The position numbers and the translations under genes are program-made. Shown in pieces: positions 1 through 64,000 of a stretch of 64,000 nt of DNA. The stretch's first letter is position 1. The number at the start of each line of letters is the position of its first letter. Source of the stretch: Limnobacter sp. 130 (GTDB lineage Bacteria; Pseudomonadota; Gammaproteobacteria; Burkholderiales; Burkholderiaceae_B); the NCBI RefSeq assembly GCF_902506325.1, contig NZ_LR732328.1, forward strand, positions 1,423,071 through 1,487,070, in the 5' to 3' direction. The notes below the pieces were generated by a model. It did not search any database and was not told the origin of the DNA. It worked only from the letters and a program-made list of their open reading frames with translations.

Positions 1-5
1 TGTCG

Positions 6-79
6 GTCGTCATGAGTTGTCCGGGTAGAAACTGGGCACAAAGTGCATTTTAAAGCGAATCTACCCGGACAAAGACGAC
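6..79. repeat. Imperfect inverted repeat at the left edge
   Basis: An 11-base arm TGTCCGGGTAG (18-28) is exactly reverse-complemented at 61-71. Outside it, GTCGTC (6-11) pairs with GACGAC (74-79) across an asymmetric gap. The interior holds a small hairpin, GCAC-AAA-GTGC (36-46), followed by ATTTT. It lies just downstream of the hslU stop and could act as a structured 3' end or be the remnant ends of a small mobile element. No target-site duplication is visible. Function is not established. Confidence 0.5.
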
Positions 80-100
80 AAGAATGCCGATCGACGGATT

Positions 101-1432
101 CTAGAGGATGAATTGGGCCAGATCCTCGGATTTGGCTGCTTCACCCAGCCTGGAGTCCACAAACTCTGCCGTGACTTTGACCTGCCTGGCCTGACCATTG
201 GCCTCGAATGCCACCTCTTCGAGCAGACGCTCCATGACGGTGTACAAGCGGCGAGCGCCGATGTTCTCGGTTTTCTCATTCACCGTGAATGCGATTTCCG
301 CCAGCCTGCGCACCCCTTCGTCCGTGAATTCCAGCTCGACACCATCGGTGACCAGCAAGGCTTTGTACTGCTCGGTAAGACAGGCATCGGTGCTGGTCAG
401 AATTCGCGTGAAATCTTCAACGGTCAGCGATTCCAGTTCAACCCGAATGGGGAAACGCCCCTGTAACTCAGGAATGAGGTCGGAAGGACGGGACAAATGG
501 AAAGCGCCGCTGGCCACAAACAGAATGTGATCTGTTTTAATCATGCCGTATTTGGTGTTGACGGTTGTGCCCTCGACCAGTGGGAGCAAATCACGTTGAA
601 CCCCCTGCCGGGATACATCGGTGCCGCGCCCATCGGCTTTCGTGGCAATTTTGTCGATTTCATCAAGAAACACAATACCGTCTTGCTCGACCCTTGAAAT
701 CGCTTTGGCTCGAACTTCCTCTTCGTTCACACGCTTGGCGGCTTCTTCGTCCTGAATTGCCTTGAGCGCCTCGGACACTTTCATTTTGCGCAGCTTTTTC
801 TTGCCACCGGACATGTTCTGGAACATGGACTGCAACTGCCCGGTGAGCTCTTCCATGCCGGGAGGACCGACCACATCCAGCGACGGAGAGGCCGCAGCGA
901 CTTCGATCTCGATTTCCTTGTCATCGAGCTCGCCAGCAAAAAGCTTTTCGCGAAAACGAATGCGGGTTCGATTTTCATCGGGCTCTGGCGCTTTCTCGGT
1001 GAAGCCAAAATCACGGGCAGGCGGTAGCAAAGCATCCAGTACACGATCGAAGGCAGCAGTTTTAGCCTCTTCGATCACGCCAAGTTGGGCTTCTTCGCGC
1101 ACCTGCTTCAAAGCGATTTCAATCAAATCACGAATAATGGTGTCCACATCGCGCCCCACGTAGCCGACCTCGGTGAACTTGGTGGCTTCGATCTTGATAA
1201 ATGGCGCATTGGCCAGCTTGGCCAATCGACGGGCGATTTCGGTTTTACCCACGCCAGTTGGGCCGATCATAAGAATATTTTTGGGCGTAATTTCCTGGCG
1301 CAATGGCATGGGCACCTGCATGCGACGCCAGCGGTTGCGAAGTGCAACCGCCACAGCACGCTTGGCAGCATCCTGGCCAACAATGTTCTTGTTGAGTTCT
1401 TCAACAATATTTGAGGGTGTAAGTTGAGTCAT
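101..1432 (-). CDS. hslU: ATP-dependent protease ATPase subunit HslU
   Basis: AAA+ unfoldase of the cytoplasmic HslUV (ClpYQ) protease; it unfolds substrates and threads them into HslV. The 443-aa protein matches the usual family length. Walker A GPTGVGKT lies near residues 57-64, the Walker B motif is [11 protein letters not shown], and an insertion (I) domain lies between them. The C-terminus ends in AQFIL, as expected for the tail that docks into HslV. I chose the ATG at 1432 ([10 protein letters not shown]), which matches family N-termini; the longer open frame would run into hslV. It follows hslV by 4 bp, so the two are surely co-transcribed. Identity is clear. Confidence 0.97.
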
Positions 1433-1436
1433 GGCG

Positions 1437-2000
1437 TTAACCTTTGCTGCCAGATGCTTCGGGGGCACCCAACACTTCAATGGTGTGATGTTGATTGGTG
1501 TAAATACACAATTCGCCGGCAATGGTCAGCGATTTCTTGACGATCTCTTCTGGTAACAGTTCGGTGTTTTCGAGCAAAGCCTTTGCCGCGGAATGCGCAT
1601 ACGCACCGCCACTACCGATTGCCACCAAACCTTGCTCGGGCTCCAGTACATCGCCATTGCCGGTAATGATCAGGGAATGATTTTCATCGGCCACGGCCAG
1701 CATGGCCTCAAGCCTGCGAAGCATGCGATCGGTACGCCATTCTTTGGCCAGCTCCACGGCCGCGCGCAAAAGGTGGCCCTGGTGCTTCTCGAGTTGGGCT
1801 TCAAAATGCTCGAACAGGGTGAACGCATCGGCCGTACCGCCAGCGAAGCCTGCAAGAATTTTGTTGTGGTGAAGACGCCTGACTTTGCGGGCTGACCCTT
1901 TGACCACAATATGACCGAGAGTAACCTGCCCGTCGCCTCCCAGCGCGACATGCTGACCTCTGCGTACTGACAATATGGTGGTGCCGTGATATTGCTCCAT
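1437..2000 (-). CDS. hslV: ATP-dependent protease peptidase subunit HslV
   Basis: Threonine peptidase of the HslUV complex, forming the double hexameric proteolytic core. The encoded N-terminus is [15 protein letters not shown], so the catalytic threonine is residue 7 and a six-residue leader must be removed; this leader form is usual in betaproteobacteria. The proteasome-type segments GGDGQVTLG and GSGGAYA are present. At 187 aa it has normal length. It is the first gene of the hslVU pair, 58 bp downstream of rlpA on the same strand, with a possible own promoter in that gap or read-through from rlpA. Confidence 0.97.
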
Positions 2001-2058
2001 GCCTATCCTTTGGTTGGGGTGTTGCGCTTTGTGCGTCGATTTCCCGATATGGGGACAA

Positions 2059-3042
2059 TCAGGGCAAGATCAAGTCTTGTTTGATGACCGGCTGAACCTG
2101 AACGAAGGCACTGAGTTCGATGGCGGCCTCATTGGCCTGATCGATGCTGGTGAATGGGCCCACCAAAACCCGATGGACGCCCGCTTCGGAAAGAATTTGA
2201 CTGGCTTTGCCGAAGACCTCGTGATTGGAAGACACTTGAGACACCAGGGCTTCCGCGTTGTTTTTGTTGCCGAAGGCACCAATTTGCAGATACAGCGGAA
2301 TTCGATGGACGGGCACCAATGCGGAGGTATTGCTCATGGCAACCTGCTCAACCCGCACACCATTCTTGGCCACCACTGTGCCATTTTTTTCGGCATGGTA
2401 CTGCGCGATTGCATCGGGAGTCATTTTTTCAACGAGTACTTCAGCGCTACCTTGCTTGATGTAGTCCAGCTGATACGCGGCGGCATAACTGAGATCGATG
2501 ATTCGGCCACGTAAAAATGGCCCCCTGTCGTTGACCCGAACAATAACGGACTTGCCGTTGGCCAGATTGGTAACCTTGGCATAACTTGGCAAAGGCAAGG
2601 TGGTGTGCGCTGCCGTCATTTGGTGCATGTCGTAAATTTCACCGTTGGCAGTTTTTGCACCATGAAATTTTTTGCCGTACCAACTGGCCCGACCTTTCTG
2701 GCTGTAAGGCTCTTCGAGAGAAGTTTGCGGCGTGAAATCCTGGCCCATGACGGTGTAAGGCCGGGTGTTGCGAATTGCAATGGGCTCGAGCTGTGGTTCG
2801 GCAGAGGGCAAGTCGTCGAGGTTTGCCGGACGCAAATCGCCGGGACCATCATCCAGATAATAGCCGCCACCTTGTGGAGCTGGCTCCCAGTTTTCATGTT
2901 TCACCGGCGGAGGCACCGAGGGTTTGGCCACGGTTCTCGCTGGCGGCGACGAAACAGGCTTGTCCAGAGGAACGCTGGAGCAAGCCCCCAGGATGAATGA
3001 CAGTGATGCAAAAGCAACAAACCGGACAACACCACCGCGCAT
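2059..3042 (-). CDS. rlpA: Septal ring lytic transglycosylase RlpA (lipoprotein)
   Basis: Outer-membrane lipoprotein that cleaves denuded peptidoglycan at division sites. An N-terminal signal ends in the lipobox LGAC; a proline-rich linker follows, then a double-psi beta-barrel domain (RASWYG to NDRGPF, about residues 115-205) with the conserved Glu (NGE), His (AAH) and Asp (NDRG), and a C-terminal SPOR domain (about 250-325). I chose ATG 3042 (MRGGVV), because AAGGAGG sits 6-7 nt upstream; an upstream in-frame ATG at 3057 would place that Shine-Dalgarno inside the gene. It lies 30 bp after dsbA and is probably in the same transcript. Confidence 0.93.
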
Positions 3043-3072
3043 AGAATCCTCCTTCATCTTTTCCCCTGATTT

Positions 3073-3714
3073 TCAGGCCTGGCGCTGTCGTCGGATCAAG
3101 GCCTCGGCCACACGAATTGCATTGTCTTCAGAACCCGCGATCGATGCGGAGGTGAAAAACTTGCCATCAACCCCAAGGGTAGGAACGCCATCTGCACCGT
3201 AAGCTTCAAAAATCGACTTGGCTTGCGCACATTTCGCATTCACACCGAATGATTTGAACATGTTGGCGAACTCTTCGCGCTTCAGGCCGAGAGATTCGGC
3301 AAAGTCGAAAATTTGTTCATCATTCGCCAACTGCTTTTTGTCTTTGTGCATGGCTTCGAATACCTTGCTGTGGGCCATATCAAGCTTGCCCATGGCCTCT
3401 AGTGTGTAATACAGGCGCTGGTGACCCTGGAAGTTGACACGCTGACTTTGATAAGCGATCGGGATTTTGGTAAATACGACATCGCTGGGCAGCTTTTTGT
3501 ACCAGGCATTCACCTTGGGCTCGAAGTTGTAACAGTGAATGCAGCCGTACCAAAAGAACTCAACCACATCAATTTTGCCGGGGGTGGAGCGAGGAACTTC
3601 CCGACGTACTTTTCGGAATGCGCCCGCATCTTGTGCCAAGGCCGGGGACAAGCCGCCCAAGGCACTTACTACGCCCAATGCAACTGCACTTTGAATTAAT
3701 TCACGACGCTTCAT
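3073..3714 (-). CDS. dsbA: Thiol:disulfide interchange protein DsbA-like
   Basis: Periplasmic disulfide oxidoreductase with a thioredoxin fold and helical insertion. A signal peptide (residues 1-27, ending PALA) is followed by the active site WYGCIHCYNF, Cys58-Ile-His-Cys61, and by the cis-proline loop GVPT (Pro178). The usual DsbA dipeptide is Pro-His, so CIHC is a variant. A further Cys lies at 162. Length 213 aa is normal. The gene sits between a SPOR membrane protein (5 bp upstream) and rlpA. DsbA is the best call given overall sequence and context; a specialised paralogue is possible. Confidence 0.9.
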   Translation of the reverse strand: MKRRELIQSAVALGVVSALGGLSPALAQDAGAFRKVRREVPRSTPGKIDVVEFFWYGCIHCYNFEPKVNAWYKKLPSDVVFTKIPIAYQSQRVNFQGHQRLYYTLEAMGKLDMAHSKVFEAMHKDKKQLANDEQIFDFAESLGLKREEFANMFKSFGVNAKCAQAKSIFEAYGADGVPTLGVDGKFFTSASIAGSEDNAIRVAEALIRRQRQA

Positions 3715-3719
3715 TTTCT

Positions 3720-4298
3720 TTACTCCTTGACCACAGTTGCCTCGAAACCGCCTTTGGTAAGGGGGATTCGGGCCTGATAGGCTTCGTTCGCACTGCCGAA
3801 TGGCCCCACACGAACGCGGTTTACAACATTGCCGTTGACCTCGCCCACGGCAATTTCGGATTCTGTGCCCACAAACGCCAACTGCGCCCGCAGTTGCTCG
3901 GCGTCTTCTCGATTTCGAAAACTTCCCAGCTGCAGAAAGTAAATGGCCTGAGCCACAGGTTCAATTTGTTGAGTTGGAGTGCCATCACCGGCCTGAGGTT
4001 CCGTGCCCTGCTGAAATGGATCGATGGTAACCACATTGCCCTGATTGGCATTGGCTTTGCCATAAATGGCAGTGTTGGGATCAGGTGGACTGTTACCAGG
4101 CCCAGGCGACACATTGGGCACAGCCCCTTGCGTTTCGGCGCCCGAGAAAGGCAGTTGGGACTTGCTGACAAACAACGCCACTCCCAGCGCAATCAAAAGC
4201 CCAAACACCATGCCGAACACAAATGCGGGGATGGTATTTCCAAGGGATTTTTTGACTTGAGGTTTCGCTTTGGGTTTCGATGATTTTGTAGATGCCAT
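3720..4298 (-). CDS. SPOR-domain membrane protein (FtsN-like)
   Basis: Inner-membrane protein of 192 aa: a basic cytoplasmic N-terminus, one transmembrane helix (about residues 22-44), a Pro/Gly-rich periplasmic linker, and a C-terminal SPOR domain (about 115-190, with IYFLQLGSF and VRVGPFG). SPOR domains bind glycan strands lacking stem peptides at septa, so a division or peptidoglycan role is likely. The layout is FtsN-like, but the linker lacks an obvious FtsA-binding or essential FtsN segment that I can identify. It leads the dsbA-rlpA transcript. Confidence 0.85.
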   Translation of the reverse strand: MASTKSSKPKAKPQVKKSLGNTIPAFVFGMVFGLLIALGVALFVSKSQLPFSGAETQGAVPNVSPGPGNSPPDPNTAIYGKANANQGNVVTIDPFQQGTEPQAGDGTPTQQIEPVAQAIYFLQLGSFRNREDAEQLRAQLAFVGTESEIAVGEVNGNVVNRVRVGPFGSANEAYQARIPLTKGGFEATVVKE

Positions 4299-4472
4299 TG
4301 GGGGTTTGAACCTGTCCTTGAGAAACTGAGCCTAAATTATGCCCGAAGGCGACCTGCAGATGCGACCCAAACGCGCAAGCCGGCTTTTGGGATTGCCCTC
4401 ATGCTGTAAAGTGTAGCCTTCATGGGCAAAAGCTCGAAATTTGCTTAAAAATCTGCAATAAATAGGTGCTTT

Positions 4473-5993
4473 GTGGGTCTTGACTATCTAAAACGCATAC
4501 TGACCGCCAAGGTTTACGACGTGGCCATTGAAACACCGTTGGAGCGTGCACATTCCTTGTCTGTTCGCACTGCCAATGAGGTGTTGCTAAAGCGTGAGGA
4601 CATGCAAGAGGTCTTCAGCTTCAAGCTGCGCGGCGCTTACAACAAGATGGCCCATTTAAGCCCTATTCAACTGGAACGGGGTGTGATCGCCGCATCCGCA
4701 GGCAACCACGCGCAAGGCGTTGCATTGTCTGCAGCGAAGATGCGCTGCCTGGCCACCATTGTGATGCCCACCACCACCCCAGCCCTGAAAATCGACGCTG
4801 TGAAACGCTTTGGCGGCGACTGGGTGAATGTAGTGCTGTTTGGCGACAGCTACAGCGATGCGGCAGGACATGCTACCGAATTGGCGCAAGCCAAGGGCTT
4901 GACCTTTGTGCACCCGTTTGATGACCCAGATGTGATAGCAGGACAAGGCACAGTGGGCATGGAAATTTTACGCCAGCACCAAGGCCCCATTCATGCCATT
5001 TTCATTGCGATTGGCGGCGGCGGTTTGGCTGCTGGAGTGGGTGCTTATGTAAAGCAGTTGCGCCCCGACATCAAAATCATCGGCGTGCAAACCGTGGACT
5101 CCGATGCCATGGCGCAAAGCCTGGAACAACGCAAACGCGTGACGCTGGCAGAGGTTGGCCTGTTTTCGGACGGCACCGCAGTCAAGCTGGTGGGCGAGGA
5201 AACCTTCCGCCTGTGCGAGAAATATGTCGACGGCGTTGTTCGCGTGACGACTGATGAAGCCTGCGCTGCAATCAAAGATGTTTTTCAGGACACACGCAGC
5301 ATTCTGGAGCCAGCAGGGGCCCTGGCTGTAGCGGGCTTGAAACAGTATGCCGCTGAAATGGGTCTACAGAATCAAACCCTGATCGCCATTTCCTGTGGCG
5401 CAAACATGAATTTTGATCGCCTGCGTTTTGTGGCTGAACGCGCAGAAGTGGGTGAGCAACGCGAGGCAGTTTTCGCCATCACTGTGCCAGAGGAACGCGG
5501 CAGCTTCAGAAAGTTTTGTGATTTGCTTGGCCCCACCAATGTGACGGAGTTCAACTACCGCATGTCCGATTCGGCCAAGGCCAATATTTTTGTCGGCATT
5601 CAAATTGGCAGTCGCACGCAAGCAGATGAATTGCAACAACGCTTTATCGCATCTGGTTTTGACGCACTGAACTTGACTGACGATGAAATGGCGAAGCTGC
5701 ACTTGCGGCACATGGTGGGCGGAAGGTCCAATTCGGCAGACCATGAACTGGTGTATCGCTTTGAATTCCCCGAGCGACCAGGCGCATTGACGAAATTTTT
5801 AACCGCCCTGAACCCAGGCTGGAATATCAGCCTGTTTCACTACCGCAATCATGGCGCCGACTATGGTCGTATTTTGGTGGGCATTCAGGTGCCGCCTGCG
5901 GACCACGGCGAGTTCGACAAGTTTGTAAAACAATTGGGCTACCCGGCGGTGAATGAAACGGAGAACCCAGCGTACAAACTGTTTTTGAAGTAA
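4473..5993 (+). CDS. ilvA: Threonine ammonia-lyase, biosynthetic
   Basis: PLP enzyme converting threonine to 2-oxobutanoate, the first committed step to isoleucine. The catalytic domain holds the Schiff-base lysine in SFKLRGAYNK (Lys51), SAGNHAQG and the phosphate-binding GGGGLAAG loop. The C-terminal third (about 330-506) carries the two ACT-like regulatory domains typical of the isoleucine-inhibited biosynthetic form. Length 506 aa fits. The start is GTG at 4473, preceded by AGGTG 4-5 nt upstream. It diverges from the SPOR gene across 174 bp, and its stop is one base from the convergent ttcA stop. Confidence 0.96.
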   Translation: MGLDYLKRILTAKVYDVAIETPLERAHSLSVRTANEVLLKREDMQEVFSFKLRGAYNKMAHLSPIQLERGVIAASAGNHAQGVALSAAKMRCLATIVMPTTTPALKIDAVKRFGGDWVNVVLFGDSYSDAAGHATELAQAKGLTFVHPFDDPDVIAGQGTVGMEILRQHQGPIHAIFIAIGGGGLAAGVGAYVKQLRPDIKIIGVQTVDSDAMAQSLEQRKRVTLAEVGLFSDGTAVKLVGEETFRLCEKYVDGVVRVTTDEACAAIKDVFQDTRSILEPAGALAVAGLKQYAAEMGLQNQTLIAISCGANMNFDRLRFVAERAEVGEQREAVFAITVPEERGSFRKFCDLLGPTNVTEFNYRMSDSAKANIFVGIQIGSRTQADELQQRFIASGFDALNLTDDEMAKLHLRHMVGGRSNSADHELVYRFEFPERPGALTKFLTALNPGWNISLFHYRNHGADYGRILVGIQVPPADHGEFDKFVKQLGYPAVNETENPAYKLFLK

Positions 5994-5994
5994 G

Positions 5995-6867
5995 TTAGCA
6001 CTCGTCATCCGCATCAAACGCTTTGTCACCCGCGCCGTCTTCCAGCGCCGCACCGGGGCGAATGGTTTCGAACGGAAACAGCTTGCGATCCATCAGGTGC
6101 GAAGGCACCACGGTGGACAGGGACGTGAACAGGTTGGCGATCCAGCGTGGGTTGTGTTTCTCCCACTGATTGAGTAACGCCGCCATTTCCTTGCGCTTCA
6201 GGTTTTCCTGACTGCCGCACAAGTTGCACGGAATGATCGGGAAATTCTTTTCTTCGGCATACCGCGCCAAGTCCCGTTCCCGGCAATAAGCCAATGGGCG
6301 AATGATGGTGTGTTCGCCATTGTCGCTGACCAACTTTGGTGGCATGCCTTTCATGCGACCGCCGTAGAACAAGTTCAGCAACAGTGTTTGCAAAATGTCG
6401 TCTTTGTGATGCCCCAAAGCCACTTTGGTGGCACCCAACTCGGAAGCAACACGGTACAAAATACCGCGGCGCAACCGTGAGCACAAAGAACACGTTGTTT
6501 TGCCTTCGGGAATCACGCGTTTCACAATTGAGTAAGTGTCTTGTTCTTCAATGTGAAACGGTACGTTGATGCTGCGCAAATAGTTGGGCAGCACTTCTTC
6601 AGGGAAACCGGGCTGCTTCTGATCCAGATTCACGGCGACAATGTCGAAATGAATTGGCGCACGCTGACGCAACAGCAACAAAATGTCGAGCAAGCCATAG
6701 CTGTCTTTGCCACCCGACACGCACACCATCACTTTGTCGCCGTCTTCAATCATGTTGAAATCGGCAATGGCCTGGCCCACTTGCTTGGTCAGGCGTTTCT
6801 CAAGTTTGTTGAACTCAAACGCGTCTTTCTGCTCGGCCTTGTTGGGGAAAATCGTGATGGTTTGCAT
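5995..6867 (-). CDS. ttcA: tRNA 2-thiocytidine biosynthesis protein TtcA
   Basis: PP-loop enzyme that thiolates cytidine-32 of certain tRNAs using an Fe-S cluster. The PP-loop is SGGKDS (residues 51-56). Two CxxC motifs that supply the cluster ligands are present, CSLC (127-130) and CNLC (215-218). The family GHHKDD segment follows the first pair. Length 290 aa is normal, with an acidic C-terminal tail. It lies 2 bp downstream of folB, so it is the last gene of an SDR-folB-ttcA transcript. Confidence 0.96.
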
Positions 6868-6869
6868 GA

Positions 6870-7274
6870 TTAAATACTTTGCGAAGATTTGAAGCGGAAT
6901 ACCTCGACACCGGCTGATTCACAGTCGGGATAGACCTCGGATTTTTCAGCGCGAACACGGGCCGCGAGTACCTTGGGGTGCTCGAGTACCAGCGCCAGGG
7001 TTTTGTCCACCAGCGTTTCAAGCAAGCCAATGTGGCCCGACTGAATGAGACCGTGAATGCCCGGGCGAACGAAGTCGTAATCAACGACATCGACCAGCAA
7101 ATCACGCTCGGAAGGGGTGGAGGCGCACTTTACCCAAAAATCAATGTTGATGCGCACCGCCTGCGTGCGCCCCAACTCTTGGGGGAACACACCGATGGCA
7201 GCCGATACATCGAAATCACGAATAAAAACGCGACGGCAGTCGGCGAGGCGAGAATCAAAAAACCAGTCTGTCAT
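6870..7274 (-). CDS. folB: Dihydroneopterin aldolase
   Basis: Cytoplasmic enzyme of folate synthesis that cleaves 7,8-dihydroneopterin. The 134-aa protein has the family segments GVFPQE near the N-terminus, the LLETL helix, and [10 protein letters not shown], which carries the expected catalytic lysine. The start ATG overlaps the stop of the upstream SDR gene (ATGA), so the two are translationally coupled. Confidence 0.92.
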
Positions 7275-8035
7275 GGTGTCATCATGCTGAAATCGCGCGC
7301 CATGGGCACCAGGTGCTGCCCGCCATCCACAAGAATGGTGGTGCCAGTGATTGCGCGGCTTTGCACCAGGAACAGAACCGTGTTGGCGATGTCCTGGGGC
7401 TCGGAAGATTTGTTCAAAGGCGAAATTCGGTGTGTACTCTCGAATTGCGCATCGGTTTGCAGGTGCGATATCAAGGTAAGGCCTGGGGCCACGCCGACCA
7501 CGCGCACCTTGGGGGCCAATTCCATGGCCAACATGGTGGTGGCGGTTTCAAGGCCCGCCTTGGTCAAGGTGTAACTCAAGAAATCAGGGTTCAGATTTTT
7601 CAGCTTTTGATCAAGCAGGTTTACCACGACAGCTTGCTCGTTGTCGGGTACATGCTGAAACAGGCGTTTGGCCAATTGAATGGGTGCAGCCAGATTCGAG
7701 GCCATGTGGCGATGAAAAAGCTCGGGCTGAAAGGTTTCGCCAGAATCGAACTCAAACAATGACGCATTGTTGACCACGCAACGGATGGGCCCGGTTTGTT
7801 CGGCTGCGTCGAACAGGGCTTCAACCTCGTCGGGCTTTTCAAGATCGGCCTGAACCACCACACACTGCACACCCAGGGCTTCAATTTGCGCCGCTGTGTC
7901 GCGGGCCTCAGCCAGCGAGGAACGGCAATGCAATACGATGGACCAGCCAGCGCGCGCAAGCTCGAGCGAAATGGCTTTACCCAGTCGCTTTGCGCCCCCT
8001 GTTACCAGGGCATATTGAGGATTGGCATGTGTCAT
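7271..8035 (-). CDS. SDR oxidoreductase, pteridine reductase/FolM-like
   Basis: Short-chain dehydrogenase of 254 aa. The cofactor motif TGGAKRLG fits the TGxxxRxG signature of pteridine reductases and FolM (dihydromonapterin/dihydrofolate reductase) rather than the common TGxxxGxG. The catalytic pair is YTLTK. Linkage and ATGA overlap with folB support a role in reducing dihydropteridines. I chose ATG 8035 (MTHANPQYA), since the longer open frame adds about 44 residues with no SDR character. Substrate is inferred, not shown; a generic SDR is the alternative. Confidence 0.82.
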   Translation of the reverse strand: MTHANPQYALVTGGAKRLGKAISLELARAGWSIVLHCRSSLAEARDTAAQIEALGVQCVVVQADLEKPDEVEALFDAAEQTGPIRCVVNNASLFEFDSGETFQPELFHRHMASNLAAPIQLAKRLFQHVPDNEQAVVVNLLDQKLKNLNPDFLSYTLTKAGLETATTMLAMELAPKVRVVGVAPGLTLISHLQTDAQFESTHRISPLNKSSEPQDIANTVLFLVQSRAITGTTILVDGGQHLVPMARDFSMMTP

Positions 8036-8165
8036 CGCTGTGTCATCGCTGTTTGATCGGTTAGAATCTGAAAACCGAGGATACTCACCATCAAGCAAAC
8101 AAGGGTTCACTTCAAGGCTTTGATTTTTAAAAGAAGAACCCGCTATTCTAAACCAGACCTGCCCC

Positions 8166-9263
8166 ATGCTGTCGAATTTTAATCACGCCACTCGCTTTGA
8201 CGAGTTCATGCGATTTGCACTGTACGACCCGCAAAATGGCTACTACGCCAGGGGCGAGCAAATTTTTGGTCGCCAGGGTGACTTCGTTACTGCACCCGAA
8301 CTAAGCCCACTGTTTGGACAAACGCTGGGGAAAGCCCTGCGTGACGTGCTGCCACGCTGCAATGGTGTTGTGTATGAGTTTGGTGCCGGAACCGGGCAAC
8401 TGGCTTGCGATATTCTTCAAACCGCAGGGGATTTGATTACCCAGTACAACATCGTGGATGTGTCGGCAGGATTAAAACCCATGCAACTGGCCAAGTTAAA
8501 GGCACTGCATGGCCCGGAAGTGGTGCAGAAAGTGCATTGGCTTGGTGAATTGCCGGATGAACTCCGCGGCGTAGTGTTGGGCAATGAGGTGCTCGACGCC
8601 ACCCCGGTTCGTCGATTCAAATGGCAAAGCGACGGGCCACTTGAAGCTTGGGTTCAACACCTGAACGGCGAGTTGCGCTGGGTATGGAAACCAGCCGACC
8701 CGGTTTTAGCCACCGCCATTTCTGACCTGCAATCGGCCCACGGTCCCTGGCCTGAGGGCTATGAATCTGAAATTGCAGAGCAAAGCACCGCGTGGGTAAA
8801 AACAATGACGGAGCGCTTAAACGGCCTTGCGCTGATGATTGACTATGGTTTTCATGAAGCCATGTACTACCACCCTACGCGCAGCAAAGGCACCTTGCGC
8901 GCGACAAGCCGCCACACAGCACATGATGATTTTTTGGTGAAAGTGGGCCAACAGGATTTGACGGCCCACGTGAATTTCAGCGCGGTGTATGAGGCGCTGA
9001 CAAGCTGCAACGGCGAACTCGAAGGCTATGCGCACCAAGGCGAATTTTTATTGGCGCATGGCATTCTTGAACTGGCCCAACAACAGCCTGATTTTACTCA
9101 CCCGACGCGTGGCGCCTTGATGCGTCAACATTTGAATACACTGCTGAACGAAGCCGACATGGGTGAAGCATTCAAAGTGATTTGCTGGAGCAAAGGCGTG
9201 AACGCGGAGGGCACACAGTTGGCCCAAGTATTTTTAGACAAGGACCGAAGCGGAGACCTTTAA
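8166..9263 (+). CDS. SAM-dependent methyltransferase, MidA/NDUFAF7 family
   Basis: Class I methyltransferase of the DUF185 family (PF02636). Residues 1-50 contain the hallmark FDEFMRFALYDPQNGYYARG and FVTAPELSPLFG. The SAM-binding loop is EFGAGTGQLA, followed by VLGNEVLDATP. Eukaryotic homologues methylate an arginine of a complex I subunit; the bacterial substrate is unknown to me. No in-frame start lies upstream before a stop, so ATG 8166 is used. The 3' end abuts the convergent SPOR gene (1 bp gap). Confidence 0.88.
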   Translation: MLSNFNHATRFDEFMRFALYDPQNGYYARGEQIFGRQGDFVTAPELSPLFGQTLGKALRDVLPRCNGVVYEFGAGTGQLACDILQTAGDLITQYNIVDVSAGLKPMQLAKLKALHGPEVVQKVHWLGELPDELRGVVLGNEVLDATPVRRFKWQSDGPLEAWVQHLNGELRWVWKPADPVLATAISDLQSAHGPWPEGYESEIAEQSTAWVKTMTERLNGLALMIDYGFHEAMYYHPTRSKGTLRATSRHTAHDDFLVKVGQQDLTAHVNFSAVYEALTSCNGELEGYAHQGEFLLAHGILELAQQQPDFTHPTRGALMRQHLNTLLNEADMGEAFKVICWSKGVNAEGTQLAQVFLDKDRSGDL

Positions 9264-9264
9264 C

Positions 9265-9996
9265 TCAGGATGCTGCTTGCGATTCGCAAGGCTTTAGCTC
9301 GCCTTTTCTGTTCAACTCAAACACTGAACGCATTGATTCAATTTGCGTGGCATTTCCCCGAAGCTCAAAAAACACACGCACCGGACCAAGTCGCTCCCGA
9401 ATTTGAACCCCCACGACACCACGCCGGGCCAGGTCAGCCTTCTGAACATTCGCCCGATCCAGGTCCCTAAACAAGCCCAATGAAATAGTGCCTTGCAACG
9501 GCCCAGGTGTGGTGATGTAAAACATGTCGGTAATGCCCTTGCCGGAGAGTTGGTCAATACCGACCCCACTGTTCACAATGTCTTGCGGCAGGTAAACCAC
9601 GTAGCCTACTGGCACTTGTCGTTCGAGCCTGTCAGTTTCCCCGCCCCAATTCAGCAAGGCCTCTTGGACGCGCGCAGATTCACTTTGCAGCAATGGCCCC
9701 CACAACAGGCATTCCTGATTGAGTTTCGGATTCTCGAACACTTGTTTACTTGCATTTTCAATTGCACTGTCGAGCTGGGCTTGCCCCTGTTTCAAATCAA
9801 TTTTAGGGGCCACGGGTGTAGGCGCACGAATGACATCAACAGCCTGATCCCAGGGGCGCTCTACGCCGACCCACTCAGCACGCAAACCAGGTGAATCAAT
9901 CGCTTTTTGCGAACTGCTGTTTGTAACAACACCCAAACCCAGCAAGACCAGATTACCCAATAGCAGGAACACAGCCAGAACACGCCAACCATTCAT
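9265..9996 (-). CDS. SPOR-like single-pass membrane protein
   Basis: 243-aa protein with an N-terminal transmembrane helix (about residues 4-25) and a predicted periplasmic domain. The C-terminal part resembles a SPOR fold (PVGYVVYLPQDI, then a YITTPGPLQGTISLGLF strand). Two cysteines (CLLWGPL and a C-terminal CESQ) could pair. Third gene of birA-coaX-SPOR with a 4-bp overlap to coaX. I do not recognise a specific function; peptidoglycan binding is inferred from the fold resemblance only. Confidence 0.7.
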   Translation of the reverse strand: MNGWRVLAVFLLLGNLVLLGLGVVTNSSSQKAIDSPGLRAEWVGVERPWDQAVDVIRAPTPVAPKIDLKQGQAQLDSAIENASKQVFENPKLNQECLLWGPLLQSESARVQEALLNWGGETDRLERQVPVGYVVYLPQDIVNSGVGIDQLSGKGITDMFYITTPGPLQGTISLGLFRDLDRANVQKADLARRGVVGVQIRERLGPVRVFFELRGNATQIESMRSVFELNRKGELKPCESQAAS

Positions 9997-10814
9997 GCTG
10001 CCGCACCTTTCTGACCCAATAGATAATCAACCAACAAACCCTTGAACACAGCATGCTCAAGCAGCTTGGCCTGCGGCAAACTGGCCTGCATCATGGGTGC
10101 AAACCCACCCGAGAGCCACACCACGGCAGGCTCACGATGCTCCTGCTCCAACTGCGCCGCAATTGACTGCACCATTGCTGCCTGCATGCGACCAACGCCT
10201 TGGCCAATTGCCTGCTGCGTGCTGACAGGCCAAGTGTTGGCAGTGGCGAGATTGAAATCCACCTTGGGCAATTCAGCGGTGTTGGAATGCAAACTTTGAA
10301 GCATGGTTTCAATGCCCGGCACAATGTATCCGCCCAAGTGTTGCCAGTGGGTATTTTTGACCACGATGTCGAACGTGGTGGCCGTGCCAAAGCTCACCAA
10401 CAAATTGACAGCAGCCTGGCTGACTTGAGTCAACGCCATGCATGCCGCCCATCGGTCTTTACCCAAAGCAGCTGGGGTTTCGTATGCCGATTGAACCTCG
10501 GCATGCCTGTTCACAGTCAATACATGCAGGGCCACGCCAGCAACCTCGCACACTTCGCGCACTGACCGTTCGAAATCCGGGCCCAAGACATTGCTGAGCA
10601 ACACCGCCTGCACTGGGGACTGGGCATGATCCAAACAAGGGGCAAGTTGCTGGTGCAACAACTTCGATGCGCCAGAGAAAGGCTTAAAACCTGTGGTCGG
10701 GTGACTGAAAAAAGCCGAGGGCTGCTCAAACGGCAAACTGACGCTCGCGTGCAAGCACCACTTCACCAACGTGTTTCCTGCATCGATACACAACAAGCTG
10801 CCAGTATTGCTCAC
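9993..10814 (-). CDS. coaX: Type III pantothenate kinase
   Basis: Cytoplasmic kinase for the first step of coenzyme A synthesis, of the ASKHA-fold, K-cation-dependent type. The N-terminal phosphate motif is CIDAGNTLVKWCL. GKDRWAACMAL supplies the pantothenate-site Asp/Arg, and SFGTATTFD is the second phosphate motif, with Ser where many homologues have Asp. GGYIVPG and the C-terminal WLSGGFAP are also present. Length 273 aa is normal. It overlaps birA by 4 bp upstream and the SPOR gene by 4 bp downstream. Confidence 0.95.
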   Translation of the reverse strand: MSNTGSLLCIDAGNTLVKWCLHASVSLPFEQPSAFFSHPTTGFKPFSGASKLLHQQLAPCLDHAQSPVQAVLLSNVLGPDFERSVREVCEVAGVALHVLTVNRHAEVQSAYETPAALGKDRWAACMALTQVSQAAVNLLVSFGTATTFDIVVKNTHWQHLGGYIVPGIETMLQSLHSNTAELPKVDFNLATANTWPVSTQQAIGQGVGRMQAAMVQSIAAQLEQEHREPAVVWLSGGFAPMMQASLPQAKLLEHAVFKGLLVDYLLGQKGAAA

Positions 10815-11563
10815 GGCCGCACCCTCAATGACAGATCGCCCGCATGAACTGCACGCAGGCCCTGTTCTGTATTTACCAAATACGCACCTTGCCGGTCAAT
10901 TCCCATGGCCTCGCCTGTAAAACAAACCACCCCTTGGTCTTCCACTTGCACTGGATTGTGCAGCCAGGAATCACGCCGGGTGAATTCAGCAAATATCGCG
11001 TCAATTCCTTGTACGCTTGCCATGTCAATCCATCTCAAAACCGAAAACACGGCCTGCTCGGCCAGGTTGCGCGATGAAGGCAGACTCGACGCTGGCAAAT
11101 AGTTCGACAAACTGGTGGCCCCCCGACCGGAAAGCGCGTCGGGAACATCGACGGGCTGAATATTCAGCCCAATCCCGACCACAGTGACTGCCCCCTGCCC
11201 GGTTTGAAAGGATTCGCACAGCACACCGCCCAATTTTTGTTGGTCCGCCAACAAATCATTGGGCCACTTCAGGCGCACGGGCACATTCCATTGCTCAAGA
11301 ACCTCAGCCACTGCCACGCCGACACAAAGCGGCAAGAAGGGTATTTGCAGCCCCGCCATGGGCAAGCCCAAAGACACGCACAAACCAGAACCGGGCCGCG
11401 CCTGCCACACTCGCCCGCCACGCCCGCGGCCAGCGGTTTGCATGTTGGCCAGCACTGCCGCAACACCCGACACTCGCCCCCGCTGGTAAGCGCGGCTGAG
11501 ATAATCATTTGTTGAGTCGACTGAATCGAGTTCGATCCAGTGCACTTCGGCTTGGGTTAACAT
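10811..11563 (-). CDS. birA: Biotin--[acetyl-CoA-carboxylase] ligase
   Basis: Attaches biotin to the BCCP subunit of acetyl-CoA carboxylase through biotinyl-5'-AMP. The ligase signature AGRGRGGRVW and KWPNDL are present, and the C-terminal domain of about 50 residues is retained. The 250-aa protein starts directly in the catalytic domain and lacks the N-terminal winged-helix of E. coli BirA, so it is a monofunctional ligase and not a bio-operon repressor. It leads a three-gene transcript with coaX and a SPOR gene. Confidence 0.95.
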   Translation of the reverse strand: MLTQAEVHWIELDSVDSTNDYLSRAYQRGRVSGVAAVLANMQTAGRGRGGRVWQARPGSGLCVSLGLPMAGLQIPFLPLCVGVAVAEVLEQWNVPVRLKWPNDLLADQQKLGGVLCESFQTGQGAVTVVGIGLNIQPVDVPDALSGRGATSLSNYLPASSLPSSRNLAEQAVFSVLRWIDMASVQGIDAIFAEFTRRDSWLHNPVQVEDQGVVCFTGEAMGIDRQGAYLVNTEQGLRAVHAGDLSLRVRP

Positions 11564-11651
11564 CGGATGACGATTATTTCAGGCAAGTTGTGAAATTTCG
11601 CCCATCTTAACCCTCGAATGGGACTCAAAACCAAGGAACTGCTCAAACCCA

Positions 11652-12797
11652 ATGTCACCAATCCATTCCAGCCTGCTGAAAAGAACCCCATACACCGGGA
11701 TTCTGATGTTTGCGAGTCTGTATGCGTGCATGGTCATTCACCTGAGCCTGTTTCCTTACAGTGACTGGCGACACATTGGCATTGGTCCTTTTGAATTTCT
11801 GTTTGGCCCCTGGATACCCGTGCATCAGAAAGTACTGTGGGCCGATGTATTCATCAATATCGGGGGCTACATTCCGCTGGGCTTTCTGATGCTGCTGGGG
11901 CTGAACCGGCAGCCGCGTACATTCGACAAAATACTTGTGGTGCTGGTGTGTGCGCTGATCTCGCTGGCCCTGGAATCGATGCAAACATTTTTGCCAAGCC
12001 GGGTGCCTTCGAAAATGGACCTGGTCACCAATGCGATTGGTGGCGTCTTGGGCGTATTGGCGGGTATTTACGTGACCGCGCACCACCGAATTGCCCCATT
12101 ATTAAACCGCAGAATTGAACATTGGCTGATTCAGCGTGCATGGATTGGCATGGGCTTGCTCAGCCTTTGGTTTCTCAGCATTTTACCGCCGCAAAACCCG
12201 ACATTCAGCACAGGGCTGTGGCTGGGTAATTTGCTGGAAATACCCGGCCCGCTGCAGCACAGCACGCCATTTGGAATACCCCTGGAGGTATTGCTGAAAA
12301 TTGAAACAATCGCCCCCACATTCATCAACTATTGTTTTTTGATGTGCGCCTGGATGGTTGGCCTTGCCCAGACCCATGCTGGCTCGCCACGAACACGACT
12401 CTTGATTGTGTTGATTGCGCTGACGCTATTGATTCGCTTGCTTGATTACCTGGTACTGGCACCCATGTCGGCGTGGAGCTACTTGGGGCAACGTTGGTTT
12501 GAGGCCAATAGTTTGGGCCTGCTGATCGCCTTTGTGGTTGCACTGACCATTTCGATGATGCAGGTGTTGCCCCACCACATGGCTCGCATCGGCCTGTTGC
12601 ACTTGTTGGGTGGGTGGTTGATCACCTTGCTTTTACCCGGTGTTTACGACCCCGACCTGGGCAACCCAGGCAGCGGCATTCTGGCAATTTTTCGTAGCCT
12701 GCAAGAGGCCGGGCGCTGGGTGAGCGAGTTGTGGCCAATTTTGGCGCTGACTGTTTTGACCTTTTTGAGCCTGCCCGAGCGACGTTTTCGGCGATAA
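11652..12797 (+). CDS. VanZ-family membrane protein
   Basis: 381-aa polytopic protein with about nine hydrophobic segments. The N-terminal third fits the VanZ-like family: an early helix, GGYIPLGFLMLLG, then a helix with LALESMQ followed by the loop LPSRVPSKMDLVTNAIGG. The C-terminal half is an extra block of membrane helices not present in minimal VanZ proteins. VanZ relatives affect glycopeptide sensitivity, but no direct role can be claimed here. It diverges from birA across 88 bp. Confidence 0.8.
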   Translation: MSPIHSSLLKRTPYTGILMFASLYACMVIHLSLFPYSDWRHIGIGPFEFLFGPWIPVHQKVLWADVFINIGGYIPLGFLMLLGLNRQPRTFDKILVVLVCALISLALESMQTFLPSRVPSKMDLVTNAIGGVLGVLAGIYVTAHHRIAPLLNRRIEHWLIQRAWIGMGLLSLWFLSILPPQNPTFSTGLWLGNLLEIPGPLQHSTPFGIPLEVLLKIETIAPTFINYCFLMCAWMVGLAQTHAGSPRTRLLIVLIALTLLIRLLDYLVLAPMSAWSYLGQRWFEANSLGLLIAFVVALTISMMQVLPHHMARIGLLHLLGGWLITLLLPGVYDPDLGNPGSGILAIFRSLQEAGRWVSELWPILALTVLTFLSLPERRFRR

Positions 12798-12838
12798 TAG
12801 GGACCATACCCTGAGCAATCACGCGGATTCACCCAGCC

Positions 12839-13150
12839 ATGAGCTACTTCGAGAAGCACGTTTTCTTTTGCACCAACCAACGCCCCAACAATGAAAATTG
12901 TTGCGCAGATTGCCACGCATCGGCAGCGCATGCACACGCCAAGGAGCGCATCAAAAAGCTGGGCTTGAATGGACAGGGGAAAATCCGGATGAACAAAGCG
13001 GGTTGCCTGGATCGTTGCGATGAAGGCCCCGTGATGGTGGTGTATCCCGAAGGTGTTTGGTACACCTATGTGGACATCTCGGACGTGGATGAAATTATTG
13101 ATTCTCACTTGGTGGGCGGTGAAATCGTCGAACGCCTGCGATTGCCATGA
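12839..13150 (+). CDS. Thioredoxin-like [2Fe-2S] ferredoxin
   Basis: 103-aa protein of the (2Fe-2S) ferredoxin-like family with a thioredoxin fold. Likely cluster ligands are Cys in FFCTNQRP and the CCADC segment near the N-terminus, and CLDRC (CxxxC) in the NKAGCLDRCDEGP region. The conserved PEGVWY follows. It may be an electron carrier or a maturation protein; no partner oxidoreductase is adjacent. Its stop overlaps the start of the following hydrolase by 4 bp, indicating coupling. Confidence 0.88.
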   Translation: MSYFEKHVFFCTNQRPNNENCCADCHASAAHAHAKERIKKLGLNGQGKIRMNKAGCLDRCDEGPVMVVYPEGVWYTYVDISDVDEIIDSHLVGGEIVERLRLP

Positions 13151-13785
13151 ATCCGAAAACCCGACATGAACTGTGGGACGGCCACGCAGGCCCGATCGAA
13201 GTGTCTATTGACGAACCCACCGCAGCGATACGCGGCTTGGCGGTCATTGCACACCCCCACCCTTTGTTTGGTGGCACCAAAGACAACAAAGTTGTTCAAA
13301 CGCTAGCGCGCGCGTTTCTTCAAATGGGCTACACGACCTTGCGCTTCAATTTCAGGGGTGTCGGTCAAAGCGCTGGTACGCACGACAACGGTCAAGGCGA
13401 AACCGACGACCTTGCGCAACTGACTGAACAGGCCCGCACAACTTTGCTGCCCGTGGAGCTACAAAGCCAGCCGGTTGCCATGGCTGGTTTCTCCTTCGGT
13501 GCATTTGTAACCAGCCACGGCGCACAACGACTGCGCGAGGCTGGAATAAACATCGGAAAACTGGTGCTGGTGGGCACTGCCACGAGTCGTTTTGACGTGG
13601 CCCCTGTACCTGACAACACACTGGTGATTCATGGTGAAGTCGACGACACTGTGCCGCTAAGCGATGTTTTACGTTGGGCAGGTGAACAAAACCTGCCAGT
13701 GATGGTCTTGCCAGGAGTGGAACATTTTTTTCACGGCAAACTGCCTCAACTCAAAGAGCTGGTTGTGCGTTATTACCCAAGCTAA
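13147..13785 (+). CDS. Alpha/beta hydrolase
   Basis: 212-aa cytoplasmic hydrolase of the small dienelactone-hydrolase-like type. An N-terminal HPHPLFGGT oxyanion segment is followed by the nucleophile elbow GFSFGA, the Asp in HGEVDDTVPL, and a C-terminal His in GVEHFFHGK. Substrate unknown. Translationally coupled to the upstream ferredoxin (ATGA), a pairing seen in many betaproteobacteria as I recall. The downstream dacC start lies 46 bp beyond the stop. Confidence 0.88.
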   Translation: MNPKTRHELWDGHAGPIEVSIDEPTAAIRGLAVIAHPHPLFGGTKDNKVVQTLARAFLQMGYTTLRFNFRGVGQSAGTHDNGQGETDDLAQLTEQARTTLLPVELQSQPVAMAGFSFGAFVTSHGAQRLREAGINIGKLVLVGTATSRFDVAPVPDNTLVIHGEVDDTVPLSDVLRWAGEQNLPVMVLPGVEHFFHGKLPQLKELVVRYYPS

Positions 13786-13831
13786 ACGCCATCCACTTTC
13801 CTTACCCATTTCTAGCACAGGAGCTTTTTAC

Positions 13832-15025
13832 TTGTTTAATTCAGGAATTTCCCGATTCAAACGCCATGTGGGCCAACTTTCATTGGTTCTGGGCCTGGGT
13901 ATCGGAGTTGCCACGCAAGCGGTTGCCCAATCCAGTGTCATGCCCCCTCCACCCGAAATCGGCGCGAAGGGCTATATGTTGCTAGACCTGACCACGGGCC
14001 AAACCCTGGCCGAGTTCAATAGCCGCGAACGCCTTGATCCCGCTTCGCTGACCAAGTTGATGACGGCCTACATGGCTTTTGCAGCACTTGAAAGCAAGCA
14101 AATTCGCATGGATCAACAAGTGCCAGTGTCACCCTATGCCTGGAAGGCGGAAGGTTCACGCATGTTTATCGAACCCAACAAGCCAGTCACAGTTGAAGAA
14201 CTGCTTTACGGTGTGATTGTGCAGTCGGGCAACGACGCAAGCCGTGCGATAGCCGAACTGTTGGCAGGGGACGAAAACAACTTTGCGACACTGATGAACC
14301 AGCAAGCCAAGCGACTGGGCCTGACGGACACCAACTTCAAAAACGCCACAGGTCTGCCCGATCCGCAGCACTACACCACGGCGCGCGATCTGGGAGTTCT
14401 TGCAAAACGGATCATTCAAGACTTTCCTGAGTACTACAAGAAGATGTACTCGACCAAGGAATACACCTACAACGGCATTCGTCAGCCCAACCGCAACCGC
14501 CTGTTGTGGATTGACTCTTCCGTGGATGGCATGAAAACCGGCCACACTGCATCGGCTGGCTATTGCCTGGTCAGCTCGGCCAATCGCACACTGCCCAACG
14601 GAGTTGATCGCCGCCTGCTGTCGGTGGTACTGGGCACCACATCGGACCAGGCCCGCACCCAGGAAAGCCTGAAACTGATGAACTACGGTTATCAAATGTT
14701 TGAAACCGTGAAGCTTTATTCAGCCAAGCAAGCCATCAGCACCAGCGAGGTCTACAAAGGCCAGGCCAAAGAGATAAAGCTGGGCGTGAACAAGGACCTG
14801 CTGATCAATGTGCCACGCGGCATGGCCAAACAATTGAAGGCCACCGTCGAGAAAAAAGGCACCCTGATTGCGCCAATTCCTGCGGGCACCGAATTGGGCA
14901 CCTTGAAGTTGACACTGAACGGCGAAACAATTGGTACTGTGCCGCTTCTGGCCCTGTCCACAGTCGAAGAAGCCGGTTTGTTTGGCCGAATGGTGGACTC
15001 CGCCAAATTGTGGTTTGAAGAGTAA
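13832..15025 (+). CDS. dacC: D-alanyl-D-alanine carboxypeptidase (PBP5/6 type)
   Basis: Periplasmic serine DD-carboxypeptidase trimming peptidoglycan pentapeptides. A signal peptide ends near AVAQ. The three penicillin-binding motifs are SLTK (SxxK), SGN and KTG. A C-terminal beta domain and an amphipathic membrane-anchoring helix (LFGRMVDSAKLWF) complete the PBP5/6 layout. I chose the TTG at 13832: AGGAG lies 8 nt upstream and the product (397 aa) begins directly with the signal peptide. An in-frame ATG at 13763 would overlap the previous gene. dacA or dacC naming is not resolvable. Confidence 0.92.
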   Translation: MFNSGISRFKRHVGQLSLVLGLGIGVATQAVAQSSVMPPPPEIGAKGYMLLDLTTGQTLAEFNSRERLDPASLTKLMTAYMAFAALESKQIRMDQQVPVSPYAWKAEGSRMFIEPNKPVTVEELLYGVIVQSGNDASRAIAELLAGDENNFATLMNQQAKRLGLTDTNFKNATGLPDPQHYTTARDLGVLAKRIIQDFPEYYKKMYSTKEYTYNGIRQPNRNRLLWIDSSVDGMKTGHTASAGYCLVSSANRTLPNGVDRRLLSVVLGTTSDQARTQESLKLMNYGYQMFETVKLYSAKQAISTSEVYKGQAKEIKLGVNKDLLINVPRGMAKQLKATVEKKGTLIAPIPAGTELGTLKLTLNGETIGTVPLLALSTVEEAGLFGRMVDSAKLWFEE

Positions 15026-15028
15026 ACA

Positions 15029-15313
15029 ATGAGCACACCGACACCCAGTGAAGGCAAGAAAAGCCTGATTGAGTTTCCGACACACTTTCCCATCAAGGTG
15101 ATGGGAAAGAACGTGCCTGAATTTTCTCAGGTGATTTGCGATTTATTGCTCAGCATGAGCCCTGGATTTGATGTTGCAGGCGTTGACATGCGCCCCAGCA
15201 GCAAGGGCAATTACCTGAGCTTGACCTGCAACGTCTATGTTCACAACCAAGACGAGCTGGACGACATCTACAGGGCGCTGTCCGGCCACGAGCTGGTGTC
15301 GGTCGTACTTTGA
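15029..15313 (+). CDS. DUF493 (YbeD-like) protein
   Basis: 94-aa ferredoxin-like-fold protein of the UPF0250/YbeD family, recognised from IEFPTHFPIKVMG and the RPSSKGNYLSLTCNVYV strand. Its function is not established; in many proteobacteria the family sits between dacA/dacC and lipB. Here it follows dacC by 3 bp, but no lipB or lipA follows. Instead its stop directly abuts the stop of convergent pyrE with no intervening base. Confidence 0.92.
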   Translation: MSTPTPSEGKKSLIEFPTHFPIKVMGKNVPEFSQVICDLLLSMSPGFDVAGVDMRPSSKGNYLSLTCNVYVHNQDELDDIYRALSGHELVSVVL

Positions 15314-16012
15314 TCAAACCCCGTAACGGGAACGATATTCCTTGACCTTTTCGTACCAGCCGGCCAGGCGAACATTGGCCGCTTGGCGAGTCAACAGGTA
15401 GCGCAACAAATCTTGCAGGTTGGCAATGGCCAGCACAGGGATACCGTACAACTGCTCAACTTCCTGAACCGCCGAGTGCTGTGTGTCCTGACCATCGCGC
15501 ATGCCTTTTTCCATGCGATCGAGGGCAATCAGCACAGCTGCGGGCTCAGCCCCGTTGGCGCGAATGATTTCAACGGATTCGCGCACCGATGTGCCTGCCG
15601 AAATGACATCGTCAACAATGACAACACGCCCTTCCAGGGGAGCACCAACCAAAGAACCACCTTCTCCGTGGTCCTTGGCTTCCTTGCGGTTAAAGGCGTA
15701 GGGCACGTCGCGACCACGGCGGGCCATTTCCATGGTGGCGCCTGCCACCAAAGGAATACCCTTGTAAGCCGGACCAAACAACATGTCGAACTCAATTCCC
15801 CGCTCAGCGGTTTGCTCAAGCAAGGTTTGTGCGTAAAATTCACTGAGCTTTTGTAAAGAAGAGCCTGTGTTGAACAGACCCGCATTGAAAAAGTACGGCG
15901 ACATTCTTCCGGCCTTGGTTTTGAATTCACCGAAGCGCAACACCTGCTTTTCGACAGCAAACTGCAAAAACTGGTCGGAAAGAACCTGTAAATTTTGATT
16001 TGAATCGACCAC
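15314..16012 (-). CDS. pyrE: Orotate phosphoribosyltransferase
   Basis: Transfers the ribose-phosphate of PRPP to orotate, giving OMP in pyrimidine synthesis. The PRPP motif is VVIVDDVISAGTS; FGPAYKGIPL and the YAFNRKEAKDHGEGG flexible loop are present. I chose the GTG at 16012 (232 aa) over a TTG two codons upstream at 16018, because AGGGA ends immediately before the TTG but sits 6 nt before the GTG. Either start gives an essentially full-length enzyme. It diverges from exonuclease III with only 30 bp between starts. Confidence 0.94.
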   Translation of the reverse strand: MVDSNQNLQVLSDQFLQFAVEKQVLRFGEFKTKAGRMSPYFFNAGLFNTGSSLQKLSEFYAQTLLEQTAERGIEFDMLFGPAYKGIPLVAGATMEMARRGRDVPYAFNRKEAKDHGEGGSLVGAPLEGRVVIVDDVISAGTSVRESVEIIRANGAEPAAVLIALDRMEKGMRDGQDTQHSAVQEVEQLYGIPVLAIANLQDLLRYLLTRQAANVRLAGWYEKVKEYRSRYGV

Positions 16013-16042
16013 GATCAATCCCTAAAAAACTGACTTCATACA

Positions 16043-16825
16043 ATGACCCGCATTATCTCAGCAAATCTGAATGGAATTCGTTCTGCCCACACAAAAGGGT
16101 TTTTCGACTGGATGAACCAAAGCCAGGCCGATGTGGTGTGCGTGCAGGAGATCAAGGCGCACTTGGCCGATCTTGGGCCGGAACACCTGCAACCAGGGGA
16201 CTACCAAGGCTACTTTCAGGCCGCAGAGAAAAAAGGCTACAGCGGAGTAGGCATTTACAGCAAAATCGAACCACTTAATGTGACTTATGGACTAGATAAC
16301 GCCGAATTCGATGCTGAAGGCCGCATGGTCACCGCAGAATTCGAGAACATGATTGTGTCGTCCATCTACTTTCCGTCTGGCAGCAGCTCAGAAGAACGAC
16401 AAGAAGCCAAATTCCGGTTTTTAGATCACTTTGCGCAAATTTTCGACGATTTTGAGAGCAAGAAGAAGCCTGTTGTTTTGTGTGGCGACTGGAATATTGC
16501 CCACAAGGAAATTGACCTGAAAAACTGGAAAGGCAACCTGAAAAACAGCGGCTTCACCCCTGAAGAACGCGCCTGGATTGGCGAGGTAATTGAAAATCGC
16601 GGATGGGTAGACGCTTACCGTGTGCTGTACCCAGAGGAAACCGAGGCTTGCTACACCTGGTGGAGCAACCGAGGGCAAGCTTATGCCAAGAATGTGGGGT
16701 GGCGAATTGATTACCAGATGGTGAGCCCCGCATTGCGTGACTTGATACGTGAAGTGAGTGTTTACAAGGGCCAGAAGTTTTCAGACCATGCACCGCTGAT
16801 TGCGGATTACGATCACCCGCTGTGA
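16043..16825 (+). CDS. xthA: Exodeoxyribonuclease III (AP endonuclease)
   Basis: Mg-dependent exonuclease and abasic-site endonuclease of base-excision repair. EEP-fold motifs in order: SANLNGIRSA (metal-site Asn), VQEIKA (Glu), YFPSGS (Tyr), CGDWNIAHKEID (Asp/Asn), and a C-terminal SDHAPLI (Asp-His). Length 260 aa is normal. The start ATG is family-consistent. Alternative name exoA. It is followed by 339 bp without a gene. Confidence 0.95.
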   Translation: MTRIISANLNGIRSAHTKGFFDWMNQSQADVVCVQEIKAHLADLGPEHLQPGDYQGYFQAAEKKGYSGVGIYSKIEPLNVTYGLDNAEFDAEGRMVTAEFENMIVSSIYFPSGSSSEERQEAKFRFLDHFAQIFDDFESKKKPVVLCGDWNIAHKEIDLKNWKGNLKNSGFTPEERAWIGEVIENRGWVDAYRVLYPEETEACYTWWSNRGQAYAKNVGWRIDYQMVSPALRDLIREVSVYKGQKFSDHAPLIADYDHPL

Positions 16826-17164
16826 GTTTGGCAAGCTAGCTTGGATCGCTCAACCGGCTTGACTTCCGATAACGCGCAGCTCTTTAAGGCCCACTCGGCG
16901 CGAATTTCAATCTCTCGCCTGAAAACCTGTAGCTCCCTTGCTGAACCTTACGATGCCTGAGAACGTCCCTCCTAAAAAGCGGGTCGGGTCCGTTCTCTGT
17001 CGCCCATACTGGGCAACACCGGCCCTGCTCGGCACGCAAGGGCAGGTTTTCTTGAAGGCGAAGCGATCGAAACACCGCCGCCGATTGGGCGTTAAGCCCC
17101 GCAGTGAGATGCGCCTTGGTGGAGATTTGCAAGCCGCCGGCTCAAGCCAAATCGAGATGTCAAA
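16826..17164. other. Non-coding stretch between xthA and gatB
   Basis: 339 bp lying between the 3' ends of two convergent genes. Open frames here match nothing I know and have no good ribosome sites. It contains the dispersed repeat copy at 17085-17154. A weak 7-bp inverted pair (GAGAACG near 16959 and CGTTCTC near 17001) is also present. I see no strong stem followed by a T-tract, so the terminators for xthA and gatB are not obvious. Confidence 0.6.
17085..17154 (+). repeat. Dispersed intergenic repeat, copy 1
   Basis: About 70 bp beginning TTGGGCG and ending CAAGCCAAATCG. It aligns in the same orientation with 63004-63072 at roughly 80% identity with one gap (my hand alignment), with an exact shared core GGTGGAGATT and near-identical flanks (GTGAG.TGCGC upstream, CAAGCCAA.TCG downstream). 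Both copies are intergenic, at a gene 3' side. Confidence 0.6.
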
Positions 17165-18604
17165 TCAAGAACTCAACTTGGCTTTCAAAATCTCATTCAC
17201 CTGCGCCGGGTTGGCCTTTCCACGCGCGGCGCGCATGATCTGCCCAACCAAGAAGTTAAACGAGGCTTCTTTGCCTGCCTTGTACTCGGCCACAGGGCCG
17301 GGATGCGCAGCCAACACATCGTCAATCATTTTCTCGACAGCGCCTGAGTCGGAAATCTGCTCCAAACCTTCACCTTTGATACACGCATCCACGTCAGCGT
17401 ACTTGCCTTCCCACAGGGCAGCAAACACCACTTTCGCAGTTTTGTTGTTCAGGGTTCCGTCTACCACGCGCTTCACCAAAGCAGCCATCAGGGCTGGCTC
17501 AATGGGTGATTCAGCAGGCGTTTTGTCTTCCCGATTCAGGTTGGCCGAAAACTCACCCAGCAACCAGTTGGCCAAGGGCTTTGCTTTGTCATTGCCTGCA
17601 ACGGCCAAGGCCGCTTCAAAGTAATTGGTCATGGCCCGGCTGCCAGTGACGGTAACCGCATCGTATTCACTCAAACCCAAATCAGCGGTGTAACGCGCCT
17701 GTTTCTGGCCTGGCAATTCAGGCATTTCAGCGCGAACCTGCTCAACCCACTCCTGGGAAATCATCAATGGAGGCAAATCAGGATCGGGGAAGTAACGGTA
17801 GTCTTCCGAATCTTCCTTGCTGCGCATGGAACGGGTTTCGTTGCGATCTGGGTCGTAAAGTCGCGTTTCTTGCTTGATAACGCCGCCATCTTCGATGATT
17901 TCGATTTGACGCTGCGCTTCGAACAAAATGGCTGCCTGCAAGAACTTGAAACTGTTCAGGTTTTTGATTTCACAACGCGTACCCAGCTTGGTTTCGCCTT
18001 TGGGGCGAACCGACACGTTGGCGTCGCAGCGGAAGCTGCCTTCCTGCATATTGCCGTCGCAAATGCCCAGCCATGTAACCAGCGTGTGCAAAGTTTTTGC
18101 GTAGGCCACCGCTTCTTCGGCCGAGCGCATGTCGGGTTCGGTCACAATTTCGAGCAGCGGCGTACCGGCACGATTCAGGTCGATACCCGACTGACCTGCA
18201 AAGTCTTCATGCAGGCTTTTGCCTGCGTCTTCTTCCAAATGGGCGCGCACCAGGCGCACGGTTTTCATTTGATCGCCCAGCAAAAAGCTGACTGTTCCGC
18301 CCTGCACCACAGGAATTTCAAACTGGCTGATTTGATAGCCTTTGGGCAAGTCGGGATAGAAATAGTTTTTACGCGCAAATATGGAGTGCTCGGCCACTTT
18401 GGCGCCCACGGCCAAACCAAACTGAATGGCACGCTGCACGGCGGCCTTGTTCATGACTGGCAAAACGCCAGGCAAAGCCAAATCCACGGCACAGGCCTGT
18501 GCATTGGGCTCAGCACCAAAAGCGGTGCTGGCACCCGAGAAAATTTTTGATTCTGTTGTGAGCTGGGTGTGGGTTTCAAGACCCACCACAATTTCCCATT
18601 GCAT
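17165..18604 (-). CDS. gatB: Asp-tRNA(Asn)/Glu-tRNA(Gln) amidotransferase subunit GatB
   Basis: Kinase and tRNA-binding subunit of GatCAB, which amidates mischarged Glu-tRNA(Gln) and Asp-tRNA(Asn). The N-terminus [12 protein letters not shown] is typical, followed by the family segments GVLPVMN and [13 protein letters not shown]. The tail domain ends [18 protein letters not shown] chose ATG 18604 (479 aa), with AAGGGA about 8 nt upstream. It lies 14 bp after gatA in a gatC-gatA-gatB operon. Confidence 0.96.
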
Positions 18605-18618
18605 GGTGCGATCCCTTT

Positions 18619-20103
18619 TTAAGACGGTGTACGAAGGTGCCAATCGGTAGCAAGCTGATAATGATCAGCCAGTGCCAGCAATTCCCCTTCCTTGAAATAA
18701 TTGCCAATCAGCTGCATGCCCACTGGGCGGTTTTTGTCGCCAAAGCCCACGGGCACACTCATGCCGGGCAAACCAGCCAGGCTGGTGCTCAGCGTGTAAA
18801 TGTCGGCCAGGTACATTTGAACCGGGTCAGCCGACTTCTCGCCCAAATTCCAGGCCACTGTGGGGCTGACCGGGCCAGCGATGAAATCACACTGCTGAAA
18901 GGCCGCCTGGAAGTCTTGCGCAATCAGGCGGCGAATTTTCTGGGCCTGCAAATAATACGCGTCGTAATAACCATGCGAAAGCACATAGGCACCCACCATG
19001 ATGCGACGCTGTACTTCAAGGCCAAAACCTTCGCTGCGCGAATTCTCGTACATGGATTTCAAATCGGTGTAATCGGCCGCGCGGTGACCATAACGCACAC
19101 CATCAAAACGCGACAGGTTGGAGCTGGCTTCGGCCGGGGCGATTACGTAGTACGCAGGAATGGACAATTCAGTGCGCGGCAGGCTGATGTTCACCAGCAT
19201 GGCGCCCATGGCTTCAAGCTGTTTCAGTGCAGCATCAATTGGCGCGCGTACATCGGCGGCCAAACCCTCGCCAAAAAATTCAGCGGGAAGGCCCACACGC
19301 ACACCAGCCAGCGGTTTTGCGACATCGCCGTTTCTCAAGGCCTTGCCAAAACCGGCCGTGAAATCCTCTTGATCAACTGGACGCTGCACGCTGGTGCTGT
19401 CTTTCGCATCGAAGCCCACCATGGCATTGAGTACCAAAGCACAATCGCGAGCACTGTGGGCCATGGGGCCAGCCTGGTCCAGACTGCTTGCGTAGGCGAT
19501 CATGCCATAGCGGCTGCAACTGCCATAGGTGGGCTTGATGCCGGTGATGCCGCACAACGAGGCAGGTTGGCGAATAGAACCACCCGTGTCGGTGCCGGTT
19601 GTAAATGGCACCACACCAGCAGCCACGGCCACCGCCGAACCACCCGAGGAGCCACCGGGCACAGCCAGCGAGTCCCAAGGGTTCAAACACGGACCGTAGG
19701 CGCTTTTTTCGTTGGACGAACCCATTGCAAATTCATCGCAGTTCAATTTGCCAATGCTGACGGTTCCAGCAGCATTCAAGCGCGACACCACCTCGGCATC
19801 AAAGGGGCTTTGGTAACCTGCCAGCATTTTCGAGCCAGCCGTGCTGGTCCAGCCCTGTGTAACAAAAATGTCTTTGTGCGCAGTCGGAATACCCAGTAGC
19901 GCACCTTTTTCACCGGAAGCCAAACGCAAATCGGCAGCTTTGGCTTGTTCAAGGGTGAGGTCATCGCGAATGTCAACGAATGCGTTCAGACTGGATTGCT
20001 GACCCGCTTCGCGCAGGGCGTCGTGGGCCAGCTCAGTCGCGCTGGCTTTTTTCTCGTCCAGCAGGGTGCGCAGCGCGGAAATACTTTGAAGTTTGGAAGA
20101 CAT
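18619..20103 (-). CDS. gatA: Asp-tRNA(Asn)/Glu-tRNA(Gln) amidotransferase subunit GatA
   Basis: Amidase-signature subunit that releases ammonia from glutamine for GatB. The Ser-cisSer-Lys triad is visible: Lys in PTAHKDIFV, Ser in [11 protein letters not shown], and Ser in the Gly/Ser-rich [14 protein letters not shown]. Length 494 aa is normal. I use ATG 20103 (MSSKLQSIS); a GTG four codons upstream (20115) is possible and neither has a strong Shine-Dalgarno. It is 63 bp downstream of gatC. Confidence 0.95.
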
Positions 20104-20166
20104 GCTTAAAACCACATTCCAATGTCAGATTTGCAAAATTAGGAGGTAAAACTTTTCAATGAACAA

Positions 20167-20466
20167 TTATTCGATCACTTTGGGCACCAAAAACAAGCCT
20201 TTCTCGGCTGCTGGCGCGTTGGCCATGTTGGCAGTGCGGTTGTCTGCTTCTGTCACCAGGTCTTCGCGCAAGCGAAGCGCGATCGGCTGAATCAGCGAGA
20301 TGGGATGCGCGAGCGGCTCAACACCTTCAGTGTTTTCACTGCTCAAGCGATCGGCCAATTGCATGATGTTGTTCAATTGTTGCTCAAGGGCCTGGGCTTG
20401 CTCGGGAGCCACTTTCAAGCGCGACAAGGCCGCAATTTTTGCAATTTGTCCGGAATCAAGGGACAT
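20167..20466 (-). CDS. gatC: Asp-tRNA(Asn)/Glu-tRNA(Gln) amidotransferase subunit GatC
   Basis: Small subunit (99 aa) that wraps around and stabilises GatA and GatB. The N-terminal helices (IAKIAALSRLKVAPEQ) and C-terminal segment with LREDLVTEADNR are family-typical. ATG 20466 is chosen because GGAG lies 8 nt upstream and the product has the usual length. First gene of the gat operon, divergent from mreB across 233 bp. Confidence 0.94.
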   Translation of the reverse strand: MSLDSGQIAKIAALSRLKVAPEQAQALEQQLNNIMQLADRLSSENTEGVEPLAHPISLIQPIALRLREDLVTEADNRTANMANAPAAEKGLFLVPKVIE

Positions 20467-20586
20467 AAATTTTCTCCGCCGACCAGCAGGCCTGAGCATC
20501 GCTTCTAAATGATGCAAAAGCCGCTTGGTGAAAGTCTGTGTTGATCAAAGTCTGCTTATTTTATAGGTTATCATCGGTAGTTATGC

Positions 20587-20599
20587 CACTTGACAAGTG
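20587..20599. promoter_or_regulatory. Palindrome in the gatC-mreB divergent region
   Basis: CACTTG-A-CAAGTG is a perfect 6-bp inverted repeat around one central base. It overlaps a TTGACA hexamer at 20590-20595, but no good -10 element lies 16-18 bp downstream on the plus strand. It is a candidate operator for the divergent gat and mre transcripts; the binding protein is unknown. Confidence 0.35.
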
Positions 20600-20690
20600 A
20601 AGTCCCATAAATAGTGGCGAACCGGACAACTTCTAGACAACTTTGAGCTTCGCGGGCTTGGCAGCTCTCCAACTACACGACACAGGTTAG

Positions 20691-21743
<1,053 letters not shown>

Positions 21744-21808
21744 ATAGAGTACAAGCGGTTCGAACTCCGGCTTCTAACCCAGCCTGGCCTTGAACCGGCG
21801 ACAAGCCT

Positions 21809-22711
21809 ATGGAGTACACACCACCACCGTTGTTCAAACAAGGCCCATCCGCACGCGTGCGGCTGGCCTTTTTTGTCGCGCTCTCGGTGGGCCTGTTGTT
21901 TCTCGATTCGCGCTTTGCTGCCATGGAAGTGGTGCGCAAAGCGGTGGGCACCGTACTTTATCCATTGCAAAAAATTGCAAGCCTGCCCATTGAGTGGAGC
22001 CAGGCTGGTATTGATTATGTGTCAACGCTCGACACGCTTCAATCCGAAAACAGAACCTTGATTCTCGAGCAACTTCAAGACAAACAAAGACTGCACGAAC
22101 TGGAAACCCTGCGCCAGGAAAACGAGAAACTGCGCAAACTGATGAATGTGGGCAACACGCTGAAAGTGAAGCGCTCCATACTCAGTGAAATTGTCAGCGA
22201 TGCACGCGATCCATTTTCCCGAAAAATCATCATTGGGAAAGGTCTGATTCAGGGTGTGAAGGAAGGAATGCCTGTCATTGATGAACTGGGCTTGCTGGGG
22301 CAAGTCACCCGCGCATTTCCAAGCCGTGCCGAAGTCAGCCTGATCACGGACAAGGAACAGATCATACCGGTTGAAAACTTGCGCAATGGGATTCGCAGCG
22401 TGGCGTATGGCGGGCTGGACGGCGGTTTACTTGAACTCCGATTCATGGCGGCCAACGCCGACATTGAGAACAACGATTTATTGGTGACCTCCGGGCTGGA
22501 TGGGGTGTATCCCCGAGGCGTTCCGGTGGCACGGGTTATTCGCGTAGAACGCAATTCACGCTATGCCTTTGCCAGTATTTTCTGTGAACCCATCGCCGGT
22601 GTAGAACGCCACCGTTTTGTACTGGTACTGGACACATTCAGGGAAAAACCACCTGCCTTGCCCACGGCACCTCCCCCTGCGACCAACACAGAGGCTGGCA
22701 ATGGCAATTAA
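21809..22711 (+). CDS. mreC: Rod shape-determining protein MreC
   Basis: Inner-membrane scaffold linking MreB to the PBP2-RodA synthase. The N-terminus MEYTPPPLFKQGPSARVR is typical of betaproteobacteria. A transmembrane helix (about 17-38), a periplasmic coiled coil (about 70-115, with QDKQRLHELETLRQENEKL) and the two beta-barrel domains follow. The C-terminus is a Pro-rich tail. Length 300 aa is normal. No clear Shine-Dalgarno. Its 3' end overlaps mreD by 11 bp. Confidence 0.95.
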   Translation: MEYTPPPLFKQGPSARVRLAFFVALSVGLLFLDSRFAAMEVVRKAVGTVLYPLQKIASLPIEWSQAGIDYVSTLDTLQSENRTLILEQLQDKQRLHELETLRQENEKLRKLMNVGNTLKVKRSILSEIVSDARDPFSRKIIIGKGLIQGVKEGMPVIDELGLLGQVTRAFPSRAEVSLITDKEQIIPVENLRNGIRSVAYGGLDGGLLELRFMAANADIENNDLLVTSGLDGVYPRGVPVARVIRVERNSRYAFASIFCEPIAGVERHRFVLVLDTFREKPPALPTAPPPATNTEAGNGN

Positions 22712-23225
22712 CCCGTTTGGCGACTCCGAGATTTTACGGCCAGTGAACCCATGGTTCATCACATTCTCACTGCTGGCTGCAATGCTGTTCAAGTTTATTC
22801 CGATCGACAGAAACTGGATCACGCCCGATTTGTTGGCCTTGGTGTTGGTGTTCTGGAACATTCGTCAACCCCGACGAATTGGCATTGGTGTGGCGTGGTG
22901 TTTTGGTGCCGCAATTGATGTGCATTCTGCCAGCGTGTTTGGTGAACATGCCCTGGCCTACACCCTGCTTTCCTACTTCGCCATCACCATTCACCGGCGG
23001 GTGATGTGGTTCTCGCCAATGATGCAAGCGGCGCATATTTTCCCGTTGCTGTTGGCTGCGCAAGCGATTACCGTGGCCATTCGTGTCATGTTCGGCGGCA
23101 CATTTCCGGGCACCTTGATATTTGCTGAAAGCGCGTTGACCGCTGCATTGTGGCCACTGACTCAATTCTTGCTGCTCGCACCACAGAAGCTTCCGGAAAA
23201 CCGTGACAACGACCGCCCGATATGA
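22701..23225 (+). CDS. mreD: Rod shape-determining protein MreD
   Basis: Integral membrane protein of the elongasome, 174 aa, with about five hydrophobic helices and a conserved early arginine-flanked segment (ILRPVNPWFI). I chose ATG 22701 (MAINPFGDSE): GAGG lies 7 nt upstream and earlier in-frame starts would extend it far into mreC. The stop overlaps mrdA by 4 bp (ATGA). Confidence 0.92.
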   Translation: MAINPFGDSEILRPVNPWFITFSLLAAMLFKFIPIDRNWITPDLLALVLVFWNIRQPRRIGIGVAWCFGAAIDVHSASVFGEHALAYTLLSYFAITIHRRVMWFSPMMQAAHIFPLLLAAQAITVAIRVMFGGTFPGTLIFAESALTAALWPLTQFLLLAPQKLPENRDNDRPI

Positions 23226-25144
23226 CCGAGTTTAACCACCCAGAACAAGCCATCAAACAGTTCCGGTTCCGGCTGTTTCTGGCTGGCCTCTTTGTGGTGT
23301 TGCTGTTTCTGGTGCTGGTGGCGCGCCTGCTTTGGCTTCAAGTGATCAGCTATGACAAATACCAATCCAAAGCCGAGGACAACCGAATCACCATTGTGCC
23401 GCTGGTGCCCAACCGCGGGCTGATTCTTGACCGCAACGGCGTGGTGCTGGCGAACAATTATTCAGCCTACACACTTGAAATCACCCCATCCAAAATCGAC
23501 AACTTGAACGAGATGATTGATGAACTCGGCAAGATTGTTGAAATCTCCGCCCTGGATCGCAGACGATTCAAGAAACTGCGTGCTGAATCGAAACGATTTG
23601 AATCCATTCCGATTCGTACCCGCCTGACGGACGAAGAAGTGGCCCGGTTTGCGGTGCAAAGCTTCCGTTTTCCCGGCGTGGAAATTCGCGCTCGCCTTTT
23701 TAGACAATACCCATATGGCTCATATGCGGCGCACTTGCTGGGTTACATTGGTCGAATTTCGGCACGGGATCAAGACCGCATTGAAGAACTCGACCAAACA
23801 AACAACTACCGGGGCACGGCCTACATCGGCAAAGACGGTCTGGAAAAACGTTATGAAACGCAATTACACGGACGAACCGGCTTTGAAGAGGTAGAAACCT
23901 CGGCGGGTGGCCGAGCCGTTCGGGTGCTTTCACGCTCGCCCGCAGTGCCGGGTGAAAACCTGATGCTATCGATCGATATCCGCTTGCAAGAAGCCGCGGA
24001 GAAGGCATTGCAAGGCAAACGGGGGGCGCTGGTTGCCATCGATCCGCGCAATGGCGATATTCTGGCCATGGTAAGCGCCCCCAGTTTTGACCCCAATCTG
24101 TTTGTAGAAGGCATTGACTCTGAGAACTGGAAGCTACTGAATGAAAGCATCGATCGGCCTTTGTTAAACCGGCCATTGACAGGCACTTATCCGCCCGGCT
24201 CCACCTTCAAGCCCTTCATGGCGCTGGCCGCCCTGGAGCGCGGCTTTCGCACGGCATCCAGCACACTGCGCGACCCCGGTTACTTTGACTTCGGCTCGCG
24301 CCGATTCATGGATGACAAAATTGGCGGCCACGGTATGGTGGACATGTACAAATCAATTGCCGAGTCATGCAATACCTATTACTACATGCTGGGCAGTGAA
24401 ATGGGTATCGACATCATTTCAGAATTCATGGGCCGCTTTGGTTTTGGTTCACGCACTGGTATTGATCTGGACGGAGAACGAACCGGTGTGTTGCCCTCAC
24501 GGGAATGGAAAGTAGCTGCTTTTAAAAAAGCCGAGGCTCAACGCTGGTACTCGGGCGAAACCATTTCGGTGGCCATTGGCCAAGGCTACAACAACTACAC
24601 ACCGCTGCAATTGGCGCACGCCACAGCAGTGTTGGCCAGCGGCGGAATGAACGCAACACCCCGACTGGTGCGGGCTTTCCAAAACCCGGTGAGTGGACAA
24701 GTCACTGAAAAACCACTGGAAGCTTTTAAGCAACTCAACTTGCAACAACGGCATGTCGATACAGTCAAACTGGGCATGCGCGGCGCAGTGCTTGAAGGCA
24801 CGGCACGGGGTGTTTTCAAGGACGTAAAATATGAAGTGGCGGGCAAAACAGGGACTGCGCAGGTGTTTGGACTGAAACAGGGCGAAACTTACAAAGACCG
24901 TGCCGCCTCGGCCGAACGCCTACGCGACCACGGCTGGTTTATTGCGTTTTCACCCATGGAACAACCCCGAATTGCCTTGGCTGCCATTGTTGAGAACGGC
25001 GGGTTTGGCAGTCAGTCTGCGGCCCCTGCGATCAAACAGGTACTCGATACTTTTTGGCGAATTGACGCGGAGAACGATCCCTCAATTGCTTTGCCAGCGC
25101 CCCAAGCTCCTGAACAGGCTGCAAACCCGGAGGCCTTGCCGTGA
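23222..25144 (+). CDS. mrdA: Penicillin-binding protein 2 (peptidoglycan transpeptidase)
   Basis: Class B PBP that crosslinks peptidoglycan during cell elongation with RodA. One N-terminal transmembrane helix (about 17-40), a PBP dimerisation/pedestal domain (about 60-230), and a transpeptidase domain with STFK (nucleophile Ser327), SCN and KTGTAQ. The 640-aa length is usual. The C-terminal tail is Ala/Pro-rich. Overlaps mreD by 4 bp and rodA by 4 bp. Confidence 0.97.
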   Translation: MTEFNHPEQAIKQFRFRLFLAGLFVVLLFLVLVARLLWLQVISYDKYQSKAEDNRITIVPLVPNRGLILDRNGVVLANNYSAYTLEITPSKIDNLNEMIDELGKIVEISALDRRRFKKLRAESKRFESIPIRTRLTDEEVARFAVQSFRFPGVEIRARLFRQYPYGSYAAHLLGYIGRISARDQDRIEELDQTNNYRGTAYIGKDGLEKRYETQLHGRTGFEEVETSAGGRAVRVLSRSPAVPGENLMLSIDIRLQEAAEKALQGKRGALVAIDPRNGDILAMVSAPSFDPNLFVEGIDSENWKLLNESIDRPLLNRPLTGTYPPGSTFKPFMALAALERGFRTASSTLRDPGYFDFGSRRFMDDKIGGHGMVDMYKSIAESCNTYYYMLGSEMGIDIISEFMGRFGFGSRTGIDLDGERTGVLPSREWKVAAFKKAEAQRWYSGETISVAIGQGYNNYTPLQLAHATAVLASGGMNATPRLVRAFQNPVSGQVTEKPLEAFKQLNLQQRHVDTVKLGMRGAVLEGTARGVFKDVKYEVAGKTGTAQVFGLKQGETYKDRAASAERLRDHGWFIAFSPMEQPRIALAAIVENGGFGSQSAAPAIKQVLDTFWRIDAENDPSIALPAPQAPEQAANPEALP

Positions 25145-26265
25145 ACCGAACCCGCGCCATTCAACGCGAACCGATTTGGCCGCGCATCAAACCATTCCTG
25201 ACGGTATTTGACCCGGTGCTCAGCACCATTTTGCTGTCGCTGGTGGTGTTTGCGCTGATTACCCAATACAGTGCCGCTTTCGATTTCGAGGGCAGATTCA
25301 TCGACCACTCCCGCAATCTTCTGATTGCATTCATGGTGATGTGGATCACTGCAAATTTGAAACCGCAGTTTTTGATGCGCATTGCCGTGCCGCTGTATGT
25401 GGTGGGGGTCATTTTGCTGATTGCCGTTGAACTGTTTGGCGACATCTCCAAAGGCGCGCAGCGTTGGCTTAACCTGGGTTTTATTCGAATTCAACCGTCA
25501 GAAATCATGAAAATTTCCATGCCGCTGATGTTGGCGTGGTTCTTTCAGCAGCGAGAAAACGTCTCTGGGTGGCGAGAATTCGCAGTGGCCTCGATTATTT
25601 TGGCCATCCCGGGCGTTTTGATTCTGAAACAGCCCGACTTGGGTACGGCGCTGCTGGTGTTGGGCTCGGGCTTCTTTGTCATTTTCTTCGCGGGCTTGTC
25701 CTGGAAAGTGCTGGCTTGGCTGACTGGTTTATTCTTGGCAAGCCTGCCCGTGTTCTGGACGCTGATGCACGATTACCAGCGTCAACGGGTACTTACCTTG
25801 CTCGACCCCACCCAAGATCCGCTTGGAAAAGGATTTCACATTATTCAGTCCACGGTGGCCGTGGGTTCGGGTGGGTTTACCGGCAAAGGATTCTTGCAAG
25901 GCACGCAAACCCACCTGGAATTTATTCCGGAACGCACCACTGACTTCATTTTCGCGGTGCTGGCAGAGGAGTTCGGCTTGTTGGGCTGCCTGGTGCTGTT
26001 GACACTTTATACCTGCCTGATTGTGCGGGGACTGGTGATTGCTGGCAACGCGCCCACGTTGTTCTCACGCCTGATGGCGGGATCCATGGCCCTGATTTTC
26101 TTCACCTATGCATTTGTGAACATTGGCATGGTCAGCGGTATTTTGCCGGTGGTGGGTGTGCCGCTGCCCTTGATGAGCTACGGCGGAACCGCCATGGTGA
26201 CCTTGGGCATGGGTGCAGGTATTTTGATGAGCATTCAAAATACCAAAAAACTGATTCAAACCTGA
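25141..26265 (+). CDS. rodA: Rod shape-determining protein RodA (SEDS glycosyltransferase)
   Basis: SEDS-family peptidoglycan polymerase partnered with PBP2. About ten transmembrane helices; the family segments GAQRWLNLGFIRIQPSE, LKQPDLGTALL and the C-terminal GVPLPLMSYGGTAM are clear. Length 374 aa. Start overlaps the mrdA stop (GTGA). It is followed after 10 bp by the NUDIX gene, which may share the transcript. Confidence 0.97.
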   Translation: MNRTRAIQREPIWPRIKPFLTVFDPVLSTILLSLVVFALITQYSAAFDFEGRFIDHSRNLLIAFMVMWITANLKPQFLMRIAVPLYVVGVILLIAVELFGDISKGAQRWLNLGFIRIQPSEIMKISMPLMLAWFFQQRENVSGWREFAVASIILAIPGVLILKQPDLGTALLVLGSGFFVIFFAGLSWKVLAWLTGLFLASLPVFWTLMHDYQRQRVLTLLDPTQDPLGKGFHIIQSTVAVGSGGFTGKGFLQGTQTHLEFIPERTTDFIFAVLAEEFGLLGCLVLLTLYTCLIVRGLVIAGNAPTLFSRLMAGSMALIFFTYAFVNIGMVSGILPVVGVPLPLMSYGGTAMVTLGMGAGILMSIQNTKKLIQT

Positions 26266-26275
26266 AGGCCTTGTC

Positions 26276-27121
26276 ATGATTCAAGCCAGCAAAGCCTGGT
26301 TGCAAAACGCACTACCCGGAAAGTTTCAGCCCTTCACAGCGCGCTGGCGCGACGAGAACAGCGCCCCTGCCCAGCAATTCATTCCATGGATATTGAATGG
26401 CGAACACCTGGGTTTTTTGGACACCCAACACCAGACCACCTTTGACAAAGTGTTTCATGCTGCAGACCTTGCATGCACAAGCACCGCCCTTGGGATGAAT
26501 TGCACAAGCACTGTCGGGCCACAGCTTCTTAGCGCGAAATTGGCCAGTGCAGGCAATATGCTCAAAGCCCTGGGCCTGGTACCAGGTTGGCGCAACGAAG
26601 AACAACTGCTACTGAGCCTACAAGGGCAGGTGCTGGCCACCGCCGAGCGGGCCTTGTTCAAGACACTGGGTTTGCGCAGCCGCGCGGTGCATGTTCATGT
26701 TGAAAACCACAACGGCTGCGTGTGGACAGGTGTGCGTTCGCTCACCAAACATGAAAACCCAGGAATGCTGGACAACCTGGCCGCTGGCGGTATTGCCAGT
26801 GCCGAAAGCATTGAGCGCACCCTGTGGCGTGAACTTGATGAAGAGGCGGGGCTGAATTCAGACGATTTTGCCTGGATCAAACCTTTGGCCCCGCATGAAC
26901 TGGTGTTAAGCCGCCCCTTGCTGTATGGTGGCTGGCATCACGAAACAGTCATTTTGTTTCATGGCCAGTTAAAGCCGGGTCGTCGCCCCGAAAACCGCGA
27001 TGGCGAGGTAAGCGCCTTCCAGTTAATGTCGCCCAATGCCTGCGTCGAAGCAATCAATGCCTGGCAATTCACACCCGATGCAGCCCTGTGCTGCGCGCTG
27101 GCGCTGAATGCCACCAAATAA
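26276..27121 (+). CDS. NUDIX hydrolase with DUF4743 N-terminal domain
   Basis: 281-aa protein. The N-terminal half resembles DUF4743, the domain that precedes NUDIX in thiamine-pyrophosphokinase-like Tnr3 proteins. The C-terminal half has an exact Nudix box Gx5Ex7REUxEExGU, read as GGIASAE...RELDEEAGL. A nucleotide or cofactor pyrophosphohydrolase activity is likely; substrate unknown, with oxidised thiamine diphosphates reported for related eukaryotic enzymes. It lies 10 bp after rodA and 17 bp before the ABC-F gene, inside what looks like one long plus-strand transcript. Confidence 0.85.
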   Translation: MIQASKAWLQNALPGKFQPFTARWRDENSAPAQQFIPWILNGEHLGFLDTQHQTTFDKVFHAADLACTSTALGMNCTSTVGPQLLSAKLASAGNMLKALGLVPGWRNEEQLLLSLQGQVLATAERALFKTLGLRSRAVHVHVENHNGCVWTGVRSLTKHENPGMLDNLAAGGIASAESIERTLWRELDEEAGLNSDDFAWIKPLAPHELVLSRPLLYGGWHHETVILFHGQLKPGRRPENRDGEVSAFQLMSPNACVEAINAWQFTPDAALCCALALNATK

Positions 27122-27138
27122 ATACGAAAGGAACAAAC

Positions 27139-29052
27139 ATGTTGTTGGGTTTAAAAGCCGCCACGTACCGGATTGGTACCACTGTGCTGCTGGATCAGGT
27201 TGATTTTTCAATTGAAGAACGTGAACGCGTGGCCTTGGTAGGCCGCAACGGCACGGGCAAAAGTACTTTGTTCCGGATTTTGACTGGCGAAACCACCCCT
27301 GAAGACGGTTTGGTGATCAAGCAAGACGGCATTCGCATGACCTGCCTTGAACAGGCTGTACCGCAAGAACACGATGACACTATTTTTGATGTGGTGGCGC
27401 AAGGTTTTGGGGAGCTGGGCAAACACATCAGTATCAGCCGCACACTGGGCCCACTGGATCATGACTCGCTAACACCGGAGCAAGCAAAAACACTGGAGAA
27501 TGCTCAACACGAATTGGGCGAGCACCACGGCTGGCATCTAGAAAGTGAAGTAGACCAAATGCTTTCCCGCATGAAGTTGCCTCCTGATTTGCCATTCGCC
27601 AAGTTGTCGGGCGGCATGAAGCGCAAGGTGATGCTGGCCAAAGCCATGGTGAGCAGCCCCGATGTGCTGCTGCTGGACGAGCCCACCAACCACCTGGACA
27701 TTCCCAGCATTGAATTGCTGGAGGAACAAATTCGTCAGTTCAAGGGGGCGGTGATTTTCGTAAGCCACGATCGTTCCTTCATGCGCAAGCTGGCCACCCG
27801 CGTGTGCGACCTGGACCGCGGCATGCTGAAAAGCTGGTCAGGTGGCTACGAAGGCTTTTTGAAAGGCAAAGCTGAGTTTTTGCATGCGCAGGAAAAAGCC
27901 AATGCGCTGTTCGATAAAAAGCTGGCTGAAGAAGAGGTTTGGATTCGCCGTGGAATTGAGGCACGCCGTACCCGCAACGAAGGCCGCGTGCGCGCATTAA
28001 TGGACATGCGCAAACAGTTTTCAGACCGCCGCAACATTGTGGGCACTGCCAAGGTACAGGTACAGGAAGCCGAGCGCAGTGGCAAACTGGTCGCCGAACT
28101 GACCGACATCAACAAGCAATTGGGCGACTTGCCAATTTTACGCAATTTCACCAACACCATTTTGCGTGGTGAAAAAATTGGTTTTCTGGGCCCAAACGGT
28201 ATTGGCAAAACCACTGCCCTGAAGGTGTTACTGGGGCAGCTACCCCCTGACTCGGGCCACATTAAGTTGGGCACAAAACTGGAAATTGCTTACTTTGACC
28301 AGTTGCGCAGTCAGTTCAACGAAGAAGACACTGCGGTAGAAATTATTGGTGCCGGCAAAGAGTTCATTACCATTGATGGGCAGGCCAAGCATGTAATTGG
28401 CTATTTGCAGGACTTTTTATTCACACCCGACCGCGCGCGCCAACCGGTGCGAAGTTTGTCGGGCGGCGAGCGTGCGCGGCTTATTCTGGCCCAGTTGTTT
28501 TCAACACCCTCGAACGTGATGGTGCTCGACGAGCCGACCAACGACCTGGACATTGAAACGCTTGAGTTGCTGGAAGAAAAGCTGATGGCTTACCAAGGCA
28601 CACTGATTTTGGTCAGCCACGACCGGGAATTTTTGAACCAGATTGTCACCCGTTGCCTGGTATTTGAAGGCGATGGCGTGGTGGGTGATTACGTGGGGGG
28701 CTATGACGATTGGTTGCGCCAGCGCACCACTGACCCCTGGGCCAATGTGGGTAAGGCCATTACCCCGAGTGCAGCATCGGTAGCAACGCCCCCTACCCCG
28801 GCTGCACCCACTGCACCCACTGCCACCAAAAAAACCAAAAAACTGGGATACAAGGAACAACGCGAGCTGGAAATGCTGCCCGCCTTGATCGAGAAACTTG
28901 AAACGGAACAGGAAGCGTTGGTTGCCAAAATTGGCGACCCCAATTTTTACCAGCAAGATGCCGGCGTGGTGACTGCTGCGCAAGCCCGCATGGTGACACT
29001 TGAAAACGAACTTTTGGCAGCCTATGCCCGTTGGGAAGAACTGGACGGCTGA
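27139..29052 (+). CDS. uup: ABC-F family ATPase, Uup-like
   Basis: Soluble tandem-ATPase protein of the ABC-F class, acting on ribosomes or branched DNA intermediates rather than in transport. Two nucleotide-binding domains: Walker A GRNGTGKST with LSGGMKRK signature, and GPNGIGKTT with LSGGERAR. A linker between them and a C-terminal charged coiled-coil domain (about 570-637, after an Ala/Pro/Thr-rich stretch) fit Uup. ATG 27139 gives 637 aa, with AAAGGA 7 nt upstream. Other ABC-F subtypes lack this C-terminal domain. Confidence 0.9.
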   Translation: MLLGLKAATYRIGTTVLLDQVDFSIEERERVALVGRNGTGKSTLFRILTGETTPEDGLVIKQDGIRMTCLEQAVPQEHDDTIFDVVAQGFGELGKHISISRTLGPLDHDSLTPEQAKTLENAQHELGEHHGWHLESEVDQMLSRMKLPPDLPFAKLSGGMKRKVMLAKAMVSSPDVLLLDEPTNHLDIPSIELLEEQIRQFKGAVIFVSHDRSFMRKLATRVCDLDRGMLKSWSGGYEGFLKGKAEFLHAQEKANALFDKKLAEEEVWIRRGIEARRTRNEGRVRALMDMRKQFSDRRNIVGTAKVQVQEAERSGKLVAELTDINKQLGDLPILRNFTNTILRGEKIGFLGPNGIGKTTALKVLLGQLPPDSGHIKLGTKLEIAYFDQLRSQFNEEDTAVEIIGAGKEFITIDGQAKHVIGYLQDFLFTPDRARQPVRSLSGGERARLILAQLFSTPSNVMVLDEPTNDLDIETLELLEEKLMAYQGTLILVSHDREFLNQIVTRCLVFEGDGVVGDYVGGYDDWLRQRTTDPWANVGKAITPSAASVATPPTPAAPTAPTATKKTKKLGYKEQRELEMLPALIEKLETEQEALVAKIGDPNFYQQDAGVVTAAQARMVTLENELLAAYARWEELDG

Positions 29053-29059
29053 GGAAGTA

Positions 29060-29935
29060 TTAGCGACGAATTCGGCTGGGTTGGCCCTGTGCGGTCAACA
29101 CCATGCCCAATGATTGCCAAACTTCGTTGGCTTCCTTGAACGCATTGGCCAGCTGAAGACGCATGCCGTAATACAGCTTCGATTCAGGCAAAACCTCATC
29201 GGTGTCAGGCACCCTGGCTTCCAGCAAGCTGCGCGCAGTCTCTTCGCTTGCAATGTGAAAACTGCCGCTGGTTACTCGGCCACCAGTCAGGCGCCGCACT
29301 TCCCAGGTGAAACTTTGCCCCCACTCAAACTTCGCGGCGGGCGGCAAGCTGACATACTCACTTTCAAGCGGCTCCACCCAGAACCGTTTGCCTTTTGAGT
29401 CGAACAACATCAAGTTGCCCTCTCGGGGCAGCTCACCCTGAAAAACAAATTCGGGATTGCGCGTTAGCAACAGCGATCCGTCGATTGGTCGCAAAACACG
29501 AAGAGTATTTTCCTTGGGTGGCTCGGCCTTGTCATTCTTGGCTGGCTGAACACCACGCGGGCGAGCATACAAATTAACCCACTGATCAATCAAGTCCTGG
29601 TGCGCTTGCTCTATTGGAAACACTTTGACTGGCGGACCGCTAAGCACCCGCACGGTATCGGCAATCACACGAAGCTGTGCGGGCCCAGTGAATACCCGAC
29701 GATTACCCGTCTTCAGCACCTGCACCGAGAAACGTTCGCCTTTGGGTACGTTAATGACATGCCCCTGAAGCAACCGCTGTGTGGGCAAGGCGCTGTACTT
29801 CTGACCTTTCGGGTTGGTCACGACCACTTTGTCAGTGGCTGCCAGCACGAAAACAACCGGGTCTTTGGCATGCGCGAATCCGGTCAACAACAGGCACGCG
29901 AGAAAAGCACTCTGTAACCACACGTTCAATACCAC
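29060..29935 (-). CDS. FecR-like periplasmic protein
   Basis: 291 aa with a signal peptide (residues 1-23, ending FAHA). The first 110 residues resemble a FecR-like beta domain: KVVVTNPKGQKYSALPTQ, then a threshold-type VINVPKGERFSVQVLKTGNRR. The rest is beta-rich and unassigned. GTG start at 29935. The start overlaps the end of the pldA gene by 10 bp, so it is translated from the same message and may act in the same compartment. No specific function is recognised. Confidence 0.65.
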   Translation of the reverse strand: MVLNVWLQSAFLACLLLTGFAHAKDPVVFVLAATDKVVVTNPKGQKYSALPTQRLLQGHVINVPKGERFSVQVLKTGNRRVFTGPAQLRVIADTVRVLSGPPVKVFPIEQAHQDLIDQWVNLYARPRGVQPAKNDKAEPPKENTLRVLRPIDGSLLLTRNPEFVFQGELPREGNLMLFDSKGKRFWVEPLESEYVSLPPAAKFEWGQSFTWEVRRLTGGRVTSGSFHIASEETARSLLEARVPDTDEVLPESKLYYGMRLQLANAFKEANEVWQSLGMVLTAQGQPSRIRR

Positions 29936-31014
29936 CCTACCAAGGACAGCCCGACCCCCAGGTAATCAGACTTGTAATTGTAATCAATCAGACTTTCACC
30001 GAAGCCGGTGAAGTATTGCAAATGGCCACGCAAATTGCTGGTAAGGGGAAATGCCCAATCGAATTGAACCGCTCCACGCGACTCGTCGCCACCGCGAAAG
30101 TTGTGCCGGGTAAGCAGCGAGTATTCATGGCCATTGTGTTTGTGGACCAGCAACATATCGCCGCGCCCCATGAAATCACTGATGTCGGGATTGTCATCTT
30201 CGGCGGCATCTTCAGCCAAACGGATCCACGGCCTGAACTGCACCATGGTGTTCTCGCGTTCAAGCCCCACCATGCCGATCAGGCGGTTCCAGGAGCGAGA
30301 CAAAGGCAAGGCGCGCCCATTGGATTGGTGATTCAGGCTTAAGCCAAGCAGCCGTGGCTCCCAGCCGGTGGCGTCTTTGAACTCGCTCCAGCTCGAGCGC
30401 CAGGTAAAGATCAGCTCAGGCTCGTAATTGGTCTCGCGAAACGGGCGGGAAATATCCTGGTTCATGACCTGCCAACGACTCGATTGCGTGTATGCAAACC
30501 ACAAATCGCCGTTGTCACCGAACATGTTCTCCATGACCTTGGTTTTCAGGCTCAGCTGAAACTTTAACTCATTCTGGTCAAGGCTTTCAGGGGCCCTGTT
30601 CGCCGGTACTGTATTGGCGGGGTTCGGGCTTGTTGGGCGAATGTTGGGCGATTTGTTGTGATACACCGGCAACAGGTAGACCGGCTGATAAGGGCGAATC
30701 GAGAACGTACCCCGTTTGGCTGCAGGAGCCAGCTCCCATCGACGATCCAGCCAACTCAATGTGGTGTCTTCGCTGCGTTTGTACAACAACAAACCACCAT
30801 CCAGGGCTGCAGCTGCTTCAGGCGCTGAACCATCTTTGACCACCAGGCTTCTGCCTGTGGCATCATCGAAGCAGCGCAGGCGAAGTTGATCGTCTTCAAC
30901 AAACAGGCAAGCTCGAAGTGCCCCTTCATCCAGAGTTTTGTTTTGAATGTTTTGGGCCGTTGCCCAACCGCTTAGGCCCAAAAGGCCGATGGCAAGAAGT
31001 AAGTGTTTGTTCAT
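29926..31014 (-). CDS. pldA: Outer membrane phospholipase A
   Basis: Calcium-dependent outer-membrane phospholipase (OMPLA family), a 12-strand barrel that degrades mislocalised phospholipids. The catalytic segment HQSNGRALPLSRSWNR supplies the His, the Ser of SRS and downstream Asn. A signal peptide ends WATAQ. An N-terminal extension of about 110 residues precedes the barrel, and the protein ends with aromatic VGWY as outer-membrane proteins do. I chose ATG 31014 (362 aa). No strong Shine-Dalgarno is visible. It diverges from the MerR gene across 61 bp. Confidence 0.9.
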   Translation of the reverse strand: MNKHLLLAIGLLGLSGWATAQNIQNKTLDEGALRACLFVEDDQLRLRCFDDATGRSLVVKDGSAPEAAAALDGGLLLYKRSEDTTLSWLDRRWELAPAAKRGTFSIRPYQPVYLLPVYHNKSPNIRPTSPNPANTVPANRAPESLDQNELKFQLSLKTKVMENMFGDNGDLWFAYTQSSRWQVMNQDISRPFRETNYEPELIFTWRSSWSEFKDATGWEPRLLGLSLNHQSNGRALPLSRSWNRLIGMVGLERENTMVQFRPWIRLAEDAAEDDNPDISDFMGRGDMLLVHKHNGHEYSLLTRHNFRGGDESRGAVQFDWAFPLTSNLRGHLQYFTGFGESLIDYNYKSDYLGVGLSLVGWY

Positions 31015-31075
31015 AATTGCGCACTGCATCAAGCTTGGTTCGCTAGATACTCTCACATTTGGTTACAATTCCTAA

Positions 31076-31948
31076 ATGGTTTCATTCCGCTTCAAAAAAT
31101 CGTCGGCAAACAAAGACACTTCCACCAGTGGGCAGGGTCGCGAGTTCACCATTGATGAACTGGCGCGCACCGCCAACACCACCGTGCGAAATGTTCGCGC
31201 GTATCAGGACAGGGGCTTGTTGGCCCCACCTGAAAAACGCGGACGTGTCGGCTTTTACAACGAAGACCATTTGTCGCGACTAAAGCTTATTGGACAAATG
31301 TTGGGTCGCGGTTACACCTTGAGCAATATCCACGAAATGCTCGATGCCATTGACAAGGGTTACGACCTTCGCCAATTGCTGGGTTTAACGCACGCCATTA
31401 CCAGTCCGTGGACCGACGAAATTCCAAAGAATTACAACCCTGTGCATTTGGCCACCATGTTTGGTACCAGCCTGAGCCGTGGGGCGCTTGCCAAAACAAT
31501 CGAGTTGGGTTTGCTGGAACCTGATGGTTTACGTTACCGGGCACCGAGCCCAAAAATTCTGCATGCAGGCGCCGAGATGGCCAGCGCTGGCCTGCCGCTG
31601 CTCGACCTGCTTGATTTGATTGCGTCACTTCGGGGGCACCTTGAAAGCTTCTGCGATCAAGCGGTTTCACTGTTTGTCAAAGAACTGGACCAGTATGGTG
31701 ACAACCTGCCACCCAAAGAAGAATTGCCCAGACTTGCGCAATTGATCTGGAAAATTCGCCCACTGGCCATGACAGCCATTGAATCGGAAGTATCCAGAGC
31801 GCTGCAAAAATCAGCCAGCAAGTTTGTAGATGAGCGCATTGTCGGCCTGATCGACAAGATGGCCGAGGAAATGCCGAACAACCCGGCCCTGCAGCCCACG
31901 GGCTGGTTGCCCCCAGAGCCGCCAGTCAACAGCGAAGAGAAAAAATAA
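31076..31948 (+). CDS. MerR-family transcriptional regulator
   Basis: 290-aa regulator. The N-terminal winged helix (about 23-90) has TIDELARTANTTVRNVRAYQ and RGRVGFYNEDHLSRLKLI. The unusually long C-terminal region (about 200 residues) is helical and probably an effector or dimerisation domain; it has no metal-binding cysteine cluster. Divergent from pldA, which is a candidate target along with itself. The effector is unknown. Its stop is 10 bp from the convergent phosphatase gene. Confidence 0.88.
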   Translation: MVSFRFKKSSANKDTSTSGQGREFTIDELARTANTTVRNVRAYQDRGLLAPPEKRGRVGFYNEDHLSRLKLIGQMLGRGYTLSNIHEMLDAIDKGYDLRQLLGLTHAITSPWTDEIPKNYNPVHLATMFGTSLSRGALAKTIELGLLEPDGLRYRAPSPKILHAGAEMASAGLPLLDLLDLIASLRGHLESFCDQAVSLFVKELDQYGDNLPPKEELPRLAQLIWKIRPLAMTAIESEVSRALQKSASKFVDERIVGLIDKMAEEMPNNPALQPTGWLPPEPPVNSEEKK

Positions 31949-31958
31949 ACAAATTCGG

Positions 31959-34900
31959 CTAGAGCAACAACAGCAAACGGTTGGGGCTTTGATTCTGGCC
32001 AGCTTGGTACACAAAACGCTGTGACACCATGCGCATGAATGCCAGACCCATTCCGCCCTCGGGCAAATCGCCAAGACTAAGATCGTCTTGAAACGAATGC
32101 TCTTGGTGCATTTTGCTCAACACCTGCTGCGGTATGCAGTTGCCCAGGTCTTCAATCAATACGCCCACACCCTGCTGAAAAGCAAGCACTGTGAGTTGCA
32201 CAGGCTCGGGACGTTTGCCTTGAAATCCGTGCAGCATGACGTTGGTCAGCGCCTCGGACACAACCAGATCCGTGTTGTAACAAACTTCCTCGGAGTAGGC
32301 CAACTCTTCAACGAAGGTTCGCACGGCACGGCTTAACACACCGATATTGACCGTATCAGCCACTGCACTGAAAGCTATGTAGTTCAGAAACTCGCCTAAC
32401 TTGAGCGCTTTCTCATGCGAATCAAACTCGTCCTTGGCAGTCAAACCCGTTTGAACGAATTCGTCGGCAAGTTCTGAAATCCGACTGAACGATAATTCTG
32501 TGCGTTGCACGTCAAAACTTTCGCGCCACTGAATTCCGAGCAGGCACAAATCCCCATCAGCACCCTCTTCTTGTTGTCCTGAATCGAGCAATCGCGAAAA
32601 CTCCCGAGTCAGCACATGCCCTTGGCTGTCATCCAGCAACACCGATTGCTGCCAAACCTGTGGCTTGGGCACACCCAAGGTGTTCGCACATTCTTGCGGA
32701 TAAAAATACAGGCGACTGCCTGGTGCAATAACACCCTGGTAAATGATTTGTCCAAGCCCTGGGGCTTGGGCCGGCTCGCCCTGAGAACCAAAAAAAGCAG
32801 GCGCCAGCCCTGGCTGTGCCATGACCATGGTCCAATCGCCAATGCCGGCCACCAGCAATGTGCCTTGGTCCAGATTGATCAAACCATACAGGAGGTCGAA
32901 CTGGGGTGGCTCATCTTTCAGGGACGGAGAAATACTCGCAAGCTGGGACAGCACCTGCTCGGGACTTGCCAAATAGCGTCGAATCTTGGAACTGGTTTCT
33001 TCGATAGGAAACAATACACGCGTGGCTCGGGCCATGGAAAACCAGCGTGCAAGTGCCATGGTTTGCAACGCGGTTGCCGTGTCTTGCCCTGCCATGTTGA
33101 GCATGAAAAAGCCGTGCTCGTTGGCTTGGGTTTCAAGCAAACCCATTTGCTTGCCACACACATAGCCATGAGGTTGGTAGATCGTTTGAATCGCAAACGG
33201 CCAAGGTTCTTGTTTGCTTTTGGGTAACAAGGCACGCTGAATGCGGGACACTTCCCGCATGTCGCGCTGCAATGCTTCATACAACTGACTGAGCTCTGTG
33301 TGCCTGCGCTCAAGGCCTGTGTGCAAGTCCGCGATTCGCTCGGCGGTTTGCAGCCGCACCTTTAACTCGCCCGGGTTGACCGGTTTGGTCATAAAGTCAT
33401 CGGCACCCACGCGCAAACTGTTCAACAAATCATCGCGACTGGCATAGCCAGTAATCATGATGATGTAGGTGTACGCATTCTGTTTCTGGGCACGCACCTG
33501 CTCGCAAAGCTCAATGCCGCTCATGCCGGGCATGTCCCAGTCGGTCAATACAAAGTCGGGTTGATGCGTTTCAATCAGGGGCAATGCTTCGTGGCCATTT
33601 TTTGCCGAATACACGGTGTAACCCCAACTGTGCAGCATGGCCTCAAAAATTCTCAAGAAGCTTCGGGAATCATCAACGATCACAACCGACTTGCCGGCTT
33701 TCACAGGCGATGTCGCTGGGCGGCTTTCCTGAATTTCCTGAAGACGAAAAATGAGTTCGGGCACTTGTCGGTCGGCATCAACCACATCGCATTGGTCCAG
33801 CACACCGGGACGCGGGGCCAACATCAAAATGGACACATCGTCTTCGAAACCCTTTTGCTTGATGACCGAGCCGCCCCAATGTTGAACACGCATCTGGATG
33901 CGCTCGGGCAATTCGGACCAGCGCCCCTGACTGCTTTGCTGATTGACAAACTCCAGCAACCGTTCTTCTCCAAATGCTTCGGAGCTGGTCGAGAGCACCT
34001 CGGTCACGCCATCGGAGTAAAGAATCAAAGAGTCATCGTCGCCCAAAGTCAGCTCGATGTCTTCGAAATCATCAAGATCGAATAAGCCGACGGGATAACC
34101 CCCACCACCCAACACAGTGGCTGTGTTTCCTTTTGATAACAGAAGCGGAGACGGGTGACCGGCCTGGCACAGGGAGACATTGCGGTTTGCCGTGTTAAAC
34201 ACACCGTAGATCATGGTGAAATACGACAGGTCAGACTCGGTTTGCTGAAACAGTCGATTCAGACGCGCCACCACATCGCGTGGTTTGGAAACCATCCGTT
34301 GTCCGTCGCTGCCCAAACGCCCTTCGAAAACGATACTGGTGTTGGAACGGTCGGCAAACATTTGAACCAGTTGCATGGATTTGACCGCTGCCGGAATGCC
34401 ATGACCAGACACATCGAGCAGGTAAAAACCATACACGTCGCGCTGCAATTCAAAAACCTGCAGGTGATCGCCCGACACATATTTGGAAGGCACAGACAGC
34501 CACTGGTAATTCAGCCCCTGAAAGGGACTTTGCGCCTCGGGCAGAAAACTGCGCTGCAAGCCAGAGACCGCACGCAGATCTTGTGCAATTACTTCGTGCG
34601 CATGCGCCAGTTCATTGGTTTTCCGGGTCAGTTGAGCTTGAAGCTCGATTCGACGCACAGCGGACTGCAGCCGTGCCTCAAGTTCATTGCCATCAACAGG
34701 CTTTGCGAGTACGTCATCGGCACCGGCATCCAGCGCCTTGATGAGAAACTCTTCATCATTCTGGGCTGACATCAAAATAATGTAGGTGTACTGCCCCAAG
34801 TCGAGTTGGCGTAAAGCCACACACAACTCGGTGCCCTGCATACCCGGCATTTGCCAGTCCGCAAGCACCAACTGAAAACGGTCACGTTCAATCAGTTCGA

Positions 34901-35039
34901 TCGCTTCCTGACCGCTGGCTGCAAACTCAACCGGATAACCCCACTTGGCCACCATGTGAACGAAGAGGTTTCGCTCAACCACCGAATCATCAACAACCAG
35001 AATTCGGGGTAGCTGCTTATTGAGGTCGTGTTCTGTCAC
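31959..35039 (-). CDS. REC-PP2C-REC-pseudoPP2C-HATPase regulator
   Basis: 1026-aa cytoplasmic signalling protein. REC1 (about 12-130) has phospho-acceptor Asp61 and Lys113. A SpoIIE/RsbU-type phosphatase (about 160-410) keeps its metal residues: SGD (191), LLDVSGHG (Asp209), YSDG (Asp343) and EDD (400-401). REC2 (about 452-570) has Asp500 and Lys552. A second phosphatase-like domain (about 600-840) has lost them: CGK, LNMAGQD and FYPQEC replace SGD, LDVSGHG and LYSDG. A RsbW-like HATPase (about 850-1026) has an N-box with Asn933, DLG (964-966) and GGMG. It is encoded 6 bp after a STAS gene, its probable kinase/phosphatase substrate. The nearest described layout I know is HsbR of Pseudomonas (REC-PP2C-HATPase). 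Confidence 0.92.
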   Translation of the reverse strand: MTEHDLNKQLPRILVVDDSVVERNLFVHMVAKWGYPVEFAASGQEAIELIERDRFQLVLADWQMPGMQGTELCVALRQLDLGQYTYIILMSAQNDEEFLIKALDAGADDVLAKPVDGNELEARLQSAVRRIELQAQLTRKTNELAHAHEVIAQDLRAVSGLQRSFLPEAQSPFQGLNYQWLSVPSKYVSGDHLQVFELQRDVYGFYLLDVSGHGIPAAVKSMQLVQMFADRSNTSIVFEGRLGSDGQRMVSKPRDVVARLNRLFQQTESDLSYFTMIYGVFNTANRNVSLCQAGHPSPLLLSKGNTATVLGGGGYPVGLFDLDDFEDIELTLGDDDSLILYSDGVTEVLSTSSEAFGEERLLEFVNQQSSQGRWSELPERIQMRVQHWGGSVIKQKGFEDDVSILMLAPRPGVLDQCDVVDADRQVPELIFRLQEIQESRPATSPVKAGKSVVIVDDSRSFLRIFEAMLHSWGYTVYSAKNGHEALPLIETHQPDFVLTDWDMPGMSGIELCEQVRAQKQNAYTYIIMITGYASRDDLLNSLRVGADDFMTKPVNPGELKVRLQTAERIADLHTGLERRHTELSQLYEALQRDMREVSRIQRALLPKSKQEPWPFAIQTIYQPHGYVCGKQMGLLETQANEHGFFMLNMAGQDTATALQTMALARWFSMARATRVLFPIEETSSKIRRYLASPEQVLSQLASISPSLKDEPPQFDLLYGLINLDQGTLLVAGIGDWTMVMAQPGLAPAFFGSQGEPAQAPGLGQIIYQGVIAPGSRLYFYPQECANTLGVPKPQVWQQSVLLDDSQGHVLTREFSRLLDSGQQEEGADGDLCLLGIQWRESFDVQRTELSFSRISELADEFVQTGLTAKDEFDSHEKALKLGEFLNYIAFSAVADTVNIGVLSRAVRTFVEELAYSEEVCYNTDLVVSEALTNVMLHGFQGKRPEPVQLTVLAFQQGVGVLIEDLGNCIPQQVLSKMHQEHSFQDDLSLGDLPEGGMGLAFMRMVSQRFVYQAGQNQSPNRLLLLL

Positions 35040-35045
35040 AGTGGC

Positions 35046-35384
35046 TCAAGCCTGCTGTAAAAAGGCAACAGCTTTGGGCATGTCATCCAGCAAGGAAAAC
35101 TGGCGATCCATTCGGGATAGCTCGAACATCATTCGCACGGATTTGTTCATGCCAACCACGGCCAACTTGCCCTGGTGGTTGGTGATGTTTTTGAGCAAAG
35201 CAACCAAAGAACCCAAACCACCAGAGTCCACCAGTTTGACAGCCCCAATGTCCAAAGCAAATTTTCGGGTGGTGTCCAGTTTGGATACCACCGCGTTGCG
35301 GATGATTGTTCCCACCGCGCTGTCCAATCGAACTGCGTCTACGCGCAGCAAGAAAATATCCCCCACCTCTTCTGTCGAAACCAT
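35046..35384 (-). CDS. STAS-domain anti-sigma-factor antagonist
   Basis: 112-aa single STAS domain. The conserved phosphorylation site is Ser54 in LVDSGGLGSL. Such proteins switch partners according to phosphorylation by a HATPase kinase and dephosphorylation by a PP2C phosphatase; both activities are encoded in the next gene 6 bp downstream. The start ATG has AGGG about 9 nt upstream. It diverges from bcsB, which suggests a role in controlling the cellulose machinery, but the downstream target (sigma factor, cyclase or other) is not in the window. Confidence 0.92.
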   Translation of the reverse strand: MVSTEEVGDIFLLRVDAVRLDSAVGTIIRNAVVSKLDTTRKFALDIGAVKLVDSGGLGSLVALLKNITNHQGKLAVVGMNKSVRMMFELSRMDRQFSLLDDMPKAVAFLQQA

Positions 35385-35630
35385 ATTGTTCGCCCTAAAC
35401 TGTTAATTCTCTTTTCTAAAAGTGTGCGCTTTTCGGCACTTCACGCGATAATTGTATAAAACAAGCTCTACAAAATGAGCATATACAAAAACAATAGGAT
35501 AACGTGTTAACTAATGATTCATATTTTTTAAAGATTGACAAATATTAATCAAAATTAACACGTGCAATGATCAGATCAGGTCAATATTTAAAGCCTGTTC
35601 TTACAACCAAGCAGACCAGCGACCCCACTT
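35385..35630. promoter_or_regulatory. AT-rich divergent control region STAS/bcsB
   Basis: 246-bp AT-rich region between two divergent units. It contains a perfect 9-bp inverted repeat, ACGTGTTAA (35502-35510) and TTAACACGT (35555-35563). Inside it lies an 18-bp palindrome-like site TTGACAAATATTAATCAA (35535-35552), symmetric as TTGAnnAATATTnnTCAA. The TTGACA within it has no matching -10 at normal spacing, so I read it as an operator rather than a sigma-70 box. bcsB lacks a clear Shine-Dalgarno. The regulator is unknown. Confidence 0.5.
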
Positions 35631-37862
35631 ATGCGACACATACTTTATCTAGCCTTTGCCCTATTTTGCCTGACTGGCCACGCCCAAGAAAGCGCTGAAG
35701 CCAATACCTTAGTGGCTAATGTGGAAGGCACAGCAGCGATAGAGCGTAGCCGAACCCTGACTTTTACCGAGATGGGACAGCCCAACGGGGTCCGCTTGAG
35801 TGGTATTAACCGCTTTGTTGATTTGAATTCCGGTATTCGGCTGGACGAATTGGTGACTCGCGCCAATCTGAGTTTGCGTGTGCTGTACCCCCAAGGAATG
35901 CGACACGATCAGTCGTTTGTGCGCGTGTACGTGAACAACCAGCTTTCGGGTATTTCTCAACTGAGCGTGGCAAGGGCTGGTGTACCACACACGATAAATA
36001 TTGAACTGGATCCGCTGCTGTTTTCCGATTTTGCGACAGTGCGGATTGAATACGACGGTACTTACGACAGTGAATGCGTAGACCCGGGTAACCCAACCCT
36101 GCGCCTTGACATGCGCCCCGAAAGCACACTGACGATTGGCTCAACACCATTGAACCTGGTGAATGATCTGGCCTTGTTGCCAGCACCCTTTTTTGATCCC
36201 CGCGACAACCGCAAACTAAAACTGCCATTGGTTTTACCACTGGAGCAAACCGAAACAAGCATGAAGGCAGCCGGTATTCTGGCCTCTTGGATGGGAGCCC
36301 AGGCCTTTTACCGACAGGCTGAGTTTGATTTGCTTGAAACGGCGTCGAGCACCCGACACACCATCATTTTGACCAAAGGCAAGAAAATGCCTGAGGGTAT
36401 GAGTGAGGCGGACATTGAAGGCCCATCACTCATGATTGTGAGCGCCAAAGAAAACCCATGGATCAAACACCTTTACGTGATGGGCCGTACTGACGAGGAG
36501 TTGTTGCAGGCCGTGTACGGTTTGGTGATTGAAGGCCAGGTGCTCAGTGGACAGAAAGCCTTGGTCAAAAAAGTAGACCTGGGGGCGCCACGAAAGCCCT
36601 ATGACGCACCACGCTATGTGCCCACCAACCGACCAGTGCGCTTTGGCGAATTAATCGACTTTCCGGGTCAACTTGAAGTCAGCGCAGACAAACCGCGTGC
36701 TGCGATCAATTTGCGCCTTCCGCCCGATTTGTTCAGCTGGGCAGGTCGCAATATCCCGATGGATTTGAAGTACCGGTACACAGCACCTTCCCGCTGGAAT
36801 GATTCACTGTTGAACATTGAAATCAATAATTCCCTGATTCAATCCTTCCGCCTGGCACCACGATCCGAGCAGGTACAAAACAAAATCAATATTGATTTGT
36901 TGGGCCAGGCCGAACTGACCAGCGAAGAAGCCTTGCAAATCCCGGCCTTCAGGGTGGGCGGCAACAACGAGCTGGCATTTGCTTTCGGATTCATGGCTGA
37001 GGGCGGTGGCGCGTGCACACGGGTATCACAAGTGGCGCGCGGTTCGATTGATCCAGAATCCACCGTGGATTTTTCCAACTTGCCCCACTACACCCGCATG
37101 CCGAACCTGACCGCGTTTGCCAACGGCGGTTACCCATTCAGCATCATGGCTGACTTGTCAGATACTGCAATTGTTTTGCCAGCAAACCCTACGCCGCTTG
37201 AAATTCGCTCGTACCTGAACGTGATGGGCTTGTTTGGTCAGTGGACAGGTCTGCCTGCCACACGCACCAGCCTGATTGTCTCGGACAAACCCGAGGGTAT
37301 TGGCAGCAAAAACTGGCTGGCCTTGGGCACCAGCGAACGCCTGAGCTGGCTGGATTCCGCAAGTAAAAACCTGCCAATGGTACTCAATGAAACCGAGCGG
37401 AGCATGGGCCTGCCCCCCGCCATTCAATGGCTGAAAGGTTTGTGGCAAAGCGACTCTGAATTGCAACCCAGCAACAATGCACGCGCCTTGATTCAAACGG
37501 CAGGCTCATTGGGCGCAATCATGGGGTTTGAATCACACCTGGCACCCAAAAAAGCCGGGGTGGTGATTACAGGCACCGATCAGGACAGTTTCGAGCGCGC
37601 CGTGGCTGCTTTGTCCGATTACGGCGATGTGGCAAAAATCAAAGGCAGTGTGAGCCTGATTCGTGGTGATGACATACAAAGCTACAGCTTGGGCGAAACC
37701 TACATTAGCGGTGCACTGCCTTGGTGGTTGCGTTTGCGAATTGCGTTTTCCGAATACCCGGCCCTGATCGCTGTAGGCGGAGCGCTGGCTGGGGTCATTT
37801 TGGCGATACTCGCATTCGGCTGGTTGTCTGGCCGGGCTTCGCGCCGCACAAAAGGCAGTTGA
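35631..37862 (+). CDS. bcsB: Cellulose synthase periplasmic subunit BcsB
   Basis: Membrane-anchored periplasmic partner of BcsA that guides the nascent glucan. A signal peptide (residues 1-18, ending GHAQ) is followed by repeated carbohydrate-binding and flavodoxin-like modules (LRVLYPQGMRHDQSFVRVYVN; IRIEYDGTYDSECVDPG-type segment) and a single C-terminal transmembrane helix (about 709-735) with a basic cytoplasmic end. Length 743 aa is close to E. coli BcsB. It opens the cluster here, instead of following bcsA as usual. Confidence 0.94.
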   Translation: MRHILYLAFALFCLTGHAQESAEANTLVANVEGTAAIERSRTLTFTEMGQPNGVRLSGINRFVDLNSGIRLDELVTRANLSLRVLYPQGMRHDQSFVRVYVNNQLSGISQLSVARAGVPHTINIELDPLLFSDFATVRIEYDGTYDSECVDPGNPTLRLDMRPESTLTIGSTPLNLVNDLALLPAPFFDPRDNRKLKLPLVLPLEQTETSMKAAGILASWMGAQAFYRQAEFDLLETASSTRHTIILTKGKKMPEGMSEADIEGPSLMIVSAKENPWIKHLYVMGRTDEELLQAVYGLVIEGQVLSGQKALVKKVDLGAPRKPYDAPRYVPTNRPVRFGELIDFPGQLEVSADKPRAAINLRLPPDLFSWAGRNIPMDLKYRYTAPSRWNDSLLNIEINNSLIQSFRLAPRSEQVQNKINIDLLGQAELTSEEALQIPAFRVGGNNELAFAFGFMAEGGGACTRVSQVARGSIDPESTVDFSNLPHYTRMPNLTAFANGGYPFSIMADLSDTAIVLPANPTPLEIRSYLNVMGLFGQWTGLPATRTSLIVSDKPEGIGSKNWLALGTSERLSWLDSASKNLPMVLNETERSMGLPPAIQWLKGLWQSDSELQPSNNARALIQTAGSLGAIMGFESHLAPKKAGVVITGTDQDSFERAVAALSDYGDVAKIKGSVSLIRGDDIQSYSLGETYISGALPWWLRLRIAFSEYPALIAVGGALAGVILAILAFGWLSGRASRRTKGS

Positions 37863-37864
37863 AC

Positions 37865-39013
37865 ATGGCCTTGTGGCGTCAATTGCTCAAACGCCTGGGG
37901 CTCGGCGCCACGCTGATTGTGGCCTCCGCATGCAGCGCTGCGCCAGCGCAGTCGTGGCCCGCTTGGGAAGGCTTTAAAAGCGCTTTTGTCAGCGAAGACG
38001 GGCGTGTGATCGATCGCAGCCAGGAAGACTTGCGCACGGTGTCTGAAGGGCAGTCTTACGCCCTCTTTTTTGCATTGGTTGCCCAAGATCAAAAAACGTT
38101 CGACGCCATATTGGAATGGACTGAGAACAACCTGAGCGCTGGTGACATGGGTAAGCAGCTGCCTGCCTGGATTTGGGGAAAGCAGGGGGACTCGTGGGGC
38201 GTGATCGATGCCAACAGTGCTTCAGACGCTGACCTGTGGATCGCTTATGCGCTGCTGGAAGCCAGCCGGGTGTGGTGCCACACACCTTATGCTGACAAAG
38301 CCCGCGCCCTGGGCGAACTGATCCTGAACAAAGAAAGCATGGAAGTAAGTGGCCTGGGTTTGAGCCTGTTGCCGGGTCACACCGGATTTGTGCTGGACAA
38401 CGGTGCGGTTAAACTCAACCCCAGCTACGTACCGCCTTTCATGATGGCCCGCTTTGCCAATGCCTGGGCGGACGACACCCGCTGGTCGCAAATTTACCTG
38501 GCCAGCCAACAATTGCTGCTTGAAACTGGCAAAACAGGCAGTTATCCCGATTGGGTGCTATACAACAACGGTGCAATGAGCCTTCCCGAGGACGAGCAAC
38601 GTGGCGATTACGATGCCATACGCACCTACCTGTGGATTGCCATGACCAGTAAAAACGACCCCACCGTCGCAGCATTGTTGAAACAACTTTCTCCCATGGC
38701 GGCACTGCTGCTGAAACGACAGAACATGCCAGAATGGTTTGAACCAATGAATGGAAAGTTTTCTGGTGAACGTGGGCCTGCCGGTTTTCAAGCGGCGATG
38801 GCCCCGTTTCTGCAAACAATCGGCATGCCCGAACTTGCGAAAAAATTTCACGCGCAAAGCCTGAAAACTTCAAACCAGGAAGCATGGCTAAAGTACGGCT
38901 ATTACAACGGCGCACTCAGCCTTTTTGGGCAAGGCTATATGGATGGCTTGTATCGATTCAACACCTTGGGCGAATTCATGCCGCGTGGCAAAGAGGTTAA
39001 AAGCTGTGGCTAA
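37865..39013 (+). CDS. bcsZ: Periplasmic endo-1,4-beta-glucanase BcsZ (GH8)
   Basis: Cellulase of glycoside hydrolase family 8 needed for efficient cellulose export. A signal peptide precedes the mature domain, and the catalytic acid is Glu61 in SEGQSYALFFAL. The probable base is Asp250 in YDAIRTYLW, with the family segment SASDADLWIAYAL between them. I chose ATG 37865 (382 aa), two bases after the bcsB stop; longer frames run back into bcsB. Family clear. The signal contains ASAC, which is a poor lipobox, so I treat it as a soluble periplasmic enzyme. Confidence 0.94.
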   Translation: MALWRQLLKRLGLGATLIVASACSAAPAQSWPAWEGFKSAFVSEDGRVIDRSQEDLRTVSEGQSYALFFALVAQDQKTFDAILEWTENNLSAGDMGKQLPAWIWGKQGDSWGVIDANSASDADLWIAYALLEASRVWCHTPYADKARALGELILNKESMEVSGLGLSLLPGHTGFVLDNGAVKLNPSYVPPFMMARFANAWADDTRWSQIYLASQQLLLETGKTGSYPDWVLYNNGAMSLPEDEQRGDYDAIRTYLWIAMTSKNDPTVAALLKQLSPMAALLLKRQNMPEWFEPMNGKFSGERGPAGFQAAMAPFLQTIGMPELAKKFHAQSLKTSNQEAWLKYGYYNGALSLFGQGYMDGLYRFNTLGEFMPRGKEVKSCG

Positions 39014-41405
39014 GTGCAAAAAAAATCCAAGTCTGCGGACCTGCGCACTCGCATTGGCCATTCAAGCCTGTTTTGTAGCAATGCCCTTGGCAATTGCAGG
39101 GCAAGCCCATGCCAATGTGGATACACAGCAAACCAATATTCGTGCACTAAGCGACAAAGGGGTTTACTGGTATGAGCGTTTCCGGTTCGATCTGGCAGCA
39201 CAGTCGTTCAACAAAATACTGTTGATTGAGCCCACCAATGCGTCTGCCCTGCGCTGGCAAGGTTTAATCGATATCGCACGCGGCGACGTACAGGCCGCCA
39301 ACATTTGGCTTGGCAAACTACAGCTGGTGCATGGCAACACCCGGTTTTCCATTGAACTGCAACAGGCAATTACACTGGCTTCAGACAAGCGGCAGCAATT
39401 CGCCGAGTTACGTTACCTGGCCGACAGCGAGCAAATTCCACCCAACCTGCCACAGCGACTTCAGCAGTTGTTGCCACAGCCACCATTGGGTGAGGCCGCT
39501 GTGCAAATATATCGCCTGATGAACCGCACAGCCGAGGGCAGAGCATATGCTCGCAGACAAGTGGCTGAGCTGGCCAAACAGTACCCGGATGACCGACGTT
39601 ACAAAACACTATTGGCCGAACTGGGCGGTGTTGCTGGCAATACACTTGCACAATCACCCGCATCCGGTAGTGCTCGCCCCACCCGTCGACCAAACAATGT
39701 GGCACGGACAAACGCAGCACCGGTTAAGCAAGCTGAACCCGCAATACCCGAGGTACAAGCACAAGCCACTCCGGTGTTGTCTGACTTTGAGCAAGGACAA
39801 CAACTGGCTGACCAGGCACAAAAACAGATTGATCAAGGCAACAAAAACGAAGCGGCACGGCTGCTTCAAAACGCGGTGGACCTGAACCCGGGCTACCCGT
39901 GGTTTCGGTATGACCTGGCCACCCTGCTGGATGACCAAGGAGATACGGGCAGCAAGCAGGCTGCACAACGAATTATGGATGAAGGCCTGGCCCTTGAAAA
40001 AGGACAGGAAATGCGATTTGCTGCGGCACTGCTGGCCGCCCGCCAAAACCGCAATGAAGAAGCCGTTGCATTGATCAACGCGGTGCCCCGCGAGAACTGG
40101 ACAGAAGGCATGAGCGCGCTTGAAAAACGTGTGCAATATGGCCAGTACCTCGATGGACTGCGCGCACAAGAAAGGAACGGCCAGTTCAATGCACTGGCAA
40201 GCTCAATTGGTGCAACACCAAAGTGGCGCGCTGAACCCGAGGTGCAGGCACTGGAACAAGGCCTTCAGCGCAAACGTCAGGTACGGCTGCGTATGTCCTA
40301 CGAGAACGCGATTATCGATGGGGATGAAGGTGTGTCCAGAATCGATAGCGATGAAATTCCTTTGCAACTGGATTTGCCGCTCGATTTTGAGCGCACCCTG
40401 TTTTTACGCGCGGACACATTGAACGCGAATTCTGGCCGGGTGAACCCAGCCACCGCCAGCAACTTTGCAAAATTGGGCACCACATTGCCCACCGACCCAG
40501 CCATTGCCAATAACCGGCTGGACCAGAATTACAAAGGCCACGTGGTGGGTGTGGGCGTACAAACCGAGCAATACCGGGTGGATGTAGGTACCACCGTGGG
40601 CGACTACCCGGTCAATGACTGGGTGGGTGGTGTGCAGTGGAGTACCAATGTGGGAGCGGGTTCATTGCGACTTGAGCTGGCCAGGCGCATGGTCAACGGC
40701 AGCGTACTGTCGACCACTGGCGCTATCGACCCGTTGACCGGCGAAACCTGGGGTGGCGCAAGGCGCAACGGTATTAGCGCGGTGTATTACCAGGCATTTG
40801 ACTCCACACTCGACTTTGTGGGCATTGCACGCGCCAACCTGATTACCGGCAAAAATATTCCGGACAATACCGAGTACAACCTGCAAGGCATTGTGGGCAA
40901 AACCGTGTTTCAACGCCCTGGGCATGAAGTGGAAATTGGTGCGTCGCTGTTTTTGTGGTCGTTCGAGAAAAACCTGCGCTTTTACACCTTCGGCCAAGGT
41001 GGCTACTACAGTCCACAGGCGTTTGGATCATTGACCTTCCCCATCACCTGGACTGGCACCATGAATGGTTGGTCCTGGCAGGCTCAAGCACGTGTGGGCG
41101 CCAGTGAGTCACGCGAAGACGACACTGCCCTTTACCCACTCAACCCGGAACTGGCTGCTGCAGCTGCCGCGCAAGGCAACCCGACCTTGCAGACTGGCGG
41201 CCCAGGTGGGGGCACCAGCACGGGTTTGCGCCTTGCACTTGAACGCCAGGTATTGAAAAACTTTGTGGTGGGCGGTTACTTTGAAATTGACCGCTCTGAA
41301 GGTTACAACCCCGACAGATTACAGTTGTATGCGAAATATTCGTTTGGTGATTTTTTCGAACTGAGTGTGCCGCCCGAGGGTGTAACACCCTACTCGAGGT
41401 TTTGA
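39006..41405 (+). CDS. bcsC: Cellulose export outer-membrane protein BcsC
   Basis: Outer-membrane channel with periplasmic TPR repeats. A signal peptide (ending AGQAHA) leads TPR-type helices (residues about 40-460, interrupted by a Pro/Ala-rich linker) and a C-terminal beta-barrel (about 460-799, the BcsC_C family) ending in a terminal Phe. The start is GTG 39006, overlapping bcsZ by 8 bp, with AGAGG 9 nt upstream. At 799 aa it is much shorter than the 1157-aa E. coli protein because the TPR array is smaller. Confidence 0.92.
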   Translation: MAKCKKNPSLRTCALALAIQACFVAMPLAIAGQAHANVDTQQTNIRALSDKGVYWYERFRFDLAAQSFNKILLIEPTNASALRWQGLIDIARGDVQAANIWLGKLQLVHGNTRFSIELQQAITLASDKRQQFAELRYLADSEQIPPNLPQRLQQLLPQPPLGEAAVQIYRLMNRTAEGRAYARRQVAELAKQYPDDRRYKTLLAELGGVAGNTLAQSPASGSARPTRRPNNVARTNAAPVKQAEPAIPEVQAQATPVLSDFEQGQQLADQAQKQIDQGNKNEAARLLQNAVDLNPGYPWFRYDLATLLDDQGDTGSKQAAQRIMDEGLALEKGQEMRFAAALLAARQNRNEEAVALINAVPRENWTEGMSALEKRVQYGQYLDGLRAQERNGQFNALASSIGATPKWRAEPEVQALEQGLQRKRQVRLRMSYENAIIDGDEGVSRIDSDEIPLQLDLPLDFERTLFLRADTLNANSGRVNPATASNFAKLGTTLPTDPAIANNRLDQNYKGHVVGVGVQTEQYRVDVGTTVGDYPVNDWVGGVQWSTNVGAGSLRLELARRMVNGSVLSTTGAIDPLTGETWGGARRNGISAVYYQAFDSTLDFVGIARANLITGKNIPDNTEYNLQGIVGKTVFQRPGHEVEIGASLFLWSFEKNLRFYTFGQGGYYSPQAFGSLTFPITWTGTMNGWSWQAQARVGASESREDDTALYPLNPELAAAAAAQGNPTLQTGGPGGGTSTGLRLALERQVLKNFVVGGYFEIDRSEGYNPDRLQLYAKYSFGDFFELSVPPEGVTPYSRF

Positions 41406-42812
41406 ATGATTGACTTGCCCAAGCCCGGAGCCTACGTTGTGCGAGCACCCCATGCGAATCACTTTTCGCAGGGCCTGGTGCAACACTGGCTGGACTCGCA
41501 AGAAGAGACGCCATTCAAATCTTGCTTGTGGTTGACCGCAAGCCCAAAAAACGAGGTCCGCAGTTTTCTGGAACCCTACCTGCTTACACGCACAGGCGCT
41601 CCGAAAGGACTTGATGTGGTGTCAGTTCGAAATTTGTGGCCCAAAGGACATACAAAAAACGGCATTCGACAGCTGTGCCGCTCGCTCAACACCTTGTGCG
41701 TGCTCAAGCCTGCACTGGTTATTATTGACCATGCCGAGCTTTGGTTTAATGACAATGCTGAACCCGTGAGCCGACAAAACCCGCTGGCGCAAATGCGCTT
41801 GCTGCACCAATGGGCTCACCACGCACAAGCGCATGTGGTGACCACGGTGCAAGGCGACCTGCCAGAATGGAGCACCTTCGCAGATGGACTTGCCGATGTC
41901 AGCGACCATGGTGAATTTGAGTTTCGCCCTTGGTGGCCCACACAGTGGGGCCTGCAAACCAACTTGTGGAATGACCCCACCAGGTTTTCGAAGCTGCCCA
42001 TACACCATGTGTTGGACAGCCGTGTATTTGGCAGCCTGAAACAACTGGCACAAACCTGCCATCGCCTTCGCTTTGACACCAACGAGCTACACGGAATTCA
42101 TGTACAGGCACGCGGCGAAATGAGCGCTCAAGACGCATCGGTATTGCTTCGCATGGGTGCCGACACCGTGTGGCTGCAAGAAGAAAACATTGAAACCTGG
42201 TTGGGCATTACGGCGATGCAGCTTCACAAACCCACGCTGATTCAGCCTGCAACAGAGAATCACCAGAACACGTTTGCCCGCGACTTGCATGAAGTATTCA
42301 TGCCTGGGCTTTTAACGGTGGTGGCCAACCCCACTTTTGCTGCGCAGGGTTTGATGATGTTGCAATTGTCCAAACAGTGGTCCATGCATTGCACGCTGAC
42401 ACGCCTTTCCCTGATGCGCCACATGACTGCGCAAACTGCTCTGCGACTGGCCAACTGGTCGCAAGCCACCTGCGTATTCACAGCCACCCGAGAGGCCATT
42501 TACCTATTGAAAGTGTGGGTCAGCGAACCCGATGACACTAGCTACCGCAATTGGCTTGAATCGTGTTTCCGGGAAAACCTGCCTGTGCTATTTAGTGGTG
42601 ACATTCAATTTTTGGGCGAGGAAACCCAAAGTGAATTGCTTGCAGACTTGCACGAAGAACTTGAGCCTTTGTCGGTCGAGGACTTGATGGGTACAGACTT
42701 GAGTGAACCCGCGAAACTTGCGGAACTTTGGGACGAAACCCCCGAAGCCATGAACCAGAACAGACCATGGACCCAGCGATTGAGCAGGCTGCTTGGCGAG
42801 GAAGCGAAATGA
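41406..42812 (+). CDS. bcsE: Cellulose biosynthesis c-di-GMP-binding protein BcsE
   Basis: Cytosolic regulator that docks on the synthase and, in E. coli, binds c-di-GMP through a GIL domain. This 468-aa protein has an N-terminal degenerate RecA/NTPase-like part (LVIIDHAELWF) and a C-terminal part including LLRMGADTVW (Arg249) that resembles the GIL region. I do not see an unambiguous RxxD I-site. Placement directly after bcsC and overlapping bcsF by 4 bp supports the call more than motif detail does. Confidence 0.8.
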   Translation: MIDLPKPGAYVVRAPHANHFSQGLVQHWLDSQEETPFKSCLWLTASPKNEVRSFLEPYLLTRTGAPKGLDVVSVRNLWPKGHTKNGIRQLCRSLNTLCVLKPALVIIDHAELWFNDNAEPVSRQNPLAQMRLLHQWAHHAQAHVVTTVQGDLPEWSTFADGLADVSDHGEFEFRPWWPTQWGLQTNLWNDPTRFSKLPIHHVLDSRVFGSLKQLAQTCHRLRFDTNELHGIHVQARGEMSAQDASVLLRMGADTVWLQEENIETWLGITAMQLHKPTLIQPATENHQNTFARDLHEVFMPGLLTVVANPTFAAQGLMMLQLSKQWSMHCTLTRLSLMRHMTAQTALRLANWSQATCVFTATREAIYLLKVWVSEPDDTSYRNWLESCFRENLPVLFSGDIQFLGEETQSELLADLHEELEPLSVEDLMGTDLSEPAKLAELWDETPEAMNQNRPWTQRLSRLLGEEAK

Positions 42813-43018
42813 TTGTTTTTGGGCTGATCCTGAGTGGCCTTTTACTGGGTGTTTTACTTGCCATTTTGCTGGTGGGCAAAATGATGAAGAACCCGACAAC
42901 CCGAATCTGGTTAAGCGACTGGGTGAACTGGAGTAACAACCAGTTGCCTGACAACTGCTATCAGTTAGTGCGGCATGGCAAGTGGATTGCCAGCCCCGAT
43001 GACAAAGAGGACGCATGA
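42809..43018 (+). CDS. bcsF: Cellulose biosynthesis membrane protein BcsF
   Basis: 69-aa protein with one N-terminal transmembrane helix (residues 2-24, IVFGLILSGLLLGVLLAILL) and a short cytoplasmic tail. In E. coli BcsF anchors BcsE at the synthase. Its ATG overlaps the bcsE stop (ATGA) and its own stop overlaps the bcsQ start. Size, topology and place identify it; the sequence alone would not. Confidence 0.85.
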   Translation: MIVFGLILSGLLLGVLLAILLVGKMMKNPTTRIWLSDWVNWSNNQLPDNCYQLVRHGKWIASPDDKEDA

Positions 43019-43755
43019 TCATTATTGCATTGGTCTCCCCCACCGGGGGTGCAGGGCGTACCAGCCTGGCGATCGCCGCAGCAACTCACCTCAGCATGCT
43101 GGGGCGCAATGTCACGCTAGTGCAGGCCGACCCCATCAACAACATTGAATTTCAGCTGGGTTACGCCAGCCGCAGCGCGCGTGGTCTTGCCCATGTCATT
43201 TTGCAAGACGAACCACTTGAGCGTGTGGTGAACACCAGCAATGCCGGTTTCAAGCTGTTGCCGTTTGGTGAAATTTCCATGACCCAACAACTGGCCATTG
43301 ATCGCGTGCTGATGGAGCAACCCCAACGCCTGAGCGAGCTGTTTCAAAAAGATGAATTTGCTGACGACGCGGTGGTGATAATCGACTTGCCGCGTTGGCC
43401 CACACCTTGGTGTCAGAAAGTCATGGCACTTTCTGACCTGAACCTGATTACACTGATTCCGGATTCAGCCTCCATTTTGGGTATTGATACATTGCTGCCG
43501 CACTTGCTGGAGAGCCGGGGCGCATCTTACTTTCTCATGAACCGCTTCGATTCGGCCAAAGTATTGCACCTCGATTTGTGGACATTGTGCAAAATGAAAT
43601 TAAGCCACCGCCTGCTGCCTTTCTATTTGCATGAAGACCAGGCACTGGCCGAAAGTCTTGCAGCGGGACTGGTACTGGCAGACTATGCGCCCCGTTCACA
43701 GTTGGTTGAAGACCAACAAAAACTGTGCAACTGGATTGACTCGGAGATCGGATGA
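43015..43755 (+). CDS. bcsQ: Cellulose biosynthesis MinD/ParA-like ATPase BcsQ
   Basis: 246-aa SIMIBI-class protein that, with BcsR, positions and activates the synthase at the pole or membrane. The deviant Walker A is SPTGGAGRTS (residues 8-17), lacking both the KGG lysine and the GKT lysine; E. coli BcsQ, as I recall it, also departs from the consensus here. The Walker-B-like VVIIDLPRW and the C-terminal LLPFYLHEDQALAESLAAG segment match BcsQ. Overlaps bcsF and bcsA by 4 bp each. Confidence 0.92.
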   Translation: MIIIALVSPTGGAGRTSLAIAAATHLSMLGRNVTLVQADPINNIEFQLGYASRSARGLAHVILQDEPLERVVNTSNAGFKLLPFGEISMTQQLAIDRVLMEQPQRLSELFQKDEFADDAVVIIDLPRWPTPWCQKVMALSDLNLITLIPDSASILGIDTLLPHLLESRGASYFLMNRFDSAKVLHLDLWTLCKMKLSHRLLPFYLHEDQALAESLAAGLVLADYAPRSQLVEDQQKLCNWIDSEIG

Positions 43756-46238
43756 GCGCCTCGTCAAACTGGATCAACCGACTTGAGCGATTGCTTGATT
43801 TGCGGGAATTTCCAAACCTGAAAACGCGGGTGCGTTTGCTGCGCCTTTTTCAGGCACTTTGGTTGCGCCCAAACAGTTTGAACAGCGCATTCGAGGCGTC
43901 CAATGGTCGACAAGGCCGCAGCCTTCCAAGCTTCGTGTTTCATATTATTGCGGTGGCTTTGCATGATTTGCTCAGCCCGATTGCTTATCTGTTCAAGCTA
44001 CTGATTCAACGCCCTTACCGGGCGGTGCGTGCCATGTTCAGCAGGCTCACCGACTACGCAGTACGCGCGGCACGGCTTGAACAGCGCATTGAAAACACCA
44101 GTCAATTTGTAGCCCGCCACAAACCATTTCGTTGGGGACTCGGCCTTTCGGCATTGGTACTTTTTTTGTTTACCGCACAAGCCTCGCTGCCCTTGGCGGG
44201 TCAATGGATTTTCATTGTGGTGTGCTACCTGTTCGCCATGTTGTTCAAACGGCTACCCGAGCGATTCGCCAACCTGTGTTTGATGGCGTTGACCATGCTG
44301 CTATTGGCCCGCTATGTGTTTTGGCGTTTTACAAGTTCTCTTGATCTTGAAAGCGGCGCAGAAATTTTCTTGGGCTACACGCTGGTTGCCGCCGAGGCTT
44401 ACACCTGGGTCATCCTGATTTTTGGTTTTATTCAAACAGCCTGGCCGCTAAAACGCAAACCCATGCCACTGGAACTCAATTTGAGTGACTGGCCCACGGT
44501 GGACGTGTTCATCCCCAGTTACAACGAGCCCTTGTCAGTGGTGCGTCCAACGGTGTATGCCGCAAAGGGACTGGACTGGCCGCTTGAAAAAATCACGGTC
44601 TATATTCTGGACGACGGCCACCGCCCGGCCTTTGAGGAATTCGCGAAGCAAGCCGGCGTGGAGTACATTTCCCGCCCGGACAACTCGCATGCCAAGGCGG
44701 GCAATATCAACTATGCATTGAAGCACACCCACGGCCAGTACGTTGCAATTTTCGATTGCGACCACATTCCCACGCGCTCGTTTTTGCAAACCAGCATGGG
44801 CTGGTTTAGCCGCGACCCCAAGTGCGTACTGGTGCAAACGCCACACCACTTTTTCTCGGCGGATCCGTTCGAGCGCAACTTCAATTCATTTCGGCAAATG
44901 CCCAACGAAGGATCGCTGTTTTACGGCTTGATTCAAGACGGCAACGACTACTGGAATGCCTCGTTTTTCTGCGGCAGTTGTGCTGTCATTGAGCGCAAAG
45001 CCCTGCTGGAAGTGGGTGGTATTGCGGTAGAAACAGTGACTGAAGATGCTCACACCGCCTTGAAACTGCACAGCCTGGGTTACAACAGCGTGTACCTGAA
45101 CAATATTCAGGCGGCGGGCCTGGCCACGGAAACACTGGCGGGTCACATTGGTCAGCGTATTCGCTGGGCGCGCGGCATGGCGCAAATTTTCCGCACTGAC
45201 AACCCCATGTTCAAAAAGGGTTTAAGCGTGTTTCAACGCATTTGCTACTCCAATGCAATGCTGCACTTTTTCTACGGTATTCCACGCATGATCTTTTTGA
45301 TCATGCCAATGGCTTACCTGTTTTTCGAACAGCACCTGATCAATGCGGCGGCGGTCACGATTCTCAGTTACGCCTTGCCCCAATTGATTATTTCCAGCTA
45401 CACCAACTCGGTCATACAGGGCAAATACCGACGGTCGTTTTGGTCGGAGGTCTATGAAACCGTGTTGTCTTGGTACATTATTTTGCCAACAACACTGGCC
45501 TTTATTAATCCGAAGCTGGGCAAGTTCAACGTGACTTCCAAAGGCGGCCTGATCGAGAAAAGCTATTTCGATTCCAACATTGCAAAACCCTATTTGATCC
45601 TGCTGTTGATCAATTTGCTTGGATTCTCCGTGGGTTTACTTCGGCTGTTTGTGTTCAACACCCATGAAACTGGCACCGTGATCATGAACCTGCTTTGGTG
45701 CGGTTTTAACCTGGCAATTTTGGGTGCTGCCGTGGGTGTGGCCACCGAGTCGGTACAGCAGCACGTACACCATCGCGTGCGCATGGTTATGCCAGCTTTC
45801 CTTAAACTGCCAGGCGGCTACACGGTGAGCTGTTACACCGAGGAGTATTCTGCCGCAGGCCTGACTTTGGCCGTGGCCGACACTGCGGGCATCAGCGAGT
45901 TCAGCCAGGTACAGGTTGGATTGCACCGGGGCGACCGGGAATTTCTGTTTCCTGCAAAAATTCATTTCACGGAAAGTGGGCATGTTGAAGCCTTGTTCAC
46001 CAACCTGACTCCCGAACAGGAAACACAATTGATTCAGTGCACATTTGGACGAGCCGACGCCTGGCTGAACTGGCAAGAGGACCAGACACGTGATCGCGCG
46101 CTGGGCGGCCTGAAAGACGTATTCGCCAAAGGCATGATTGGTTATGTGCGCCTGTTTGCCTGGCTCAAAGGTGGTGCAGTTGGCCTGGGCAATCGCCTGA
46201 TGGGCAACAAAAACCAAACCGAAAAGTGGGAGAACTAG
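43752..46238 (+). CDS. bcsA: Cellulose synthase catalytic subunit BcsA
   Basis: GT2-family processive synthase, 828 aa, with multiple transmembrane helices, a cytosolic GT domain and a C-terminal PilZ domain. GT motifs: ILDDGH (Asp287-288), FDCDH (335-338), TED (430-432) and QRIRW (468-472). The gating loop is FNVTSK (592-597). In PilZ the usual RxxxR is HVHHR (671-675) and the usual [D/N]xSxxG is EYSAAG (698-703), so both c-di-GMP motifs deviate at their first residue. An N-terminal extension of about 130 residues precedes the first helices. It overlaps bcsQ by 4 bp. Confidence 0.96.
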   Translation: MSASSNWINRLERLLDLREFPNLKTRVRLLRLFQALWLRPNSLNSAFEASNGRQGRSLPSFVFHIIAVALHDLLSPIAYLFKLLIQRPYRAVRAMFSRLTDYAVRAARLEQRIENTSQFVARHKPFRWGLGLSALVLFLFTAQASLPLAGQWIFIVVCYLFAMLFKRLPERFANLCLMALTMLLLARYVFWRFTSSLDLESGAEIFLGYTLVAAEAYTWVILIFGFIQTAWPLKRKPMPLELNLSDWPTVDVFIPSYNEPLSVVRPTVYAAKGLDWPLEKITVYILDDGHRPAFEEFAKQAGVEYISRPDNSHAKAGNINYALKHTHGQYVAIFDCDHIPTRSFLQTSMGWFSRDPKCVLVQTPHHFFSADPFERNFNSFRQMPNEGSLFYGLIQDGNDYWNASFFCGSCAVIERKALLEVGGIAVETVTEDAHTALKLHSLGYNSVYLNNIQAAGLATETLAGHIGQRIRWARGMAQIFRTDNPMFKKGLSVFQRICYSNAMLHFFYGIPRMIFLIMPMAYLFFEQHLINAAAVTILSYALPQLIISSYTNSVIQGKYRRSFWSEVYETVLSWYIILPTTLAFINPKLGKFNVTSKGGLIEKSYFDSNIAKPYLILLLINLLGFSVGLLRLFVFNTHETGTVIMNLLWCGFNLAILGAAVGVATESVQQHVHHRVRMVMPAFLKLPGGYTVSCYTEEYSAAGLTLAVADTAGISEFSQVQVGLHRGDREFLFPAKIHFTESGHVEALFTNLTPEQETQLIQCTFGRADAWLNWQEDQTRDRALGGLKDVFAKGMIGYVRLFAWLKGGAVGLGNRLMGNKNQTEKWEN

Positions 46239-46242
46239 GGCC

Positions 46243-47946
46243 ATGTTGTTGTGGAACCTGTACTTCCTGATCAAGTTTGGCCTGCACTTTGCGGGGCAAC
46301 TGACGCTCAGCCCACTGTGGAACCTGGGATTGTTTGCCCTGTTGATTGCCACCAACCCCGCAGCCTACCAAAACAAACAACTGATGAAGGTGCTGCGCTA
46401 CCTGGTATTTACAGGCCCGGCAATTGCCTTGTTGCTGCATGAATTGGGCTTGGTGGTGTCACTGGCTTTGGTTGATCAAATCAAGGCGCTGTTCGGCTTC
46501 TCGCTTGACTACCTGTGGGAATTGCTTAAACGCACCATTCAACCCTGGATGCTGTGGGGGGCATTGCTCGGATTCATGGTGATTCGGGTATTGGATCGTT
46601 ATATACGAATCAGCAGTTGGGTGGGCTTTGGGCTTTTGGCCATGCTCGGAATTCAGGCGCTGCCTTTTATTCAGAAACAAACTCAAACCAGTGATGCGGT
46701 GGCCTTGCGGGAAGCTCAAATTCAACCCCGCGAAAACCTGTCACCGGCTGAGTTTTTGGCGCTGGGCCAGGTGGACTTTCAAAAACTGCGCGTGGCGCGT
46801 GACCAGGAAAGCCCAACCAAATTGCGTGACAATGCCTATGATGGTGCAGGACCAGGCGCGGTGCTTGCCGGCTTTTTTGATCGACAGCGCACTGTTGCGC
46901 TGGCCCCTTTCTCACCTGTGTCTGGCCCCGATTTTGATGTAATCGTGCTGCAAATCTGCTCACTGTCCTGGGCCGACCTGCAATACGCCAAGCAGGGCCA
47001 GCACCCCACCATCCGGCAAGCTGATTTTGTGTTTGAGAACTTCAACTCGGCCACCAGTTATTCTGGCCCTGCTGCCATTCGCCTGTTGCGCGGCAAGTGT
47101 GGCCAAACGCCGCACGACGCACTTTACAGCGCGGCCAACAGCAGTTGCATGTTGTTTGAGCAACTGCGAAATGTGGGTTTTGAAGTGGCGATGGGTTTAA
47201 ATCACAATGGAAAGTTTCAGGATTTTTCAAAACTCGTCAAAACCAACCTCGGCGGCAAAGTCACCGAGCTGGTTGCCCATGACGAAGTGCCTGCGGGGGT
47301 GCAAGCCTTTGACGGTTCCCGCGTGGGGCGCGATGGCGATTATCTGCGCGCATGGTGGAACAAACGCGTTCAACAAAGCGGGCCCGCTGTGGCTTACTAC
47401 TACAACAGCATTACCTTGCATGATGGCAACCGTTTGCCCAACAGCAACTTGAACAGCCTGAACAGTTACCCTTTGCGCCTTGAGCGGATGCTGAACGACA
47501 TTCAATCTGTATTGGGTGAAATTCGTCGCAGTGATCGCAAAGCCTTGGTGGTTGTAGTACCCGAGCACGGCGCCGGGCTGACCGGTGAATTCGGTCAACT
47601 GGTGGGGCTTCGCGAGTTGCCAACACCTGCCATTACGAAGGTGCCTGTGTTCGGTTACTGGGTTGCGCCCGGATACACACCGGCAAGCACAGGCCCCGTC
47701 ACAGTGAAGCAATCGGTAAGCTACACCGCACTCAGCGAATTGTTGGTGCGGTGGCTGGCACAACCACTGGAACAGCAACTAAAACCCACTTGGCCCGTGT
47801 TGCTAAGCGATTTGCCCGATACCCGCTTCGTGTCCCAGCAAGGCAATATCACGGTGATGGAAAGTCAGGGTGCTTATTGGATCAAAGCGCCTGGTGCGGC
47901 CTGGAAAATGCTGGGCCCGGTTCAAACCATTGCGGCCAGCAACTGA
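46243..47946 (+). CDS. bcsG: Cellulose phosphoethanolamine transferase BcsG
   Basis: Inner-membrane enzyme that adds phosphoethanolamine from phosphatidylethanolamine to cellulose. Several N-terminal transmembrane helices (residues about 5-160) lead a periplasmic alkaline-phosphatase-fold domain. Active-site residues align with E. coli BcsG: Cys239 in CSLSW, nucleophile Ser274 in NSATSYSGPA (same 35-residue spacing), and Glu441-His442 in PEHG. Length 567 aa fits. It follows bcsA by 4 bp. All catalytic residues are intact, so modified cellulose is expected. Confidence 0.95.
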   Translation: MLLWNLYFLIKFGLHFAGQLTLSPLWNLGLFALLIATNPAAYQNKQLMKVLRYLVFTGPAIALLLHELGLVVSLALVDQIKALFGFSLDYLWELLKRTIQPWMLWGALLGFMVIRVLDRYIRISSWVGFGLLAMLGIQALPFIQKQTQTSDAVALREAQIQPRENLSPAEFLALGQVDFQKLRVARDQESPTKLRDNAYDGAGPGAVLAGFFDRQRTVALAPFSPVSGPDFDVIVLQICSLSWADLQYAKQGQHPTIRQADFVFENFNSATSYSGPAAIRLLRGKCGQTPHDALYSAANSSCMLFEQLRNVGFEVAMGLNHNGKFQDFSKLVKTNLGGKVTELVAHDEVPAGVQAFDGSRVGRDGDYLRAWWNKRVQQSGPAVAYYYNSITLHDGNRLPNSNLNSLNSYPLRLERMLNDIQSVLGEIRRSDRKALVVVVPEHGAGLTGEFGQLVGLRELPTPAITKVPVFGYWVAPGYTPASTGPVTVKQSVSYTALSELLVRWLAQPLEQQLKPTWPVLLSDLPDTRFVSQQGNITVMESQGAYWIKAPGAAWKMLGPVQTIAASN

Positions 47947-47960
47947 AGGGGAAAAAAGCC

Positions 47961-48170
47961 ATGGCACAATTTGACCCCAACACACCACCAGCCCTGTTCA
48001 TGCCGCCCGCCGACATGGCACATGACATTTATGCGCTCAGCGCACAGCTGGAGGGTTTTGATCACAACATGTACCAGGACATTCAACAGGACCAGGCGAT
48101 GTACGACTCGTTCCAGCGCTGGCCCTTTTTGTTTGGCATTGCCATGGCCTCGCGGTTTAGCGAGGAATAA
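47961..48170 (+). CDS. bcsR: BcsR-like small protein of cellulose biosynthesis
   Basis: 69-aa soluble protein. The pattern DIYALSAQL ... MYQDIQQDQ ... FQRWPFL matches the E. coli BcsR pattern (DIxAL, YxDIxQ, RWPxL) along its length. BcsR forms a complex with BcsQ and regulates the synthase. In E. coli bcsR opens bcsRQABZC; here it closes the cluster after bcsG. ATG 47961 has GGGG 9-10 nt upstream. Its stop is 9 bp from the convergent acyltransferase gene. Confidence 0.82.
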   Translation: MAQFDPNTPPALFMPPADMAHDIYALSAQLEGFDHNMYQDIQQDQAMYDSFQRWPFLFGIAMASRFSEE

Positions 48171-48179
48171 GAACGTCAA

Positions 48180-49592
48180 TCAAGCTGCGCTGCGCTTTTT
48201 CAGATTGGCATTGGCTTCCTTGGCGGCAGCCTCTTCAAGCTCGACCAAACCGTCCTCGAGAAACTGCAGAAGTCGCTGCATCGAGGGCATTGTTCGTCGG
48301 CACGCCACCAAACCAAACTCAAGCTTGCCCGCGTAGCTGTTCAACGTAATGTTCAAGGCCTGGCCGTCGAGCAAGAGTGAAACTGGATACACACCATCCA
48401 CTTCTGCACCGTTGAAATAAAGGGTGTGTTTGGGGCCTGGTACATTGGAAATCACAATGTTGAAAGCCTGCAATTTGGGCGCTAAACCAGTCAGCATATT
48501 GAACCCGCTAATGCCCATCATGGTGGCCACATAGTTCATGATTTCAGTTTGATTCATGCTGGCAAACCGTTCCTTGGAATGGTTCACCGAACGCGCAATG
48601 GTTTCAATCCGCTCCACGGGGTCTTCCGTGTCAGTGGCCAAATTGGCCAACAACAAGGCCACGTGGTTACCTGTTGCGGTGTCATCTTTTCGAAGCGACA
48701 CCGGCACCATGGCCACCAAGGGGCGGGCGGGCAGTGCATTTAACTCACCCAGGTAGGCACGCAAAGCGGAGCCGCACATTGCCAGCACCACATCATTCAG
48801 GGTCATGTTCAAACCATTCGCACAGTTTTTAATCCGCTCCATGGACCACGATTGCGCTGCCACTCGGCGTGACGCGGTGATGCGGCGGTTCAACACACTG
48901 CGTGGCGCTTGAATAACCGACACAAAATCGGGATCGGCCACACTGGTTTGCCACAAAGAACGCCCCACTTCCTTGACCACTTTGGGCAAACTGAACAACT
49001 GGGTTTTGGCTGTATCGACAACTTGCCCCAGCAAGGTCACGAGCCCCTCTGAAGCTTCGGAACGCTGCACCGATCCACGCAAATTCGGATTGGCCCACAA
49101 GGGCGGAATGTCGAGGATTTCCGGGCTGTCGGCCATGGACCGCTGCAGCATTTTCATACAGGCCACGCCATCAACCAGCGCGTGGTGCACCTTGGTGTAC
49201 AAGGCCACGCGACCGTCTTCCAGGCCGTCAATGACATACGCTTCCCAAAGCGGTTTGGCACGATCCAATGGCGCGGCATGCAGCTTGGAAGTCAATTCCA
49301 GCAACTCGCGAATGCGGCCAGGCTTGGGCAGCGACAAATGAATGAAATGCGCCTCGAGGTCAAACTCATCGTCTTCCACCCAAAACCACATGCCCAAGCG
49401 CGACTTCAAGCGCAAACTGAACGGCGCCACCGGTTGGGTGTACGTGCGCATGTCGGCCACCACCTTGTGTACATAATCAATTGTGCTTTGCCCCTTGGGG
49501 GGCTTAAGCAATACCAGCCCACCCACATGCATGGGTTGGTTGCGGCGCTCCAGCCACAAGAACAATTGATCATTGGGGGTCAGGGCCTTCAT
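48180..49592 (-). CDS. Wax ester synthase/diacylglycerol acyltransferase (WS/DGAT)
   Basis: Condensing-domain acyltransferase that makes wax esters or triacylglycerol from acyl-CoA. The catalytic HHxxxDG is VHHALVDG. The N-terminal LTPNDQLFLWLERRNQPMHVGGL and C-terminal SNVPGP segments are family hallmarks. I chose the second ATG (49592, MKALTPND, 470 aa) because GGAG lies 8 nt upstream, against only 3 nt for the first ATG at 49598. A storage-lipid role is inferred. Confidence 0.94.
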   Translation of the reverse strand: MKALTPNDQLFLWLERRNQPMHVGGLVLLKPPKGQSTIDYVHKVVADMRTYTQPVAPFSLRLKSRLGMWFWVEDDEFDLEAHFIHLSLPKPGRIRELLELTSKLHAAPLDRAKPLWEAYVIDGLEDGRVALYTKVHHALVDGVACMKMLQRSMADSPEILDIPPLWANPNLRGSVQRSEASEGLVTLLGQVVDTAKTQLFSLPKVVKEVGRSLWQTSVADPDFVSVIQAPRSVLNRRITASRRVAAQSWSMERIKNCANGLNMTLNDVVLAMCGSALRAYLGELNALPARPLVAMVPVSLRKDDTATGNHVALLLANLATDTEDPVERIETIARSVNHSKERFASMNQTEIMNYVATMMGISGFNMLTGLAPKLQAFNIVISNVPGPKHTLYFNGAEVDGVYPVSLLLDGQALNITLNSYAGKLEFGLVACRRTMPSMQRLLQFLEDGLVELEEAAAKEANANLKKRSAA

Positions 49593-49677
49593 GGGCATGT
49601 CTCCGTGTTGTGTTTTTTATTCCCTAATTGTTTGTTACTGCCCCACCTGCGCCGCTGGATGCGGTTTCGCTGCAATT

Positions 49678-50481
49678 TCAGCGAATTTGACGTTTGGCAA
49701 AAGGCAGGGTCGGTTCTTTGCTGTTTTTCACCACGGAAATACGCTGGTTCTTGAAACCCAACACCCGGCGTTGCCAGCGGCGCTCCTGCGTTAAGTGTGC
49801 ATTTTCATCAATGCCAAAAATTCGCTGAAGCATGAACTTGCTGGCAGCCACGGAATCGGGCGATCGGGTCAGAATTTCCTGCACCAAGGACTGCACCTTC
49901 TCTTCTGTGTTTTCAACTGTATGGGTTACCAAACCCAGTTCCTTGGCTTGCAGACCACTAAGAATGCGCCCGGTCATGGTGAGTTCCTTGGCCACGTCTA
50001 CAGGCAACAGCTCGCGTACCAGTGCGGCACCACCCATGTCTGGCACCAAACCCCACTTGGCTTCAAGAATCGACAATTGTGAATCGGGTGTGCACACCCG
50101 AATGTCTGCCCCCATGGCCAGCTGAATGCCGGCACCAAAACAATTGCCATGAATTTGGGCAATCACCGGCACACCCAAGTCGCGCCAGCCCATGCTCCAG
50201 GTTTGAAAAATATTGCGCATGGGCAACCACAAATTGGCATACATCACCAAGCCCGTTTTCGGGTTGCTCATCACCGATTTCACATCGAGCCCGGCGCAAA
50301 ACGATGGGCCTTCCCCTTTCAAGATCACTGCTCGCAGGGTTTTGTGTTTGGCGAGCTGCTGTTGCACCTTGCGTATGTCCTTCAACATGGGCCAATCCAC
50401 ACCGTTGTGTTTCTCGGGGCGATTCAGGGCCACCGTGGCCACGGTGTTGTCGCTGTTGAACTGCAGGTTTACTCTGTCCAT
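49678..50481 (-). CDS. Enoyl-CoA hydratase/isomerase family protein
   Basis: 267-aa crotonase-fold protein acting on acyl-CoA. The oxyanion-hole segments GPSFCAGLDV and IHGNCFGAGIQLAMGAD are present. The catalytic position in AKWGLVPDMGG has Asp rather than Glu, closer to dienoyl-CoA isomerases than to hydratases. The exact reaction is unresolved. It lies upstream of the WS/DGAT gene on the same strand (85 bp gap), so shared transcription is possible. Confidence 0.88.
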   Translation of the reverse strand: MDRVNLQFNSDNTVATVALNRPEKHNGVDWPMLKDIRKVQQQLAKHKTLRAVILKGEGPSFCAGLDVKSVMSNPKTGLVMYANLWLPMRNIFQTWSMGWRDLGVPVIAQIHGNCFGAGIQLAMGADIRVCTPDSQLSILEAKWGLVPDMGGAALVRELLPVDVAKELTMTGRILSGLQAKELGLVTHTVENTEEKVQSLVQEILTRSPDSVAASKFMLQRIFGIDENAHLTQERRWQRRVLGFKNQRISVVKNSKEPTLPFAKRQIR

Positions 50482-50555
50482 GGTACTCTCGGCTGTTTTT
50501 TGAAACGTTATTCGGCTCGCTAGCCATCTTAACCTTGAACATTCTCAAACCCAAT

Positions 50556-51134
50556 ATGATCTTTAAAGTGTTGGCTCTGCTTTTGGCCCTGTTGGGCTAT
50601 TACATGAGTCCCTATGGCCCAAGTGCCACGGAAAACAGCAAACCTGACACGGCGAACTCTGGTTCGTATTACTTGGCTCAGGTTACCCGTGTGGCCGACG
50701 GCGACACAATCACCGTGCGCAATCAGGACGGTGCCACACACAAGATCCGCATGCATGCAGTGGACGCGCCCGAACTGAATCAAGCTGGCGGTGAACAATC
50801 GAAACGCTGGTTAAGCGATCGGTTGATGAATAAAACCGTGAAAATTGTGGTCAACAACACCGATCGCTACAAACGGCAAGTGGCCAAGGTCGTACTTCCT
50901 GTTGAGGGTTGTTCGCAACGCCTTTGCGCGGGCGACACCGATATCAACCTGAAAGCCATTGAAGCGGGGCACGCTTGGTGGTATCGGGAGTTTTCCCGCA
51001 GTCAAAGCAGCGAAGACCGTGTGCTGTACGAACAGGCCGAGGACCTGGCCCGCAATGCACGCAAAGGCTTGTGGCAACAAACTGCACCGCTTGCCCCTTG
51101 GCAGTGGCGTACAGAACAACGCAACCAACGCTAA
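50556..51134 (+). CDS. Thermonuclease (SNase-like) family protein, exported
   Basis: 192-aa nuclease-like protein with an N-terminal signal anchor (MIFKVLALLLALLGYYM) and a staphylococcal-nuclease OB-fold domain. Catalytic positions are visible: Asp in VADGDTITV, Arg and Glu in IRMHAVDAPELNQ, and Arg in DRYKRQVAKV. I use ATG 50556; a TTG at 50535 would add seven residues. Neither start has a clear Shine-Dalgarno. Two cysteines (GCSQRLC) may form a disulfide. It is 5 bp before the thioesterase gene. Confidence 0.88.
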   Translation: MIFKVLALLLALLGYYMSPYGPSATENSKPDTANSGSYYLAQVTRVADGDTITVRNQDGATHKIRMHAVDAPELNQAGGEQSKRWLSDRLMNKTVKIVVNNTDRYKRQVAKVVLPVEGCSQRLCAGDTDINLKAIEAGHAWWYREFSRSQSSEDRVLYEQAEDLARNARKGLWQQTAPLAPWQWRTEQRNQR

Positions 51135-51139
51135 ACAAC

Positions 51140-51541
51140 ATGAAAGAAATTTACACCACCACAGTGCCACTTCGCTGGGGCGACATGGATCAGATTGGCC
51201 ATGTAAACAACACCGTTTATTTTCGTTGTTTCGAACAGGCCCGCGTGGAATGGATCGACCTGTTGCCTGCGGCAATCGACAACAACCCTGCCTATGTGGT
51301 GATCGTTCACACCGAATGCAGTTTTTTAAAAGAACTGAAAGCACCCGGCACAGTTGAAATCAAAGTGTTTGCCGGCGAGGTGGGGCGCAGCAGCCTGGTA
51401 CAGCGCTATGAAATGCGCCGCACCGACGCACCCGATGTACTGGTGGCCACGGGCAGCGCCAAAATGGTGTGGGTCAGCCCCGACACAGGCCGCTCGACAC
51501 CCATCCCAGACCGGTTCAAAAACACCCTTGTTGTGGGGTAA
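51140..51541 (+). CDS. Acyl-CoA thioesterase, hotdog fold (4HBT)
   Basis: 133-aa thioesterase of the YbgC/4-hydroxybenzoyl-CoA type. The active-site segment RWGDMDQIGHVNNTVYFRCFEQAR carries the Asp and the GHVNN motif. Substrate probably a short or medium acyl-CoA; unknown. ATG 51140 is used because homologous sequence begins there (MKEIYTTTVPLRW). It is co-oriented with and close to the nuclease gene. Confidence 0.88.
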   Translation: MKEIYTTTVPLRWGDMDQIGHVNNTVYFRCFEQARVEWIDLLPAAIDNNPAYVVIVHTECSFLKELKAPGTVEIKVFAGEVGRSSLVQRYEMRRTDAPDVLVATGSAKMVWVSPDTGRSTPIPDRFKNTLVVG

Positions 51542-51581
51542 ATCCTGACAATTTTCTAGAATGGGTACTCAGGTTTTGCTA

Positions 51582-51622
51582 TTGTGGACACGAAATTTTA
51601 TTGTTACATTCATCAATGTCAC
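51582..51622 (+). promoter_or_regulatory. Promoter and overlapping palindrome upstream of the PF10118 gene
   Basis: A sigma-70-like promoter: -35 TTGTGG (51582-51587), 17-bp spacer, -10 TACATT (51605-51610). An inverted repeat GTTACATT-CATC-AATGTCAC (51603-51622, one mismatch) covers the -10 element, the position expected for a repressor. The gene follows with AGGAG 7 nt before its ATG at 51668. The regulator is unknown. Confidence 0.45.
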
Positions 51623-51667
51623 GGTCAAACGTGGCAACAACAATAAAACAAGTGTAGGAGTCAAACC

Positions 51668-52588
51668 ATGAAGAACATCATGCCCGTACGCCGCGATGTC
51701 AAATTGAATTTGCCTGAAGAGAAGGTATCCAATTGGCATGAGCAAGGTCCCCACGTGACCCATTTCATGAATGCGCTGTCGCTGTTTTTCCCGGCGGGCG
51801 AGCGCATGTTCATGGATGCGGTACGCAACTACCGCGACGACATCACCGATCCCGAATTGAAAAAGGCTGTGGTGGCTTTCATTGGCCAAGAAGCCATGCA
51901 CAGCCGCGAGCACGTTGAATACAACGAAATGCTGGACCGTGCTGGCCTGCCTGCTTCCAAACTGGACAGTTTCCTGTGGGGCTTTCTGGCTTTCGTCAAG
52001 AAAACCCTGGGCAAGCGCCTGACACTGGCTGGCACCATTGCACTGGAACACTACACCGCATTGATGGCAGACCAGTTGCTGCGCAACCCCGACGTGCTGG
52101 GTGAGAAATCCGAACCCGCTTACAAGCAAATGTGGATGTGGCACGCCTACGAAGAAACTGAACACAAGGCAGTGGCTTACGACGTTTGGAACCACGTGTT
52201 GCCTGACAACATGCACAACCGGTTCAGCCGCCGCCTTGCCATGGTATTGGCCACGGCATTGTTCTGGCCGCTGGTGGCTTACTTCCACATGCGCCTGGTG
52301 TTTGCAGACAAAACCATCCAGGGCGGTCACATCAAAGGCTTCTGGACCGTAACCAAAATGCTGTGGGGCAAAAAAGTCGGCGTGCTGCGCAACCCGGTGG
52401 CCAACGGCGAGTTCATGGATTACTTCAAGGCCGACTTTCATCCATGGATGCACGACAACAGCCGATTCCTGACAGAAATCGATAACTTCGTGGCTTCTGT
52501 TGAGAGCTCAGGCCGCAAACCAAATACGGAAATTGCCAATGCCATTCGTGCCCGCATGAACAGCCAGCTGAAGGCAAACGCAGCTTAA
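51668..52588 (+). CDS. PF10118 metal-dependent hydrolase-like diiron protein
   Basis: 306-aa protein of the predicted metal-dependent hydrolase family (PF10118/COG3687). Ferritin-like metal motifs are spread over the helices: GQEAMHSREH, IALEHYTA and EETEHKAV. The central hydrophobic stretch (about 195-215) suggests membrane association. The biochemical role is unknown to me; family members often lie near lipid genes, as here. Good Shine-Dalgarno (AGGAG) and its own promoter upstream. A strong terminator follows. Confidence 0.88.
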   Translation: MKNIMPVRRDVKLNLPEEKVSNWHEQGPHVTHFMNALSLFFPAGERMFMDAVRNYRDDITDPELKKAVVAFIGQEAMHSREHVEYNEMLDRAGLPASKLDSFLWGFLAFVKKTLGKRLTLAGTIALEHYTALMADQLLRNPDVLGEKSEPAYKQMWMWHAYEETEHKAVAYDVWNHVLPDNMHNRFSRRLAMVLATALFWPLVAYFHMRLVFADKTIQGGHIKGFWTVTKMLWGKKVGVLRNPVANGEFMDYFKADFHPWMHDNSRFLTEIDNFVASVESSGRKPNTEIANAIRARMNSQLKANAA

Positions 52589-52621
52589 AAAATTTCGTGA
52601 CAGAAATCTTGGGCTAATCGG

Positions 52622-52657
52622 CCGGTGGGAGAAGTGAGCAGCCCACCGGTTTTTTTT
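52622..52657 (+). terminator. Rho-independent terminator after the PF10118 gene
   Basis: Perfect 8-bp stem CCGGTGGG (52622-52629) and CCCACCGG (52642-52649) with a 12-nt loop, followed directly by eight T (52650-52657). It is oriented to end the plus-strand transcript; the minus strand shows no T-tract after the stem, so it should not serve convergent perM. Confidence 0.92.
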
Positions 52658-52666
52658 CGTCTTGAT

Positions 52667-53824
52667 TTACCTGGCCTGCCGGTAATAGTCACTTTGCTCG
52701 TAATGGGCAAATGCATGCAAATACGCCACTTTAAAAATTGCTGCCAGTGGCAAGGCCAAAAACACCCCAACCAAGCCGAATACTGCGCCGAAAAACGCGA
52801 GCGCAAAAATAACAGCCAAAGCAGACAAACCAATTTTGTCGCCCACCACCAAGGGCGTGAGCACAAAACCTTCAAGAAACTGCCCAACCACAAACACCAT
52901 CAGCACCAGAAGAATTGGCAAGAAACCTTGTAACTCCAGCGCCGCTGTGAGCAAACCCACCAACAAGGCCACTGCAAAACCCAAATAAGGCACCACACAA
53001 AGGACCCCGGCCAGCATGCCCAAAGCCCAACCACTTTGCAGCCCGACCACGCTCAAACCAATGGAATAAAACGTGCTGAGAAACAGCATCACAATCATCA
53101 TGCCCTTGATGTACTCGGTCATGACTGAATCGATTTCGCTGAACAGGGGGCGTGCGCGCGTCCACAAATGCGGTGGAAATACTTGCTGAAACTGTTTCGT
53201 GATCTGCGTCCAGCCCGGCAAGATGAACAGCGTGGCAATCACGGTCAGCGACACAAACCCGGTAATACCCAACACGGACTGCGAACCTGAACGCAAAACC
53301 TTCGTACTGATTTCAGCCAGCGTGCCCCGGTTTTCGCTGATATAAGCGGCAATACGGTCTTTCATCTCCGTGCTGTCCACGGAAATGGTCAAGCCAAACG
53401 CCTCATTCAACCAAGGCAATACCGTTCCTTTCACATTGACGATCAACTGCGGCAGGTTGTTTTGAATCAGTTCGAGTTGAGTCAGCACTACAGGGATAAA
53501 CAACAAACCCACGCTTGAAAAGATCAACAGCAGCGCGAAAAAAGTGAGCACCGCGCACACTGGCAAAGGAATGCGACCGCGCAACTTGCTGTGCACCCAT
53601 CGACTGGGTGCTGCCAGCAAATACGCCAACACAAACGCAGCCACAAATGGTGCCAGCACTGGCCACAGGTTGATAACCACCGCGAACACCAAAGCGGCGC
53701 TTAACAACAAACCCCAGTGCTGCAGGTAAAACTGTTTGGCCAAGGTTGACAGGCTGGCCTGGTCCGCCTGGTTTGGTCCGCCCGCATCGGTGTTCTTGTT
53801 TTTGGGTTTTACGACTTCATTCAT
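52667..53824 (-). CDS. AI-2E transporter family (PerM-like) membrane protein
   Basis: 385-aa polytopic inner-membrane protein of the PF01594 family, with about eight hydrophobic helices. The cytosolic N-terminus is polar, and the central periplasmic-type helical region (IAAYISENRGTLAEISTKVL) and C-terminal GDKIGLSALAVIFALAFFG segment are typical. Family members export diverse small molecules or act as Na/H antiporters; the specific substrate cannot be read from sequence. Confidence 0.9.
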   Translation of the reverse strand: MNEVVKPKNKNTDAGGPNQADQASLSTLAKQFYLQHWGLLLSAALVFAVVINLWPVLAPFVAAFVLAYLLAAPSRWVHSKLRGRIPLPVCAVLTFFALLLIFSSVGLLFIPVVLTQLELIQNNLPQLIVNVKGTVLPWLNEAFGLTISVDSTEMKDRIAAYISENRGTLAEISTKVLRSGSQSVLGITGFVSLTVIATLFILPGWTQITKQFQQVFPPHLWTRARPLFSEIDSVMTEYIKGMMIVMLFLSTFYSIGLSVVGLQSGWALGMLAGVLCVVPYLGFAVALLVGLLTAALELQGFLPILLVLMVFVVGQFLEGFVLTPLVVGDKIGLSALAVIFALAFFGAVFGLVGVFLALPLAAIFKVAYLHAFAHYEQSDYYRQAR

Positions 53825-53856
53825 CGATTCATTGTCCAGCCAATAGAATTAGTACC

Positions 53857-54768
53857 TTAACGCTTGCCGCGCAAAACCAGATACACCCCACCCAGCGTCA
53901 TGACCATGGCCACCAACAGTGTTGCAGTTACCGCTTCATCCAGAAACACGACACCCGCCAGTGCAGCAATGACAGGCACACTCAGTTGCACACTGGCAGC
54001 CGACGTGGTGGGCAAGGCGGGCAGTACTTTGTACCACACCGCATAACCAATGCCACTGGCCAGCATGCCCGAGGCCAAGGCAAACAAAACGCCCGCCACA
54101 GTGGGTGTTGGCAAATACACCGTGTACAGGGCCAAACCCCGCTCCACGGTAACACCTGGAATGTGAACACCCGCTTTGGCAGAAAAATACACGGCGACCC
54201 ACACCAGCACCATTAGCAAGGTGGCTTTGGAGAAATTACCCGCCGTATCGGCTAGGGGCAATTTGGACCCCTTGCCCACCACCGAGTAAACACCCCAACA
54301 GGCGCCCGCCAAAGCCATGCTTGCCGCCGCCAAAATCGATGCCGGTGTTTGCAAATGTGGCCACAACAGCAACACCAAGCCCGCGGCAGCCACCACTGCG
54401 CCCAGTGCACGCAGGCCCTTCAAACGATCACCCTGCGTGGCAGCATAAGCAATCATGCTGAGCTGCACACTGCCGAACAAAATCAACGCACCCGTGCCTG
54501 TACTCATGTACAAATAGGCCATGGAAAAAAGTACCGCATAACCAAACAGCGCCCACGCACCAGCCCAACTGCCCTGCTGCCTGCCCTTGTTTTGAATGCG
54601 CAAACACAACCACAACGTGATTGCACCGCTGATCAGCCGAATGGCAGTAAAGCTGGCCGGGTCAATTTGCCCGGCACCCAAAGCGGCCCGACAAAAGAAG
54701 GAATTGGCCGCAAACGCACACATGGCGAAGGCCGTAAAAATTAGTGTGTTGATTTCAATTTTTTTCAT
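53857..54768 (-). CDS. EamA/DMT-family transporter
   Basis: 303-aa protein with ten predicted transmembrane helices in two EamA repeats (about 8-135 and 148-298). The early segment FAANSFFCRAAL and the second-repeat end QLSVPVIAALAGVVFLDE are typical of drug/metabolite exporters. Substrate unknown. It diverges from the Old Yellow Enzyme gene across 60 bp. Confidence 0.9.
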   Translation of the reverse strand: MKKIEINTLIFTAFAMCAFAANSFFCRAALGAGQIDPASFTAIRLISGAITLWLCLRIQNKGRQQGSWAGAWALFGYAVLFSMAYLYMSTGTGALILFGSVQLSMIAYAATQGDRLKGLRALGAVVAAAGLVLLLWPHLQTPASILAAASMALAGACWGVYSVVGKGSKLPLADTAGNFSKATLLMVLVWVAVYFSAKAGVHIPGVTVERGLALYTVYLPTPTVAGVLFALASGMLASGIGYAVWYKVLPALPTTSAASVQLSVPVIAALAGVVFLDEAVTATLLVAMVMTLGGVYLVLRGKR

Positions 54769-54828
54769 TCGTGCAGGCTACTATGTGACAACAATAATTT
54801 TCAACTTCCAGAAGCCGGAGACCTCTTC

Positions 54829-56070
54829 ATGCGCATCGAGCTACGCGACCCCCTTACCCTGCCTTGTGGCGCCACTGTTCCCAACCGACTGGTAAAGGCT
54901 GCCATGAGCGAAGCCCTGGGTACCCGGGACAACCGCGTAACACCGGAAATTGTACGGGTGTACCAGCGCTGGACCGCAGGTGGCATCGGTTTGAATATAA
55001 CCGGGAATGTGATGATTGATCGCCGCGCGCGTGCAGAGCCGGGCAACGTTGTCATTGAAGACGACCGCGACATGCCCCTGTTGCAGCAGTGGGCCAAGGC
55101 AGGCCAGGCCAATGGCAGCAAAATCTGGGTACAAATCAACCACCCCGGCAAACAATGCCCCAAAGGCATGAACAAGGAAACCGTGTCGCCTTCGGCCGTG
55201 CCGTTTCACAAAAGCCTGCAAATGATGTTTGCCACACCGCGCGAGCTCACCGAGACTGAAATTCTAGACCTGATTGCCCGCTGGGGCCGCACCGCCAAGG
55301 TGTGCAAAGAAGCCGGTTTTGATGGCGTGCAAATTCACGGCGCACACGGTTACTTGATCAGCCAGTTTTTAAGCCCACTGAGCAACCAGCGCACCGACCA
55401 ATGGGGCGGCAGCGCTGAAAACCGTCGCCGTTTTGTACTGGCCATTTACGACGAAGTGCGCAAGCAGGTTGGCGCTGATTTTCCGGTCGGCATCAAATTG
55501 AACTCGGCTGACTTCCAGAAAGGCGGTTTTTCCGAGGAAGAATCACTGGCTGTGATTCAAGAACTGACCGCACGCGGCATCGACATGATTGAGGTTTCCG
55601 GCGGCACCTACGAAGCACCTGCCATGACCGGCGCAAGCGCCAAGCCCAAGAAAGAAAGCACCGTAAAACGCGAAGCGTACTTCATGGACTTCACCGAGAA
55701 AGTACGTGCAGTGTGCAAAGTACCCTTGATGCTGACAGGCGGTTTCCGCACCGTGGGCGGCATGAAAGAAGCGCTGAACACCGGCGCGGTCGACTTGATT
55801 GGTTTGGCCCGCTCCATTGCCATGGAACCTGACCTGCCCAAGCGCCTGCTGAGCAACAAAGAAGCCCTGCACCCGGTCAAGCCGCTGATTACCGGCGTGA
55901 AAGCCGTGGACCGCACAGGATTGCTGGAAATTCAGTGGTACACCCGCCAAATTCACCGCATGGGCAAAGGCAAAAACCCTGTCCCGAACGAGAGTGCCCT
56001 GAAAGCCCTGTTTTTCTATATTCTTGACAGCAGTTGGGGCTTGTTCAAAGCCCGCAAACTACGGGCTTGA
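54829..56070 (+). CDS. NADH:flavin oxidoreductase (Old Yellow Enzyme family)
   Basis: 413-aa FMN-dependent ene-reductase-like TIM barrel. FMN and substrate motifs are visible: NRLVKAAMSE near the N-terminus, WVQINHPGKQ, the catalytic pair IHGAHGYLISQFLSP, SNQRTDQWGGSAENRRRF, and LTGGFRT for the phosphate. A C-terminal extension of about 50 residues follows the barrel. Substrate unknown. A cytochrome c gene begins 20 bp downstream. Confidence 0.92.
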   Translation: MRIELRDPLTLPCGATVPNRLVKAAMSEALGTRDNRVTPEIVRVYQRWTAGGIGLNITGNVMIDRRARAEPGNVVIEDDRDMPLLQQWAKAGQANGSKIWVQINHPGKQCPKGMNKETVSPSAVPFHKSLQMMFATPRELTETEILDLIARWGRTAKVCKEAGFDGVQIHGAHGYLISQFLSPLSNQRTDQWGGSAENRRRFVLAIYDEVRKQVGADFPVGIKLNSADFQKGGFSEEESLAVIQELTARGIDMIEVSGGTYEAPAMTGASAKPKKESTVKREAYFMDFTEKVRAVCKVPLMLTGGFRTVGGMKEALNTGAVDLIGLARSIAMEPDLPKRLLSNKEALHPVKPLITGVKAVDRTGLLEIQWYTRQIHRMGKGKNPVPNESALKALFFYILDSSWGLFKARKLRA

Positions 56071-56090
56071 TCAACTCAGGGAGTTTAAGA

Positions 56091-56420
56091 ATGGTGAAAT
56101 TCAGCTGCATGCTGGTGTTGGTCCTGAGTGCGTTCAATGCGTTCGCCATGGACGACGCAACCGTTCTTGAACAAGGCCGAAAACTGTTTCAAACCGATGC
56201 CGACCCCGCTTGCGCCATTTGCCACACCTTGGCCGATGCTGGCACCAAAGGCAAAATTGGCCCGGTGCTGGATGTGCTCAAGCCCAGCGAAGAACGTGTG
56301 CTGAATGCGCTGAAAAACGGCAAGGGGGGCATGCCCCCCTTTGTGGATCACCTCACGGTTGATCAAATGAAAATTTTGGCGAAGTATGTTTCCACCGTGA
56401 CAGGTGGAAACAAGCCTTAA
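56091..56420 (+). CDS. Small periplasmic cytochrome c
   Basis: 109-aa class I monoheme cytochrome. A signal peptide ends NAFA; the heme motif is CAICH and the distal methionine lies in GKGGMPPF. A good Shine-Dalgarno (GGGAG, 8 nt) supports ATG 56091. It resembles SorB-type subunits of sulfite dehydrogenase in size, but no SorA is present; the adjacent upstream oxidoreductase is probably cytosolic. Electron partner unknown. The stop is 12 bp from a convergent aldolase. Confidence 0.9.
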   Translation: MVKFSCMLVLVLSAFNAFAMDDATVLEQGRKLFQTDADPACAICHTLADAGTKGKIGPVLDVLKPSEERVLNALKNGKGGMPPFVDHLTVDQMKILAKYVSTVTGGNKP

Positions 56421-56432
56421 GCAATAAGCAAC

Positions 56433-57200
56433 TCAGTTTTTGTAATCAGGCTGCTCGCGGTCCAGCTTGCGCAACAGGGCAGGCCAGGCAATCTTGCCAC
56501 CCAAACCACGGGTTACCTGCGCCGCAGCGGCCCGAATGCCGTCCACAATCGGTTGTGCAATTGGAATCAAGGTGGCCCCGCCAGATTGCGCTGCAATTTG
56601 AACCTCGCAAGCACGCTGCAAAATAAACATATTCAAAAATGCGTCAGCCACTGTAGAACCACAGGTCAGCAAACCATGGTTGCGCAAAATCAGGTTGTTG
56701 GCCTCGCCCAAGTCGGCTTGCAGGCGGGCTTTTTCATCTTCCCGCAGGGCCAGGCCTTCGTAGTCGTGGTAAGCCAGGCCAGCCAGCGGAAACAGCGACT
56801 GCTGCGAAATGGGCAACAAGCCTTGTTCCTGAATTGAAACAGCAACGCCAGCCACCGTGTGGGTGTGCATCACACAGTGGGCATCATGCCGAATGGCATG
56901 CACGGCACTGTGAATGGTGAAACCAGCCGGGTTCACGTCGTAAGGGCTGTTGTCCACCTTCTCGCAATTCATGTTCACCTTCACCAGGCTGCTGGCGGTA
57001 ATTTCCTCAAACATGAAGCCATAAGGGTTGATCAAAAAGTGGCCTTCTTCACCGGGTACGCGAGCCGAAATGTGGGTGAACACCAGGTCGTCCCAACGGT
57101 GCATGGCCACCAAACGATAGGCTGCAGCCAGATCAACGCGGGCCTGCCATTCTTGCTGGCCAATGTGGGCGGGTGGTGTACTTGAAAGCGGTGCGTTCAT
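56433..57200 (-). CDS. Class II aldolase/adducin family protein
   Basis: 255-aa metal-dependent aldolase-like protein. Zinc ligands are visible in HTHTVAG and in YHDYEGLAL with the later LRNHGLLTCG. The HISARVPGEEGHFLINPYG segment is typical of the adducin-like subfamily. Substrate unknown; members act on sugar phosphates or small ketoacids. It diverges from the fatty-acid hydroxylase gene. Confidence 0.9.
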   Translation of the reverse strand: MNAPLSSTPPAHIGQQEWQARVDLAAAYRLVAMHRWDDLVFTHISARVPGEEGHFLINPYGFMFEEITASSLVKVNMNCEKVDNSPYDVNPAGFTIHSAVHAIRHDAHCVMHTHTVAGVAVSIQEQGLLPISQQSLFPLAGLAYHDYEGLALREDEKARLQADLGEANNLILRNHGLLTCGSTVADAFLNMFILQRACEVQIAAQSGGATLIPIAQPIVDGIRAAAAQVTRGLGGKIAWPALLRKLDREQPDYKN

Positions 57201-57277
57201 ATTGGGTCTCCTTTGCTGCTTTTGGAATTGTGTTTTTTAAAAGTGTACCAGCGCACAGGCAAATGCTTGCGAAAGCA

Positions 57278-57290
57278 CTTGAAATTCAAG
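57278..57290. promoter_or_regulatory. Palindrome in the aldolase/hydroxylase divergent region
   Basis: CTTGAA-A-TTCAAG is a perfect inverted repeat around one base. A small hairpin-like TGCTT-gcga-AAGCA (57264-57277) lies directly next to it. Both are between divergent genes (57201-57350). A candidate operator with unknown binder. Confidence 0.35.
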
Positions 57291-57350
57291 GCAATCGGGG
57301 GCAATCTAACATTACAAAATAAAATTCATACTGTGGGAGACAGTAATACC

Positions 57351-58043
57351 ATGCATGCCAAAGTCAAACAGCTTGTACCCAAAGAATCCCAAGACGACAC
57401 CTTGCGCTCGGTGCGCGCCAATTACCGGGCCGAATTCATTTCCGCCGGCTACCAAGGCTATTTGCACCTGGCCATGACCATGACCTTGGGCTTGGGTGTA
57501 ATCGCCTTGTGTATTTATTGGCTTGAATCACCCAGCCTGCTGGAATGGCTCATCATTCCCGCCACTTTCTTATACGCAAACTTTGCTGAATGGGCTGGTC
57601 ACAAATACGCCATGCACCGGCCGGTGAAAGGCCTGGGCTTTGTGTACAAACGGCACTCGCTGCAACACCACAAGTTTTTCACAGACACCCACATGGAAAT
57701 TGACAGCAACCAGGACTTCAAAGCCGTGCTGTTTCCAATTGCCATTGTGGGGTTTTTCGTGGTGGCGTTTTTTGTACCCATGGGCTTTTTGCTGGCGTGG
57801 CTATTCAACCCCAACGTGGCCTTGTTGCTGGTGGCCACCGGCATGGCCTACTACCTGAATTACGAACTGTTTCATCTGTCTTACCACTTAAAGGAAGACC
57901 ACTGGGTGCACCGCATTCCGGGCTTCACACACTTTGCCCGCTTGCACACCACGCACCACGATCAGCGAATCATGGCGCACAAGAATTTCAACATCACCTA
58001 CCCCATCATGGATTGGTTGATGGGCACGTGGGACAGGCGGTAA
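57351..58043 (+). CDS. Fatty acid hydroxylase superfamily protein
   Basis: 230-aa membrane protein with four hydrophobic segments and the histidine clusters of the diiron hydroxylase/sterol desaturase superfamily: HKYAMH, HSLQHHKFF, HLSYH and HTTHHDQR. A lipid or carotenoid hydroxylase activity is likely; substrate unknown. I use ATG 57351 (MHAKVKQ), with GGAG about 11 nt upstream; the longer frame has no family match. Confidence 0.87.
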   Translation: MHAKVKQLVPKESQDDTLRSVRANYRAEFISAGYQGYLHLAMTMTLGLGVIALCIYWLESPSLLEWLIIPATFLYANFAEWAGHKYAMHRPVKGLGFVYKRHSLQHHKFFTDTHMEIDSNQDFKAVLFPIAIVGFFVVAFFVPMGFLLAWLFNPNVALLLVATGMAYYLNYELFHLSYHLKEDHWVHRIPGFTHFARLHTTHHDQRIMAHKNFNITYPIMDWLMGTWDRR

Positions 58044-58122
58044 TTCAACGTTCAAGAAGACTGTTCTTTGTGATTCTTACTTGAGAGAAGGCTCATCAAG
58101 TGAATGCACCAACTAAGGCGTA

Positions 58123-58166
58123 TTGACCGCCCACCCCCCACTCTGCGGGGGGATCAGCAAGGTCAA
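58123..58166. other. Two-part stem-loop upstream of the FkbM gene
   Basis: Outer stem TTGACC (58123-58128) with GGTCAA (58161-58166), inner stem CCCCCC (58134-58139) with GGGGGG (58147-58152) and a 7-nt loop. No T-tract follows. It lies 80 bp after the hydroxylase stop and 100 bp before the FkbM start, in a 222-bp gap with nothing else recognised. It may be a transcript 3' end or a leader structure. Confidence 0.5.
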
Positions 58167-58265
58167 ACATCAGGATAAGCGCCTGTTTTCCCTCGCTTTT
58201 CTACCGCTTCAACCGCAAGACATGTCTTTAGACTGGTTTCATCGCCACCCTTCACGTGCATCGCC

Positions 58266-59333
58266 ATGAAACAACTCAGTCAAAAAGCCCACGCCGCCGC
58301 CTTTCATGCGGAATTCTTCGGCAACACCACCCAAAAACGCTTTGTACTGGGCATCAATGAATTTGCCGATGCAGTGGCCGATCGCGCTGATCTTGACGGC
58401 TTTATCGACGAGTACACCACCGCCACTGAGTACCGTGGCAAACCGGTGGTAAAACCAAGCCAGGTGCCAGCAGGCAGCATGGTGATTTCCACGGTTACGC
58501 AAGCGCGCCCGAAAACAGCCATGAACAAACTGCTGCGCCTCAATGGTGTGGTGTCGATGGATTATTTCGCAGTGGCCGATGCCAGTCACTTCCTGCTGCC
58601 GCAAGTGCAGGCCTTGGCCGACACCCAAAAAGAATACGCTGCACACCCAGAGAAATTTGAGTGGGCACGCGACCTGTTCGCCGATCAGGAATCGCGGGAA
58701 GTGTTCAACCGGGTGATGGAATTTCGCCTGAATGCCAACCTGCGTGCCATGCGGTTTTTCGACTACACAGCCGACCAGCAATATTTCGAGCCCTTTGTAA
58801 AATTTGCACCGGGTGAAGTGTTTGTAGATGGTGGCGGCTTTGACGGATACACCACTGAAGAATTCATCAAGCGTTGCCCCCAATATGGCGGCGTGCACTT
58901 TTTCGAACCCGCCGAGCCCACACTGGCTGCGGCCAAGTCCAAGTTGGCCAGCCACCGCAATATTCACTATCACCCCCTTGGCTTGTGGGATGAAAAGCAA
59001 ACCTTGTCGTTTGACGCAGGTGCTGGTTCAGCCTGCAAAATTTCAGAAACCGGCAGCACACAAATTGAAGTGGATGCACTCGACAACCGAGTGACAGAAT
59101 CAGTGAGCTTCATCAAGCTTGATCTGGAAGGTGCGGAGCCCAAAGCACTGGAAGGCATGAAGTGGCATATTCAGGAAGACCACCCCAAACTGGCCGTGGC
59201 GGTGTACCACGACCCGGCACATTTCTGGCAAGTGCCTGAAATCATTCTCGGTGTACGCAACGACTACAAGGTGTATTTGCGCCACTACACCGAAGGCTGG
59301 ACAGAGACCGTGATGTTCTTCATCCCGAAATAA
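58266..59333 (+). CDS. FkbM-family methyltransferase with N-terminal Rossmann-like segment
   Basis: 355 aa. The C-terminal half is an FkbM SAM-dependent methyltransferase: VFVDGGGFDGYTT, HFFEPAEPTL and IKLDLEGAEPKALEG. The N-terminal 100 residues (RFVLGINEFADAVADR, then FIDEYTTATEYRGKPV and VPAGSMVISTV) resemble the nucleotide-binding start of PglD-type sugar-modifying enzymes. A glycan O-methylation role is inferred. No other sugar genes are adjacent. Its stop is 3 bp from convergent GST. Confidence 0.85.
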   Translation: MKQLSQKAHAAAFHAEFFGNTTQKRFVLGINEFADAVADRADLDGFIDEYTTATEYRGKPVVKPSQVPAGSMVISTVTQARPKTAMNKLLRLNGVVSMDYFAVADASHFLLPQVQALADTQKEYAAHPEKFEWARDLFADQESREVFNRVMEFRLNANLRAMRFFDYTADQQYFEPFVKFAPGEVFVDGGGFDGYTTEEFIKRCPQYGGVHFFEPAEPTLAAAKSKLASHRNIHYHPLGLWDEKQTLSFDAGAGSACKISETGSTQIEVDALDNRVTESVSFIKLDLEGAEPKALEGMKWHIQEDHPKLAVAVYHDPAHFWQVPEIILGVRNDYKVYLRHYTEGWTETVMFFIPK

Positions 59334-59336
59334 GTC

Positions 59337-60098
59337 TCACCCGCCGTAGGTTTCCAGCAGATACTCCACAATCGCTTTGGATTCGAACATGGCTTTGCCC
59401 GTGTTCGGGTCTTCCAGATACGGCACCATCATCTTGTTGGTTTTGGCCATGAACTGCTCACGTTTGCCGCCCTTCACCGGGTTGTATTCGCCCACGGCAG
59501 CATGCACACCATTCACGCCCATGTCTGCAAATTGTTCTTTGCCCAAATTGATCAAGTGGTAGGGAATTTCCAGTTCACACAGCACTTCGCGCACTGGCCT
59601 GCAAAAAGGCGAGGCTTCGAAACCGTACAAGGTCAGCATTTGCTCAGGCTTTTTTGATGCACGTACCTTGGTACCCGCGCCCAAACCCAGGGCTGAATTG
59701 GCCAGGCTTGACACAGCCTGCGGCAGGGCCGCTTTCACGCGCAGGGGCACTGAACGCTTGCCGTAGGTGGTGTACAGGTACTCGATAATATCGGCAGACT
59801 CGTACAAATTCGCACCTGTGTTGTCATCCACCAAAAACGGAAACTGGGCCTTGCCTCCCAACTCCAGCACTTCGGATCGAAAGCGTTCACCGCCCTTGGG
59901 ACAAGGGTAAATGTCCGCGTCCAGTGCCAACTCAGTCAGTGTTTCACGCACCAGGCGGCAATAGGGGCAACTCTCGAACTCATACAATTTCAGCGGTTTT
60001 TCTGGTTGAACGGCAGCGGGCTCAGTCACCACCATGCCTTGCCAGCCTCGCAGCGTAGACGCCGCTGTGGCCATGGCCACCTTGAACAAATGATTCAT
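59337..60098 (-). CDS. Tandem GST N-terminal (thioredoxin-like) domain protein
   Basis: 253 aa with two glutathione S-transferase N-terminal domains in series and no GST helical domain. Domain 1 (about 42-120) has the redox motif CPYC; domain 2 (about 160-250) has SPFC at the same place, with the first Cys replaced. Both end in an ES(AD/KA)IIEYL-type glutathione-binding segment. An N-terminal hydrophobic stretch (residues 1-22) may be an anchor. ATG 60098 has GGGAG about 9 nt upstream. Function unknown. Confidence 0.85.
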   Translation of the reverse strand: MNHLFKVAMATAASTLRGWQGMVVTEPAAVQPEKPLKLYEFESCPYCRLVRETLTELALDADIYPCPKGGERFRSEVLELGGKAQFPFLVDDNTGANLYESADIIEYLYTTYGKRSVPLRVKAALPQAVSSLANSALGLGAGTKVRASKKPEQMLTLYGFEASPFCRPVREVLCELEIPYHLINLGKEQFADMGVNGVHAAVGEYNPVKGGKREQFMAKTNKMMVPYLEDPNTGKAMFESKAIVEYLLETYGG

Positions 60099-60112
60099 GT
60101 TTTCTCTCCCAA

Positions 60113-61018
60113 TCAATGCGCGTCCCTGCTTTCAAGCGCGCTTAAAGCAGCCGCCAGCAAAATCATGGCGCCACCAATTCCAACTTGCGGGGTCAGTACC
60201 TCGTTGGTCAATAAAATTGCAGACAAGGTTGCAAACACCACCTCTGACAACATCACCACCGAGGTTACATTGGCTGGTAATCGCGATGCACCGTACTGCA
60301 AACCATAGTTGGCCACCAGCAAAGAAACGGTGAAGCCCAACAACACCACACCGCCATATAAACCGGGCGACACCGGCCATTGCACAATCGAATTGCCCTC
60401 ACCCAACAACACCGCCAGGCCAGCAGCCACTGCCGCAGGCGCTACAACACCGCCTACAAACATGGCAAACAAACGTGCCTGAGCCGTACGCTCAGCCTGG
60501 TGGCGCAACAGGATATTGTTCAGTGCGAACGCCGCACCGCCCATCAAACCCAAAGTTTCTGCCAAATTCGATGGCACCGGGAAGCCCAAAGTTCCATTTG
60601 GGCTTAACAGCAATACAGCACCCGTAAACGCCAGAGCAACCCGAATCAAAGCCCTGCCAGTGATCGGCTCTTTCAATATCAGCCGCGCCAACAACACCGC
60701 CCAGATTGGCATCAGGTAGAACAGCAGCACCACCCGAATTACTTCGCCAATCGACACACCCCAATTAAAACCCACCATGGTGGTGCCAGCGGCCAAAGCC
60801 AGCAACCAAAGCGCTTTGTGCTGAACAAACTCACCCAACACCTTGGGCATGAAGCACAACATGGCCACAGCGCCCAACAAGTAGGTTGCAGCCGAGGACC
60901 ACAACGGGTGCAATCCTTCGCCTTGCAATTCACGCAATGGCCACCAGGAAACGCCCCACACCAAGGCATTCAAAACCAGGGCCAGATACGGCAAAGCCCA
61001 AGCCCGGTTCTCAGGCAC
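60113..61018 (-). CDS. EamA/DMT-family transporter
   Basis: 301-aa protein with ten predicted transmembrane helices in two EamA repeats (about 10-140 and 155-295). Segments NALVWGVSWWPLRELQ and LLFYLMPIWAVLLARLILKE are characteristic. Substrate unknown. It overlaps the 3' end of the acuI-like gene by 8 bp and precedes the GST gene by 14 bp, so the three likely share a transcript. Confidence 0.9.
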   Translation of the reverse strand: MPENRAWALPYLALVLNALVWGVSWWPLRELQGEGLHPLWSSAATYLLGAVAMLCFMPKVLGEFVQHKALWLLALAAGTTMVGFNWGVSIGEVIRVVLLFYLMPIWAVLLARLILKEPITGRALIRVALAFTGAVLLLSPNGTLGFPVPSNLAETLGLMGGAAFALNNILLRHQAERTAQARLFAMFVGGVVAPAAVAAGLAVLLGEGNSIVQWPVSPGLYGGVVLLGFTVSLLVANYGLQYGASRLPANVTSVVMLSEVVFATLSAILLTNEVLTPQVGIGGAMILLAAALSALESRDAH

Positions 61019-62021
61019 AGTTCACCACCACGCGCCCCTGCAATTGATTGGCCAACACAAGCCGCGCACTGTCCAAAGCCTGCGCCAGGCGCACTTCCTT
61101 GATCATGAAATCCAGATCGTACTCACCCAAAGCTTGCGCCAACATGCTCCAGGCACGGTCACGCTCAGCGTGGGTGCGGTATACACAGTTAATGCCGCGC
61201 AAGGTAATACCCCGCAAAATGAAGGGGGCTACACTGCCCTGAAAATCCATGCCCTGCGCCAAACCACACGCGGCCACTACACCACCGTACCTGGTTTGGG
61301 CGCATGCATTGACCAAAGTGTGGCTGCCCACGCTATCCACAACGGCGGCAAATTGTTCTTTTTGCAAAGGTTTCCCGGGGCGGGACATGGATTCACGGTG
61401 AATCAAGTGGGTAGAACCCAACTGCAAACGTTCAAAATGCTTGGCCGCCGATTCAGACACAGGCTCACCCATGGCATCGATTGAACCCGTCAAGCCCACC
61501 ACCTCGTAGCCCAAGTGCTGAAGCAGCAGGCAAGCCACGGTGCCTACACCGCCACTTACCCCGGTCACCAGCACTGGACCGTCTTCAGGTTTCAGGGGGT
61601 GATCCTGCAAGGCCATCACGCACAGGGCAGCGGTATAGCCCGCCGTACCCAAAGCGGCGGCCCACCGTGCACTGCGGCCCTCCGGAATCGGAGAAATCCA
61701 CTGTGCGGGCACGCTGGCCCGTTCAGCCAAGCCACCCCAATGCGTTTCACCCAAACCCCAATCGTTCACCTGGCACACCGTGCCCACTGGCCATAGGTCC
61801 GAATTCGATTCAATCACCTCGCCCACCGCATCAATGCCATGCACCATGGGGTACTTGCGCGCAATGGGGGCAGTGTGGGTCAAAGCCAAAGCGTCCTTGT
61901 AATTCAGGCAGCTGTAATGCAACTTCAGCACCACATCCTGCCCTGCGAATTCAGACTCATCCAAAGTTTCCAGCTCAGCCTGCGTTTGGTCGGCTGCCCG
62001 GGAAATCCATGCCCTGATCAT
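61011..62021 (-). CDS. acuI: Acrylyl-CoA reductase AcuI/YhdH family oxidoreductase
   Basis: 336-aa zinc-free medium-chain dehydrogenase. The early LNYKDALALT and GIDAVGEV segments and the nucleotide-binding VTGVSGGVGTVA followed by GLTGS are signature features of the YhdH/AcuI branch, which reduces acryloyl-CoA with NADPH. Length fits. Activity on acryloyl-CoA is inferred by family. It diverges from the PaaX-like regulator across 111 bp that hold a 7-bp inverted repeat. Confidence 0.9.
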   Translation of the reverse strand: MIRAWISRAADQTQAELETLDESEFAGQDVVLKLHYSCLNYKDALALTHTAPIARKYPMVHGIDAVGEVIESNSDLWPVGTVCQVNDWGLGETHWGGLAERASVPAQWISPIPEGRSARWAAALGTAGYTAALCVMALQDHPLKPEDGPVLVTGVSGGVGTVACLLLQHLGYEVVGLTGSIDAMGEPVSESAAKHFERLQLGSTHLIHRESMSRPGKPLQKEQFAAVVDSVGSHTLVNACAQTRYGGVVAACGLAQGMDFQGSVAPFILRGITLRGINCVYRTHAERDRAWSMLAQALGEYDLDFMIKEVRLAQALDSARLVLANQLQGRVVVNCA

Positions 62022-62048
62022 TTCATCTCCTTATTCTGGGTGAGGCAA

Positions 62049-62070
62049 TGATCGCACAAACCAGCGATCA
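62049..62070. promoter_or_regulatory. Candidate PaaX-type operator between acuI and paaX-like genes
   Basis: Perfect 7-bp inverted repeat TGATCGC (62049-62055) and GCGATCA (62064-62070) separated by 8 bp, 28 bp upstream of the acuI start. Its arms resemble the TGATTCG-type half-sites described for E. coli PaaX. It is well placed for control of acuI, and possibly of the regulator gene, by the adjacent PaaX-like protein. Confidence 0.5.
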
Positions 62071-62132
62071 AATTTGCGTGCTGCGCCAGCCTTGCATACA
62101 CTTCAGCTTTGCCTTAGAAGAACAATCACATC

Positions 62133-62924
62133 GTGCGCAAACCCACCGCCAAAAGCCTCATTCTCGACCTGTTGCTGGCATCCAAAGGTCGCCCTCTTTC
62201 AGCCAAGCAGGCCATTGCCGCTTGCAGCATTTTCGACATCAGCGTAAACAACACGCGTGTGGCCTTGGTTCGACTCTCCGCTGAAGGCCTGATCGAGTCG
62301 GCTGGACGCGCCCTGTATCAGCTGACCGACGATGCACACACACTGGCCGACGACGTTGCCGCCTGGCGCACCCGCAGCACCCGGGTTCGCCCCTGGGACG
62401 GCAGCTACATTGTTGTTCAGGCAGACAAACTGTCCCGAAACGAAGCCAAACAGCAACGCGCCCGTGCCCGAGCCTTGTTGATGTTGGGCTTTCAGCCCCT
62501 GAACGAGCACCTGTTCATTCGACCCAACAACATTGAAGACACCCTGCAAGCTGTGCGCAATCGGCTTTACAAACTGGGCTTGGAAAAAGAAGCCCCAGTG
62601 TTCGAGGCCCGGGATTTTGACAACGACCTTCAACGCCGGATTGCGACCCTTTGGAACCCGCGCGAGCTGGAGTCCAACTATGCTCAACTTGAAAAGAAAA
62701 TGCGCACCTGGCTAGACCGGTGCAGCGCACTGGAACCTGAAGTGGCCGCCCGCGAATCGTTTTTGCTGGGTGGCACTGCGATCAAGCATGTGGTGTACGA
62801 TCCCTTCTTGCCCGCAGAGTGGGTGAATGTTCAGGCACGGGAGCGATTTTTAAGCGCCGTGGACGAGGTGGACCAGGCGGGCATGCGGATTTGGGGCGGG
62901 CTTTGGGCGAGCATGGAAGGATGA
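62133..62924 (+). CDS. PaaX-like transcriptional repressor
   Basis: 263-aa regulator. An N-terminal winged helix (about 5-65: KSLILDLLLASKGRPLSAKQ, then SVNNTRVALVRLSAEGLIES) precedes the PaaX-type central and C-terminal domains (RPWDGSYIVVQ; FLPAEWVN). PaaX proteins respond to aryl- or acyl-CoA; no phenylacetate genes are present, so the effector may be another CoA thioester. GTG start at 62133. The divergent acuI-like gene is the likeliest target. Confidence 0.85.
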   Translation: MRKPTAKSLILDLLLASKGRPLSAKQAIAACSIFDISVNNTRVALVRLSAEGLIESAGRALYQLTDDAHTLADDVAAWRTRSTRVRPWDGSYIVVQADKLSRNEAKQQRARARALLMLGFQPLNEHLFIRPNNIEDTLQAVRNRLYKLGLEKEAPVFEARDFDNDLQRRIATLWNPRELESNYAQLEKKMRTWLDRCSALEPEVAARESFLLGGTAIKHVVYDPFLPAEWVNVQARERFLSAVDEVDQAGMRIWGGLWASMEG

Positions 62925-63003
62925 TTTTTAGCGGCAGATTTGTTTAGCTCAGTCAGCCGGGGTTCTTGCGGGCTTTTCATCAGGTTTATTTAGCCCAATC
63001 AGC

Positions 63004-63072
63004 TTGGGCTGTGAACCCTGCGGTGAGCTGCGCTGTGGTGGAGATTCGCGAGCGCCGGTTCAAGCCAACTCG
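63004..63072 (+). repeat. Dispersed intergenic repeat, copy 2
   Basis: Aligns with 17085-17154 in the same orientation at about 80% identity by eye: TTGGGCTGTGAACCC at the start, GGTGGAGATT in the core, CAAGCCAACTCG at the end. It lies downstream of paaX and upstream of the phaC-like gene. Confidence 0.6.
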
Positions 63073-63151
63073 GCAGTGGGATTGCTTGGGACGCACTTCA
63101 AGAAAACCGCCCCGTTTGAGTTTAATCGCAGCGTTCGGCCTCCAGCCGACA

Positions 63152-63184
63152 CCGAGACTCGGCCCGCCCTTTTGCCGAGCTCGG
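63152..63184. promoter_or_regulatory. Paired CCGAG/CTCGG palindromes
   Basis: CCGAG-A-CTCGG (63152-63162) and CCGAGCTCGG (63175-63184) are two perfect inverted repeats with the same half-site, 12 bp apart. They lie about 200 bp upstream of the phaC-like start. They could be a double operator or hairpins in its leader; binder unknown. Confidence 0.35.
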
Positions 63185-63378
63185 TGAGCAAGAATGAATT
63201 CAAAAAGGGATTCAGCGGTTTTCAGTGCGGAACGGGCAACCCACGCTGAGGGGGCAAGAAACCCAAACAGTGAGCCTTCAAGTTCCGATCAGAAATCAGT
63301 ATTTAGAGTAAACCCTCATCCGAAACGCCCCAGTCTGCGTATAAACTTCGACCATTCCAACATTGCACTGCAGCAACC

Positions 63379-64000
63379 GTGAAAAAACTATTCAAAACCG
63401 CCCTGAAAATCAACGAGTTGGCCGTCAACACCGCGACCAATGCGGCGGACTGGTTTTTTCGCAAGGAAATCCTGATTCAATCGGGCAAAACCGAATATGA
63501 AGTCATCGCCGAACACCTGCCAATGCGGGTGCGTTATTACGCGCCTGCCGAGAACTCGCCAAGCGCCAGCCTGGCTGACGGTGAAATCGAAGCCCCCAAG
63601 AATCGCCAACACGCGGTGCCACTGGTGTTGGTGCCACCACTGGGCGTAACCACAGAAACATTCGACCTGATGCCCGACCGCAGCCTGGTGAAAGCCATGG
63701 TTGAAGCGGGCTTTCGGGTGTATTTGATTGACTGGGGCAAACCTGAGCGCAAAGACGGCCATCTCGGCTTATTCGACTACAGCCATGACATGATGGGTCA
63801 AGCCCTTCACGCCGTGCGCGAGCACAGCAACTCCAAACAGATTTCCCTGTTCGGCTGGTGCATGGGCGGCTTGCTGTGTTTGTTGTACGCCGGTTACGGG
63901 CACGACAAACACATTCGCAACCTGGTCACCGTGGCCAGTCCGATAGATTTGCGCGACGGCAAAAACATCATGGCAGTGGCCTCCAACACCCTGAACGTCA
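63379..64000 (+). CDS. PhaC-like polyhydroxyalkanoate synthase family protein (5' part)
   Basis: The gene runs off the window; about 207 codons are visible. The protein starts MKKLFKTALKINEL and is an alpha/beta hydrolase of the PhaC family: VPLVLVPPLGV oxyanion segment, VYLIDWGKP, and the lipase-like box FGWCMGG with Cys as nucleophile, as in PHA synthases. The short N-terminus resembles class III-type synthases or PhaC-like acyltransferases rather than class I PhaC. Start GTG 63379 is the only in-frame start; no Shine-Dalgarno is visible. Function as a true PHA synthase is unproven. Confidence 0.8.
   Translation, partial: MKKLFKTALKINELAVNTATNAADWFFRKEILIQSGKTEYEVIAEHLPMRVRYYAPAENSPSASLADGEIEAPKNRQHAVPLVLVPPLGVTTETFDLMPDRSLVKAMVEAGFRVYLIDWGKPERKDGHLGLFDYSHDMMGQALHAVREHSNSKQISLFGWCMGGLLCLLYAGYGHDKHIRNLVTVASPIDLRDGKNIMAVASNTLNV

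Follow-up and report, generated by a model that had tools for sequence, protein, structure and literature searches.

Introduction

Cellulose synthesis is a textbook output of c-di-GMP, and partner switches of the CrsR/HsbR kind have RpoS as their target. In the biofilm switch SypE-SypA, SypE has the domain order kinase-REC-phosphatase. CrsR-CrsA of Shewanella and HsbR-HsbA of Pseudomonas are described as alike in pairing a response regulator with PP2C and HATPase domains with a STAS partner that bears a phospho-serine (PMC6482189). SypE-SypA of Vibrio (Aliivibrio) fischeri likewise combines a serine kinase/phosphatase with a STAS protein, tied in this case to a biofilm polysaccharide locus, and the target of SypA is given there as unknown (PMC8256260, PMC4646962). 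In cellulose synthase itself, the RXXXR motif of BcsA contacts c-di-GMP and an Arg580-Glu371 tether characterizes the resting state (PMC10374906), while R415 and D418 of BcsE bind c-di-GMP (PMC7439463).

Here we describe a locus of the aquatic bacterium Limnobacter sp. 130 in which a predicted partner switch stands back to back with a type II bcs cluster whose two c-di-GMP receptor sites, the BcsA PilZ domain and the RxGD site of BcsE, both appear to lack their binding motifs. Among the top-listed titles and abstract beginnings from the open-licence literature, none dealt with a partner switch beside bcs genes. New here is that the cluster looks blind to c-di-GMP.

Results

A partner switch diverging from a complete bcs cluster

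All coordinates are positions within the window, the whole 64,000-nucleotide stretch of Limnobacter sp. 130 DNA that was analysed. The initial annotation had placed a STAS protein and a phosphatase/kinase protein divergent from bcsB of a nine-gene bcs cluster, and open reading frames and Pfam matches agree: the genes for STAS and for PSK, the large switch protein, lie on the minus strand, opposite nine bcs genes in the order B-Z-C-E-F-Q-A-G-R.

31959..35039, minus strand: PSK, REC-PP2C-REC-pseudoPP2C-HATPase, 1026 aa (Pfam; orthologues in 16/16 genus genomes)
35046..35384, minus strand: STAS-only protein, 112 aa (Pfam STAS)
35385..35630, no strand: STAS-bcsB divergent intergenic region, with blocks conserved among close relatives
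35631..37862, plus strand: bcsB (PF03170, 1e-163)
37865..39013, plus strand: bcsZ, glycosyl hydrolase family 8 (PF01270, Glyco_hydro_8, 7e-69)
39006..41405, plus strand: bcsC, GTG start (PF05420, BCSC_C)
41406..42812, plus strand: bcsE, divergent, 468 aa (TIGR03369 at only 7e-6, below cut-off; profile match 97.9)
42809..43018, plus strand: bcsF, small membrane protein (assigned from its position, length and conservation alone)
43015..43755, plus strand: bcsQ (TIGR03371, 3e-51, over cut-off; Pfam BcsQ)
43752..46238, plus strand: bcsA with PilZ domain (NF008558, 1.3e-298; Pfam glycosyltransferase and PilZ)
46243..47946, plus strand: bcsG, phosphoethanolamine transferase (PF11658, 2e-141)
47961..48170, plus strand: bcsR (PF10945, 2.7e-7)

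The type II (E. coli-like) set is complete, with bcsE, F and G besides R, Q, A, B, Z and C, although bcsF is counted by position only, its product matching no Pfam or NCBIfam family. As in the E. coli system (BcsRQABEFGZC), all nine subunits are represented, including the BcsRQEF vestibule parts (PMC11470070); unlike in E. coli, a partner switch diverges from bcsB. The STAS gene ends 6 bases before the start of PSK on the same strand, and the two presumably form one operon. The intergenic region contains a palindrome-like block with one mismatch (35420-35441), conserved among close relatives. Tried as a shared operator, this pattern occurs three times in the window, where 2.67 occurrences would be expected; the promoter scan found one sigma-70-like site in the region against 1.0 expected, not above shuffles.

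Architecture of PSK and its STAS partner

PSK is predicted to be a dual phosphatase/serine kinase. Pfam recognises two REC domains, one SpoIIE domain and HATPase_c_2 in it.

34665..35006, minus strand: REC1, residues ~12-125; almost invariant Asp61, replaced by N in locus L032
33819..34439, minus strand: PP2C1 (SpoIIE), residues 201-407 by Pfam
33351..33686, minus strand: REC2, residues 452-563; Asp500 invariant in 14/14 PSK
32460..33272, minus strand: PP2C2, degenerate copy of PP2C1, residues ~590-860 (hhalign)
31998..32348, minus strand: RsbW-type HATPase, residues 898-1014 (Pfam)
35223-35225, minus strand: codon of the STAS phospho-serine, Ser54

Five PP2C1 residues, Asp209, Asp343, Asp400, Asp401 and, just outside the Pfam stretch, Asp191, are invariant in 14/14 PSK sequences. 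PP2C2 is homologous to PP2C1 (hhalign probability 99.4) and is devoid of the metal-binding Asp residues, and Pfam gives no SpoIIE stretch in this region. The HATPase residues E929/N933/H937, D964xG966 and G996xG998 are again invariant in 14/14, and the genome search returned PSK as the only strong RsbW-type HATPase match. The phospho-serine site of the STAS protein, reported as intact in the initial annotation, has Ser54 invariant in all 11 orthologues aligned (of 16).

Among solved structures, the PSK profile matches best, over its REC and PP2C part, the two-component response regulator 3eq2/3f7a, which we take to be Pseudomonas RssB; this protein of 394 aa has no counterpart of the second REC-PP2C unit or of the HATPase of PSK. 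The best NCBIfam match of PSK was likewise NF045505 (RssB of Pseudomonas), far below cut-off. A STAS-only partner gene next to the kinase gene, with a conserved phospho-serine, is a CrsR/HsbR feature also present in Limnobacter. PSK differs from CrsR and HsbR in carrying an additional REC and an extra, degenerate PP2C, and the switch lies at bcs, whereas hsbRA is described among flagellar genes (PMC5085249). Linkage of the switch genes to an exopolysaccharide cluster, as in the SypE-SypA type, is found in 16/16 genus genomes; the order REC-PP2C-REC-PP2C*-HATPase of PSK differs from that of SypE, and the syp locus is described as separate from the V. fischeri cellulose genes (PMC4646962).

Adjacency within and outside the genus

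The initial annotation had left it to related genomes to show whether the STAS-phosphatase-bcs adjacency occurs in this genome only. The divergent STAS-PSK/bcsB arrangement is kept in all 16 Limnobacter genomes examined (PSK being cut short by the contig end in G007 and frameshifted in G009), which rules out a contaminant or recent insertion. Since it persists throughout while PSK identity falls to 40%, the adjacency goes beyond chance. Outside the genus no STAS was detected beside bcs in 66 loci searched with local profiles (ORFs >=80 aa, E 0.01). For 30 of these genomes a search with Pfam STAS was added, candidate rows being hand-picked by coordinates; one match fell inside a non-Limnobacter bcs locus, L113, within a 644-aa ORF that is SulP permease-like by eye. 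Weak PP2C-profile matches were seen in two non-Limnobacter loci, L090 and L149 (E 4e-7 and 2e-5).

Adjacency alone proves little, because much of the flanking synteny is likewise conserved across most of the genus, and even in genome G008 the nuclease gene that is third downstream in the window directly follows bcsR. In G008 the STAS-PSK-bcs block persists although the window genes beyond PSK (MerR, PLA1 and further left) were not found on the contig. The sole match there from the window's genes beyond PSK was a generic ABC match.

Loss of c-di-GMP motifs in BcsA and BcsE

Unlike their E. coli counterparts, BcsA and BcsE of Limnobacter have lost RxxxR and [D/N]xSxxG, and RxGD, respectively.

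45762..45776, plus strand: BcsA residues 671-675, HVHHR replacing RxxxR
45843..45860, plus strand: BcsA residues 698-703, EYSAAG replacing [D/N]xSxxG
42462..42473, plus strand: BcsE residues 353-356, QATC at the site aligned with RxGD

The catalytic TED, QRIRW and gating-loop FNVTSK motifs of BcsA are all present. Of the 15 readable main-cluster Limnobacter BcsA, 14 have H and one has N at the position of the first PilZ Arg (locus L035 of G009, frameshifted at the motif, was not counted as readable, and loci L072-L085, which repeat genus genomes, were left out of the PilZ counts). The first Arg is kept in 3/3 second Limnobacter BcsA and in 154/154 BcsA loci of other genera, a total of 66 + 88 loci that may include some species twice, 14 of the 88 being also among the first set's 80. 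The second Arg of RxxxR is retained in 15/15 readable main-cluster sequences, so weak c-di-GMP binding by BcsA is possible, and BcsA of locus L033 retains the Asp of the second PilZ motif. His in place of the second Arg occurs in nine Dyella and one Paraburkholderia BcsA, with no STAS neighbour detected.

BcsE gave no Pfam match, and its assignment comes from profile comparison with ten other BcsE (probability 97.9). The aligned site corresponds to RTGD of solved BcsE. RxGD is absent from the entire window BcsE and from 29 Limnobacter ORFs (15 other genomes, some represented twice), two of which retain Arg at the site (RATC), and is present at the aligned site in 55/59 and anywhere in the ORF in 59/59 non-Limnobacter BcsE. 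The invariant Arg222 is retained in Limnobacter BcsE. Four Cupriavidus BcsE read DxGD at the aligned site, and no STAS neighbour was detected for them.

Nei-Gojobori dN/dS values, rough at a mean dS of 0.65-1.5, were 0.016 for PilZ, 0.068 for BcsE and 0.060 for PP2C2 (15 pairs of 6 genomes) and 0.048 for STAS (6 pairs of 4 genomes). The altered BcsA PilZ and BcsE domains are under purifying selection, and a decaying PilZ domain is ruled out by its value of 0.016, rough as it is. All changes map to a single stem branch (n = 1), which makes the joint occurrence of motif loss and switch one event.

c-di-GMP and sigma factors elsewhere in the genome

Seven GGDEF matches were found in the genome, and two of its three other PilZ proteins have both PilZ motifs, so that, judged by sequence, the cell still has c-di-GMP tools. 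RpoS (TIGR02394) exceeded the cut-off in 0/16 genus genomes versus 1/14 control genomes, presumably E. coli. Weak matches to the RpoS model in genus genomes were proteins of ~310-390 aa and mostly 267 aa, which from their size we take to be RpoH-sized and FliA-sized, respectively. Of the 18 locus proteins scanned with Pfam, none matched a sigma, separate anti-sigma or GGDEF family.

Discussion

The initial annotation suggested a second, phosphorylation-based control of cellulose synthesis. Genus-wide adjacency and the disappearance of the known c-di-GMP motifs favour phosphorylation-based control, and for the same reasons "second" may have to read "replacement". We judge it slightly better than an even call that cellulose output has moved from c-di-GMP to serine phosphorylation of the STAS protein, acting on the Bcs complex or on its transcription. 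A histidine kinase would phosphorylate REC1 and/or REC2 of PSK and so set the balance between PP2C1, which would dephosphorylate Ser54, and the HATPase kinase, which would phosphorylate it; free or phosphorylated STAS would then set cellulose output, which would no longer answer to c-di-GMP. Direct contact of STAS with Bcs proteins is the favoured, putative route, its most likely target being a cytosolic part of the assembly (BcsA PilZ, BcsE, BcsQ or BcsR), with action via bcs transcription as the alternative. With the first PilZ Arg gone, the Arg-Glu tether of the resting synthase should be lost as well, and the enzyme would then be active by default and require a different brake. BcsRQEF are reported to be able to keep BcsA in a competent state even when it carries no c-di-GMP (PMC11470070). 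More tentatively, control by c-di-GMP might have been abandoned altogether: with both nucleotide sensors disarmed, STAS itself, in its unphosphorylated or phosphorylated form, might have taken over from c-di-GMP as the ligand, here a protein, by which the BcsA/BcsE vestibule is opened or closed.

Control of a sigma factor by the switch, as in CrsR-CrsA and HsbR-HsbA, with bcs as one target or a mere neighbour, is unlikely, if the best surviving alternative. This sigma-factor route, named in the initial annotation, loses weight through the finding that the target of those switches, RpoS, stays below cut-off in 16/16 genomes; RpoS is set aside as the main reading, leaving other sigma factors as candidates, among which the RpoH-sized and FliA-sized proteins may be available. 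The REC-PP2C-HATPase plus STAS architecture is that of CrsR/HsbR (PMC6482189), but the locus proteins include no sigma or anti-sigma family and both losses of c-di-GMP motifs would go unexplained. Less probable again is inherited synteny, with the switch serving to regulate a different target and the loss of motifs in Bcs proteins an unrelated quirk, such as a constitutive synthase: the syntenic flanks, with one downstream gene kept even in G008, and the single evolutionary event speak for it, whereas the persistence of the block in G008 and of the linkage at 40% PSK identity speak against it. The diguanylate-cyclase route, in which STAS would activate a cyclase as phosphorylated HsbA does in binding HsbD and raising c-di-GMP (PMC5085249) and cellulose would still obey c-di-GMP, draws on the seven GGDEF matches in the genome and on a c-di-GMP action that could fall on bcs transcription, but we consider it improbable, such a relay being disfavoured because BcsA and BcsE of the cluster lack the canonical motifs that would read c-di-GMP and no GGDEF family occurs among the locus proteins.

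If cellulose output has indeed passed from c-di-GMP to STAS phosphorylation, the locus would show how the output of a second messenger is rewired, through genus-wide motif loss beside a conserved serine-phosphorylation switch, and would bring the direct target of a STAS protein linked to an exopolysaccharide cluster within experimental reach.

Conservation of the STAS-PSK pair beside the bcs cluster

In the source assembly (genus Limnobacter; 3.28 Mb, 6 contigs), the genes for STAS and PSK both lie on the minus strand with 6 bases between them, and 246 bases separate the pair from the divergent bcsB, which opens a cluster of nine bcs genes ordered B-Z-C-E-F-Q-A-G-R. This is the layout read in the initial annotation, a STAS and a phosphatase/kinase gene diverging from bcsB of a nine-gene cluster. 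The features of this region are:

31076-31948, MerR-family regulator, convergent with PSK and 10 bases from its end
31959-35039, minus strand, PSK (1026 aa)
35046-35384, minus strand, STAS (112 aa)
35385-35630, divergent STAS/bcsB intergenic region, with blocks shared among close relatives
35420-35441, palindrome-like AAGTGT-N10-GCACTT within the intergenic region

The palindrome-like site could be a shared operator, and is listed as a candidate. The MerR-family gene is kept in most Limnobacter, with the G008 contig as a case where it was not found.

A BcsA orthologue is present in 16/16 Limnobacter genomes, and STAS and PSK diverge from bcsB in all 14 fetched loci reaching the region (L021-L034, of which L022 stops within PSK). 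In genome G009 the bcsA contig stops at bcsZ, and the pair lies on a second contig, where STAS and a PSK with a frameshift diverge from the first part of bcsB. The proposed check of STAS-phosphatase-bcs adjacency in related genomes was run and found it in 16/16 Limnobacter, window included, at identities within the genus as low as 40% for PSK and 58% for BcsA. Because other flanking genes are also syntenic in most of the genus, adjacency counts for less as evidence. Genome G008 keeps the STAS-PSK-bcs block intact on a 35-kb contig on which the MerR-like and phospholipase A1 genes beyond PSK were not found; downstream, where only ~1.5 kb of contig is left, its nuclease gene directly follows bcsR, and the wax-ester-synthase-like and enoyl-CoA-hydratase-like genes that precede the nuclease in the window were not found.

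Outside the genus, PSK had no match at E 1e-60 in 252/252 other family genomes, and the matches at this threshold in 7/368 other class genomes cover ~400 N-terminal residues or less, none being full-length. BcsA occurs in 79/268 family genomes, a count that includes the 16 Limnobacter. No STAS-only protein was found beside bcs in 66 non-Limnobacter loci by local profile, nor by Pfam STAS in 30 genomes, where one SulP-like STAS was seen.

Domains and conserved residues of PSK and STAS

PSK has the domain order REC-PP2C-REC-PP2C*-HATPase. Its two PP2C-like domains are homologous (hhalign probability 99.4, identity 22%), but the second is devoid of the metal-binding Asp residues. In 14/14 aligned PSK, the broken G007 and G009 copies being left out, the residues kept are D191, D209, D343, D400 and D401 in the first PP2C domain, and E929/N933/H937, D964xG966 and G996xG998 in the HATPase. 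The claim of an intact phospho-serine site in STAS held up, since Ser54 is invariant in 11/11 aligned orthologues (11 of 16 were aligned) and aligns with the serine of TM1442, a solved anti-sigma antagonist. From these motifs we infer that both proteins are active.

Among the genome's 13 RsbW-type HATPase matches PSK alone is strong (E 1e-13, against 7e-8 for the runner-up). Nine of the other 12 were inspected by eye, and all of these but L171 look like histidine kinases. Two further loci, L175:8203-11379 (G002) and L176:8883-11933 (G004), encode PSK-like proteins in which Pfam finds a single REC, two SpoIIE stretches and a HATPase. The L176 gene adjoins a cluster resembling type IV pilus/type II secretion genes (T2SSE, T2SSF, PilO-like, weak secretin match). 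Use of the tandem architecture in Limnobacter may extend beyond PSK.

c-di-GMP motifs of BcsA and BcsE

BcsA was aligned with solved BcsA 7lby, which we take to be the E. coli protein, and others to place the motif residues. The catalytic motifs TED, QxxRW and FxVTxK are present, and the window BcsA carries His671 at the first Arg of RxxxR and Glu698 at the Asp of DxSxxG. Among the 16 main-cluster BcsA, position 671 is H in 14 and N in 1, and position 698 is E in 13, D in 1 and H in 1, each being unreadable in 1 (frameshift at 671). The first Arg is conserved in other genera: 80/80 loci have it, as do 88/88 of a second set, which shares 14 loci with the first and brings the total to 154. Over these 154, the site of the second Arg holds R in 144 and H in 10, and the equivalent of position 698 is always D or N. 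Since PMC10374906 gives the second motif as [D/N]XSXXG, Asn elsewhere is canonical and the Limnobacter Glu698 is not. His for the second Arg together with Asn in the second motif was seen in ten BcsA (L117, L119, L122-L125, L128, L132, L143, L145), nine from Dyella and one, L128, from Paraburkholderia, with no STAS neighbour by local profile.

The second bcs cluster of genomes G004, G006 and G015 (bcsA-bcsB-bcsZ in L036, L037 and L038, with a bcsQ-like gene in L036 and L037) is a natural within-cell control: both motifs are fully kept in 3/3 BcsA, and no STAS match lies beside it. In the BcsA tree, from which L035 was left out and in which L034 was flagged for a long branch and odd make-up, the main cluster forms one clade (SH-aLRT 100, quick method); motif loss and switch therefore count as one joint event, which allows no association statistics.

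BcsE, whose identity is backed by profile comparison (probability 97.9), is divergent. In solved BcsE, R415 and D418 contact c-di-GMP according to PMC7439463. With the solved BcsE RTGD site as alignment reference, RxGD occupies the aligned site in 55/59 non-Limnobacter BcsE ORFs (obtained from 59 of 66 loci), the remaining four, from Cupriavidus, having DxGD. RxGD was absent, at the aligned site or elsewhere, from the window BcsE and 29 Limnobacter ORFs. These ORFs represent 15 genomes, of which 14 are included twice, as such or as near-copies. The window reads QATC, and two Limnobacter ORFs keep the Arg as RATC. The Cupriavidus loci with DxGD (L091, L092, L104, L114) nevertheless keep both BcsA PilZ Arg.

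Possible consequences for cellulose control

According to PMC10374906, a salt link between PilZ Arg580 and Glu371 holds the resting synthase, and both Arg of RXXXR touch c-di-GMP. The acidic tether partner is kept in Limnobacter BcsA (E 14, D 2, n=16). With the Arg gone and its partner kept, both the resting tether and c-di-GMP binding are expected from sequence to be lost. Morgan and others (2014) are reported to have found the Arg580 mutant constitutively active. Among six close genomes, strong purifying selection acts on the altered domains. The loss of motifs does not extend to the whole genome, which still has c-di-GMP tools: there are 7 GGDEF matches, and both motifs stand in two of the three PilZ proteins other than BcsA. 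For E. coli, PMC11470070 describes a BcsRQEF vestibule able to hold BcsA competent while no c-di-GMP is bound to BcsA itself, with BcsE as sensor; in Limnobacter the R, Q, E and F subunits are all retained, but BcsE has no c-di-GMP motif. L. alexandrii LZ-4 is described as making more EPS than any other of seven, its EPS being presumed cellulose (PMC12628687).

STAS might act through a diguanylate cyclase, as HsbA-P acts on HsbD (PMC5085249), but a cyclase could do little for a cellulose synthase without c-di-GMP receptors. RpoS, the target of CrsR and HsbR (PMC6482189), was over the cut-off in 0/16 Limnobacter genomes. SypA of V. fischeri is the closest functional precedent: it too is linked to a polysaccharide locus, and its target is not established according to PMC8256260 and PMC4646962. 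With RpoS below the cut-off and the synthase lacking the motifs that would read a cyclase signal, the best readings are that STAS acts on the Bcs assembly directly, or that it works through a different sigma factor to set bcs transcription.
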